39,368 bases of DNA from a virus. This document shows positions 1 through 39,368 of the stretch, piece after piece (position 1 is the stretch's first letter; each line of letters starts with the position of its first letter). Where the stretch lies: positions 1 through 39,368 of the IMG/VR virus record IMGVR_UViG_3300044701_003704. The stretch is one strand, 5' to 3'. Under the pieces are notes generated by a model, which saw only the letters and a list, made by a program, of their open reading frames with translations, was not told the origin of the DNA and made no database searches. The position numbers and the translations under genes were made by a program.

Positions 1-161
1 CCGTTGGCGGCGAGCCTGGCGTTGCGCTGCTCAGTGCCATCCGCCTCGATCTGGGCCGTGCGTTCCTTCTCTAGTTGTGCCTGGCGTGCAGCCGCCTGCA
101 GTTGCTTGGCCTTGTCACTGAGGCCGACTGAACCAACCGTGACGTTGATCTGGGTGCTCAC
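1..161 (-). CDS. Small tail-module protein, 5' part (runs off the window)
   Basis: A reading frame starts with GTG at 159-161 and is open to position 1. It gives about 53 residues beginning with STQINVTVGSVGLSDKAKQL, then a charged Ala/Gln/Glu-rich helical stretch that is probably coiled coil. The start lies two bases beyond the TAA stop of the upstream gene (164-166), so it continues the tail operon. If the two window ends are joined, the frame continues without a break from 39368 and stops at 39254, giving a protein of 91 residues. I do not recognise a family. A small virion or tail-tip component is inferred from position only. Confidence 0.6.
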   Translation of the reverse strand, partial: MSTQINVTVGSVGLSDKAKQLQAAARQAQLEKERTAQIEADGTEQRNARLAAN

Positions 162-163
162 GC

Positions 164-568
164 TTAGTCGTCGGTGACGAGTTGGATGCGGTAGGTCTGC
201 GTTTGGCCGGAGGCCAGCGCAATGTTTGGGTTCTCTACGATCAGACTGTGGATGTACGTCTCGCCCTCGATGTAGCAGACAATCCTGTCGTAGATGTAGC
301 CGGCACCAGTAGCGGTAAAGGCCGCGTCAATCGCGGGGATTTCGTAACGGGCGTCAGTGGCGTCGTAGGCACCCGTGGCAATCACCTCGGAATAACGCAC
401 GTAGCCATTGCCGCTCTTCTCGACGCTTTGCCAGTTGGCCACCGTGCTCTCAGCGGTGTAGCCGCTGGCCCCGACCGAGGCCAACAAGACCTTCAGCGTT
501 TTGCCTTCGTAGGCCAGGCCCGCGACCCGCTTCAGCTCTTTCTGGCTAATCGTGGTGGTCAGTGCCAT
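164..568 (-). CDS. Hypothetical tail-region protein, 134 aa
   Basis: The protein starts MALTTTISQKELKRVAGLAY and is followed by a probably beta-rich, Thr/Ala/Tyr-rich body with an acidic end. No catalytic motif, signal peptide or membrane segment is visible. The ATG (566-568) lies two bases after the stop of the preceding 143-aa gene, and the next start lies two bases past its own stop, so three genes are packed head to tail. Composition and place after the large tail protein suggest a minor virion component. The family is not recognised. Confidence 0.65.
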   Translation of the reverse strand: MALTTTISQKELKRVAGLAYEGKTLKVLLASVGASGYTAESTVANWQSVEKSGNGYVRYSEVIATGAYDATDARYEIPAIDAAFTATGAGYIYDRIVCYIEGETYIHSLIVENPNIALASGQTQTYRIQLVTDD

Positions 569-570
569 GG

Positions 571-1002
571 TCAGGCCACCGTGAACGTGAAGATGCCAGA
601 AGCGTTCCAGATGATTTTGAAGTCGGTCCCGTCACCGGCTGACTCGCTCCCGCCAAAGTCAATGAAGGCCAGTGGCGGGTCGTTGGCGTCCGTGTCGTTG
701 TAAACGATGCAGTAGCTGGCGGTGATCGCACCGCCGCTGGCGCTCCAGGTCACGTCATTAGCGTCAAACTTGGCGTCGTTTGTTGTGACAGTGGTGACGG
801 CCACGCCGCCGAGGGTGGCGCCTCCAGCGGTGTAACCCGTTCCAGTCGTGGCCTCAGTACCGCCAGTTCCTGCCAACGTCGTATGGGTTGCGTCAAACGT
901 AGCGGCGGTCAGCAGCTTTGCTTTATAGGTATCCCCTACCGCAAAACTGCCGTCTGCAAACTTGGCAGCGGTGTGGTTGTAGAGGCTAATCGTGACGGCC
1001 AC
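571..1002 (-). CDS. Hypothetical structural protein, 143 aa
   Basis: The frame opens with GTG (1000-1002). The product is rich in Thr, Ala and Gly (sections such as TTLAGTGGTEATTGTGYTAG), a composition typical of beta-sheet virion proteins. It has no Cys-based motif and no membrane segment. It is the first gene after the long tail protein, separated by a 36-bp gap that holds a perfect copy of the recurrent GGCAACCTAGG element, 20 bp before the start. Tail or fibre accessory role is inferred from context only. Confidence 0.65.
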   Translation of the reverse strand: MAVTISLYNHTAAKFADGSFAVGDTYKAKLLTAATFDATHTTLAGTGGTEATTGTGYTAGGATLGGVAVTTVTTNDAKFDANDVTWSASGGAITASYCIVYNDTDANDPPLAFIDFGGSESAGDGTDFKIIWNASGIFTFTVA

Positions 1003-1022
1003 GGGGCACCTGCAGTCTCAAA

Positions 1023-1033
1023 CCTAGGTTGCC
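1023..1033 (-). promoter_or_regulatory. GGNAACYTAGG element (copy GGCAACCTAGG)
   Basis: Minus-strand GGCAACCTAGG in the short gap between the 1064-aa tail gene and the 143-aa gene, pointing to the start at 1002. An 8-bp palindrome TAGCGCTA (1034-1041) lies directly upstream and overlaps the end of the tail gene. Confidence 0.55.
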
Positions 1034-1038
1034 TAGCG

Positions 1039-4000
1039 CTACTGGTTGGCAAAGGCTTGCGGAGGCACCGTGAAATTGCTGGTGTAGCGCGCAACTCCTT
1101 TGGTAATGCGTAAGTCGTCAATATAACCATTAAAGTCTTCAGCTCCTGCGCTAAAGTCCCAACGGCCAATTTGCAGAGTCTTTGTGCTAGATCCAGGTGT
1201 ATTTAGCCCTGATATGGTCCCTGATTGGACGCCATTAATAAATGCGTAGCCTGTGCTGCCATTGCGGACCATTGCAACGTGCGTCCAAGTATTGAGAGCA
1301 AGCGCACCAGTTACATTTATGACCTGCTCGTTAGCGTTGGTTGTTCCATAGAAATAGAATCTAAGGCTGCCCGTACCGTTCAAGCAACGGATGCTGAAAG
1401 CCAGTCCGTCCCAATTATTTGTGGTCGTAGTATAAAAGCCTCGATGCACCAAGCCAAAATTGTAGCTTGGTGTTGTTGCAGGACGAACCCAAAACTCAAT
1501 CGTATAGGTATTGCCAAGGTCGAACCTAGAATCGCTTGCGGCACTTAAATAGTCACCGGTTCCGTCGAGAACTGCGCTTGCGCCACCAAACTTGCTCTCC
1601 GCTGTGCTGATCTGCGCGTTGCCGTTTGCCGTAACGGTGAGCGCGTTAGAACTGCTGTCCGTAAACGTGGTGCTGCCATTGCTGCCATCCATGTGCAGCA
1701 GCAGCGACACCGAACTAAAGTCAGTGTCGATGTAGCCAGTTTTGGGAACCAATGCCGCCACCGCTACATCCTTAGCAGGGACCGCCACGCTGGCACCCGA
1801 CTGCACAGCGGGTGCCGCAGCAGCAAGCGCTAGATCGGCACTAGGCACAAACACTTGGGTTTTGAACTTGCCGGCCTGCTCGGGATTGATGCCAGCCACG
1901 GCAATGGTGCTGAGCGGCACGGCTACAGAGCTGCCGCTTGCGACTGCAGGAGCCACAGCAGCCAAAGCTATTGAAGCTAAGGGTGGTTTGACGCTGCCGC
2001 CGCTGCTGACCTTCGGCACCAATGCCGCCACGCTGATTGATGCCGCCGGCACCTCCACTTTGCGTATGCGGCGCACATCAGCTTGGATGCGCAGGCGCAA
2101 CGCCGGCACCGTGGTGAGCACCTCCAAGGCGTAGTCAAACTTGCTGATCACCATCCCCACCCGCAGCCGGGGTTGATAGACCGCCGTCTCGTTGTACGGC
2201 AGCACAATCGTGGTGGCATTCATCTCGCCATCCACAATCGCTGGCTCCGCTGGCAGCGTCGTCACACCAGGGGCAACGGGGAACCAGAATGTGCCCGTGC
2301 CGCTGACCGCCGCCCAGAACAGCGCATCCGTCGAGCAGACGATGCCGTTGCTGTCAAAGGCCCACTGGTTGCCATTGGCCCGGTACAGCGCCGTCAGGCC
2401 ATCAGCCTTCAGGTACAGCGGTGCAAACGGGGCCACCGGCAGCTTCTCGGGTGCTACCTGCAGGTTGACGCCGCTGCGGTTGCCCAGCAGCAACCTGTTC
2501 TGCACACGCCCGTAACGGTTGGCTTTAGCAGGAGCATCGCTAGGAAAGGTCAAATACGACACCTCACCGCCAACCGTGATTTTCGAAAAGCGGTCATCAG
2601 GGGCATAGGGCAACGAAAACTCAATACGGCGTTGCGCTGTTGCACTGCCTAAAGCCAGCTCAAGCTCACTGTCGCTGTCCACCCGCCAGCCGTTGTTGGG
2701 GTCGCCACCGTCTGCGTACTTAGCGTTGGTGAGTTCGGCACTGCCTGGCCGCTGCTGAAGCCCAATTTCACGCCCAATGGAAATTTGAATTTCAGTACCG
2801 AGATCCTTCAGCTTTTCGGCTTCAATCAATGTAGGAATTACATCGTTTTCTAATTCATCTGGTTCGCTGTCTAGGCTTTGAAAATATGTGGCTAGTTCCT
2901 GCTGGCCTTCTTGGGTGTAGGCACGGCATAGATACTTGCGCGTCAGCACTTTTGCAACTTGAGCGCCGTTGACATTGGTGCCGTACTCGTATCTGGTCGA
3001 CGATTTTTCGGCAATGAACTTGACAGCATCGTCAAGACCATAGTTGATAGCAACGTTGAGGTTACCAGCAACGTCGTAGAGTGTGGTCGATGCGTTTAGT
3101 TTGAGCACCGGCTCCTCAATGGTTACGGTCTGCTCTGTGACTTCTTCGTAGTTTTCAGGCGGGTTTTTGGGGTCGGCATCCAAGGCCGATACGGCATAAG
3201 TGATGCGCTCGGTAGAGACAATGGTGAAAGCTAGGCTGCCTGAGCTGGGGCCAGCTATAGGCGCTGAGCCTGCGATGTGCTGCACATAGCCTGGCGCAAT
3301 AGCGGCAAGAATTGTGTACTCAGTTGTTGTACGCGTCGTGACCCGGTCAAGGTCATCGTACTTTGTTATTGTTTTGGAGCGCGGAATATAGTTGTAGGTG
3401 AAGTATTGAGGTACGGGGAACGGGAAGGGATTGTTGTTGAAAAACGGGTTGTCGACGCGAATGGTGGTAGGCAGGCCAATCGTTTCGTCTTCTTCCCAAT
3501 TCAGCTTTTCGGTATCCTCTTCATTGTCGGATGGCTCTTTGAGCTTCAGCGTGCTGTAGCTCACCGTGACGGCTTCACCTGGGAGCTGGCCCACGCCGAT
3601 GGGGCCTAGGTCTACGATGTCGGTGCTGGTGAAGACAGGACCGGTGCCGCCCAGCACTGCGAGGTTGCGGACCTGCAGCACCTCGTTGGTGTCGAGGTAA
3701 CCGAAGTACGACTCGGACACCAGCAGGTCGCTCAGCACTTGGACGTAGCCACCGCTGAAGTCAAATTGGCTAATGCTGAACGCATTGGTCAGGGGAATGC
3801 TTGACGCAGTGATGCCGAGCTTGCTGAGACACTCGACCATGACCGATCCTGCGTAAATCGGGATGGTGATGATCTTGTCGTCTTCTTCGGTGTAGTCCTC
3901 GTTCTCAGGATCGTCAAAGGCGTCCCACTTGATCGGTTCTTTGAGGTCGCTGAGATAGGAGAGCTTGCAGCCCAGCTCAACTTTGGTGGTGCGGCGGAAC

Positions 4001-4233
4001 GGATCGGCAAAGCTGCTGAGCACCCGGAGCTTGCGGGGGATGCTGCGGGTCACGCCACCTTTGACGTAGCTGAAGGTCACCACCGTGCCGACAGCGGGGG
4101 TGATCAGACCGCTGATCTCGCAGCTGGCCTTGGTCTTGACCAGGCCGCTGCCCTGCAGGTAGTCGTCGCTGATGCTGCCGCTGATCAGGGTTCCCAGCGA
4201 GCAGGTAACGGTGGCGCGGATGTCAATAGCCAT
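1039..4233 (-). CDS. Large tail protein with Ala-rich repeats and C-terminal LamG-like domain
   Basis: This 1064-residue protein has three visible parts. Residues 1 to about 640 form a beta-rich body (ATVTCSLGTLISGSISDDYL and onward) that by size and position resembles a baseplate hub or tail-tip protein. Residues about 720-835 contain five imperfect repeats of the form VP-x-IAVAALxP-x-SGxSV. Residues about 840-1064 resemble a LamG/concanavalin A-like lectin fold: LLLHMDGS, FTDSS, YTIEFWVRP, WTHVAMVRNG, GYIDDLRITKGVARY. Such domains commonly bind sugars, so receptor or cell-surface glycan binding is a reasonable inference. Its ATG overlaps the stop of the upstream 265-aa gene by one base (TAATG). 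A tail-tip or receptor-binding role is inferred, not shown. Confidence 0.75.
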   Translation of the reverse strand: MAIDIRATVTCSLGTLISGSISDDYLQGSGLVKTKASCEISGLITPAVGTVVTFSYVKGGVTRSIPRKLRVLSSFADPFRRTTKVELGCKLSYLSDLKEPIKWDAFDDPENEDYTEEDDKIITIPIYAGSVMVECLSKLGITASSIPLTNAFSISQFDFSGGYVQVLSDLLVSESYFGYLDTNEVLQVRNLAVLGGTGPVFTSTDIVDLGPIGVGQLPGEAVTVSYSTLKLKEPSDNEEDTEKLNWEEDETIGLPTTIRVDNPFFNNNPFPFPVPQYFTYNYIPRSKTITKYDDLDRVTTRTTTEYTILAAIAPGYVQHIAGSAPIAGPSSGSLAFTIVSTERITYAVSALDADPKNPPENYEEVTEQTVTIEEPVLKLNASTTLYDVAGNLNVAINYGLDDAVKFIAEKSSTRYEYGTNVNGAQVAKVLTRKYLCRAYTQEGQQELATYFQSLDSEPDELENDVIPTLIEAEKLKDLGTEIQISIGREIGLQQRPGSAELTNAKYADGGDPNNGWRVDSDSELELALGSATAQRRIEFSLPYAPDDRFSKITVGGEVSYLTFPSDAPAKANRYGRVQNRLLLGNRSGVNLQVAPEKLPVAPFAPLYLKADGLTALYRANGNQWAFDSNGIVCSTDALFWAAVSGTGTFWFPVAPGVTTLPAEPAIVDGEMNATTIVLPYNETAVYQPRLRVGMVISKFDYALEVLTTVPALRLRIQADVRRIRKVEVPAASISVAALVPKVSSGGSVKPPLASIALAAVAPAVASGSSVAVPLSTIAVAGINPEQAGKFKTQVFVPSADLALAAAAPAVQSGASVAVPAKDVAVAALVPKTGYIDTDFSSVSLLLHMDGSNGSTTFTDSSSNALTVTANGNAQISTAESKFGGASAVLDGTGDYLSAASDSRFDLGNTYTIEFWVRPATTPSYNFGLVHRGFYTTTTNNWDGLAFSIRCLNGTGSLRFYFYGTTNANEQVINVTGALALNTWTHVAMVRNGSTGYAFINGVQSGTISGLNTPGSSTKTLQIGRWDFSAGAEDFNGYIDDLRITKGVARYTSNFTVPPQAFANQ

Positions 4234-5030
4234 TACTTCACCAATGCCAGCTCAAGGCTGACCGTGTAGCGCGTGCTCTTGGCACCCGAGAGGATCACGA
4301 TTTCGGCGGTGGCGGTAGGAGCGGAGATCGGGAACCAGCTGTTCATCGCAGGAATGCTGGCCACCACTTCCTCGTACCACGTCTGGATCACCGCCCAGCT
4401 GGCGCTGCTGGTGGTGCCCTCGATCCGCCGCACCTTGGTGGCCGTCAGTGGTCCCTGGATGACATGAGCACCAGTGGCCGTCAGCCCCAACGTGGGACCG
4501 TCTTGGTAGGTGACCGGATCAGCGATCAGCACGATGGTGGCCGCTGCGCTTTCGCCTCCCGCTAAGGAGGGCACGATCTTGTCGGGGCTGCCGGTGACGA
4601 TGTACCAACTGCCAAAGCTGGGCAGGTTGGCTTCGGTGCTCTCGCGGCTCTTTTCCTGCTCGCGCAGGATGACGGCTAATGCTTGGGCCGCATCAACCAT
4701 GGTGACGCTGGCACTGATGTAGGCGCCGGTCTGCTCGCCGCTGGGGGGATCAGCAAACCAGCAGGCCAAGCTGGTGACGCTGATGCCATTGGCGCTGGCG
4801 GTGAGCGCGATGGTGGTGCCCACCACACCCGAAAGTGCCGTGTCCTGATCGCTGATGCGGGTGTTGCGCCAGGTGTTGTATTCGTTCAGCAGCGATTGCC
4901 ATTGCGTTGGGGTGAGCAGGCCGCTGATCTGGAAGGTGCGGGCCGTCAAACCGGTGCGGGCCTCACCCTCGTAGCCGAACGGCTGGACCGTCAGGAGGTT
5001 GCAGGTGAAGCCGCCGAGAGTGATGGTCAT
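4233..5030 (-). CDS. Hypothetical tail protein, 265 aa
   Basis: The gene lies between tape measure and the large tail protein, the usual place of the distal tail protein in siphoviruses. The N-terminus (MTITLGGFTCNLLTVQPFGY) and the regular Thr/Ser/Ala-rich pattern suggest beta structure. The segment TARTFQISGLLTPTQWQSLL lies near residues 28-47. ATGA overlap with the tape measure stop and TAATG overlap with the next gene indicate tight translational coupling. A distal-tail or tail-assembly role is inferred from gene order. Confidence 0.65.
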   Translation of the reverse strand: MTITLGGFTCNLLTVQPFGYEGEARTGLTARTFQISGLLTPTQWQSLLNEYNTWRNTRISDQDTALSGVVGTTIALTASANGISVTSLACWFADPPSGEQTGAYISASVTMVDAAQALAVILREQEKSRESTEANLPSFGSWYIVTGSPDKIVPSLAGGESAAATIVLIADPVTYQDGPTLGLTATGAHVIQGPLTATKVRRIEGTTSSASWAVIQTWYEEVVASIPAMNSWFPISAPTATAEIVILSGAKSTRYTVSLELALVK

Positions 5031-7906
5031 GGGGAAACCGCTCCAGCAAGGATGTCGCCATAGGCTTGGCTGCTGCCGTCCGCGTTGACTTGGACGTTGA
5101 CGGCCCAGTTCTTACCGTTGAGCGCGGCGATTGTGCTCTGCAGATCTTTTGTGATCTTTGCCAGCGCTGCAGTGTTATCGCTTAGCGCTTTCTGGGTATC
5201 GACGGACGTGTCAACGGCTTGCTGCTCGGTTCTAACCGCCTCGATGAACTGGAGGATGGATGCGTTTACGCCGCTGCGGGAACCCGTGAACTCGGGTGCA
5301 TAGCTGACGCCACGCAACTGCTTGAACTGCTCCTGCGCTTCGCGGAACCGGGGCAGCAGCTGGTTAAAAGTGCGCTCCTCTTGATTGACGCGGTCCTGCG
5401 GACTCAGGAATTGATTGAGGCCGCCAGAGCCGGTGCGCAGCTTTTGGAGGTTCAGAAATGCCGATTCAAGATCGTTGCGTAGCTTTTCCCCAGATTTTCG
5501 AAGTTCGGACGCTGTATCACGTAACGCAGTGGCGCCTTCAATAATTCGAAGCTTGGTTTCTTGGGCAGCCACTTGCTGCTGCCCGACGAGACGGGAAGCG
5601 GTGGACTCATCCCCGATTTGACGAGCAGCCGTGATCTGGGCCCCAATGTCTTGCTCGCGACGGCGAGCTTCGGCGATGCCGTTTTTGATGCTCAGCGCTT
5701 GCTCGATCGTGCTGCGGAGCACGCCTTGCTCTACAGATCCCAGTTCACGGGCGGCGGCGATGCGCTCCGCAACGGATTGCAGCGCCAACTGGTTTTGAGT
5801 TGATTCAAGAGACGTGGTTGCTTGCAGAGCGCGCTTGCGCTGGTCCTCCGCGTCAATGGCAGCGCGCTTTTGTAGGTCAATTGCTGATAGCTGCAAGCGC
5901 AAGGCACGAACAGAAGCACCCGTTTCGTCAAGCGGTGCGGCGATAAACGCGGCCTTGGCCTGTTCACGCTGGGCATCCAGCAGCAATAGTTGATCCTGTA
6001 AGCGAAGCTCGGCTTCGGTGTTCTTGCGCCCGGCACGCACCGCTGATGAAATGTCACGTTGAACCCGAACACGGCGCTCCTCGATCGCAAGGATGTCGGC
6101 TTGGATCTTTTGGATGGCGCCGCTATCGGCAATCTGCTGCAGTTGGAAATCAGCACTGGCTATCTGAGCGCCGCCCGCAGCTGCAAGGCCGGCACCGCCG
6201 AGAGCTAAACCGAGCGTTGCTCCGCCTGTAAAAGGTGCAGCGGCAAGTCCTGCGGCACCTAACAACACGCCTCCAATGCCTAATGCCGTTCCTTGGCCGC
6301 GAGTTGCAAGAGCACCACGTTCAGTTGCTCTACCGCCTGGCAAATTAAGGATGCGCCGAACAATCTGGTCAATCCAGCTGATGAATTGAGTCGCTGGGCC
6401 CGCAAGAAGATAGCCGATGCGCTCTTGGATGTCTCCAACACTGCGAGCAAAGGCGTCATTAGCTGCAGCAACTTTTAGAACACCAACCGAGTCAATTGTT
6501 CTCGCTAGATCCGACTGAATCAGAGCATTGGCCTCTGAGGTGCGTCCTAAGTCAATTAAAACTTTCGCGAGCTCCTCAACACCCTTGCCGCTGAGGTTGG
6601 CGCCTTGGATCAGGGCGTCAAAGTTTTTAATTGGGTCCTGAAGGGCTTTAGCCAGCTCTCCAAACTTGTCAGCAGTCTGGCCAACCAGGGTGCCAACCAA
6701 ACTGCCGGCAAAGCCGCCGCCGCCTCCAAAAGCTCCCCCCAGAAGGCCGCCGATCAGGCCGCCACCAGCAGCGCCACCGCCTTGGCCAAACAACAGCGGG
6801 AACGCACCGCCAATCAGTGCCGAACTGATCAGCCCCCCAGCGTCGGGGCCTCCTCCGCTACGACGGCGGGCCGCCGATGCCTGCTTACTTTCTGCGCCGA
6901 TTGCTTTGTTGGTCGCGTCCACCAAGCTCAGTCGGCTCTTGGCCAGCTGTTGCTCGGCTTTGATTGCCGCGGTATTGGGCACTGTTAGCAGTCGCCCAAA
7001 GCCGTCTAAAGGATCGCGTCCGCCAGTAGAGGCGTAATTCTGCAGACCTTGGATTTTGCCGGTGCGGCGTTGCTGGCGCTCCCGCGCGCGGCGCTCTTCC
7101 GGCGTCTCCTCGCCGGTAAAGACAAACTGGCTGGGGCCGCGACCCGGCGGCAGCGCCTTAGGTTGGCCCTCGGCGTTAAAAATGTTGCCGTAGCGGGATG
7201 CTGCGCTACGGGCACGCTCTAGTGCGTCAGCTTGGCGCTCGATTTCAGCGGTGAGCTTGCCAAACTTAGCGTCAGTTACTGAGGTAACACTGGCCGCTTG
7301 CTGCAGCGCTTGGATGTAAAGCTGGATTGCAGCAGGGCTGTCACCGATGGACCGGCTAAAAGCCAACAGCTGGTCGGTGCCCTTGAAACTACTCTGGCCG
7401 CCAGAGCCGCCCAGCTTGAAAAGGCTCTCAAGTGACTTGATCTCCTCTAAGCCGCTAAACAGCTGCTTCTGACTTGCTTGCGCAGCGGCTTGCGTGAAAT
7501 TGCGGAACTCAGCGCTGCCTATCTTGACGTTGGCGGCCAGGGTACGAAACGCAGCGCCCTGCTGCTGCAATGACGCAAGGCTGGTAGCTAAAGGCTGCTC
7601 GCCGTTAATAACAGCGCGCGTGTAATTGTTAATAGACGTGCCTGCCTTAAGCGCGTCGTCACCTAACTTCTCTAGGTTTTTACTGTTGAGATTAAGCGGG
7701 GTCCCGAGGAGTTTTTGAAACTGAGACTGTAGTGTTTTTGCAGACGTTTCTAGCTTGCGAAATTGTTGCTGGGCGTCGCTTACATCCAGCCGGAAGTTGA
7801 TCGGCTTTTGCTTTTCAACAAGGGAGCGGGCTTTGCCTAAGTCCTGCTCAAAGCTCTTTAGGTCAACGTTTATGCGGAGTACCGCTGTGCCGAGTTCGTC
7901 TGCCAC
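5027..7906 (-). CDS. Tail tape measure protein
   Basis: The protein has 959 residues, a GTG start (7904-7906) and the typical tape measure layout. A long helical, Gln/Ala/Lys-rich N-terminal part is followed by a glycine-rich hydrophobic stretch at about residues 355-410 (GGLIGGLLGGAFGGGGG), a second hydrophobic segment at about 540-590, and a long coiled coil rich in Gln, Arg and Glu. Tape measure proteins set tail length and are thought to help DNA cross the envelope. At the usual 0.15 nm per residue this predicts a tail of roughly 140 nm. The next gene starts inside its stop codon (ATGA). Confidence 0.88.
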   Translation of the reverse strand: MADELGTAVLRINVDLKSFEQDLGKARSLVEKQKPINFRLDVSDAQQQFRKLETSAKTLQSQFQKLLGTPLNLNSKNLEKLGDDALKAGTSINNYTRAVINGEQPLATSLASLQQQGAAFRTLAANVKIGSAEFRNFTQAAAQASQKQLFSGLEEIKSLESLFKLGGSGGQSSFKGTDQLLAFSRSIGDSPAAIQLYIQALQQAASVTSVTDAKFGKLTAEIERQADALERARSAASRYGNIFNAEGQPKALPPGRGPSQFVFTGEETPEERRARERQQRRTGKIQGLQNYASTGGRDPLDGFGRLLTVPNTAAIKAEQQLAKSRLSLVDATNKAIGAESKQASAARRRSGGGPDAGGLISSALIGGAFPLLFGQGGGAAGGGLIGGLLGGAFGGGGGFAGSLVGTLVGQTADKFGELAKALQDPIKNFDALIQGANLSGKGVEELAKVLIDLGRTSEANALIQSDLARTIDSVGVLKVAAANDAFARSVGDIQERIGYLLAGPATQFISWIDQIVRRILNLPGGRATERGALATRGQGTALGIGGVLLGAAGLAAAPFTGGATLGLALGGAGLAAAGGAQIASADFQLQQIADSGAIQKIQADILAIEERRVRVQRDISSAVRAGRKNTEAELRLQDQLLLLDAQREQAKAAFIAAPLDETGASVRALRLQLSAIDLQKRAAIDAEDQRKRALQATTSLESTQNQLALQSVAERIAAARELGSVEQGVLRSTIEQALSIKNGIAEARRREQDIGAQITAARQIGDESTASRLVGQQQVAAQETKLRIIEGATALRDTASELRKSGEKLRNDLESAFLNLQKLRTGSGGLNQFLSPQDRVNQEERTFNQLLPRFREAQEQFKQLRGVSYAPEFTGSRSGVNASILQFIEAVRTEQQAVDTSVDTQKALSDNTAALAKITKDLQSTIAALNGKNWAVNVQVNADGSSQAYGDILAGAVSP

Positions 7907-7926
7907 TGGCTGGTGCGGTCCCTTTT

Positions 7927-7958
7927 CCTAGTTTTCCGAGAGGTGGCGGGAAACTAGG
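7927..7958. promoter_or_regulatory. Divergent pair of GGNAACYTAGG elements
   Basis: The 69-bp gap between the tape measure gene (minus) and the inverted plus-strand pair holds GGAAAACTAGG on the minus strand (7937-7927) and GGGAAACTAGG on the plus strand (7948-7958). The two form an inverted repeat with a 10-bp spacer. Each copy faces one of the two divergent genes at 20 bp and 17 bp from its start. Confidence 0.6.
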
Positions 7959-7975
7959 GGAAACGGGACGGCACC

Positions 7976-8368
7976 GTGGCTTCGGCGTTTACGGCTCTCC
8001 AAAATGCGACGGTGACCTTCACCCTGCCGGCAGCGGGGGTCGTCACTGACGCCGGCACCGGTAACGTCCGCCCCGCTACCGCAACAGTCACCCTCAGCGC
8101 CTGGCTCAAAGCTGAAAACGTCGCCGAAACCACCTACCCCGGCGTCAATGTCATCACCACCCTCTACGAGGGATATGTCACCTCGGGGACGCTGGATAGT
8201 CGTGTGCAGGTCGGGACGCTGGGCACCGTTGCCTTTGCAGGGGCTGCGGCGGTGGACTGTGAGGTGCTAGAGGCGCGTCTGCCCTATGGCGAGACTGGCG
8301 TGCTCGGCGCTGTGCTCACATCGGCGCTGGGCGCCAAGCTGCGGTTAGCTAGCCGGGCCCAGAGCTGA
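7976..8368 (+). CDS. Probable head-tail joining (head closure) protein, inverted
   Basis: The frame starts with GTG (7976-7978) behind the purine-rich GGGAAACGGGACGG and encodes 130 residues. The product is a compact, probably beta-barrel protein (NATVTFTLPAAGVVTDAGTG, then ETTYPGVNVITTLYEGYVTS). It overlaps the next gene as TGATG. Siphoviruses normally place the head-closure and tail-completion genes between connector and tail tube, which is roughly this spot, but here the pair runs on the opposite strand to all neighbouring morphogenesis genes. The head-closure call comes from gene order and size and is tentative. Confidence 0.6.
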   Translation: MASAFTALQNATVTFTLPAAGVVTDAGTGNVRPATATVTLSAWLKAENVAETTYPGVNVITTLYEGYVTSGTLDSRVQVGTLGTVAFAGAAAVDCEVLEARLPYGETGVLGAVLTSALGAKLRLASRAQS

Positions 8369-8874
8369 TGGCACGGGCGCGGTTTGAGATCCGAGAGTGG
8401 AACGCCGACAAGCTGTTGGCGCGCTCGACACAGATCCTTGAAGACTTTGCGCCGGGCATCGCTGAGGAGGCGCGGCGGCAGATCATTACGCAGAAGTGGG
8501 TGTGGCCCAATCCCACGCTGCGCTTTCGCAGCCTCTATCAAGGAGGCAGAACCGTGCAGACCAAGTACGGAACAGGAGTTCAGATACCCGAGGGCAAACG
8601 GGACATTGTCGACACCGGATTCCTGCTCAGTTCGCAAACGGCTCCGCTCGTCAAAAATGGCAGCCTCAGCATTGAGTGGACCGCGCCGTATTCCGGGGCT
8701 GTGCTGCGAGGCTCTTATCCCGATCCGTACTTCAGCCCAATCACACGAAAGCAGGTAGCAGCTCCTGGAGATAAGCCGCCGCGTAACTGGATCCAGGCGG
8801 CGTACCGAGAGCAGCCGCTGCTGCCATTTTTTGTGCAGCGGTGGAATGAGTTGAGCGGGGCCCGCCGCGCATAA
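8368..8874 (+). CDS. Probable tail completion / HK97 gp10-like protein, inverted
   Basis: The 168-residue product has a helical N-terminus (LLARSTQILEDFAPGIAEEA), then KRDIVDTGFLLSSQ, a short WTAPYSGAVLRG strand section and a C-terminal PRNWIQAAYREQPLLPFF. The order of helix, D-TG-L, Y-x-x-x-V-x-G and PR-W-x-x-A matches the tail-completion/gp10-like neck proteins of siphoviruses. Its ATG overlaps the previous stop (TGATG), so the two are co-translated. It ends in the bidirectional hairpin region at 8873-8923, where it meets the tail tube gene coming from the other side. Confidence 0.65.
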   Translation: MARARFEIREWNADKLLARSTQILEDFAPGIAEEARRQIITQKWVWPNPTLRFRSLYQGGRTVQTKYGTGVQIPEGKRDIVDTGFLLSSQTAPLVKNGSLSIEWTAPYSGAVLRGSYPDPYFSPITRKQVAAPGDKPPRNWIQAAYREQPLLPFFVQRWNELSGARRA

Positions 8875-8923
8875 AAAAGCCGCCCCAGCTAGAGGCGGCT
8901 GTTGAGGGCCTGAGGCCCTCAAC
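8873..8923 (-). terminator. Minus-strand terminator after the tail tube gene
   Basis: Two stem-loops stand side by side. A perfect 10-bp stem with 3-nt loop (8901-8923, GTTGAGGGCC/GGCCCTCAAC) includes the tail tube stop codon. A 7-bp GC stem (8878-8900, AGCCGCC/GGCGGCT) is followed on the minus strand by six T. This fits an intrinsic terminator separating the tail tube transcript from the convergent plus-strand pair. Confidence 0.75.
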
Positions 8924-9680
8924 TGACGGTGGCGATCGTGAAGGTCGGGACAGTGTCGCCGCTGGCGCCCCCCACGTCGCCCAGCGCAACAGTGAGGACA
9001 TCGCCTGTGCGGTAGTTGCTGCCGCCCGCCACGATGGTCGGGGTGGCGGTAACCGTGCCGCCAGCTGCCACCACGATAGTGGCAGTAGCACCCTTGCCCG
9101 AACCGATGCCGGCAGCAGGGTTGGACGAGATCAGCGACACACCTGTGTAGGTCGCAGGGGTCAGTCCCGAGCCAGCAGTGGTAATGGTCAGCGTCGCAGC
9201 GGGGTTGCCCTGTGGGTAGAACTTATATGCGCCGTAGCCGGTGAGGGTAAAGCTGACCTTGCTAATGTTGCCTGCGACAATATCCTCGGAGAAGTCGCCG
9301 ATCTGGGCCAGGCCGGCATGAACTTCAGAGTCGTCGCCGGAGGCGTCGGTGACGGGGGTCTCGCGATACCACTCCAGCAGAGTGCCGTCGGCAGCTTTGA
9401 TCGCGGCCTTCTTCAGGATCTCGTACCCGGCGTCCGTGACGTCCAGGTTCATCGAACAGGGGATGCTGTACGACTGGCTGGTGATCAGGTTCGACTGGAA
9501 ACCTTGCTCGGAGTCGTAGTCAACGACTGAGGTGGATTCCGAGGTGCCCTGGATGCCAGTGTTATCCAGCGACAGGATGCGGGTCATCCCGGCACTGGTG
9601 GTGGGCGCAGTGCTAGCCGTGCTGCCCAGCTTGACGTACAGCTTATAGCCGAGCGCCGCGAAAAAACTGCCGGTAGCCAT
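8919..9680 (-). CDS. Major tail tube protein with C-terminal accessory domain
   Basis: The 253-residue protein has an N-terminal tail-tube-like part, residues 1 to about 155: LGYKLYVKLGS, SLDNTGIQGTSESTSVVDYD, QSYSIPCSMNLDVTDAGYEI. This resembles TP901-1-type tube proteins that stack into the hollow tail. Residues about 158-253 form a Gly/Thr-rich add-on with the pattern GSGLTPATYTGV, GSGKGATATIVV, GGSNYRTGDVLTVAL. Similar add-ons are common surface decorations in phage virion proteins. The start is preceded by a GGCAACCTAGG element 29 bp upstream, and the gene ends in a strong terminator, consistent with high expression. Confidence 0.75.
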   Translation of the reverse strand: MATGSFFAALGYKLYVKLGSTASTAPTTSAGMTRILSLDNTGIQGTSESTSVVDYDSEQGFQSNLITSQSYSIPCSMNLDVTDAGYEILKKAAIKAADGTLLEWYRETPVTDASGDDSEVHAGLAQIGDFSEDIVAGNISKVSFTLTGYGAYKFYPQGNPAATLTITTAGSGLTPATYTGVSLISSNPAAGIGSGKGATATIVVAAGGTVTATPTIVAGGSNYRTGDVLTVALGDVGGASGDTVPTFTIATVS

Positions 9681-9709
9681 GCGCTTTTACCCGTATCGGG
9701 AGTTCTGCT

Positions 9710-9720
9710 CCTAGGTTGCC
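9710..9720 (-). promoter_or_regulatory. GGNAACYTAGG element (copy GGCAACCTAGG)
   Basis: Minus-strand copy between the sigma-like gene (stop at 9731) and the tail tube start (9680), 29 bp before the ATG. Confidence 0.55.
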
Positions 9721-9730
9721 GTCGCTACGT

Positions 9731-10285
9731 CTACGCCTCTCCAGCCTCTAGCGATTCCCATGGTGTGGGTCGGGGGCACAGGTGGCGGCGGAAACCTTGC
9801 GTTTCGTGCGATAGCGATTGGATGGAGAACAGCGCCAGTTTCAGCGTGTCAATGCTGATGCTCAGCTGGGCGCAGACGTCGTGCTTACTTGCGCCCGCGC
9901 GGATCATGTACCGGGCCCGCAACCCGAGGGAGCGCATTGAAGCGGGGGCCTTGATGCTCCAGTTGTGGTCGCGAATGTAGTGGCGGATCTCGCCTTCGCA
10001 GAACACGCCGAGCAGCGTTGAGAACTTGCCCTTTTCGGCGTCCCAGGCGCGGCACGTCTTGACAAACGCGATGTCGATGCAGCTGAAGATGTCGTCGCTA
10101 GAAACCGACGGGTACTTGCGGCACATCTTGCCGCCCATCATCCGCACCAATCCCTGGTGCTCTTGGTACATCCGCGCCGTGAAGCGGCGCTCGTCCGTCG
10201 TCAGCGGGGTGGCGAGATAACCCGTGCGAGGACGCCGCCGAACCGCTGGGGTGGGGGACTCGGTAGCGGGGGCGGCGCTGCTCAC
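9731..10285 (-). CDS. Sigma-70-like factor (region 2 type) in the structural module
   Basis: The 184-residue protein starts with GTG (10283-10285). Residues about 43-115 match sigma region 2 of the SigB/F/G style: HQGLVRMM, DDIFSCIDIAFVKTCRAWD, EKGKFSTLLGVFCEGEIRHYIRDHNWSIKAPASMR in broken form. Residues about 118-155 look like a region 3/4-style helix-turn-helix (LRARYMIRAGASKHDVCAQL). A normal separate region 4 is not obvious, so it is shorter than a typical sigma. It sits between the connector and tail tube genes, so it could direct late transcription or act as a sigma mimic. Function is inferred from the region 2 match. Confidence 0.7.
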   Translation of the reverse strand: MSSAAPATESPTPAVRRRPRTGYLATPLTTDERRFTARMYQEHQGLVRMMGGKMCRKYPSVSSDDIFSCIDIAFVKTCRAWDAEKGKFSTLLGVFCEGEIRHYIRDHNWSIKAPASMRSLGLRARYMIRAGASKHDVCAQLSISIDTLKLALFSIQSLSHETQGFRRHLCPRPTPWESLEAGEA

Positions 10286-10327
10286 CCGCTCAGCTTACCT
10301 AATGAGGTGGGGTGATGCTATTGCGAC

Positions 10328-10897
10328 TTAACTGCGTACAACGGCGCAGACGCCACCGATGCCGCTGCCGGTGCCGCTGGTCGTCAGGCACCCAAGGATG
10401 GAGGCGAGGTGCGGGAGCACCGTGAGCGGTGTGACCGGTGACGTCGAGCTGGGCGTGACGTCCGTGCGCCACTCCAGCTCCATCACGTCGAGCTTCAGGC
10501 GGCGGAGGTCGCGATTGGGGATGCCGGGCACCAGAGCGCCGCTGGCGGTAGTGCTCTGAAGCAGCGTTGGCGACGACAACAACGCATTGGCGAGGTCGAA
10601 TGTGGCTAGCTCAACTTCGCGGGGGATCGTGTCGTCGGCGATCTCCTTGTCGCTGCAGGAGGCGTCGGTGCGGGGCCAGCTCAACGCTTGCGTGGTCGTG
10701 GCACGGGTGCCGGTGTACTTCAGCGTCTCTAGGCCGTTGGTGGCGGTGATTAGGGCCCGTGATTTGTTGTCGCTGGTCGCTGTGGTCCACGCCAACGTGC
10801 CCAGCATCGTGTCGGCAATCGCGTCCGCTGCCGCTGCCGTTAGGTAGCTGTTGGCGTTGGCGGCGCCGGCAGTGGCGACAATCGCAGGCGCAGGCAT
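10328..10897 (-). CDS. Head-tail connector protein (DnaT-like phage family)
   Basis: The 189-residue product begins MPAPAIVATAGAANANSYLT and contains ALITATNGLETLKYTGTRAT, SWPRTDASC and PREVELATFDLANALLSS. This arrangement of an N-terminal NSYL-type start, a W-R segment and helical I-P-x-x-V-x-x-A-x-x-x-L-A is seen in the phage proteins labelled putative DnaT-like ssDNA-binding, which act as head-tail connector subunits. Position after the head genes and before the tail tube agrees. A GGGAAACTAGG element lies 17 bp before the ATG. Confidence 0.65.
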   Translation of the reverse strand: MPAPAIVATAGAANANSYLTAAAADAIADTMLGTLAWTTATSDNKSRALITATNGLETLKYTGTRATTTQALSWPRTDASCSDKEIADDTIPREVELATFDLANALLSSPTLLQSTTASGALVPGIPNRDLRRLKLDVMELEWRTDVTPSSTSPVTPLTVLPHLASILGCLTTSGTGSGIGGVCAVVRS

Positions 10898-10914
10898 CGG
10901 GGGAGCGCTTTATA

Positions 10915-10925
10915 CCTAGTTTCCC
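10915..10925 (-). promoter_or_regulatory. GGNAACYTAGG element (copy GGGAAACTAGG)
   Basis: Minus-strand copy 17 bp before the connector start. It overlaps the end of a small stem (CCCGC-TAAC-GCGGG) whose loop holds the TAA stop of the preceding 47-aa gene. Confidence 0.55.
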
Positions 10926-10928
10926 GCG

Positions 10929-11072
10929 TTAGCGGGGGCCTTGGCCGCGGCTCTTCTTGCGGCCGTGGTTGGGCTTGGAATGCTGGCCGTCGCCCTGCTT
11001 GCTGCGCTTTGGCTTGCCGGGGCGGTAGCCGTTGCGGGTGCCGCTGATCCCAGTCTTCGCTTTGACGGCCAT
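10929..11072 (-). CDS. Very basic small protein, 47 aa
   Basis: From ATG at 11072 the product is MAVKAKTGISGTRNGYRPGK followed by a Lys/Arg/Gly/His/Gln-rich tail ending RKKSRGQGPR. The charge suggests nucleic-acid or protein binding, for example as a small capsid-internal or assembly peptide. No family is recognised. A longer version starting at 11141 would overlap the upstream gene and is less likely. Confidence 0.5.
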   Translation of the reverse strand: MAVKAKTGISGTRNGYRPGKPKRSKQGDGQHSKPNHGRKKSRGQGPR

Positions 11073-11076
11073 GGCG

Positions 11077-11397
11077 CTAAATAACGGTGCGGGTGGCGTG
11101 TTGGGGGTCGCTTTCGTCGAGCCCGTGCGCCAAGGGGTCAAATGACGACTCGACGTTGGCGTCGCCTACGGGGGTGGATGGTGCTGGGGTGGGTGCGGCT
11201 TCTAGCTCGTCGAGCCAGGCGCGTAGCTCGTCGCCGGTTTGTGTCTTGGGCGGCCAGCCGATCCAGCGCAGCAGTGACCTTCGGTCACTAAAGCCCTGGC
11301 TGGTGTGCGGTTTCCAGGCCACGTAGTGGCGGCCGTTCCAGTCGCGGCTGCTCTCAACCCATAACGTGGGTCGCGTAAATCGAGTGACGCGGGCCAT
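11077..11397 (-). CDS. Hypothetical protein, 106 aa
   Basis: The N-terminal half has many aromatic and basic residues (RPTLWVESSRDWNGRHYVAW, then DRRSLLRWIGWPP). The C-terminal third is acidic and Pro/Ala-rich and looks disordered. It is packed between two short head-module genes with gaps of 4 and 7 bp. The position suggests a head or connector accessory protein. No known family is recognised. Confidence 0.6.
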   Translation of the reverse strand: MARVTRFTRPTLWVESSRDWNGRHYVAWKPHTSQGFSDRRSLLRWIGWPPKTQTGDELRAWLDELEAAPTPAPSTPVGDANVESSFDPLAHGLDESDPQHATRTVI

Positions 11398-11404
11398 CGG
11401 CAGC

Positions 11405-11638
11405 TCAAATCTTGTAGGCGATGACCTTGCCGCTCGTTAGCTTCACGCTTGTGAAGATGCCGTAGATCGTGGTGCCGACTGGGATCGGCATTGAGGCGAT
11501 CGAATTGCCGGTGAAGTCCAAGGCGACGGTGTCGCCGGAGATGACGGCGGCAGCAACAGCAGTGATTGCGCCGAACTTGCCGGCGTGCGCCGCTGTGTCG
11601 TCGATGTACTCGGCACCTAGGAAGTCACTTCTCTCCAT
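11405..11638 (-). CDS. Hypothetical head-module protein, 77 aa
   Basis: The sequence MERSDFLGAEYIDDTAAHAG leads into a regular beta pattern (AVAAAVISGDTVALDFTGNS, PIPVGTTIYGIFTSVKL), so a small beta-barrel virion protein is likely. Neighbours are the 52-aa and 106-aa genes. A GGAAACCTAGG element stands 27 bp before the start. Possible minor capsid or decoration protein by position; no family match. Confidence 0.6.
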   Translation of the reverse strand: MERSDFLGAEYIDDTAAHAGKFGAITAVAAAVISGDTVALDFTGNSIASMPIPVGTTIYGIFTSVKLTSGKVIAYKI

Positions 11639-11665
11639 CGGGGCCCTTTAGATGAGGTCGTTACA

Positions 11666-11676
11666 CCTAGGTTTCC
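11666..11676 (-). promoter_or_regulatory. GGNAACYTAGG element (copy GGAAACCTAGG)
   Basis: Minus-strand copy 27 bp before the 77-aa gene. The TAG inside the element is the stop codon of the preceding 52-aa gene (11667-11669), so the element overlaps coding sequence here. Confidence 0.55.
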
Positions 11677-11825
11677 TTCGACGTCGCTTCGCTCCGTCGA
11701 GGGTTGCGACGGCGCTTGGGTTCGCTGCCTTCTGCAGCAGCCGCGGCTGGTGCGGGGGCGGTGGCGGCCAAGACACGGGCTTCGGCTTCCTGTTCGCGGA
11801 GGCGGCGGAACGCGTGCATACTCAT
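11667..11825 (-). CDS. Small charged protein, 52 aa
   Basis: From ATG at 11825 the product is MSMHAFRRLREQEAEARVLA followed by an Ala/Pro linker and an Arg/Lys-rich end. It looks like one amphipathic helix plus a flexible tail. It sits just downstream of the terminator at 11848-11908 on the minus strand. Short basic and Ala-rich proteins of this kind occur next to capsid genes in many phages, but the role is unknown. Confidence 0.5.
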   Translation of the reverse strand: MSMHAFRRLREQEAEARVLAATAPAPAAAAAEGSEPKRRRNPRRSEATSKET

Positions 11826-11847
11826 GGCGGCTAAAGCGTAAATAGTG

Positions 11848-11908
11848 AAAAGCCCCGCTATACGGCGGGGCCTGAAACTGATGAGGAGCGCGAAGCGCGA
11901 CTCATCAG
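11848..11908 (-). terminator. Terminator after the capsid-adjacent gene
   Basis: On the minus strand a long stem (CTGATGAG/CTCATCAG arms at 11878-11885 and 11901-11908 around an inner GCGC-GAA-GCGC) includes the stop of the 135-aa gene. It is followed by GCCCCGC-CGTATA-GCGGGGC (11852-11871 region) and TTTT. This is a good intrinsic terminator that would limit read-through from the abundant capsid message. Confidence 0.75.
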
Positions 11909-12312
11909 GCGGCGGCAGCGGCGGTGGAGCCGAGGCCGTAGAGCGTGATCGCAGCGGTGCCGACATTGGTGACGCGACCCAAGAAAATCTTGGATGCGTT
12001 CTGAGCCACCGTGGCGACGCCGCTGATCGTGACGCCGTCGCCAGCGCCAAGGGTGATCAGGTTGGCGCCGGCTGAGGCGTTGATCACCACCAGCATGAAG
12101 GTGGTGCCGACGGCACAGTCGCTGCCGATGGCGGCGATGATGTCGGCGGCAGTGGCGGTGGTGTAGGTCGCGGCGCCTGTGGGGACGCCACGCACGATCG
12201 CGTTGTAGCTGTTGGCGGCGCTAAGGGTGGCAGTGGCAGTCGGGGCAGCCAGCGACATTTGACCGGGGAGAAGTCCGCCGGGGATGTCGCCCAACTCAAA
12301 AAGGGAAGCCAT
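11905..12312 (-). CDS. Probable capsid decoration or accessory protein, 135 aa
   Basis: The product starts MASLFELGDIPGGLLPGQMS and continues as an Ala/Thr/Gly-rich, probably beta-sheet protein (TFMLVVINASAGANLITLGA, SKIFLGRVTNVGTAAITLYG). It is the first gene after the major capsid gene and is followed by a strong terminator, the usual arrangement for a decoration protein made in high amount. The role is inferred from position and composition. Confidence 0.6.
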   Translation of the reverse strand: MASLFELGDIPGGLLPGQMSLAAPTATATLSAANSYNAIVRGVPTGAATYTTATAADIIAAIGSDCAVGTTFMLVVINASAGANLITLGAGDGVTISGVATVAQNASKIFLGRVTNVGTAAITLYGLGSTAAAAA

Positions 12313-12341
12313 GGGTATGTACCAGAGGGAAAGAAGGTGCC

Positions 12342-12358
12342 CCGTCGCCTTCGGCGAC
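12342..12358 (-). repeat. Stem-loop CGTCGCC-GAA-GGCGACG between capsid and decoration genes
   Basis: A perfect 7-bp stem with a 3-nt loop, read on either strand, lies in the 68-bp gap after the major capsid gene. The same stem-loop recurs at 21610-21626 and in diverged form near 16932. On the minus strand it is followed by GGGGCACCTTCT, a degenerate relative of the GGNAACYTAGG element, and then by the 135-aa gene. Confidence 0.6.
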
Positions 12359-12380
12359 GAGGCTGTTAGCCGCTAACGGC

Positions 12381-13433
12381 TCAATCAAATGAGGAGGTCA
12401 CGGTGATGCGGACGATCCCGATGTTCTCGGTTTCGAACACCTTCTCCCAGTTGCCGGCAGTCGCCAGGTCGGCGGTGGTCGGGTTCACAGGGCCCTTGTA
12501 ACGAGCGCCCAGCGGGTGGTACACGTTGTGCCAGTCCACCGACATCGCATCGCTCTTGGCGAGGATGTCGCGGTCCACTTCAGAGCGCAGCGCCGCTTGT
12601 TGGCCGGTGCCGACAGCCCCCGAGGCCATCACGAAGCAGCCGAACTTCTTGCTGGGGCTGGTGCCCGAAACAGGAACGTCCTTGCTCCGAATGACGCGCA
12701 TACCCATGTAGAAGGGCACGCTCAGGTTGTCGGTGTACGCAGCCGCCACCGAACCGCCAAAGGCGTTCAGGGCTTGCAGCGAACCGGCGACCACGGTGGA
12801 GGCGGTGACGCGGGCGTCGGTAGCGGTCACGAAGTCGATCGCCTTACGCTCTTTGAGATCGGCGTACACCAAGGGGTGCATCACGATCGCGCCGAGCTTG
12901 TCGGCATCCTCGTTCAGGATGGCTTCGGCAGCAGCAATCTGGCGGGGGCCGAGGTTGGTTTCACCCGAGCCGCCACCGTCAACAGAAAGGGCGGCAAAAG
13001 CAGCAGTGGCGTTGTCGCTGCCGACGGCGCCGAAGACGCCATTCAGGCACGCAATCAGGTCCTTCTGCTGTTGGTTGGCGATGTAGTCGGCCACTTTTGC
13101 GCCGATAGCACCCATGGGGTCCGAACCGGCGGCGAGGCGCGCGAGGTCGCGGGATTCCCAAGCACGACCGCGGTGCAGAACCACGCCAACTTGCTTGTCG
13201 GCGGTGATCTTGCCGGGGGTCAGGCTGGTGCTGTCGGTCAAACGCTCGGCGTCGCCCGAGAGATCAGCTTTCCAGTTGGGGATGGTGACCTTGTCGCCAC
13301 CTTGATCGACGTTCAGCACGTCAAGGGCGGTGACAACGCCCGAGGTCAGGAAGCTGTTGCGTACCGTGGTCGCTTCGATCAGGTACGGAGTAAAAATTTC
13401 GGGGATGATGACATCACCGCGGAGCGTTGCCAT
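12381..13433 (-). CDS. Major capsid protein (HK97-fold type)
   Basis: The 350-residue protein begins MATLRGDVIIPEIFTPYLIE. It shows the pattern of P22/Gifsy-like coat proteins with the HK97 fold: GGDKVTIPNWKADLSGDAER, RAWESRDLARLAAGSDPMGA, then a central AIVMHPLVYADLKERKAIDF and the end SVDWHNVYHPLGARYKGP. The I-x-M-H-P-x-V-Y-x-x-L motif is typical of major capsid proteins. It follows the scaffold gene, as expected. It would assemble the icosahedral head. Confidence 0.85.
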   Translation of the reverse strand: MATLRGDVIIPEIFTPYLIEATTVRNSFLTSGVVTALDVLNVDQGGDKVTIPNWKADLSGDAERLTDSTSLTPGKITADKQVGVVLHRGRAWESRDLARLAAGSDPMGAIGAKVADYIANQQQKDLIACLNGVFGAVGSDNATAAFAALSVDGGGSGETNLGPRQIAAAEAILNEDADKLGAIVMHPLVYADLKERKAIDFVTATDARVTASTVVAGSLQALNAFGGSVAAAYTDNLSVPFYMGMRVIRSKDVPVSGTSPSKKFGCFVMASGAVGTGQQAALRSEVDRDILAKSDAMSVDWHNVYHPLGARYKGPVNPTTADLATAGNWEKVFETENIGIVRITVTSSFD

Positions 13434-13468
13434 GACGGAAACTCAGTAGTGGAACAGGGGCGTACCGC

Positions 13469-14206
13469 TCAGCCTCGAAGGGCCTCAGCTTTTAGACGGT
13501 CGTGCAGGTTGCGATCCTCCTGAAATAGACGGGCTATCTCGGAGAGGTTCGGGGGCTTGGCGAGAAATGGGTTGGTCACTGGTGTAGTTGTGTTCGGCGC
13601 CGCAGGCGTCGATCCCATGCCCTTCGCGCCGTTGGCAGCGAAGTGGTGCTCCCAGCCGGATTCGGGGGCGCGGAGACGAGAGAGGTGGTCCGAGAGGGGG
13701 ATCTCGATGCCGCCGTTGATGACGACTGGCTTGCCGTCAACCTCACGGAGGTCGGGGCCCAGTAATGACAACAGTTGGTCGGGGCGCAGGGCTTTGGCGT
13801 TCGTGATCTCACTGAGAGCACGACTGCGAAGCGTTTCCTGGGCGCGGGCTTGACGCTCGGCGTCAAGTTGCGTTCGCAGGTCCGATAACTGTCGCTCTAA
13901 TTGAAGATTCGTCTCCTTCGCGTCCTCCCATAGCCGTTTGTACTCGCCGTTGGCTTCCAGCGATTGCTGTTCGCCATTCTTGAGCTGGGCCTGCGTCGCT
14001 CGGAGTGATTCCTCCAGCTCCTGTAACTTGCGGTTGAGTTCGGCGTTCTTTTCGCCGGCTCTTCGCTTGTCTTCAGTGACGAGTTCTAGCTTCGCTTTGA
14101 GGCGGGCAAGATCGTCTGGGCTGGTGGCGTTCGGAGCGTCGGGTGAGGGCGTCGCGGACGCACTCTGCTCCTCCACCGGAGGAGCCCCGTTGACTTGTTC
14201 GGTCAC
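13469..14206 (-). CDS. Capsid scaffolding protein
   Basis: The protein has 245 residues and starts with GTG (14204-14206). An N-terminal Pro/Ala/Ser-rich tail is followed by a long coiled coil at about residues 32-135 (KLELVTEDKRRAGEKNAELN, LQELEESLRATQAQLKN). Residues about 140-245 form a mixed C-terminal part. Acidic coiled-coil composition and place directly before the major capsid gene are the hallmarks of a scaffold that guides procapsid assembly. A GGCAACCTAGG element lies 21 bp upstream. Confidence 0.75.
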   Translation of the reverse strand: MTEQVNGAPPVEEQSASATPSPDAPNATSPDDLARLKAKLELVTEDKRRAGEKNAELNRKLQELEESLRATQAQLKNGEQQSLEANGEYKRLWEDAKETNLQLERQLSDLRTQLDAERQARAQETLRSRALSEITNAKALRPDQLLSLLGPDLREVDGKPVVINGGIEIPLSDHLSRLRAPESGWEHHFAANGAKGMGSTPAAPNTTTPVTNPFLAKPPNLSEIARLFQEDRNLHDRLKAEALRG

Positions 14207-14227
14207 GCGGGTATGTGAGGGTACGTC

Positions 14228-14258
14228 CCTAGGTTGCCCTCGCGCGCGAAGCGCGCGA
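14228..14258 (-). promoter_or_regulatory. Stem-loop plus GGNAACYTAGG element before the scaffold gene
   Basis: On the minus strand a perfect stem CTCGCGCGC-TTC-GCGCGCGAG (14258-14238) runs directly into GGCAACCTAGG (14238-14228), 21 bp before the scaffold start. This is one of the clearest examples of the composite element. Confidence 0.6.
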
Positions 14259-14285
14259 GTTATAGCGGTGGTGGCGTTTTTAGCT

Positions 14286-15092
14286 TTAGTTGGCTATGGG
14301 GATTACCGCGCAACGGCATAGCGGGTGCAGCGGTGGAGCGCCCCTCGGGAACGCGTCGGGAGCGGGGGCGGTGGTGCTATGCAAAGGGCGGCATATTGGG
14401 CAGGTGCGGGGGTCCAACACCGCATTCCACCTCCAGCGCAAATCCTCCACCTGAGCCTCTGTGGCATACCGTTGCGCCGTAGGCGCAACGAGTGACCACA
14501 ACAGGGCGGCTGTTACGGCGCGGAGGCGTTCGCGCCAAGCGTTGGCGACGGTGCCCTTGCGGGGCACCGGCTCCTCGCGGCCGGCGCGGGTGCGGATTTC
14601 GATGATGCGCCGGGCCACATCCGCCGTTGATGCCTCCTGAAAGATGAGGCCGAAGACGCTGCGCTCAATTAGCCGCATCAACTGGAGCGAAAACGGTGTG
14701 ATGCCAGTGGCGCTGGGGGTGAATAGCTCCGATAGCGGGGTGCCGAGGACGCGGGTCGTGTCCAGCACCTGCGGCGTGGGGCGCGGGGAGAGCGGGGGTG
14801 TCGCGAATAGCTCCGCGTGGATTTGCTGGAGCTGGGCCTCGGCGCCGATGACGCGGCTCAGCACGAGGGGCGCCAGCGCGTCGTTTAGCTCTTGGAGCCA
14901 TTGCAGGATGCGGGCGCGGAACTGGGGCCAGAGGCGGTAGCGGTCGAAGCGGCTCGTGGGAAAGTCCCGTAGCAGGAGGGCGTAGATGCGGAGCGCGAAC
15001 TCGTACAGGATGTCGCGGGCTTCGGCGTCTAGGAGGTCCTCCTGGCGCGTTAGCGCTTCGGCCAAGGCGCGGATGTATTCGGTGTCGGTCAT
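14286..15092 (-). CDS. Mu F-like minor head protein
   Basis: From ATG at 15092 the product has 268 residues. The N-terminal and middle parts are helical (RALAEALTRQEDLLDAEARD, SRFDRYRLWPQFRARILQWL). The C-terminus holds the Mu gpF/SPP1 gp7 signature: LRWRWNAVLDPRTCPICRPL followed by APPLHPLCRCAVIPI, with paired Cys and His. Proteins of this family enter the procapsid and help head morphogenesis. The start overlaps the stop of the Cys-rich gene as ATGA, which decides against the longer frame starting at 15161. Confidence 0.8.
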   Translation of the reverse strand: MTDTEYIRALAEALTRQEDLLDAEARDILYEFALRIYALLLRDFPTSRFDRYRLWPQFRARILQWLQELNDALAPLVLSRVIGAEAQLQQIHAELFATPPLSPRPTPQVLDTTRVLGTPLSELFTPSATGITPFSLQLMRLIERSVFGLIFQEASTADVARRIIEIRTRAGREEPVPRKGTVANAWRERLRAVTAALLWSLVAPTAQRYATEAQVEDLRWRWNAVLDPRTCPICRPLHSTTAPAPDAFPRGAPPLHPLCRCAVIPIAN

Positions 15093-15307
15093 GCGCTGCG
15101 GCGGACGCGCCACCACACCTCGTTGGCATCGTCTGCGTACTCGCTCTCCCAGCCGCCGCACACGTCTTCGTCGCGGTGTGTCTGGGGCCAGCCCTCAATC
15201 ACGGGTGGGCGCTGGTGGCAATAGCCCACAACGGCGCTGCCGCTGTCGTCGGGGAACCACCAGCGGCAGGAACCGCAGGTGGCGTTCAGGGGCACAGGGG
15301 CGATCAT
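15089..15307 (-). CDS. Cys-rich small protein (zinc-ribbon-like), 72 aa
   Basis: The product shows CGSCRWW near residue 11, GYCHQRPPV near residue 28 and EDVCGGWE near residue 47. The arrangement C-x2-C ... G-x-C-H-x-R ... C-G-x-W/H-E could bind zinc or iron. The same pattern occurs in the 56-aa protein at 23386-23556, so the genome has two members. The gene overlaps both the portal stop and the Mu F-like start as ATGA. Function is unknown. Confidence 0.65.
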   Translation of the reverse strand: MIAPVPLNATCGSCRWWFPDDSGSAVVGYCHQRPPVIEGWPQTHRDEDVCGGWESEYADDANEVWWRVRRSA

Positions 15308-16908
15308 TCGTTGCGGCCGGAGCGCAGGGGTGTGGGAAGCGTCTGGCTGCTTAGGGCTTCGCCTTGGCCGGCGCTCTGAAAGGCGAGATCCGGGCCGGCG
15401 GCTGCGAGACGTTCGGCCGCTTGTTGCTCCTGCAGCATTTCTTGCGTGCGCGTCATCTCCTCGTCGAGGTCCATTGTTGCGGGCAGGATCTCGCCGTCTT
15501 GCAGGATCTTCAGGAGCGTCTCTTGGCTGATTGCGCCCTGCATGTACAGCTGCAGGTACGCCGTGATGTCGTTGCCGGTGACGAGGCGGTTGTCGTAGTC
15601 GCGGGGGATGAACACCTCGGGTGGGTCGATGCCCACGTACTGGGCCGCAAGCTCCAGCAGTTGGCTGATGGCGCGCTCCAAGTCTCCGGCGATCACCGCC
15701 ATGATCGAGTCGCTGTCGATGCGGTCTAGGCGGCGCGCCTCAGCAGCGGCATTCGTCAGGTTCTGGCTGCTTAGCGTGTTGATGCCGAGGCGGCTGATCT
15801 GGTCCTCCAGTGCCTGGAGGCACTTCAGCTGGGAGTCAAAGGCGTCGCTCGTGGGTTGGACGTACTCGGCGCCGCCATCTGGGGGGAGCAGTAGGGCGGT
15901 GTTGACGCTGATGCCGAGGGGGGTGTCGCTGTCAGGGTCGAAGCCGCGCAGAATCAAGACGGGGTTGCTGCCGACGTGGATGCTGTGGTGGAAGTCGCAG
16001 AAGCGCTGGGCGTAGGCGATGTTCAGCTGGGCCACCTCCAGCAGGGGTGGGGCGCTCAGAAGGTTGCCGAGACGGTTGCTGTAGACCGTCACCAGTGGGA
16101 TGCGGCTCAAGGTGGTGGAGCCCTGGTCGTACAACTCCCATTGCGTTGGGGGGATCTGTGTTGGGGAGCTGGGGAGGGGGATGGGGGCTACGCGGGGGGC
16201 GCTGCGCCATAGCTCGTAGCCGCCGGGGGTGAGGACGCGGATCTGGTCCACCAGCTCCTCGCCGTAGATGCCTTTGGCGACGACGACTTGCTCCCGGATG
16301 CGGACCTGTTCCAGGTCGCTGCTGGTGCTGTCGTTGCTCGTGCGCCACCCCAGGATCTGACGCGGGTGGATCGGGACGAGGTACGGCTTGGTGGCGAGGG
16401 CGCGCTCTTCGGCCAGGTTTCGAGGCGTCGTAGACGCCGAGAAGTCAACGACGGACGACGAGTGGCCGAACAGGATGGCGGTGATCAGCTGGCGGCGGGC
16501 GTATTCGTTCAGGGTGGTGCCGTCTCCGCACACGTCCTGGGCCCACTCAGTCCAGTAGTCGTCGCCGTCGAGTTGGATGCCTTTGCGGAGGATGACGCCA
16601 GCGGCTTGGCTGGCGAGGCGTTGGAGGAACGGGGGCAGGGTGGCGTGGAAGATTCGGCGGTTGTAGGCGTCGGTGTGTTCTGAGGGCTCCTGCGGGATGA
16701 GGGAGCGGCTGTTCTGGCGGAGGCCGCGGGTGCCCTGGAGACAGGTGTCGATCGGGGCCCAGTCCTGCGTCATCGCCACCACGGCGTTGCTGATCACGCT
16801 GGGGTCGTTGGGACTCGTGGAGGCGGCAGAGGCGGGGTAAGTCAGCAGCGGTGAAAAACTGGAGGCGGAGCTGGGGTAGCTGCTGTTGTCTGTCACCGCG
16901 CTGCGCAC
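15304..16908 (-). CDS. Portal protein (DUF4055 type)
   Basis: The 534-residue protein follows the large terminase and precedes the Mu F-like gene, the standard portal position. Recognisable pieces are NRRIFHATLPPFLQRLASQA, KPYLVPIHPRQILGWR, IPLVTVYSNR and HHSIHVGSNPVLILRG in the wing/stem region. A helical end with EARRLDRIDSDSIMAVIAGD and LQLYMQGAISQETLLKILQD follows. These match the DUF4055 family of phage portals. It forms the dodecameric DNA gate of the head. The C-terminal 60 residues are Gln/Ala-rich. Confidence 0.82.
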   Translation of the reverse strand: MRSAVTDNSSYPSSASSFSPLLTYPASAASTSPNDPSVISNAVVAMTQDWAPIDTCLQGTRGLRQNSRSLIPQEPSEHTDAYNRRIFHATLPPFLQRLASQAAGVILRKGIQLDGDDYWTEWAQDVCGDGTTLNEYARRQLITAILFGHSSSVVDFSASTTPRNLAEERALATKPYLVPIHPRQILGWRTSNDSTSSDLEQVRIREQVVVAKGIYGEELVDQIRVLTPGGYELWRSAPRVAPIPLPSSPTQIPPTQWELYDQGSTTLSRIPLVTVYSNRLGNLLSAPPLLEVAQLNIAYAQRFCDFHHSIHVGSNPVLILRGFDPDSDTPLGISVNTALLLPPDGGAEYVQPTSDAFDSQLKCLQALEDQISRLGINTLSSQNLTNAAAEARRLDRIDSDSIMAVIAGDLERAISQLLELAAQYVGIDPPEVFIPRDYDNRLVTGNDITAYLQLYMQGAISQETLLKILQDGEILPATMDLDEEMTRTQEMLQEQQAAERLAAAGPDLAFQSAGQGEALSSQTLPTPLRSGRNE

Positions 16909-16919
16909 TGAGGCTTCTA

Positions 16920-16930
16920 CCTAGGTTTCC
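16920..16930 (-). promoter_or_regulatory. GGNAACYTAGG element (copy GGAAACCTAGG)
   Basis: Minus-strand copy only 11 bp before the portal start. Upstream lie a palindrome GCACCTACTAGGTGC and a diverged copy of the CGTCGCC-GAA-GGCGACG stem-loop. Confidence 0.55.
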
Positions 16931-16952
16931 GTGGCCTTCGGCGACGAAGCAC

Positions 16953-18326
16953 CTAGTAGGTGCGGAAGCGCGAGCCGCCTGTAGCCCAACGCTTGAGAGG
17001 CGCGAGTGAGCAGACCGCGTAGCCGGCGGCGTCGACGGGGTGGCTGGGGTCGTCGAGACCGCTGCCGCCTTTTTCGGGTTTGCCGTCCTTGCCGTATGCC
17101 TGCTGCTCCAGCGACTTCTGTAGGTACTTGCATCTGGGGCCTACGAAGAGGCGGTCGCTCATCAGGAGCACGTTGACGGCGTTGACGCGGTCCTCGATCG
17201 CGGGATTGGCGCTTTGCTCCTTGAGCACGAAGCCGCCGCGGCGCAGGATGCTGAGGTCGCTCTCTTTGGCGTTGGTGGTGGTGCGCTGGCGGGAGGCGGC
17301 GTCGGGGATGACCACGATGTCTTGGCGCTCCAGCTGGGCCGGATAGGTGGAGCGCAGCTTTTCGACGATGGCGGGGGTGTCGCGGACGACGTGCTCCTCC
17401 ACGAAGTGGAAGGTGTCGCCGCGGCGCACCAGCACCTCGATCAGGCAGTTGCCCACGTTGAGGTCGATGCCGCAGTAGATCCGGTCGTCGTCTTCGACGA
17501 CGGCATCGGTCCAGTGGCGGTCGCGGTCAAAGTCGGGGTACACCGAGGTGTTGGCGAGGTTGGTGAAGGCTCCCTCGATGTAGCTGCGGATCAGCTGGGG
17601 TGGGAAGTTGGCGTACAGGGACTCCACGAACCCTGGGGGGAGGTGGGGGTTGTCCGTGGTTTTGGCTTGGATGAGGCGTTTGTCGTCGGCGGCGCCTTCG
17701 ACGAAGGTGCGGTACATCCACCGGTAGCCCTCTGGCGTGGAGGCCACAGCGAGCTGGGGCTTGGAACCCCCGCGCAAACGCGCCAGCACCATCTCCGAGG
17801 CTTTCTGGGCCACATCGGCGGGGGATGTATCTACCTCGTCTATACAGGCGAAGCTCAGGTTCTGGCCCCGGATGCGGTTCCACGTTTCGGTGGCGCGGCA
17901 GAGGATGGTGCAGGGGCCCTCAGGGAGGTACAGCGTGTACTCCGGCTGGGGGGAGACGCGGAAGTCGTGCTGGATCTGGTGCTGTTCCAGGAAGTCGTCG
18001 AAGCTCCGCATCCATACGTCGCGGATCATGATGTGGGTCGGCTCAAACACGGCTGCCACCGTGCCGGGGTTGTCCATTGCGAGGCACACGACCTTCGCGC
18101 AAAGGGCGTGGGTCTTGCCGGCGCCGAAGCCCGCGCAATAGCCGACGATCTTCACGTCGACTTCGTCGACAAACGCGCGTTGCGCCGGTAACAAGCCGTC
18201 CACGATCTGGGCCCGTAGTGCCTCGTAGCTCAGGTCGCAGCGGGTGGCGAGTTGGATTGGCGGCTCTAACAGCTTGCCGCCAGGTATCACGCCGAGAAGA
18301 GACACGGGGTAGGGGGCGGCGCACAA
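16953..18326 (-). CDS. terL: Terminase large subunit
   Basis: The 457-residue packaging motor has an ATPase with Walker A GFGAGKT (66-72), Walker B FACIDEVD (159-166) and a coupling motif LAVASTPEG (192-200). The RNase H-like nuclease has acidic residues at D288 (CGIDLNVG), D342 (VVIPDAAS) and D432 (HPVDAAGY). It cuts concatemers and pumps DNA into the procapsid. The longest start is TTG (18324-18326). An in-frame GTG nearby (residue 8) is an alternative. Unusually, the probable small subunit (21028-21573) is separated from it by an oppositely oriented cassette. Confidence 0.9.
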   Translation of the reverse strand: MCAAPYPVSLLGVIPGGKLLEPPIQLATRCDLSYEALRAQIVDGLLPAQRAFVDEVDVKIVGYCAGFGAGKTHALCAKVVCLAMDNPGTVAAVFEPTHIMIRDVWMRSFDDFLEQHQIQHDFRVSPQPEYTLYLPEGPCTILCRATETWNRIRGQNLSFACIDEVDTSPADVAQKASEMVLARLRGGSKPQLAVASTPEGYRWMYRTFVEGAADDKRLIQAKTTDNPHLPPGFVESLYANFPPQLIRSYIEGAFTNLANTSVYPDFDRDRHWTDAVVEDDDRIYCGIDLNVGNCLIEVLVRRGDTFHFVEEHVVRDTPAIVEKLRSTYPAQLERQDIVVIPDAASRQRTTTNAKESDLSILRRGGFVLKEQSANPAIEDRVNAVNVLLMSDRLFVGPRCKYLQKSLEQQAYGKDGKPEKGGSGLDDPSHPVDAAGYAVCSLAPLKRWATGGSRFRTY

Positions 18327-18782
18327 GCTAGAGCGAGTCTACCTAGCTAGGAGAGAGGGGGTAGGGGAGAGGGGGAGGGTGCGTGTTTAGGTAGGGAGTG
18401 GCGGCAGGTTTGATCTCGGAGTTGCGGGTATAAGCGATAATAACGATTCTCATTCCCGTGGGGGCAGGGGCGCACCCCCTGGGGTGAGGGGTGCCCCCAT
18501 GCGCTGCTGCGCAACGGATCTCGGCTCCGAAGCAGTCGAAGATCAGCACACTAATTACCCGATCGGATGCCGCCAGGTTGCTGCGGAAGTTGAGTAAATA
18601 TACTTATTGCTAGCCTAGCTAGCTAGGTTGGTTGCTGCTAGGATAGTGGGTGAGATCAGGGCCCAAGGGTCGCCCGGTTTCGGTCAGAGAGACAAGCGAG
18701 AGTGAGAATCATTATCACCCCTCGCCAGTCGCTCACCCCGACCCCTAGTCGCCCCCGGCTCCGGTCTCACCCCTAACAACAC
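18327..18782. promoter_or_regulatory. Divergent regulatory gap with Fur-box-like sites
   Basis: No gene is supported in this 456-bp gap between terL (minus) and the plus-strand cassette. GAGAGTGAGAATCATTATC at 18698-18716 matches the 19-bp Fur consensus at 16 positions, and its core TGAGAATCATTATCA differs at one base from the 7-1-7 palindrome. A weaker, oppositely oriented relative, GATAATAACGATTCTCATT, lies at 18436-18454 (12 of 19). Between them is an AT-rich stretch with TATACT near 18600 and tandem TAGC/CTAG repeats near 18610-18627. CCTAGCTAGG at 18342-18351 lies just before terL. Confidence 0.5.
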
Positions 18783-18809
18783 ATGCCGCGCCATAGGCGC
18801 GCTCCCCTG

Positions 18810-18968
18810 ATGACATCCAACGTTCGCGACCATCTCTTCCTGGCGCTCGCCTTTGCTGCGAATGCCGGGCTCCCGTTGCTGGTGACCCCAGCCGCTCCGG
18901 TCGGGGTTGCTCTGCTGCTAGTTGCAACACCTGCCGCCCTTGCCGTCCACACCATGGGGGCCAAATGA
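18810..18968 (+). CDS. Small hydrophobic protein, 52 aa
   Basis: From ATG at 18810 the product is MTSNVRDHLFLALAFAANAG followed by LPLLVTPAAPVGVALLLVAT and a short end. That is two hydrophobic stretches with a Pro break, so a two-pass membrane protein is likely. A longer form from 18783 adds nine basic residues. The stop overlaps the next start as ATGA. It is the first gene of the plus-strand cassette that follows the Fur-like site. The role is unknown; a holin-type role cannot be excluded. Confidence 0.55.
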   Translation: MTSNVRDHLFLALAFAANAGLPLLVTPAAPVGVALLLVATPAALAVHTMGAK

Positions 18969-19156
18969 GCCTTCCCTGCATTGCGGCATTTGCTGTCGCC
19001 GCGCTCCTGCTCCCCGTACTGATCTTGCTCTGGGCCACAGAGAGCAAGCAGCAACGGATCCGCCGGTGGCACCGCTCCGGCCTGTCCCAACGTGCCATTG
19101 CGCAACGGCTCAAGGTGAGCCGTTACGCCGTGAGCCGCGCGCTCGCAGGAGCCTGA
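18965..19156 (+). CDS. Membrane-anchored helix-turn-helix protein, 63 aa
   Basis: Residues about 4-24 form a hydrophobic membrane span (CIAAFAVAALLLPVLILLWA). Residues about 32-60 look like a resolvase-type helix-turn-helix: RIRRWHRSGLSQRAIAQRLK followed by VSRYAVSRAL. The combination suggests a tiny DNA-binding protein held at the membrane. Translation is coupled to the preceding gene by ATGA. No known family of this architecture comes to mind. Confidence 0.6.
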   Translation: MSLPCIAAFAVAALLLPVLILLWATESKQQRIRRWHRSGLSQRAIAQRLKVSRYAVSRALAGA

Positions 19157-19160
19157 CGCC

Positions 19161-19364
19161 ATGTCGAAACTATCGGACCGCCGGTGGCATCCTCCCGGCT
19201 CCTTTATCGGGTCCCATTGGCAAGTGCAGCTCTGGCACGTCAAAGGCCACTGGGTCACACATACAGAGCACGGCACAGAGTCTTCTGCGCTCGCAATGGC
19301 TGAGCGGCTCGGGGGCTGCACCACGTTTCAGGTGGTGCAGATAGGCGCCAATGGGGGCCGCTGA
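19161..19364 (+). CDS. Hypothetical protein, 67 aa
   Basis: The product MSKLSDRRWHPPGSFIGSHW continues with many Trp and His residues (LWHVKGHWVTHTEHGTESSA) and a helical LAMAERLGG segment. It may be a small mixed alpha/beta domain. It starts 4 bp after the previous stop and ends 2 bp before the next start, so it belongs to the cassette. No family is recognised. Confidence 0.55.
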   Translation: MSKLSDRRWHPPGSFIGSHWQVQLWHVKGHWVTHTEHGTESSALAMAERLGGCTTFQVVQIGANGGR

Positions 19365-19366
19365 TC

Positions 19367-19486
19367 ATGCGCCACACCATCGCCGCGGCGCTGCTAGTTG
19401 CTGCCGCCTCTACCGCATCACTGCCCATCGCCGTCCCCTGCCTTGTGGCCGGACTGGCGATTCTCACCATCAACCGGAGCCTGTGA
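19367..19486 (+). CDS. Tiny hydrophobic protein, 39 aa
   Basis: ATG at 19367 and TGA at 19484-19486 give MRHTIAAALLVAAASTASLP followed by IAVPCLVAGLAILTINRSL. Almost the whole chain is hydrophobic, with a Pro in the middle, so one or two membrane segments are expected. Gaps of 2 bp on either side fit the tight packing of the cassette, which supports its being a real gene. Function is unknown. Confidence 0.45.
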   Translation: MRHTIAAALLVAAASTASLPIAVPCLVAGLAILTINRSL

Positions 19487-19488
19487 CC

Positions 19489-20154
19489 ATGGCCGCAATT
19501 GCAGACAAGCGTTATTGGGATTGTCCCACCCTGGAAGCTGAAGAGCATCTCTCCCAGTCTCTGGGGGATCCGTTAACGCTTCCGGAAGCTCTCGCCGACA
19601 AGTTGGGCAGTGGCTGGGCTACAGAGCATGAGCCGGAGCTGTTGCGCTGGTTCTCTCGCCTAACCCACAAAACCTACGCTCAAGTCCATCGCGACAACAC
19701 ATACAACAGCGAAAACAGCTTCGACCACAACTTCGTGTTCTCCGTTTTTGCTCCGGAGGATGCCTCGGACTGGATCTGGTCCGATGACGTTTTCGTTGTG
19801 GTCGAAAACCACCTAGGGGGCGATGTGCGCGGAAACTATGGCAAAGCCATGGTGTACCGGGTCGACAGCATCGGAGAGTCCGGCTTTTTGGATTGGGTTG
19901 TGGGCTGGTGGGCTGAGCCTCTCGCTGGGGATGACAATCCCGACATCCTCGCGATGCGAGAGGATCCGGGGCTGCAGCGCTGGAATGATCGGTTCAGCAT
20001 CGGATACAGCTCATGGCCTACTGGCGAGGTTCAAGAGGCTCTCGCCAGTAAGGAGCCGGCATGGTCAGAACGCCATGGTTGCTATGTGGCACGGCTGCAG
20101 GATGTGGACTTCCCTGTGAAGCTGCACCCGACTGAACCCTATTACGGGGGCTGA
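19489..20154 (+). CDS. Hypothetical protein, 221 aa
   Basis: From ATG at 19489 the product is MAAIADKRYWDCPTLEAEEH and so on, acidic and rich in Trp and Tyr: NSFDHNFVFSVFAPEDASDW, DDVFVVVENHLGGDVRGNYG, WVVGWWAEPL. A single globular, soluble domain is likely. The ending is PVKLHPTEPYYGG. The start chosen lies 2 bp after the 39-aa gene and avoids a basic, low-quality N-terminal extension. No family is recognised. It is the largest gene of the cassette. Confidence 0.65.
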   Translation: MAAIADKRYWDCPTLEAEEHLSQSLGDPLTLPEALADKLGSGWATEHEPELLRWFSRLTHKTYAQVHRDNTYNSENSFDHNFVFSVFAPEDASDWIWSDDVFVVVENHLGGDVRGNYGKAMVYRVDSIGESGFLDWVVGWWAEPLAGDDNPDILAMREDPGLQRWNDRFSIGYSSWPTGEVQEALASKEPAWSERHGCYVARLQDVDFPVKLHPTEPYYGG

Positions 20155-20157
20155 GCC

Positions 20158-20607
20158 ATGGCTGAGCGTCCTAACGCTGTCGAGCTGGAGCGCCGCAATG
20201 AGGCCGCGGCGCTCCTATTAGCCAACGGCACTCCTAGGACTGCGGCTGTGACGGTCTTGGCTGAGCGTTATGGCGTCAACCGCCGCACGGCTCGCAGGTA
20301 TGTTGCAGCTGGTGCCCTGCTGTTGGCTGAAGAGGTCGGCACCACCGACCTCAATGCCATGCTCGCCGAGAGCATCGAGAGGCTACGGCGGCTCGCCTAT
20401 GCGGCTGAGACGGCTGGTAACCTCTCGGCCGCCGTTGGGGCTGAGAAGGCTGCAACTGGGGCCGTAGTGGCTCTGAGCCGCCTCGATGCTATGGCCATTG
20501 GCCATACGTTGGCTGTTGCGGAGTCTGCGGCTGGCTCCCCTGAAACATTCAGGGCCAGGAAGCGATTCAGGCGCACCATCCGAGACGAGCCGGACCTGCC
20601 ATTCTGA
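20158..20607 (+). CDS. Helix-turn-helix protein resembling a terminase small subunit, 149 aa
   Basis: Residues about 20-55 contain a helix-turn-helix: PRTAAVTVLAERYGVNRRTA followed by RRYVAAG. Then come LNAMLAESIERLRRLAYAAE and a TAGNLSAAVGAEKAATGAVVA segment. An N-terminal HTH followed by L-x-R-L-x-x-x-A-x-x-x-G-N-x-x-A-A-x-x-A-x-K-x-x-x-x-x-x-L is the plan of many phage small terminases and HTH accessory factors. The protein at 21028-21573 has the same plan, so the assignment between the two is open. It ends the cassette before a terminator. Confidence 0.55.
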   Translation: MAERPNAVELERRNEAAALLLANGTPRTAAVTVLAERYGVNRRTARRYVAAGALLLAEEVGTTDLNAMLAESIERLRRLAYAAETAGNLSAAVGAEKAATGAVVALSRLDAMAIGHTLAVAESAAGSPETFRARKRFRRTIRDEPDLPF

Positions 20608-20625
20608 GGCGGTAGGCGCCAACAC

Positions 20626-20657
20626 AGCCCCGAGGCTCTCAGCCTGGGGGCTTCTTT
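20626..20657 (+). terminator. Plus-strand terminator of the small-gene cassette
   Basis: AGCCCCGAGGCT (20626-20637), a 3-nt loop and AGCCTGGGGGCT (20641-20652) form a 12-bp stem with one mismatch, followed by TTCTTT. It stands 19 bp after the stop of the 149-aa gene. Confidence 0.8.
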
Positions 20658-20908
20658 ATGGGCTGTTGTTTGTGTCCGTTGTGTCCGATTTACGGGGGGC
20701 CCAGCCTGCGGCTGAGACTGCGCTCCAGCTGGGGCGGCTCGCTTTGCTCGCTAGCAGCGCTCCTAGCCTGCCCGCCAGTACGCCTCCCAGGCGGAGAGCC
20801 GAGGCCGCCGCCATGGCTCCGGCGCCGGTCCCGAGCGCAGCGAGGGGGCTGTGCCAGTATCTGGGCCCTAGTGCCAGGTCAGCCGCCAGCGCCGCCTACG
20901 ACGCCAGT

Positions 20909-21017
20909 GGCACTAGAGCCGTGGTGCCTTGAATGGCGTTTTGGCACTAGAGCCTTGAATGGCTTTGTAGCCTGAATGGCTTGAATGCGTTTTTCGGCCG
21001 AAGGCCGCTTGAATGCG
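20909..21017. repeat. Cluster of CTTGAATGGC direct repeats next to the small terminase gene
   Basis: Five copies of CTTGAATGSC start at 20928, 20954, 20971 (CCTGAATGGC), 20980 and 21008. A second repeat, GGCACTAGAGCC, occurs at 20909 and 20943. Two further CTTGAATGGC copies are at 21640 and 22066. The cluster lies in the gene-free stretch 20658-21027, directly downstream of the candidate small terminase gene. A CGGCC-GAA-GGCCG hairpin is at about 20996-21008. Iteron-like origin or packaging recognition site are the two main possibilities. The rest of this gap shows no supported gene. Confidence 0.6.
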
Positions 21018-21027
21018 ATTTTGGCGT

Positions 21028-21573
21028 TCAGTTCTGACGGCTCAACAGTTGCAGCAAGTCTGCTTGGAGGCGCATGGCACCGATAGCGTTACTGCCTTGA
21101 CGCATTTCTAGCGCTTGGTTTAGTACCGTCTCTAGGCTTTGTAGCATTTTTGCCGCCATCTCTTTGCGATCGTAGGTGTTGACGTCTACCACCATCTGGC
21201 GCCTAGCGTCTTGCATTCTTTGCTCTGCGGCTCTGGTTTTGAGCCCCCAGTGTTCCGCACAAAGCGCACGAATCTGATTAGGACGCTTACCTTGAGTGAG
21301 CCATTCTTGCACTTGGTGTATTTGCTCGACAATTTCTATGGCGCGATAGCCCTGACGCTTCTTTTCGTCTTGCGTGCCTACCTCAGCAGGTACGTTGCCC
21401 TCGGCGGGGTCCTCGTCACCATCTGGGCCCCCAGCATCACAGCCACAATCAGCGTCGGCGGCTGTTTCGTTGCCGAAGGCAACGCCGCAGGCAACGCCGC
21501 AGGCGGCTGCTGGTGCCTCTTGCGGCTCTTGTGCCTCATCCGCGTATGACTCAGGTGGCGGGAGTGACAACAC
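21028..21573 (-). CDS. Candidate terminase small subunit, 181 aa
   Basis: The frame starts with GTG (21571-21573). The first 70 residues are acidic, Ala/Gly/Cys-rich and probably disordered. Residues about 75-125 hold a DNA-binding-like helical region (IVEQIHQVQEWLTQGKRPNQ, LKTRAAEQRMQDARRQ). Residues about 135-178 hold AAKMLQSLETVLNQALEMRQ and AIGAMRLQADLLQLL. This HTH-plus-helical-oligomerisation layout fits small terminase subunits, which recognise packaging sites. It lies upstream of terL in the same direction, although a plus-strand cassette stands between them. A promoter and a GGCAACCTAGC element precede it. Confidence 0.55.
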   Translation of the reverse strand: MLSLPPPESYADEAQEPQEAPAAACGVACGVAFGNETAADADCGCDAGGPDGDEDPAEGNVPAEVGTQDEKKRQGYRAIEIVEQIHQVQEWLTQGKRPNQIRALCAEHWGLKTRAAEQRMQDARRQMVVDVNTYDRKEMAAKMLQSLETVLNQALEMRQGSNAIGAMRLQADLLQLLSRQN

Positions 21574-21596
21574 GTCTGACGTCGGCTGCGCTTACG

Positions 21597-21626
21597 GCTA
21601 GGTTGCCCCGTCGCCTTCGGCGACGA
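21597..21626 (-). promoter_or_regulatory. Stem-loop plus GGNAACYTAGG element before the small terminase candidate
   Basis: Minus-strand stem CGTCGCC-GAA-GGCGACG (21626-21610) is followed by GGCAACCTAGC (21607-21597), 23 bp before the GTG. The stem-loop is identical to the one at 12342-12358. Confidence 0.6.
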
Positions 21627-21711
21627 ATAGTGGGGGCGGCTTGAATGGCGAAAAGCCTTGAGCAGGGTTTTGTATTGGGTCCCTTAGGACACAATATCCC
21701 CATTTATAGCT

Positions 21712-21739
21712 ACTATAGCTATAGGAGCCGCCAGTGCAA
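21712..21739 (-). promoter_or_regulatory. Sigma-70-type promoter for the small terminase candidate
   Basis: On the minus strand TTGCAC (21739-21734), a 16-bp spacer and TATAGT (21717-21712) lie in an AT-rich island with repeated CTATAG. The start of the gene is about 140 bp downstream. The leader would contain the CGTCGCC stem-loop and the GGCAACCTAGC element. Confidence 0.45.
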
Positions 21740-21770
21740 GGGGTGCTGTTGCGAGCACAGCGAACAGGGG

Positions 21771-22250
21771 CTACTCCCAAGAGCCGTCAGGCATCTTGCT
21801 GTAGCAGTACTCGTCAGTGTCCACTACCTCCAGCATCTGAAGCATCAGGCTGGCAATCTTCTTATCCGCAAGCTGAGGCAGCAGCGTGGTGAACTTCCGT
21901 AGTGTGATGGCGTACTTGACTTCGGTAATCAAGAAGCTGGTGAGTGAGGTGCCGTCTGGGCTTGCTGTCGTCACAGTGAAAGTCCCTACAGGGTTCTGGC
22001 ACACCGGAAAGCTGATGGCGTAGGGATAGAAATCAGGGGGCAAAGCGCTGTAAGGCAGACCGTGGCTTGAATGGCCAAACAGGAAATCGACTGTCTGAGG
22101 TGCTTCAGCGTTGAAATCCTTAGCTTGGGGCTGGTTGCCGACGCCTGCGCAGTCAAAGTCAACGTGTGACTCCAGCACCTTCCACAAGGCAAAGCCCAGC
22201 AGCTTGTTGTCTTCGGTGAACTGGTCTAAAGGGTAGTTGGTGTCGGTCAT
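21771..22250 (-). CDS. Hypothetical protein, 159 aa
   Basis: From ATG at 22250 the product begins MTDTNYPLDQFTEDNKLLGF and contains ALWKVLESHVDFD and a Phe/Tyr/Pro-rich middle (LPYSALPPDFYPYAISFPVC). It then has LITEVKYAITLRKFTTLLPQ with LADKKIASLMLQMLEVVD. It is soluble and has no recognisable catalytic motif. A variant start further upstream (22322) would lack support. It precedes the small terminase candidate. Confidence 0.55.
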   Translation of the reverse strand: MTDTNYPLDQFTEDNKLLGFALWKVLESHVDFDCAGVGNQPQAKDFNAEAPQTVDFLFGHSSHGLPYSALPPDFYPYAISFPVCQNPVGTFTVTTASPDGTSLTSFLITEVKYAITLRKFTTLLPQLADKKIASLMLQMLEVVDTDEYCYSKMPDGSWE

Positions 22251-22366
22251 GGGCTGGGGTGCGGTGGGGTGCGGAGCTGGGCTCTTGTGATCAGTATGAC
22301 ATGCAACGCACCTAGGTAGCAAGCCCTTTACCTAACGCAATGAGCTGGGCTGATCGGCGCAGCCGA

Positions 22367-22624
22367 TCAGTAGAGCTGGCTCTGGAACTCCTCCATCTCC
22401 CATTTGCCGTTGGGCAGGTGCCAGAACACCGTCACATCCGTAATGGCGGGAGTGTGAATGCGCGGTGTGTGCTCCTCTAGGAGGGCGTCGATGCGGTGGT
22501 GCAGGGCCTCGCCGCCGTAGATGCCGGGGAATAGGAAGACACGGTCCGCTTGGCACTTGGGGCCCTCACACTGGGGCCAGTGCAGCACCACGGCGGTGGT
22601 GTCGTTGGGTAGCTCCTCCGACAT
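22367..22624 (-). CDS. Hypothetical protein, 85 aa
   Basis: From ATG at 22624 the product is MSEELPNDTTAVVLHWPQCE and so on, ending TDVTVFWHLPNGKWEMEEFQ. A C-x3-C pair (ECEGPKC-like) occurs near residue 20. The beta-strand pattern at the end (VTVFWHLPNGKWEMEEF) suggests a small sandwich. The longer start at 22663 is possible. No known family. It lies between the nuclease and the 159-aa gene. Confidence 0.5.
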   Translation of the reverse strand: MSEELPNDTTAVVLHWPQCEGPKCQADRVFLFPGIYGGEALHHRIDALLEEHTPRIHTPAITDVTVFWHLPNGKWEMEEFQSQLY

Positions 22625-22696
22625 GGGCTGAGAGGCACGCTGCTGGAGCTGGTGCGGTTGCATGGCGACTACGTTAGGAGGTTGGGTAGTGACGGC

Positions 22697-23389
22697 TCAG
22701 CCTTGGGGCATCGAGTAGTAGGTGGCGAGGCGCTTTTTGAAGCGGCAGGTGGCTTCGGCGAGTTCGTCGCCGCTGAGTTCCCATACATCTGGGGGTCCAG
22801 CAGGGCGGGCGATCACCAGTACGGCGCGTTCTGGGCGGATGCCGTAGACGTGGTGAATGCCTTGGGCGTAGGCGCCGAGCTGGCAGAAGTAGTCCTCCAC
22901 CAATGCGGCGTCGCGCTTGTTCTTCGACGTCTTCCAATCGAGCAGGGTTAGCTGCTCTGGGTTGCGGCCGTAGGCCGCATACCCGAGCGCGTCGAAGCTG
23001 CCGGCGAAGCCGGAAGGGTGGTACACCGGCTTTTCGATGGCGACGGCGTGAGTCCAGTGAGACTCAAGCCAAGGGCGCATGGAGCGCCAGTAGCCGCCGA
23101 AGGCGAAGTGCTTCGGGTCTGGGGCCTCCTCGCCTGCGGTGCGGGCGGCGATCCAGGCTTCGATGGCGTTGTGCGTCCAGGTGCCGCGGGCTTTGGCGGC
23201 GTCGCTGATGCTCTGGGCATCTGGGCGCTTCAGCCATTGCTGGAGCCGCTCCTTGCCTTCGCTGGTGGCGCCGAGAATTGTGGTGACGCCGGGGAAGCGA
23301 CGGCCGCAGGGCGAGATGTAGCCGCTCTTGTCTTCGAGGCGCCGGGCGACTCCGCGGGGTTCCGGCAACGTGATGAATGGCGGGGTCAA
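22697..23389 (-). CDS. Cas4/RecB-like PD-(D/E)XK nuclease, 230 aa
   Basis: The core reads GFAGSFDALGYA, then LTLLDWKTSKNKRD and EDYFCQLGAYAQGIHHVYG. These are the D, the D-x-K and the Q-x-x-x-Y of the RecB/Cas4 nuclease fold. The N-terminus holds PGVTTILGATSEGKERLQQW. Such phage exonucleases process DNA ends for recombination or replication and are usually linked to SSB genes, as here. The TTG start at 23387-23389 overlaps the stop of the Cys-rich gene as TTGA, which supports it over longer frames. Confidence 0.75.
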   Translation of the reverse strand: MTPPFITLPEPRGVARRLEDKSGYISPCGRRFPGVTTILGATSEGKERLQQWLKRPDAQSISDAAKARGTWTHNAIEAWIAARTAGEEAPDPKHFAFGGYWRSMRPWLESHWTHAVAIEKPVYHPSGFAGSFDALGYAAYGRNPEQLTLLDWKTSKNKRDAALVEDYFCQLGAYAQGIHHVYGIRPERAVLVIARPAGPPDVWELSGDELAEATCRFKKRLATYYSMPQG

Positions 23390-23556
23390 CGTTCGTGGTC
23401 CCCGCACCATTCGTCGGCGGTGGTGCCGGGCCAGTTGGTGCCGCTGATGGCGTGCCGGTGGCAGGTGCCGAGGGGGCTGTCGGCTTTGTTGCGCACCCAG
23501 AACTGGCAATTAGCGCAGGTGCTGGGGCTCAGCGCATCGTCGAGGAGGTCGCTCAT
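23386..23556 (-). CDS. Cys-rich small protein (zinc-ribbon-like), 56 aa
   Basis: The frame ATG 23556 to TGA 23386 gives MSDLLDDALSPSTCANCQFW, then GTCHRHAISG and ADEWCGDHER. The pattern C-x2-C-x2-W ... G-x-C-H-R-H ... W-C-G-x-H-E is shared with the 72-aa protein at 15089-15307. A metal-binding site is likely. It overlaps the previous gene by ATGA and the nuclease by TTGA, so it may act with the nuclease. Function is unknown. Confidence 0.65.
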   Translation of the reverse strand: MSDLLDDALSPSTCANCQFWVRNKADSPLGTCHRHAISGTNWPGTTADEWCGDHER

Positions 23557-23774
23557 GGTGTGACGCGGAAGGGTTGGGCGATCTGCGCGTAAGGCGTGAG
23601 CGTTTTGAGGTCCCGAACAACCACCGCTAGGTGGTTGTGGTGGGACCAGCGGCGGCGGGCGGCGTGGGCGGCTTCACTGGTGACCCAATAGAACGCCTCC
23701 TCCGGTAGCTGGGTCCAGCCGCTGTCGCGACTGACGTAGCCGGCGGGGCCTCGTAGGTAGTAGCGGGTGCTCAT
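23553..23774 (-). CDS. Hypothetical protein, 73 aa
   Basis: The product MSTRYYLRGPAGYVSRDSGW is followed by TQLPEEAFYWVTSEAAHAAR and a beta-like end HNHLAVVVRDLKTLTPYAQI. Overlaps of ATGA type on both sides tie it to the 100-aa and 56-aa genes. No family is recognised. Confidence 0.6.
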   Translation of the reverse strand: MSTRYYLRGPAGYVSRDSGWTQLPEEAFYWVTSEAAHAARRRWSHHNHLAVVVRDLKTLTPYAQIAQPFRVTP

Positions 23775-24073
23775 GGCATGGCGTAGTCGTGGTGGCCTCG
23801 GTGCTCCCGTGTCTCGAAGAAACCCTCAAGCTCGGGGTTCTCTTGCATCAACAGCCGGGCGTAGTGCGAGGTGTAGTTGTTGTTCAGCCGGAAGCTCCGA
23901 GCCGAACTGCTCGTGCGAAGCACGAGCTCGTAGCGGCACACTTCCCAAAGGGCTTTGATGCCCCAGCGACTAACGCCACCTCGGCGGAGTTGCAGTGCGG
24001 AGCGCTGCAGCTGCTCGTAGATGTGGGGGTTCTCGGCGTGGAAGACCCAGAACTCGCGTTCGTGCTGGAGCAT
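23771..24073 (-). CDS. Conserved phage protein of unknown function, 100 aa
   Basis: From ATG at 24073 the product reads MLQHEREFWVFHAENPHIYE, then GVSRWGIKALWEVCRYELVL, FRLNNNYTSHYARLLMQENP and ELEGFFETRE. The layout F-x-x-ENPH-x-Y, W-G-I-K-x-x-W-E-x-x-R-Y and F-R-L-N-N-N-Y-x-S-x-Y-A-R is shared by small proteins found near ssDNA-binding and nuclease genes in many phages and prophages. A GAGG ribosome binding site 9 bp before the ATG and the 10-bp gap to the SSB-like gene decide the start. Confidence 0.65.
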   Translation of the reverse strand: MLQHEREFWVFHAENPHIYEQLQRSALQLRRGGVSRWGIKALWEVCRYELVLRTSSSARSFRLNNNYTSHYARLLMQENPELEGFFETREHRGHHDYAMP

Positions 24074-24083
24074 CGTCAGCACC

Positions 24084-24680
24084 TCAGCTCTTAATCCCGA
24101 AGGGATTGCCGCCGTCGTACAGGGCCTCAAGGTCGAAGCCGTTGGAGCAGGCGGTGTCCCAGGCGTTGATCACCTGCTGCGCCACCTTGGTGTTGGAGCG
24201 CTTCGTCGGCACCATCGCGGCGTGGTACTTGGTGTCGGTGCCGCGGCCGGTGCGGGTCACCTTCACGTCCCACTCGCTCAGGTCGCTGTAGTCCTCGTCA
24301 GAGAACAGGCGGTTCAGGTCAGCGAGCAGCGTCTTCTGGTTGGCGCTGAAGACGCGGACGGCTTCGGCCTCGTAGTCGTATACCGCGAAGGCGCTGCACG
24401 ACTTGATGGCTTTGCGGCCGTCGCGCTCAGTCACCGTGCCACCCACCTGCTTTTCGAGCTGGGCCAGCAGCTCGGCGTCGGGCCACTCGGGGGTGATCCT
24501 TTTGGTCATCCCGCCGCCGTCTTTGGTGAACCACACCTCAACGCCTTCGAGGGGCTGTTCGGAGAGGATCGCGAAACGGACGTTGCCGCCGTCTTCGATT
24601 GAGCTGGGGTTCAGATAACCGCCGCCGCTCGACTCTTTCGGAGCAAGGGTGGCGCTGAAATCAGAGGAGAAAAATGGCAT
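24084..24680 (-). CDS. ssDNA-binding protein-like (phage OB-fold type), 198 aa
   Basis: The sequence has VRFAILSEQPLEGVEVWFTK, then a middle SAFAVYDYEAEAVRVFSANQ, KTLLADLNRLFSDEDYSDLS and EWDVKVTRTGRGTDTKYHAA. This run of V-Y-D-Y-x-x-x-x-V-R-x-x-x-x-x-Q-K-T-L and W-D-V-K-V-T-R-x-G-x-G-x-x-T-K-Y is typical of phage single-stranded DNA-binding proteins with an OB fold. It would coat replication intermediates and work with the nearby polymerase, primase-helicase and nuclease. The ending is short and not strongly acidic, unlike many SSBs. Confidence 0.65.
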   Translation of the reverse strand: MPFFSSDFSATLAPKESSGGGYLNPSSIEDGGNVRFAILSEQPLEGVEVWFTKDGGGMTKRITPEWPDAELLAQLEKQVGGTVTERDGRKAIKSCSAFAVYDYEAEAVRVFSANQKTLLADLNRLFSDEDYSDLSEWDVKVTRTGRGTDTKYHAAMVPTKRSNTKVAQQVINAWDTACSNGFDLEALYDGGNPFGIKS

Positions 24681-24722
24681 TGGTCGGAGTGGGGCTCTCG
24701 GAGCCGTGGGGTCGCATCCACT

Positions 24723-24950
24723 CTACCTAACCTGGGTAGGTTGGTCAACCTCAACGGGAGTTTCGGTCCATTCCCAGGCTTTGCGGATCAGACGCTCCAT
24801 GGCTTCGGAGCGGGCCATGCCCTGGACAGAAGCGATTTTTGTGAGGATGTCCCAGGCGTGGTCAGTCATAGACAGGCTTCTGCAGCGTTTGGGCTCGCCC
24901 CAGTGGGTGCGGCTCTGGGCGTCGCCGAGGGGGCGGTTGGAAGCGGGCAT
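24723..24950 (-). CDS. Ribbon-helix-helix-like small protein, 75 aa
   Basis: After a basic N-terminus the protein reads CRSLSMTDHAWDILTKIASV followed by QGMARSEAMERLIRKAWEW. The plan of a beta strand, helix, short turn with R-S-E, and helix ending in W-E-W resembles CopG/Arc-type ribbon-helix-helix DNA-binding proteins. A possible role is to control the replication genes. An alternative start inside the frame cannot be excluded. The segment CTACCTACCTAG lies about 20 bp upstream. Confidence 0.5.
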   Translation of the reverse strand: MPASNRPLGDAQSRTHWGEPKRCRSLSMTDHAWDILTKIASVQGMARSEAMERLIRKAWEWTETPVEVDQPTQVR

Positions 24951-24968
24951 TGCTGGGCGTGAATGGCA

Positions 24969-25697
24969 CTAGGTAGGTAGCGTATCGGTTGCGGCAGCGT
25001 TGGCAAGGTGGTCTTCGACCACCTCCCACAGGGCGGCGTCCGTTGTTTCGGCGAGCGCAGCGAGCCGAGGCAGGTGCATCAGCACCATGTCGGCGGGGAC
25101 CACCTTGCCCATCAGCAGGGGCTCGATGCTGGGGCAGGCACTGCGCAGTGCTGGTAGCTCGCCTAGCCAGTCCACGCCTTGGCTGGCGAGGCGTAGCCGC
25201 AGCCAGCGGCCTAGGGCTTGGCAGGCGGCTTCCTCGTCAGTTGGCGCTAGGTGGCGGCCGGTGTCGGCAGTGAGGGCTCTGAGGCCCGAGAAGGCCATGA
25301 ACAGGCCCTGTGGGCTCAGGGACACGCCAGAGGCGTCGGTGAAGGGTTCACGGGCCTCCCAGAGGTGTCTCAGGGCGTCGGGGAGTTTGGTAGGTAGCCC
25401 GATATCGGGGGATGGCTCGATCTGGGCCTCAGGCAATCCCAGTGAATGGGCGTGGGCGATGTTGAGGTAACCCACTGCCATGAACACGAGGGGACCGGGT
25501 TGGCGCAGCTTCTGCTGAGAGAAGCCGCCCATCTGGGAGCTGTGGAACAGCCGGGCGCCCAGGTAGGCGTCGGAGAGCTTCAGGAGCTGGGGCTGGGTCC
25601 ACTGGGACATCCAGGCGCGCCAGCGGGAGGAGAAGGCGCTGGAGCCGGTGTCCATGACGTCGAGGATCGGGTTGGGGCCGAGGTGCCGTTGAGCCAT
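24969..25697 (-). CDS. Hypothetical protein, 242 aa
   Basis: From ATG at 25697 the product begins MAQRHLGPNPILDVMDTGSS and is mostly helical, rich in Leu, Ala and Trp (WMSQWTQPQLLKLSDAYLGA, PGPLVFMAVGYLNIAHAHSL). The C-terminal half has ACQALGRWLRLRLASQGVDW and LMHLPRLAALAETTDAALWE. No catalytic motif is recognised. It is the first gene after the primase-helicase terminator, transcribed with the SSB-like and nuclease genes, so a replication link is plausible. Confidence 0.6.
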   Translation of the reverse strand: MAQRHLGPNPILDVMDTGSSAFSSRWRAWMSQWTQPQLLKLSDAYLGARLFHSSQMGGFSQQKLRQPGPLVFMAVGYLNIAHAHSLGLPEAQIEPSPDIGLPTKLPDALRHLWEAREPFTDASGVSLSPQGLFMAFSGLRALTADTGRHLAPTDEEAACQALGRWLRLRLASQGVDWLGELPALRSACPSIEPLLMGKVVPADMVLMHLPRLAALAETTDAALWEVVEDHLANAAATDTLPT

Positions 25698-26081
25698 GTG
25701 CAAGCTATGTAGGTAGCTTCCACAGTACCCCCCTTGATCAGGGGCTGCTGCAAAAAGCCCCTAACACAAGTGGGATTTCGCCTTAGCGTCCTATCTCCTC
25801 CAAATCCACTGCTACTAAAGGGGTGTGGTGGTGTTGGACATAAACAGGAGACGGGACAGTGCCTCATCTCACTTTGAGACTCACGAGACGCAGTGCGGCA
25901 GCTGTCCTGTGTGCCCTAGGAGGGGTCCGGTCATCAGGGCCCAGTTGTACCAAGGGATCTCAGCGACTGAGGTTTGATGGGACAGGCAAAACCCCACTTT
26001 TTATAGGGCTTTTTTGCAGAAAACCCCTTAAGCCCATAGGGAAGGGCTCAAGGGGCGTGGATCTGCAGCAGCTCTGCAGCA
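25698..26081. other. Gene-free gap with inverted repeat and terminator
   Basis: No credible gene is seen in these 384 bp. CTGCAAAAAGCCCC at 25748-25761 and GGGCTTTTTTGCAG at 26006-26019 are inverted repeats of each other (13 of 14), enclosing about 245 bp. The first is part of a hairpin AGGGGCT...AGCCCCT. Close to the primase-helicase, this could hold an origin or the promoter of the 242-aa operon. No clear -10/-35 pair was found. Confidence 0.4.
26020..26055 (-). terminator. Terminator after the primase-helicase gene
   Basis: On the minus strand CCCCTTGAGCCC (26055-26044), an 8-nt loop and GGGCTTAAGGGG (26035-26024) form a 12-bp stem with one mismatch, followed by TTTT. It stands 26 bp after the stop of the primase-helicase gene. 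Confidence 0.8.
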
Positions 26082-28328
26082 TTAGACGTTGTTGATGCCT
26101 TCGGCTTTGGAGCCGGCCATCGCATTGGCGGCGTCGCGGATCACCTGGCGAGGGCGGTAGTGGGTGTCATACCGCCCAGTTACACGCGATCTCAACTTCC
26201 GCGACTCCAGCACCGTTCCCGTCATCTGGTCCAGATAGCGGCGCAGGGTGCGGCTGTTGAAGCCGAGGTCCAGCTCCTTGGCCCATTCCGATGCAATCCG
26301 CCACTCCTCGTGGCGTACAGCGCGGAACCGGTGCGACAGCATGTCCAGCGGACCACCAGCTTCTGGGTTCCCCAGCCGCAGCTGCCAGTACCCCTGATAC
26401 GGGTTACGTGTGACCGAAATGCGTTTGTCGCGGTAGCCGGTGCGGCTTTTCTGCATCACCAGATGGCGGGTGGGTCCGATCTCTGGCATTGGTTGGCCGC
26501 GGCGCCACGTCGCCATCTCGGGCGGGTAGTAGACCCACATCTCTTCGGTGGCGGCTTTGACCTGCTCGGAGCCGCTGAAGCGGGTGGGCTCGTCGCGGGT
26601 GGTGTGGTGCAGGATCAGGTGCGCGCACGCCGGCCACGCCACACCGTTGTATTGCACCAGTTGGCGGATGGGGCGTCCGTAGCTGCCGTCGCTGATCTTG
26701 GCGTCTGTGCCCATCATTGATGTCAGGCAGTCGTAGATCACCAGATCCGGGGTGTAGTCCTGCAGGGTCTTCACAATGCTGACCATCCGGTCGAAGGTGA
26801 CGGCGCTGCAGATGTCCAGGCGGCCATCGCTGCTTTCGATGCCCTCCAGCGCCAGGTCGCGCACCATGTCGAGGTCGCTGCAGTCGCTGGTAAAGATCAG
26901 CACCTTGCCCGGCTTCTCGACGCTGTGGCGGGTGCCGTCGATCTCGATTGGCAACCCGTGCAGGACGCGATTAGCGAGGAAGCAGGCCAGCGTGGTTTTG
27001 CCGCTGTGGCTGGCACCGGCTAACAAATGCACGCGGCGGCCCAGAAAGCCGTCAATCACGTCCGTGCAGATGTTGTCCTTCCGCATCGTTTGTTGGATCT
27101 CTTCGATCTTGCGGGGGCCCTGGCGCTCCACTTGACCTAGGAACTGCTGCAGCACCTCTTCGCGGATGCGCTCTGCGTCGATGCCGTACTCCTTCTTGGC
27201 GCGCCCCAGCAAATACGACGTCACGATGCTGTCATTTTCGTGTTTGATGAACTCGTTGATGATCTTGCGGTAGCCCTCGGCGCCCACCTGCAGATCCACA
27301 GGCGGGATGGCCCAGCTCGGCGGCTCCCAGCCGGCTTCGCGGGCGAAGAAGAACACCGAGGCGATCCGGCTCTTCTGCTCGTCGACGACACGGCTCTGCG
27401 CGAGTGACTTCAGCGTCTTGGCGCAGTCGGTGCGGTCACCCCATTCGTTTTTGGCGTTCCAGTCGGAACCTTCAAGCATCTCGATCGCCAGCTCCAGACC
27501 GAACTCGTTGAGCACGGCGCACATGACGCGGCGCACCTTCTCGTAGGTGCCGGAGCCTTTGCCCTGGCGGTTGGGGCAGTAGGGCAGCGCCAGCTCCACC
27601 AGCTCCCGCCGCTCAAAAGCGGTGAGGCGCTCCCATGGGGTGCCGTCGTCTTCGCCGGAGCGGAGCCGCTCCTGCACCGTGCGCTCTTTGGCGGCATCGG
27701 CTTGGCGCAAGATGCCCTCCAGTAGCCATTCCGGTGCTTCCGCCACCGGTACGTCACTCGGGGCTCGGCCCTCCATCCACCTGTAATAGAGCGGTGCCTG
27801 GTGGGATGACTCGGGATGGTCGCCGATGATCACCGCATGGCGACCGGCGCCTGTCGTGTTCTGCCAGATCGCCTCCAACACCACGTTGCCGATGCTGGAG
27901 CGCCAGCTGGCGCTGCGGTTGGCGAACTGGGGCCACCACTGCGGCGGCACCGAGAAAAAGCACTTGCCGCGCCCCAGCTTTCCCGACATGTTCGCCACCG
28001 TCACCGGCAGCTCGCTGGGAAAGCGGTTGAAGTGGCGCCTGAAGGCGCGCACCGACTGGGAGCCGGTGCCGTCGAAGTCCAGCACCAGCAGCCCGTTGGA
28101 CTCCTCGCCCGTGATGACGCCGAGGCCGATGGTCTTGCGGTGCTTCCACCGCTCGTTGGCATTCGGGGTGGCATTGATGCGAACAACGGAATCCAGGCTG
28201 TGTCCATGGCCCGGCTGGTTCCAGTTCTCCTCGAAGCAGCGCTTGGCGTCGCCGTCGCCGCCGGTTAGCGCAAAACGCCAGTGCGCAGGCACTCCCAGCA
28301 GGAGCGCCGTCTGATCTTGCCTCAGCAT
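26082..28328 (-). CDS. Bifunctional primase-polymerase / replicative helicase
   Basis: This is a 748-residue fusion. The N-terminal prim-pol (archaeo-eukaryotic primase type) shows the catalytic pair in LLVLDFDGTGS (D84, D86), SGKLGRGKCFF near 115-125 and LEAIWQNTTGAGRHAVIIGD near 151-170, then LYYRW. The C-terminal RecA-fold ATPase has Walker A GASHSGKTT (438-446) and Walker B PDLVIYD (527-533), with HLILHHTTRD after it. Such proteins prime and unwind phage DNA. The gene is divergent from the polymerase operon and ends in a strong terminator. The last 90 residues are basic and may bind DNA. Confidence 0.82.
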   Translation of the reverse strand: MLRQDQTALLLGVPAHWRFALTGGDGDAKRCFEENWNQPGHGHSLDSVVRINATPNANERWKHRKTIGLGVITGEESNGLLVLDFDGTGSQSVRAFRRHFNRFPSELPVTVANMSGKLGRGKCFFSVPPQWWPQFANRSASWRSSIGNVVLEAIWQNTTGAGRHAVIIGDHPESSHQAPLYYRWMEGRAPSDVPVAEAPEWLLEGILRQADAAKERTVQERLRSGEDDGTPWERLTAFERRELVELALPYCPNRQGKGSGTYEKVRRVMCAVLNEFGLELAIEMLEGSDWNAKNEWGDRTDCAKTLKSLAQSRVVDEQKSRIASVFFFAREAGWEPPSWAIPPVDLQVGAEGYRKIINEFIKHENDSIVTSYLLGRAKKEYGIDAERIREEVLQQFLGQVERQGPRKIEEIQQTMRKDNICTDVIDGFLGRRVHLLAGASHSGKTTLACFLANRVLHGLPIEIDGTRHSVEKPGKVLIFTSDCSDLDMVRDLALEGIESSDGRLDICSAVTFDRMVSIVKTLQDYTPDLVIYDCLTSMMGTDAKISDGSYGRPIRQLVQYNGVAWPACAHLILHHTTRDEPTRFSGSEQVKAATEEMWVYYPPEMATWRRGQPMPEIGPTRHLVMQKSRTGYRDKRISVTRNPYQGYWQLRLGNPEAGGPLDMLSHRFRAVRHEEWRIASEWAKELDLGFNSRTLRRYLDQMTGTVLESRKLRSRVTGRYDTHYRPRQVIRDAANAMAGSKAEGINNV

Positions 28329-28470
28329 GACTTAAGTAGGTTGAACCAGATGAGGCTATTCGCGAATTGGCCGACCGCCAGGGGTTTCAGACCTTTCTCG
28401 GTAAGTCTCTTGGGTCTTGGGTAGCCAAAGCTTCCCTGCGTAGGTAGGGTGTAGCGGTTGCGGAGATGAC
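28329..28470. promoter_or_regulatory. Divergent control region of helicase and polymerase operons
   Basis: The 142-bp gap between the primase-helicase (minus) and the polymerase operon (plus) must drive both. It holds a perfect 10-bp palindrome ATTCGCGAAT (28358-28367), a CTTAAG palindrome at 28331, and TAGGTAGGGTGTAG near 28441 before the plus genes. No convincing sigma-70 promoter pair was found. Confidence 0.35.
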
Positions 28471-28620
28471 ATGACTTACTCCGACCGGGCCTACTGGCTT
28501 GGTTTTGCCTTCGGCATTGGCCTCGGACTGGCATCCTTTCTCTGGGGATGTTCGTGGGAGCGCTGTATGCGGCCTTCTTTGCTCGGCGCTTACCCAACCC
28601 CGTTGCATCAGGCGCCGTGA
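28471..28620 (+). CDS. Small membrane protein, 49 aa
   Basis: The frame ATG 28471 to TGA 28620 gives MTYSDRAYWLGFAFGIGLGL followed by ASFLWGCSWERCMRP and a short end. Residues 9-26 form a glycine-rich hydrophobic helix that could span the membrane. A GGAG sequence stands upstream. The stop overlaps the next GTG start (GTGA), which supports the gene. The role is unknown. Confidence 0.45.
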   Translation: MTYSDRAYWLGFAFGIGLGLASFLWGCSWERCMRPSLLGAYPTPLHQAP

Positions 28621-28832
28621 CCGCATCAACTCAAGCACCGCCCGAGGAGCGCGTGGTGCCGCTGGGCCGCAAGGACGCCGCCGAGCAGCTCCTGCTCCAG
28701 CACTTCGACTACCTCGATCCGTTTCTGGTGCGGACCCTTTTCTTCTGGGCCCACATCTATCTGACCTGCACCGACGCCAGCTTCCAGCTCTTTACCGACT
28801 CCCTCAATGACCCTGACCGCCGTCGCTCCTAG
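28617..28832 (+). CDS. Hypothetical protein before DNA polymerase, 71 aa
   Basis: GTG at 28617 overlaps the previous stop. The product MTASTQAPPEERVVPLGRKD continues with AAEQLLLQHFDYLDPFLVRT and LFFWAHIYLTCTDASFQLFT. It is mainly helical with many aromatic residues. Its end overlaps the start of the polymerase gene by 26 bp, so translation of the two is probably coupled. No family is recognised. Confidence 0.55.
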   Translation: MTASTQAPPEERVVPLGRKDAAEQLLLQHFDYLDPFLVRTLFFWAHIYLTCTDASFQLFTDSLNDPDRRRS

Positions 28833-30636
28833 CCCCTCCCGTCTGGCTGAGCGCTTGGATCAGCTGGGCACCAGCTTCTGCCTCGATACAGAAACGGCGT
28901 TGGCTCCGCTGTGCTTTCAGCGCCGGCAGGCCCGGCTCATTCAGCTGCACAACGACAACGGCTCCTTCTGGTACGACCTCGCCGCCTTCGACAGCGAGCA
29001 CTGGGACGTGCTGAGCGAGTTTCTGGAGCGCCCTGAGCTGGAGATCACCGGCCAGAACCTGGCCTTTGACTACCGCGTGCTTTTCGCAAATGGCATCACT
29101 TTGCGCGGAACGCTCTACGACACCATGATCGCCTCGTCGTTGCTGACGAATGGCATGGCCAACGTCAAGCACTCCCTAGCGGAAATCGCTCGCCGCAAGC
29201 TGGGGCGCACGCTCGACAAAACCCTGCAAGCGCAGGATTGGATGAACGCCCAGCTCAACGACGCCGACATCGGCTACGCCATGGAGGACGTGCGCGTTAC
29301 TTGGGAGCTGGCGCACATCCTGCACGAGGAGATCGCTGCGCAGGGCTTGGGCGAGGTGTACCGCCTCGAATGCGCTCTCATCCCGGCGGTCGTGTCGATG
29401 GAGCACAACGGAATGCCGTTGGACTCAGATGCGATAAGTGAGACGATCGAGCACTACCGAGAGGAAGCGGCAGCGGCGCGGGACTGCTTTCTGGAGACGC
29501 TGGATGGGCGGCTGCAGGACGCTGGTGCTCCTTCGCTACCGAGGGATGAGGACGGCACCTTCAACACTCGCGTTAAAGACACCGGCTCTATAAGGCTCGG
29601 CACCAAACGCTACGCCGGCTTCAACATCAACAGCGCCCAGCAGGTGCTGGCGTGGTGGAAATTTCTCGGCATTGAGCCGGTGGACGAGGCGAAGAAGCCG
29701 TCTACCGACAAGAAGGTGCTGGCCCGGTTCCAGAGCGACGAGCTGGTGCGGATGTTCCTGCACTACAAGCGCGTTGAAAAGCGCCTCGGCATGGCGCAAA
29801 AGCTCACGGAGCACTGCGATCCCGATGGGCGCATCAGGGCCCGGTTTATGCCACTAGCCACCGGAACAGGCCGCTTCGCCTCCTCGTCGCCGAACCTCCA
29901 GCAGGTCCCTCGTGACCCTGAGTTCCGCTGCGCTTTCCGGCCTTCGGCCGGAAGGGTGTTGGTGCAGGCGGACTATGCGGCGATGGAGCTGCGGGTGGCG
30001 GCGGCTATCGCTAAGGAGCAGCGCATGATCGACGCCTTTAACGAGGGCGCCGATATTCACACCCGCACAGCGGCCCTGATGTACAGCATCGAAGAGTCCG
30101 AAGTCGACCGCGAAAGGCGTCAAAAAGGCAAGGCACTCAGCTTTGGGGCGTTGTACGGCTCATCCGCTAAGGGCGTACAGCAGTATTGCGCCACCCTCGG
30201 CCTGTTCATCACGGCGAAGGAGGCGTTTGAGCTTTTGGCGCGGTGGCACGATGCTTACCCCGCTTTTGGCGAGTGGCACAAGCTCTGCGATAAACGCGCC
30301 GACGCTGGCGAGCCGGTGCGGACGCTCATCGGCAGGCGCAGGTGGCTGTATGGCGATGACAACCGCCTCACCACTCAGGCCAACAACGTTGTGCAGGGCA
30401 CCAGCGCCGACATCATGAAGGCCGCCCTGATCGAGATCCACCGGCAGCTGCCCACTGGCGCCCAGCTCCTAGCCACGATCCACGACGAGGTGATCGTCGA
30501 GTGCGAAGACATTGACGGCGAGGCCGTGCTGGAGCTGGTGCTGCGGGAGATGGAAGAGGCGGCGGTGCCGGTACTTGGCACCGGCATCCGCATCTCCGCT
30601 GAGGGCGGTGTGCTCCAGAGCTGGGGCGACAAGTAA
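28807..30636 (+). CDS. polA: DNA polymerase I (family A) with 3'-5' exonuclease
   Basis: The 609-residue enzyme copies the phage genome. Exonuclease motifs: CLDTET (D27, E29), GQNLAFD (D88) and YAMEDVR (Y157, D161). Polymerase motif A is VQADYAAMELR (D389). Motif B is RRQKGKALSFGALYG, with R438, K442, F446 and Y450. Motif C is ATIHDEV (D560, E561). There is no 5'-3' exonuclease domain, as usual in phage enzymes. F446 aligns with E. coli Phe762, the position used to group phage polymerases; Phe or Tyr is more often linked to virulent and Leu to temperate phages. Here Phe occurs in a genome with integrase genes. Confidence 0.92.
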   Translation: MTLTAVAPSPSRLAERLDQLGTSFCLDTETALAPLCFQRRQARLIQLHNDNGSFWYDLAAFDSEHWDVLSEFLERPELEITGQNLAFDYRVLFANGITLRGTLYDTMIASSLLTNGMANVKHSLAEIARRKLGRTLDKTLQAQDWMNAQLNDADIGYAMEDVRVTWELAHILHEEIAAQGLGEVYRLECALIPAVVSMEHNGMPLDSDAISETIEHYREEAAAARDCFLETLDGRLQDAGAPSLPRDEDGTFNTRVKDTGSIRLGTKRYAGFNINSAQQVLAWWKFLGIEPVDEAKKPSTDKKVLARFQSDELVRMFLHYKRVEKRLGMAQKLTEHCDPDGRIRARFMPLATGTGRFASSSPNLQQVPRDPEFRCAFRPSAGRVLVQADYAAMELRVAAAIAKEQRMIDAFNEGADIHTRTAALMYSIEESEVDRERRQKGKALSFGALYGSSAKGVQQYCATLGLFITAKEAFELLARWHDAYPAFGEWHKLCDKRADAGEPVRTLIGRRRWLYGDDNRLTTQANNVVQGTSADIMKAALIEIHRQLPTGAQLLATIHDEVIVECEDIDGEAVLELVLREMEEAAVPVLGTGIRISAEGGVLQSWGDK

Positions 30637-30860
30637 CCGCTGGGCAGCCGAAAGGTGTAAGTCCCAGAACATCGCAGCGTGACGCGGCGCACTGCAACGC
30701 AATTCACCGCGGCGCACAGGCCCCTCACAGAGATGGGGCGCATAAAAACATTGGTTTGGCTCAAAGCACCGCTCCGCCTCGCAGTGCTACGCCACGCCGA
30801 GCTGCGCGCCGCAAAGCAAAGGCCCCCGCACTGAGTCGGGGGCTCGCCCGCGCAGCGGGC

Positions 30861-30890
30861 AAAAAAAAAGGGAGTGCGTCGCGCACTCCC
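30861..30890 (-). terminator. Minus-strand terminator after the serine recombinase
   Basis: GGGAGTGCG-CGA-CGCACTCCC (30890-30870) on the minus strand is followed by nine T. The stem is 9 bp. It stands about 420 bp past the recombinase stop, the only minus-strand gene upstream. Confidence 0.75.
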
Positions 30891-30919
30891 CCCTAACAAC
30901 TCGCTCAGTATAGCACCTA

Positions 30920-30930
30920 GGCAACTTAGG
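30920..30930 (+). promoter_or_regulatory. GGNAACYTAGG element (copy GGCAACTTAGG)
   Basis: Plus-strand copy after the terminator, with a second GGCAAC directly following. It precedes the uncertain small frame ending at 31143. Confidence 0.5.
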
Positions 30931-30948
30931 GGCAACGGCACCTGGGCC

Positions 30949-31143
30949 CTGGAAAGCGATCTGCGCGACATTGAGCTGCACCGCCTGCGCCGGGCCATAG
31001 CTATGGCGACTGCTGGGGAGCTACACCGCGCGGCCCAGTTTCTGGAGTTTGCGCGGGAGGTGCGCCGCGGCAAACGTCAGCAGCGATCCGCTTCTCGGCT
31101 CCATCAGTCCAACTCGCGCCGTTCTGTATCAAGCGCCGCTTAA
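30949..31143 (+). CDS. Possible small basic helical protein (start uncertain)
   Basis: An open plus frame runs LESDLRDIELHRLRRAIAMA followed by TAGELHRAAQFLEFAREVRR and an Arg/Gln/Ser-rich end, stopping with TAA at 31141-31143. The helical pattern looks protein-like. There is no good ATG near the element: CTG at 30949 is given here as the outer limit, and ATG at 31003 would give 46 residues. No ribosome binding site is obvious. A real but minor gene or a decayed remnant are both possible. Confidence 0.35.
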   Translation: MESDLRDIELHRLRRAIAMATAGELHRAAQFLEFAREVRRGKRQQRSASRLHQSNSRRSVSSAA

Positions 31144-31309
31144 TGCAGATTGCGCATAAACATCTGGTGCATATGTGCAGTCATTGCAATGTGCTTAATT
31201 GGCAAAGAGTTGGCAAGTAGTTCATGCGTATTACCCCCCCCCCCCCGCTGAGGCGCTATGGATGTTGAGCTGGTGCGGGAACTAGTGCTAGAGGCGGTGG
31301 CAGCGGAAC

Positions 31310-32605
31310 TCAAATGCGCAGATGCACGTGGGCTACCTGCTGATCCCGTATCTCGATCTGGGACACCAGCTGCTGAAACAGGGCCCGTAGCCGCTCCGGT
31401 GCCAGGTGCGACAAGGTTCGGGGGCGCGAAAGCAGCTCCAGCAACTGCGGGTCGACGGGGTCGGATTGCTGCAACCGCGCCAGCCGTTCCCGCTTGGCGC
31501 TGATCGCGTCGGCGAGGTCAGGGTCGTTCAGGGCCTCTAGCCGCTCAATGGCATCCCGCAGCACCTGCGCCTCGGGTGGCTCCTCGGCGATCAACGTGGC
31601 TAGCGATAACGCGCGGCCGCTGATTGCCACTAGCACGGCATCGCGGATCAAGCTTTCGTGCGTGCTCTTGTACTGCTGGGCGCAGCCGCGGGTCTTGCAC
31701 ACCACTGCCGGAATCGTGCGACTGCCGGCATAGCTCATGGCTTTGCCGCAATGGCCGCACCGGCACAGGCTTGTCAGGAGCCGCGGGATGATCGTGCTGT
31801 TGTGACCCCACATCCGCCGGTTCTCTTCGAGCTGGGCCGTGATGCCCTCATACTCCGCATGGCTAACGAGCGCTAGGTGTGTGTCCCACACTTCCTCGGC
31901 GTAGGTGTGGTTGGCTTGCTGCTGATAGCCCAGCCCGCCGCGCAGGATCGGGTTCACCAGCCAGGCGCGCACCGCGCGGCAACTATGTAGCGGGATGTCG
32001 CCGCGGCCTTCGGCATCCCACCGGTCCAACGCCGTATTCATCCGCCACTTGCTGCTTTGCAGCAGCGCCAGGAACTGCTCGGCGCGGGGCCACTCCACAG
32101 GGTCCGGCTCTAACGCCGTGCGCTGCGCGTTGATGCGATAGCCCCATGGCGCTCGGCCGCGCAGCGGCAGGCGGCGCTTGCGGCCCTCGCGTAGGCCCGC
32201 CTTGATCCGCTGGGACAGCATCCGGCTCTCCATCTCAGCCATCGTCGTCATGATCCGGCTCATGACGAAACCCTGAGGCGTCTCGGACTCGATCACGCCG
32301 CCGTCGATCGCGGTCAGCTTCACCCCGCGCTTAGCCGCAAACGCAATGGCGGCGTCTACATCGGCAGCGTCTCGGCCCAGACGGTCAACGCGAGTGATCA
32401 CCACCTCTGAGATGCGGCGTGACTCGATCAGGGCCAGCAGCTCTAGGTAGCCCGCACGGTCGGTTTCGCGACCGCTCTGCACGTCCTCAAGGATGCGCTC
32501 GACACCCGTCGCCTGCACACGGGCGCGCTGGTTCTCCAGCGCTGAGAGCTGCTCGCCTTTCGCAGTTGAGACTCGTATGTAGCCGACTCGCGGCTTGAGT
32601 CCCAT
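31310..32605 (-). CDS. Large serine recombinase (XisF-like)
   Basis: The 431-residue protein has the serine recombinase catalytic domain: VGYIRVSTAKGEQ with nucleophile S13, VVITRVDRLGRD (R72, D74, R75, R78), and the long helix GFVMSRIMTTMAEMESRMLS. A recombinase domain (RLPLRGRAPWGYRIN) and a zinc ribbon CRCGHCGKAMSY ... VCKTRGC follow, then a coiled-coil part. It resembles the cyanobacterial XisF family that excises DNA elements in heterocyst-forming strains. It could integrate the phage or invert DNA. It lies opposite to its neighbours, between the polymerase and integrase operons, as if inserted. Confidence 0.85.
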   Translation of the reverse strand: MGLKPRVGYIRVSTAKGEQLSALENQRARVQATGVERILEDVQSGRETDRAGYLELLALIESRRISEVVITRVDRLGRDAADVDAAIAFAAKRGVKLTAIDGGVIESETPQGFVMSRIMTTMAEMESRMLSQRIKAGLREGRKRRLPLRGRAPWGYRINAQRTALEPDPVEWPRAEQFLALLQSSKWRMNTALDRWDAEGRGDIPLHSCRAVRAWLVNPILRGGLGYQQQANHTYAEEVWDTHLALVSHAEYEGITAQLEENRRMWGHNSTIIPRLLTSLCRCGHCGKAMSYAGSRTIPAVVCKTRGCAQQYKSTHESLIRDAVLVAISGRALSLATLIAEEPPEAQVLRDAIERLEALNDPDLADAISAKRERLARLQQSDPVDPQLLELLSRPRTLSHLAPERLRALFQQLVSQIEIRDQQVAHVHLRI

Positions 32606-32715
32606 GGGACTGCCTGTTTAGGTATTGCAATAGCTGGTTTAACATGGTCTTCTGGGCAGGTAACTGGGGGCATTCCCGAACACCCGTGGCTCAAAACCCT
32701 CTTCAGGACTCAATC

Positions 32716-32898
32716 ATGGACTGCAAAGCTCGTTGCGAACAGATCGCGGAGGCGCTTGACCGCCTCGGGGATGCTGCCTACCTGCCTACTAATGCTGCAG
32801 AAAGCAGCACCCTCGTCTCCGTCGCCAAAGCGCTCCAGCTGGTGCTCGACGGTGCCGATGCGGTGGCCCAGAACGAACTCAAGCGCTGGGGGCTCTGA
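32716..32898 (+). CDS. Hypothetical helical protein, 60 aa
   Basis: From ATG at 32716 the product is MDCKARCEQIAEALDRLGDA and continues AESSTLVSVAKALQLVLDGA, ending NELKRWGL. Two or three helices are expected. The stop overlaps the next start as TGATG, making it the first gene of the integrase operon. A longer frame from 32644 is less likely. Function is unknown. Confidence 0.6.
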   Translation: MDCKARCEQIAEALDRLGDAAYLPTNAAESSTLVSVAKALQLVLDGADAVAQNELKRWGL

Positions 32899-33131
32899 TG
32901 GATCTCGTCAACCACCCCCCGCACTACCGCCAAGGCGCTGTTGAGTGCATCGACGCCATCCGCGCCAGCCTTGGCGACGATGGCTTTCTCTCCTACTGCC
33001 AGGGCAACGCCATTAAGTACTGCTGGCGCTGGCGGCACAAGGGCGGTGTGCAGGATCTACATAAAGCCGCTTGGTACGTCGCCGAGATGATCAAGGTGAG
33101 CGAAACGCGGGTGCCGCAGGAGGCCGCATGA
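32898..33131 (+). CDS. DUF3310 family protein, 77 aa
   Basis: The protein opens VNHPPHYRQGAVECIDAIRA and continues FLSYCQGNAIKYCWRWRHKG, then GVQDLHKAAWYVAEMIK. These are the conserved features of DUF3310: N-H-P-x-H-Y, G-x-x-E-C-I-D, G-N-x-I-K-Y-x-W-R and K-x-x-x-D-L-x-K-A-x-W-Y. The family is common in phages, often annotated as nucleotide kinase-like, but its activity is not settled. It overlaps the integrase start as ATGA. Confidence 0.85.
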   Translation: MDLVNHPPHYRQGAVECIDAIRASLGDDGFLSYCQGNAIKYCWRWRHKGGVQDLHKAAWYVAEMIKVSETRVPQEAA

Positions 33132-33979
33132 CTCTGACCGTTCTGGAGGCGTGGTGCCGGTTCCGCGATGAGCGGGCCGTGTCGCTTTGCGCCACCTCTC
33201 TTTCCACTGATTACGCGCAGGCGGAGCGCTGGCTCAGCCGGTGCCCTGTTCAGGATCTGGGGCAGGGGCGTGAGGTGCTGACGTGGGTGCTGACACAGGA
33301 GCCGCCCAAGGCGGCGCTGCGCGTCGGCATGTTCGTCAAAAGCCTCTACCGCTGGGCCGCATCTGCCGACATCGCCCTAGTGCCGGTCAACCCCGTCGCC
33401 TCCTTCCGCTTCCCGAAAAAGCCGCAGCGTGATGAGGAGATCGTCGTCATCCCCAAAGCTGAGCTGGCGACCGTCATCGCTGGGTTGCGGCAGCGGCGTA
33501 AGGGGGCGCCGCAGTGGGATCTCTGGGCCCAGTTCATGCTTCAGACCGGGATGCGGACCGGCGAAGTCCGGGCCCTCACTAGCGCCGATGTCACGGGCGG
33601 CAAAGCCCTCGTCCACGCCAACTACACCCTGACGCACGGGCTCAAAGCCTCGACCAAGACCAACAAAAAGCGGTACGTGCCGCTCAATGAGGTAGCGCGG
33701 GCAACTTTGGAGAGGACCGGGGCCCAAGACGGTTTCTACTTCCCGTGGAATCGGTATGCGTTTCAGTCGTTCTTCGCCAAGCGTATGCAGAAATTGCATA
33801 GCGAGGGGCGCATCTCCAAGCGCTACAGGCCCTACGACCTGCGCCACACCGCCATCTCGGGCTGGTTAGAAGCGCAGGTGCCGGTGGCACAGGCGGCGTC
33901 CTGGGCGGGTAATACCGCCGAGGTGATTTGGAAGCACTACGCCAACGCCACCGCTGACTACGACATGCCCATCCTCTAG
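33128..33979 (+). CDS. int: Tyrosine recombinase / phage integrase
   Basis: The 283-residue protein has an N-terminal core-binding part (residues 1-100) and a catalytic domain. Visible residues are R143 in LQTGMRTGEVRAL, lysines near 176-181 in KASTKTNKKRY, R239 in PYDLRHTAIS and the nucleophile Y271 in VIWKHYA. The box before the Tyr reads WAGNTAEVIW rather than the common LGH form. It would join attP with a host attB site. The start at 33128 overlaps the DUF3310 stop. No attachment site was identified. Confidence 0.88.
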   Translation: MTLTVLEAWCRFRDERAVSLCATSLSTDYAQAERWLSRCPVQDLGQGREVLTWVLTQEPPKAALRVGMFVKSLYRWAASADIALVPVNPVASFRFPKKPQRDEEIVVIPKAELATVIAGLRQRRKGAPQWDLWAQFMLQTGMRTGEVRALTSADVTGGKALVHANYTLTHGLKASTKTNKKRYVPLNEVARATLERTGAQDGFYFPWNRYAFQSFFAKRMQKLHSEGRISKRYRPYDLRHTAISGWLEAQVPVAQAASWAGNTAEVIWKHYANATADYDMPIL

Positions 33980-34002
33980 GCCGCCCTGCGGCTCCCTCTT
34001 CA

Positions 34003-34185
34003 ATGCTTACCCAACCGCGTAGCGTCAACCCGTGTGACCCCGTTGCGCAACAGCGCCGGCAAGACGATCTCGACGACCTCTACCGCGCAGCTGGGCGGGA
34101 TCGCAAAGGTCACGCCATGTACGGCCTCTACACCGGGCTCTACCAGGAATGGGTTCAAGCCTCGACCGCCTCTAACGCCAACTGA
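34003..34185 (+). CDS. Hypothetical protein, 60 aa
   Basis: The product MLTQPRSVNPCDPVAQQRRQ is followed by DDLDDLYRAAGRDRKGHAMY and GLYTGLYQEW. The centre is helical and charged, and the C-terminal part is aromatic. It lies between integrase and the sigma factor in the same direction with gaps of 23 and 14 bp. No family is recognised, and no good ribosome binding site is visible. Confidence 0.5.
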   Translation: MLTQPRSVNPCDPVAQQRRQDDLDDLYRAAGRDRKGHAMYGLYTGLYQEWVQASTASNAN

Positions 34186-34199
34186 CCTTCACAGCTCAA

Positions 34200-35237
34200 A
34201 TGCACAACGACTTTCGGTCCTCGGCGCTGGACCGCTACCTCAACGACATCTCCCGCTACCCACTGATGAGTCCCGAGGAGGAGATCCGCCTCGGCAAGCT
34301 CGTAAAAAGCGCCAAGGCACTTAAGGCGGAAACGCGGGAGCTAACGCCCGATGAGCAGCGCATCGTGCGCCGCGGCGATAAAGCCATACGCCGCTTTGTC
34401 GAAGCCAACCTCAGGCTGGTTGTCTACATCGCTAAGCGGTACGCCAACCGCCAGCCCCAGATGATGGACATGCTCGATCTGGTGCAGGAAGGCGCTATCG
34501 GCTTGGTGCGCGCGGCGGAAATGTTCGACCCCGAGCGCGGCTACAAGTTCTCCACCTACTCCTTCTGGTGGTGTCGGCAGGCGATGAGCCGGGCCCTGCA
34601 GAACCAGGAGCGCATGATCCGCCGGCCCAGCTCTGTTGCCGAACTCGCCGGCAAACTTCACAAGACTGCGCAGAAAGAATCGCAGCGGCTGGGGCGTACT
34701 CCCACTACCGCCGAACTCGCCGCAGCGCTCAAAGTCAAAGAAGAGGAGATCCACCTGCTCATGGAGCGTGGCCTCAACGTCGCATCGCTTGACGCCATGG
34801 TCGGCGGCATGGAGGACAAGTCGTTGATCGAGACGATGGCGGACCCCAACTCACTCAACACCGACGAGCAGGACATGGAGATGGATCTGCAGACCCGGAT
34901 GCCCCTAGTGCTCTACACCATGGAGCAGCTTCCCGAGAAGGAGCGCCTCTTTATTCAAAAGCGCTTTGGCATCAATGGCTATCTGCCGCACACCTATCAG
35001 GAGATTGCGGTGGCGACTGAAATCAGCCGTGAGCGGGTCCGGCAGGTCATTGACACCGGCCTGCGCAAGATCAGGCTGCAGATGGCTAAGAACGCTCAGG
35101 CTCTAAATGGAACCCATAAAGCCGAAGAACCAGCCGCACCAGCCACGGCACCCGAATCGCGCCCTCAGATTCGACCCGCATCGCCGCGGGGGCGGGACTT
35201 ACATCCCGCGTGGCTTGGTCTGCCGACAGTTGCATGA
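34200..35237 (+). CDS. Group 2-like RNA polymerase sigma-70 factor
   Basis: The 345-residue sigma has region 1.2 (ALDRYLNDISRYPLMSPEEE, about 9-35) and region 2 (about 66-140: VEANLRLVVYIAKRYANR, MLDLVQEGAIGLVRAAEMFD, YKFSTYSFWWCRQAMSRALQ). It also has region 3 (about 145-205) and region 4 (about 235-297: LPEKERLFIQKRFGI, the HTH TYQEIAVATEISRERVRQVI). Region 1.1 is absent, as in group 2 sigmas. It resembles cyanobacterial alternative sigmas and could redirect host RNA polymerase to phage promoters. The last 45 residues are Pro/Ala-rich and overlap a convergent gene. Confidence 0.85.
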   Translation: MHNDFRSSALDRYLNDISRYPLMSPEEEIRLGKLVKSAKALKAETRELTPDEQRIVRRGDKAIRRFVEANLRLVVYIAKRYANRQPQMMDMLDLVQEGAIGLVRAAEMFDPERGYKFSTYSFWWCRQAMSRALQNQERMIRRPSSVAELAGKLHKTAQKESQRLGRTPTTAELAAALKVKEEEIHLLMERGLNVASLDAMVGGMEDKSLIETMADPNSLNTDEQDMEMDLQTRMPLVLYTMEQLPEKERLFIQKRFGINGYLPHTYQEIAVATEISRERVRQVIDTGLRKIRLQMAKNAQALNGTHKAEEPAAPATAPESRPQIRPASPRGRDLHPAWLGLPTVA

Positions 35238-35439
35238 CTAGCTCTAGTTCGGCAATGTGCGCAGTTGCCTTGCGCATGATCGACTGCTGCAAAAACGTCT
35301 GCTCCAACGTGGAGCAGGCGAGGTCGGCTACACGCTCCGGATGTTTTGTGGCGTTTTCGCGGAGGACTCGTTTGCCATGCTCCAACTGAACAGCAGCTGC
35401 GATCGACAGCTCGGGCACCATCCACTCACCCCAGCTCAT
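35086..35439 (-). CDS. Hypothetical helical protein, 117 aa
   Basis: The product starts MSWGEWMVPELSIAAAVQLE and has HGKRVLRENATKHPERVADL, then CSTLEQTFLQQSIMRKATAH in a long helix and a hydrophobic-basic end (RVPWLVRLVLRLYGFHLE). The last 152 bp lie opposite the end of the sigma gene, a convergent overlap that is not a simple shadow because the reading starts outside it. A GGCAACCTAGC element stands 24 bp before the ATG. The C-terminus might bind membrane. Confidence 0.6.
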   Translation of the reverse strand: MSWGEWMVPELSIAAAVQLEHGKRVLRENATKHPERVADLACSTLEQTFLQQSIMRKATAHIAELELVMQLSADQATRDVSPAPAAMRVESEGAIRVPWLVRLVLRLYGFHLEPERS

Positions 35440-35442
35440 GAC

Positions 35443-35474
35443 GGGAACCTAGTAGGAGGTCTGGCTAGGTTGCC
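35443..35474. promoter_or_regulatory. Divergent pair of GGNAACYTAGG elements
   Basis: GGGAACCTAGT on the plus strand (35443-35453) and GGCAACCTAGC on the minus strand (35474-35464) form an inverted pair between the divergent 117-aa and 57-aa genes. A strong AGGAGGT (35454-35460) lies between them and serves the plus gene. Confidence 0.6.
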
Positions 35475-35643
35475 TCTAGTGCCTGAACCGACGATTGAGA
35501 GACTTATCGACGACGCTGGGCCTATCTGGCGGGTGACCTATTCCGGGCACACCCGCTATCACCGCCAAGACTGGCAGGCGTGGTGGTACTTCGAGTGGGC
35601 GCGGGCCCTCTATGCCGTGGACCGCTTAGCACCGCCTCAATAG
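35470..35643 (+). CDS. Small hypothetical protein, 57 aa
   Basis: TTG at 35470 lies 9 bp behind AGGAGGT. GTG at 35479 is an alternative giving 54 residues. The protein has PEPTIERLIDDAGPIWRVTY, then HTRYHRQDWQAWWYFEWARA and a short end. The high Trp/Tyr content suggests a compact binding domain. It ends 7 bp inside the convergent endolysin gene. No family is recognised. Confidence 0.5.
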   Translation: MPLVPEPTIERLIDDAGPIWRVTYSGHTRYHRQDWQAWWYFEWARALYAVDRLAPPQ

Positions 35644-36722
35644 TCCCAGCGGACTCTGGGGCGTGGATTGCCGGCTCTGATGCCTAAATGCACGAAGCCC
35701 TTGGGTGCTCCGTAGCCCAGTGAATACGGCCAATTCTTGTCGCACCAATCTTGGACAGCCTTTATGGGTACGCCCTCGATGAAGAAGTCGACGGCTCCGC
35801 ATCCTGGCTTGTAGAGATGCTCACTGTCACTGGCCCCGCCCACAGATTGATTCACTGCTGGTGGCCGGTGGCCGCTGGTGATGATGACTGGCTCGTCACC
35901 GAAATGTGCTCTCACTTTCTCCAGGAAGACGCACAGTTCCGTGGCGATGTCACATTGCGCTTGGTTGCGGAACCTGCGCCTCTCCTCTCCGAGACACAGC
36001 TCGCCGTAGGTGATGTGCGGCGTCACGCGCGTCGAAAACGGCGACGCTGGCGTAAAGCGGGGCGCTGATTGCTGCAGCGGCGGCTTACCAGTGAACACCG
36101 CTACCTCATCGGCGCGGCGGCGGGTTAAACCCTCCATCGTTTTGCCGGTGGCCTTGTTCCACTTGGGCAGCTCCTGCGGCACCACGACCTGAGCCGACTC
36201 GCCCGCCAGTAGCCGTTTGCGCAGGGTCGACTCCTCTACGGCGCCTAGGCCCACGTTCCAAGCCCACGACAGCAGGGCCGCCTGTTGGTTGGCGCCGTAC
36301 TGCCGCATGGCAGGGATCAACTCGTACAGCTTCGCGGCGTAGCGGTGGATCTCGCTGCGCAACAGCTCATCGGCCAGCGCCTGCGAAATCTTGTCGCCTT
36401 CTCGAACTGGGGTCCCGTTGACCGTCGTCATTCCGTAGCCGATCGTCCACGGCTCACCGCCAGTCGCAGGGTCCGGATAGGCGGCCAACCGAGCGCCCTC
36501 CCACTTTTTGATCAACGCCTGAGCTGGGGCCAAGTAGATCGGCTCCTGCTGCTTGCCGCTTTGGCTCCACGCTTGGAACCATGGGCGGTCCCGGCGCATG
36601 GCAGTCGCGTAGCCATTAGCGACGATGTCCTCCTGCAGCTCGGCGATCGCGGCGAGCTGGTGCGGCAGCCCCCGGTTGAACCGAAACAACTGCTCCAGCG
36701 TGATGGCCTTGTCGTTGCTCAT
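35637..36722 (-). CDS. Endolysin: GH24 muramidase fused to M15 peptidase
   Basis: The 361-residue protein has two cell-wall cutting domains. Residues about 60-210 are a T4-lysozyme-type muramidase with E75 (KKWEGARL), D84 (YPDP) and T93 (PWTIGYG), and a later WAWNVGLGAVEESTLRKRLL and TMEGLTRRRADEVAVF. Residues about 235-361 are an M15 (VanY-like) D-Ala-D-Ala peptidase with SGHRPPAVNQ, the metal ligands H302 and D312 in SEHLYKPGCGAVDF, and H345 in GFVHLG. Together they would cleave both glycan and peptide bonds. The gene starts inside the stop of the small membrane protein (ATGA). Confidence 0.85.
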   Translation of the reverse strand: MSNDKAITLEQLFRFNRGLPHQLAAIAELQEDIVANGYATAMRRDRPWFQAWSQSGKQQEPIYLAPAQALIKKWEGARLAAYPDPATGGEPWTIGYGMTTVNGTPVREGDKISQALADELLRSEIHRYAAKLYELIPAMRQYGANQQAALLSWAWNVGLGAVEESTLRKRLLAGESAQVVVPQELPKWNKATGKTMEGLTRRRADEVAVFTGKPPLQQSAPRFTPASPFSTRVTPHITYGELCLGEERRRFRNQAQCDIATELCVFLEKVRAHFGDEPVIITSGHRPPAVNQSVGGASDSEHLYKPGCGAVDFFIEGVPIKAVQDWCDKNWPYSLGYGAPKGFVHLGIRAGNPRPRVRWDY

Positions 36723-36961
36723 TCGCCTTCGCGACGAACAAATCGCCCGTGCTCATCACGCGCTGGCGGCTTGTGCAGCTCGGGGTTGTAGGTGTTGTAC
36801 CCCCGCTCGTAACCGCCCCGTGCCGCAGCGCCCAAGCCCATGATCGCTAGGGCGCCGTTCCAACGCTCGGCGCTCCAGTTGCCGGTGCCTGCATACAGCA
36901 GCCCAATGATCACAGGGATCAGCAAGCCCGCGTCAACTTGGCCCTTGACGTACTTGCCCAT
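36719..36961 (-). CDS. Small membrane protein, possible holin, 80 aa
   Basis: Residues about 9-28 (VDAGLLIPVIIGLLYAGTGN) and about 36-48 (GALAIMGLGAAAR) are hydrophobic, and the end is charged (ELHKPPARDEHGRFVRREGE). This size and topology, together with the ATGA overlap with the endolysin gene, fit a holin that times lysis. No specific holin family is recognised, so the call is from context. Confidence 0.55.
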   Translation of the reverse strand: MGKYVKGQVDAGLLIPVIIGLLYAGTGNWSAERWNGALAIMGLGAAARGGYERGYNTYNPELHKPPARDEHGRFVRREGE

Positions 36962-36963
36962 GA

Positions 36964-37212
36964 TTAGAGCCTGGCTTCAAGCTTGGCCACCCGCTGCTCC
37001 ACGTCGTTTAGGCGCGTGAAGGTCTCCCGGCGGTCCGCCTTGAGATCAACGTGCAACTCGTCGAGCCGTGATGCCACCGTGTTCACCGCTTCGGTGAGAC
37101 GGATGACAGCCTCTCTGCCCTCATTGTTGCGGCGGCTGAAGCCCATCGCGCCCATGGCCGCGACTGAGATGCTTGCGCCAGCACACGCTGCTAAGACCTC
37201 AATCACGACCAA
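36964..37212 (-). CDS. Membrane-anchored coiled-coil protein in lysis module, 82 aa
   Basis: The longest start is TTG (37210-37212) with GGGAG 10-15 bp upstream; GTG at 37206 is an alternative. Residues about 2-25 form a membrane span (IEVLAACAGASISVAAMGAM). Residues 35-82 form a coiled coil with heptads (LTEAVNTVASRLDELHVDLK, FTRLNDVEQRVAKLEARL). It could be a spanin-like, holin or antiholin component. A GGCAACTTAGG element stands 13 bp before the start. Confidence 0.55.
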   Translation of the reverse strand: MVVIEVLAACAGASISVAAMGAMGFSRRNNEGREAVIRLTEAVNTVASRLDELHVDLKADRRETFTRLNDVEQRVAKLEARL

Positions 37213-37225
37213 CGGCAGGGCTCTC

Positions 37226-37236
37226 CCTAAGTTGCC
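37226..37236 (-). promoter_or_regulatory. GGNAACYTAGG element (copy GGCAACTTAGG)
   Basis: Minus-strand copy 13 bp before the first membrane protein of the lysis module. It overlaps the last codons of the ribbon-helix-helix gene. Confidence 0.55.
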
Positions 37237-37367
37237 GGGCAGCCCAGCTCCAACAGGTGCGCAGCGAAGTTGCTCAGACTGCGGCCCTCCCAGTCGCTCT
37301 TGGTCGTCAGGCGCTGGTGCAGCGCCCAGCTGATCGTGATGCTGATGCGCTGGGGGTGGCGGCTCAT
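37227..37367 (-). CDS. Ribbon-helix-helix DNA-binding protein, 46 aa
   Basis: From ATG at 37367 the product is MSRHPQRISITISWALHQRL followed by TTKSDWEGRSLSNFAAHLLE and a short end. The strand RISITI, a helix, the turn EGRSLSN and a second helix AAHLLELG match the Arc/CopG fold, which acts as a DNA-binding dimer. A longer form from 37421 (GTG) adds 18 residues. It may regulate the lysis genes that follow it. Confidence 0.65.
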   Translation of the reverse strand: MSRHPQRISITISWALHQRLTTKSDWEGRSLSNFAAHLLELGCPAT

Positions 37368-37478
37368 TAGCTGTACACCACTTGCGGTAGTGCTAAGCCG
37401 GCTGTTAAGTGTCGTCATCACTCTGTGAAAGCAGGGTGGTCACGGGTCAGGAGGGTGCAACCTCGCTGGCCCACCTAA

Positions 37479-37507
37479 CTAATGGCACGCCAATTAGGGA
37501 ACGTCAA
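37479..37507 (-). promoter_or_regulatory. Possible sigma-70 promoter for regulator and lysis genes
   Basis: On the minus strand TTGACG (37507-37502), a 17-bp spacer and CATTAG (37484-37479) precede the ribbon-helix-helix gene by about 110 bp. The spacer overlaps an imperfect inverted repeat CCTAACTAATGG / CCAATTAGGG (37474-37499) that could be an operator. Confidence 0.4.
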
Positions 37508-37562
37508 CTACATCGGCAGTTCTGGCGCGCCGATGCTGCACTCTGCTGCGTAGAGGTGGTCT

Positions 37563-37814
37563 CTACGACTGCTCTAGTTCGGCGGCGATGGCGAGAAGTT
37601 GTGCGCGGGTGTCCTGCAGTCGGACGTGGCAACAGCCGTTGACAAAGCGACCAGGCACGTCTTCAAGCGCCTGCTCCGGCACCACCTGATCGGCGGTCGC
37701 TCGCAGGGCAGCGGCAAGTTGGCGCCTCCGTGTTGCGGGATGGTCGCCCAAAGCAATCGGGCAGGTCCACGCAGCGTTGAAGACCGCCTGTGCGGTGGGG
37801 GAGAGGTCAGTCAT
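37563..37814 (-). CDS. Hypothetical protein, 83 aa
   Basis: From ATG at 37814 the product is MTDLSPTAQAVFNAAWTCPI, then RRRQLAAALRATADQVVPEQ, a Cys pair in FVNGCCHVRLQD and a helical end RAQLLAIAAELEQ. The start lies inside the end of the previous gene (ATGACTGA, 8-bp overlap). It is a small helical protein of unknown function in the run of short genes between lysis and tail modules. Confidence 0.6.
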   Translation of the reverse strand: MTDLSPTAQAVFNAAWTCPIALGDHPATRRRQLAAALRATADQVVPEQALEDVPGRFVNGCCHVRLQDTRAQLLAIAAELEQS

Positions 37815-38157
37815 CGGGCAGGTTCTCCAAGGCGCGGCGGATGGTGTCAATGCGTTGGGCTGTTCCAGGGCCGATGTAGTGACTGCCAATTTCGCTTAGA
37901 TCAGCCAAAGCCAGCTCCTTCAAGCTCGGCGGCTTAGGGCGGCGGGCGGCGCGGAGGTCAGACGCTTCAAGTCCCCAGTCATCCATCAGCGCACAGCACG
38001 CCTCCAGCTCCTGGTTGGCACCCCATTGGGCGGCGCGGTGGGCGACATAGGAGGCCGTGTCCGTAGCGGCTGGGTGTCGGGCTCCGAGCGTATTCCACTC
38101 GTGCCTCCACTGCTGCACCAGCTCCGGCGGTGGGGTGATGGGGTCAGGTGTTGTCAT
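37807..38157 (-). CDS. Hypothetical protein, 116 aa
   Basis: The product MTTPDPITPPPELVQQWRHE has a helical body with YVAHRAAQWGANQELEACCA and MDDWGLEASDLRAARRPKPP, and a C-terminal SLKELALADLSEIG. The L-V-Q-Q-W start and A-A-x-W-G-A-x-x-E-L-E-A-C-C segment recur in small proteins of cyanobacterial phages, as far as I can judge. A GAGGAGA site precedes the ATG, which overlaps the previous stop by one base. Confidence 0.65.
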   Translation of the reverse strand: MTTPDPITPPPELVQQWRHEWNTLGARHPAATDTASYVAHRAAQWGANQELEACCALMDDWGLEASDLRAARRPKPPSLKELALADLSEIGSHYIGPGTAQRIDTIRRALENLPDD

Positions 38158-38345
38158 TAGTTCTCCTCGCTTGTGGGGCAGGTTTCATATTCGCCATCGT
38201 GAAAGTATTGGAACCAATAGTGATACGCCTCTCGCTCAGCAACTTGCTGGTTAGGAGCAATCACCTTCCAGAGTCCTAGGCGACAAGCGATCTGATAACC
38301 GTTTTTCAGCTTGCGGCGTCTGACATCAGCTTCAACCATTTGCAT
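38157..38345 (-). CDS. Hypothetical protein, 62 aa
   Basis: The product MQMVEADVRRRKLKNGYQIA continues CRLGLWKVIAPNQQVAEREA and YHYWFQYFHDGEYETCP. An AAGGAGA sequence 8 bp before the ATG at 38345 supports the start. It is aromatic and mixed in charge, without a known motif. It overlaps the next gene as TAATG. Confidence 0.6.
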   Translation of the reverse strand: MQMVEADVRRRKLKNGYQIACRLGLWKVIAPNQQVAEREAYHYWFQYFHDGEYETCPTSEEN

Positions 38346-38357
38346 GACTAGTCTCCT

Positions 38358-38600
38358 TCACTTGTAAACGGTTTGAGTGTTAACAAGCACGTCACGGAGT
38401 TCGATGTCACCGCTTTCGTTGTGATAGACGCACGATCTGGGATTCCAGCCGAGGATGTTTGACTGCACTTCAACAGCACTGACCCGTGGGAAATCCTCGG
38501 TGCGAGCGATCTCGTTGTGCATGTCGCACGCTTCTGCTTCGTCCTCTGCCCAAACGTAGGCTTCGTAGACGATCTCAACAGCAAACAGTTTCTTTGCCAT
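38358..38600 (-). CDS. Hypothetical protein, 80 aa
   Basis: A clear AGGAGG stands 9 bp before the ATG at 38600. The product MAKKLFAVEIVYEAYVWAED is followed by EAEACDMHNEIARTEDFPRV and a strand-rich end (SAVEVQSNILGWNPRSCVYH). The beta-alpha-beta pattern resembles small ferredoxin-like domains that occur repeatedly in phages, with no defined function. Confidence 0.65.
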   Translation of the reverse strand: MAKKLFAVEIVYEAYVWAEDEAEACDMHNEIARTEDFPRVSAVEVQSNILGWNPRSCVYHNESGDIELRDVLVNTQTVYK

Positions 38601-38638
38601 CTGACTAGACCTCCTGACTTGTGGGTTGGCGGCTGGTG

Positions 38639-38854
38639 TCAGTCATCATCAAGTTCCCCAGTGGCGCCAATGCCCTCAAGCCTCTCCATCAGAGAGTCGA
38701 TGCAGTGTCCGGTGACGTTGGTGCCACCGGGGAAATACGGTCTGGCCTCCAGCAGCGCCCTGTACAGCTCGTTCACGAACTGGCGGGGGTCGTCAACATG
38801 CGTTGAGACCTCCCCGTAAGGCTCCGCGTGGAAGGCGGGGTAGTCTTCAGTCAT
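38639..38854 (-). CDS. Hypothetical acidic protein, 71 aa
   Basis: AGGAGG 7 bp before ATG 38854 fixes the start. The product is MTEDYPAFHAEPYGEVSTHV, then DDPRQFVNELYRALLEARPY and a short acidic end LEGIGATGELDDD. It is the first gene downstream of the palindromic gap at 38855-39050 and so may lead a small operon. No family is recognised. Confidence 0.65.
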   Translation of the reverse strand: MTEDYPAFHAEPYGEVSTHVDDPRQFVNELYRALLEARPYFPGGTNVTGHCIDSLMERLEGIGATGELDDD

Positions 38855-38955
38855 CGGTGCGCCTCCTAGGGCGTAGCGGTCACGGCCTCGGTGTAGCAAG
38901 CACGCGGGGCCACCCAAATCATAGCCCCAGGTCAAGCCTTTAATAAGCCAGGCGC

Positions 38956-38975
38956 TACTTAAAAGTTCTTAAGTA
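38956..38975. promoter_or_regulatory. Operator-like palindrome
   Basis: TACTTAA-AAGTTC-TTAAGTA (7-bp arms, 6-bp spacer) lies about 100 bp upstream of the 71-aa gene in an AT-rich part of the gap. Possible -10 boxes (TATTAA, TATGAT on the minus strand) lie downstream of it. This looks like a binding site for a dimeric repressor. A further stem ACTCCTAAT/ATTAGGAGT is at 39024-39050, directly after the stop of the 67-aa gene. Confidence 0.4.
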
Positions 38976-39050
38976 ACCCACCCGGCCCCGTTGTCGCAAG
39001 GGGTTTGGCGATACTCCTAGCCGACTCCTAATCTCCGCCAAATTAGGAGT

Positions 39051-39254
39051 TCAGGCGAGCCTCAGGACAAGGCTGCGTCCTTCGCCCCAGCCGCAGGTGC
39101 CCCACTGCGCCAAGGGGATGCCATACAGAGCCGGGTGTGGAGCAGAGCCCGGCTTGAAGGTGCAGACCTTGGTATTGCTGTTGATCCACCAAAACGGGCC
39201 GAGCTGGCCATAGTCGGATGTGATGTCCATTGCTTGCATCGAAGACGGGGACAC
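39051..39254 (-). CDS. Hypothetical protein, 67 aa
   Basis: GTG at 39252-39254 shares one base with the TAG stop of the preceding gene. The product contains MQAMDITSDYGQLGPFWWIN, then SNTKVCTFKPGSAPHPALYG and PLAQWGTCGWGEGRSLVL. Many Gly, Trp and Pro residues and two Cys suggest a compact beta domain. An internal ATG is also possible. It follows the small tail gene and may be a virion or host-takeover protein; the role is unknown. Confidence 0.55.
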   Translation of the reverse strand: MSPSSMQAMDITSDYGQLGPFWWINSNTKVCTFKPGSAPHPALYGIPLAQWGTCGWGEGRSLVLRLA

Positions 39255-39368
39255 TAAGCAACCGGCAGGGTGTAGATGCCATCCAAGTGCCCAGCTTCCA
39301 GCGCACCCTGAAGCTCGGTCAAATGCGCCTCGGTGAAGGTGCCGGTGGCGAGGATGGCGTCCATGCTC
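39254..39368 (-). CDS. Small tail-module protein, 3' part (joins position 1)
   Basis: The frame is open from 39368 and ends in TAG at 39254. It contains MDAILATGTFTEAHLTELQG followed by ALEAGHLDGIYTLPVA. Read alone it could start at ATG 39364 (36 residues). Joined to the frame that runs off position 1, it completes a 91-residue protein with no frame break: the 161 + 115 bp give exactly 92 codons. The joined reading is preferred. Confidence 0.55.
   Translation of the reverse strand, partial: SMDAILATGTFTEAHLTELQGALEAGHLDGIYTLPVA

Follow-up and report, generated by a model that had tools for sequence, protein, structure and literature searches.

An intergenic 11-bp element ahead of late operons in an uncultured phage as the probable promoter of a small phage-encoded sigma factor

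One short sequence recurs between the genes of a 39,368-base virus record in IMG/VR (the whole stretch analysed here, which we call the window; GC 62%), and the question it raises is what reads it. An earlier note, made from the letters of the DNA, had described thirteen copies of an 11-bp element, written as GGNAACYTAGG, and had offered five options for it: a promoter for a phage sigma factor, an operator, an RNA-processing site, a translation signal, or a boundary sequence for module exchange. Of these, the phage-sigma promoter is the one that the present analysis favors, while the other four fared poorly. Judged from sequence, the element is very probably a late promoter without a -35 element, which would be read by a sigma factor of 184 residues encoded by the phage itself.

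The window carries genes for terminase, portal, scaffold, capsid, connector, tail, and endolysin, along with those for a primase, a family A polymerase, recombinases, and two sigma factors. The nearest cultured phages of its portal protein are the cyanophages S-2L, S-H1, KBS-S-2A, and MED4-184, at 33-36% identity, and its endolysin is 65% identical to that of S-LBS1 and 58% to that of S-CBS3. A megablast of the window against phages gave no match; the phage collection holds no close relative. A temperate siphovirus with a putative cyanobacterial host is the most likely identity of the virus. A serine recombinase gene (31310-32605) and a tyrosine recombinase gene (33071-33979) lie near each other. 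Relatives of the small sigma and of the element were also seen in two contigs of bacterial MAGs: one (L223) sits in a contig of a cyanobacterial MAG, and the other (L222), a 3.3-kb contig labelled Rhodoferax, is probably mis-binned. A stretch of 2.7 kb upstream of the terminase large subunit (18327-21027) holds nothing but short ORFs, the main strand lacking a convincing late gene, and is possibly an inserted or non-coding stretch.

A search of the window with GGNAANYTAG returned 13 sites, which are the thirteen copies reported earlier, each at its position and on its strand, with none in addition. The consensus itself was slightly off: position 6 is A in several copies, and the last base of three copies is C or T. 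The earlier note had proposed a comparison with shuffled sequence; against the 13 observed, 100 dinucleotide shuffles gave a mean of 1.08 matches and a maximum of 4. When compared with a CDS list compiled by hand, which accounts for 79% of the window, none of the 13 overlaps a gene (probability by chance about 2e-9), which bears out the earlier placing of the copies between genes. Matches with one mismatch lie mostly inside genes, and one of them, at 33700, was set aside as a chance match within the integrase gene. A start codon in the same direction follows about 11-29 bp downstream of 12 of the 13 copies, so that the orientation described earlier holds for these; it does not hold for the plus-strand copy at 30920, after which no clear gene start was found. 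These distances were taken from the ORF list and conserved starts; a simple coding-score gene finder missed several likely starts in the window and was not used for them. In the window, no copy stands before the polymerase, the primase, the recombinases, or the large sigma, nor, as the earlier note had said and the CDS list confirms, before genes that start within the stop of the previous gene. The window genes are mostly without a Shine-Dalgarno sequence.

The copies are best appreciated by following them along the window with the genes they precede. On the minus strand, GGCAACCTAGC (21597..21607) stands before 21028-21573 (phrog_34910), whose position suggests the terminase small subunit, GGAAACCTAGG (16920..16930) before the portal gene 15304-16908, and GGCAACCTAGG (14228..14238) 21 bp before the scaffold gene 13469-14206, after which comes the major capsid gene. 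They are followed on the same strand by GGAAACCTAGG (11666..11676), 27 bp before 11405-11638, and by GGGAAACTAGG (10915..10925), 17 bp before the connector gene 10328-10897. The gene of the small sigma (9731..10285, minus strand) is next downstream of the connector, and between it and the tail gene 8919-9680 lies GGCAACCTAGG (9710..9720, minus strand). Two copies are placed back to back, GGAAAACTAGG (7927..7937, minus strand) 20 bp before the tape-measure-like gene 5027-7906 and GGGAAACTAGG (7948..7958, plus strand) 17 bp before 7976-8368; divergent genes thus do have divergent copies, as reported earlier, and this pair recurs in six relatives (L009, L011, L012, L013, L019, and L066). The 7927 site has orthologous sites in G002, G004, G023, and G024 as well. 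Near the left end, GGCAACCTAGG (1023..1033, minus strand) is found 20 bp before 571-1002 (phrog_644, structural region).

Toward the right end, GGCAACTTAGG (37226..37236, minus strand) heads the lysis block made up of 36964-37212, 36719-36961, and the endolysin gene 35637-36722, and GGCAACCTAGC (35464..35474, minus strand) precedes 35086-35439. The latter is faced by GGGAACCTAGT (35443..35453, plus strand), with a short plus-strand ORF downstream. Unlike those of the back-to-back 7927/7948 pair, the transcripts predicted from these two boxes cross, and their occupancy should be mutually exclusive. The copy at 30920..30930 (plus strand, GGCAACTTAGG) is a perfect box after an A-run and a GC-rich stretch, and possibly has a small gene or a small RNA behind it. 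The suggestion of a module boundary fits this distribution poorly, as the element heads late operons of all kinds rather than the joints of modules.

The same arrangement is seen in relatives of the virus. With the 184-residue sigma-like protein as the query, 50 viral contigs were found, most of which carry the element, with a reversed control near zero; most contigs without an exact match have a variant at the same place, behind the stop codon of the sigma gene and about 20 bp before the tail gene. Over the sigma-carrying loci and their close relatives on incomplete contigs, GGNAANYTAGG gave 105 dereplicated copies, 102 of them intergenic and 84 within 40 bp upstream of a same-strand start, whereas 60 column-permuted patterns gave a mean of 6.5 sites, 0.13 of them near starts. 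The distance to the start is most often 17-23 bp, in a range of 2 to 36 bp. In each of seven long relatives (40-48 kb) there are 9-10 copies, against 0-3 for the reversed pattern; these copies precede terminase-small, portal, scaffold, connector, tail, tape-measure, fibre, and small lysis-region genes; none precedes a polymerase or primase gene. The earlier note had named frequent copies inside genes, random orientation, and a lack of conservation in relatives as grounds for giving up its idea, and the counts show none of the three. In G002 (47,605 bases; L249 1-183 and the end of L251), box pairs repeated at both ends lie exactly 47,422 bases apart, which suggests a terminal repeat and hence a complete genome.

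To describe the anatomy of the element while avoiding circularity, one site was selected by location, namely the one that follows the sigma gene, in 67 different relatives; in the window this is the site at 9710. Among these place-anchored sites, G1, G2, A4, and A9 never vary, and A5, T8, and G10 each occur in 65-66 of the 67. Position 7 takes C or T, and positions 3 and 6 are unconstrained. At position 11, G has a share of 72%, which accounts for the final C or T of three window copies. Downstream, an A is preferred four bases past the box (79%) and six bases past it (63%). The column information of 78 sites drawn from all genes confirms the conservation of the box and of the A-rich stretch after it, and in the 40 bases upstream there is no conserved -35 element, only a weak base just before the box. 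The core is too invariant among the relatives for an analysis of base-by-residue covariation. GC-rich hairpins end right at the box at window 14207-14260 (site 14228) and at 21597-21625; a hairpin as part of the element was rejected, with a mean folding z-score of only -0.24 across the 78 sites, and these two may serve as terminators for the operon that comes before.

The bases with the greatest weight in extended -10 promoters of the sigma-70 family are a G at -14, an A at -11, and a T at -7. The conserved columns would fall into this register if the box spans -14 to -4, with G1 at -14, A4 at -11, and T8 at -7. Transcription would then start about 4 bases after the box, giving leaders of about 14-20 nt. 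The earlier note had considered the spacing too close to the start codon for a sigma-70-type promoter; that objection loses its force when the element is itself the -10 region. In some relatives only 2 bp separate the box from the annotated ATG (for example, L030 at 10423), so that the preferred downstream A would coincide with the first base of the ATG, suggesting leaderless messages. These cases need leaderless mRNA or a later true start, and they count against the promoter reading.

The candidate reader of the box is the 184-residue protein. It matches PHROG sigma families (E 7.5e-12) and has no match in Pfam, even at E up to 1. It aligns with FliA across regions 2 and 3. Its AlphaFold model is moderate (pLDDT 74), and the best Foldseek matches of the model in the PDB are sigma-28, sigma-B, sigma-S, and the cyanobacterial SigA, with modest E-values. 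The presence of region 2, the region of core binding and -10 recognition, is seen in the PHROG match, the FliA alignment, and the Foldseek matches to region 2 domains, while region 4, which recognizes the -35 element, is absent: both the alignment and the model stop after region 3 and a C-terminal peptide. This peptide, H.CPRPTPWE.LE (CPRPTPWExLE), is almost invariant in an alignment of the window protein and its relatives (A1), behind a variable region, and the model confidence there is low. Such a pattern would suit a docking peptide. T4 gp55 offers an analogy only: past its sigma domain lies a conserved C-terminal peptide by which it binds the sliding clamp (PMC2988020). Cultured phages have no good homologue of the small sigma.

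The gene of this sigma and the element occur together. In 151 non-redundant loci, the element was found in all 89 with the sigma, at 3.0 per 10 kb against 0.38 for the reversed control. Another 13 loci with a close capsid or portal and no sigma are fragments ending before the place of the sigma gene, and carry 2.25 per 10 kb; in the remaining 49, capsid relatives without the sigma, the density of 0.25 per 10 kb is lower than that of their control (0.66). The GC content differs between the sigma group (0.60) and the sigma-less group (0.52), a difference accounted for by the reversed control. The cultured cyanophages S-H1, S-2L, PSS2, MED4-184, S-LBS1, S-CBS1, S-CBS3, and S-CBS4 show no clear excess of the element (PSS2 and S-CBS4 being partial). 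Contigs positive for the motif without a sigma were discounted, as the contig either ends before the place of the sigma or has low-level matches only, as in L130 (where the reversed control is as high as the element count), L098, and the AT-rich MED4-184. In the capsid tree a sigma-less clade is nested among clades with sigma and element, so the two change together; the tree implies few events, and the co-occurrence does not amount to many independent tests. Of 67 sigma-less relatives, 62 retain the connector gene, which therefore does not explain the element either. Equally good co-variation with the element is shown by the tail gene adjacent to the sigma, a gene with no known role in transcription.

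Putting these observations together, we infer that the box GGnAAnYTAGg, at about -14 to -4, would be the whole sequence-specific part of a late promoter of the extended -10 type, with an A-rich start some 4 bases further on. Its reader would be the host RNA polymerase equipped with the 184-residue sigma, regions 2 and 3 making the contact and the lack of region 4 leaving no contact at -35; binding of the sigma, the start sites, and the late timing are all predicted from sequence. Each late operon, for packaging, head, connector, tail, fibres, or lysis, would have a copy of its own. Since the small sigma gene follows the connector gene, which has its own box at 10915, the sigma would lie inside a boxed operon and amplify its own supply in a self-reinforcing loop. 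A candidate trigger of this loop is the second phage sigma of the window, an RpoD-like protein of 345 residues with regions 1.2, 2, 3, and 4 (34200..35237, plus strand).

The large sigma could also be considered as the reader of the element, or a host sigma in its stead. Most long relatives encode the large sigma, and host polymerase would be required if there is no T7-type polymerase; a PF00940 search gave no match to one, but its positive control was silent as well. The large sigma is nevertheless probably not the reader. Homologues of it are found in S-LBS1, S-CBS1, and S-CBS3, all with 0 copies of the element, so it does not explain the element; G015, covered over 40 of its 40.8 kb, has no match to the large sigma and yet has 10 copies, and the box has neither a -35 element nor a TATAAT. 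A promoter for the large sigma or a host sigma is, on this evidence, quite unlikely. A promoter for a single-subunit polymerase of the T7 type, which a compact box near the start with a GG end might recall, is the least likely reading: 14 long records gave no PF00940 match, in the search with the silent positive control, and there is no such polymerase among the annotated large proteins of the window.

An operator of the stoperator kind, that is, a scattered one-directional repressor site that silences the genome of a lysogen, as in mycobacteriophage L5, would suit a phage that looks temperate by its serine and tyrosine recombinases, and an element that is asymmetric, intergenic, and oriented with transcription. 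Yet the element is limited to late operons, with none at the replication and integration genes, it keeps a start distance of 17-23 bp with an A-rich, start-like region downstream, and no repressor gene was recognised, whereas a sigma gene co-occurs with it; we consider this reading quite unlikely. A translation or mRNA signal like that of the cluster K mycobacteriophages, or an mRNA cleavage site, is very unlikely. Copies do lie just 5' of start codons, in genes mostly without a Shine-Dalgarno sequence, but the distance of 2 to 36 bp is too variable for a ribosome signal, and operon-internal and replication genes lack the element. Moreover, it has no conserved RNA fold and no likeness to the anti-Shine-Dalgarno complement, and its presence tracks the sigma gene.

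A late promoter read by the small sigma thus remains the preferred reading. A wider proposal, plausible as a whole though a shade short of probable, is that in a large and so far uncultured lineage of cyanobacterial siphoviruses, late expression depends on an undescribed minimal class of sigma, consisting of regions 2 and 3 and the C-terminal peptide. It would have the GC-rich extended -10 box as its only signal, stand in a cascade below the RpoD-like phage sigma, and amplify itself, the peptide replacing region 4 by docking on the polymerase or another partner. Late transcription control in cyanobacterial siphoviruses is poorly understood, and here a regulator gene and its probable target are paired across dozens of uncultured genomes and in none of the cultured relatives examined. 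The box offers an immediate means of calling late operons in uncultured cyanophages. The pair is compact and testable and may be orthogonal to host promoters, and a sigma without region 4 on a GC-rich box without a -35 element makes a clean case for studying minimal promoter requirements.

Phage sigma factors that use short -10-type boxes are already known, namely T4 gp55 and those of phiEco32 and 7-11 (PMC4331800). A literature search did not find the element sequence in connection with cyanophages, and because of this, and the lack of a good sigma homologue in cultured phages, the pairing of sigma and box, the box sequence, and the lineage appear to be undescribed. By description, phiEco32 and 7-11 are alike in having a phage sigma distantly related to the sigma-A family; their promoters are tAATGTAtA and TGTGATGTTATA (PMC4331800). 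There, too, an element of 9-12 bp that resembles an extended -10 and is low in copy number stands before late and middle operons and was found by intergenic comparison; the present element differs in its sequence, its GC-rich flanks, its one copy per late operon, and the phylum of its host.

Scattered repeats of two mycobacteriophage groups bear an outward likeness to the element. The SAS of cluster K are asymmetric 13-bp repeats that occur many times in a genome and point along the following gene; these (GGGATAGGAGCCC), with AGGAG in them, lie 3-7 bp from the start and are limited to non-structural genes (PMC3203893), while the window element lies 17-23 bp from the start of late genes only and has no Shine-Dalgarno, thus differing from SAS in both sequence and spacing. 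The stoperators of cluster A (L5) are likewise scattered asymmetric sites oriented with transcription, but they are bound by a repressor and have no link with the starts of late operons or with a sigma gene (PMC9283540).

Among cellular sigmas, the sigma-28/FliA class aligns with the small sigma over regions 2 and 3, from which the latter differs in having no region 4, no -35 element, and another -10. The late box of T4 is AT-rich, TATAAATA. By description, gp55 resembles the small sigma in being a very small sigma, with similarity confined to domain 2, that uses late promoters with a -10 only (PMC2988020), and, by analogy only, in having a separately conserved C-terminal peptide behind a variable linker (PMC2988020). 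It differs in acting with gp33 and the sliding clamp, whereas the small sigma of the window virus has region 3 as well and is paired with a longer box.
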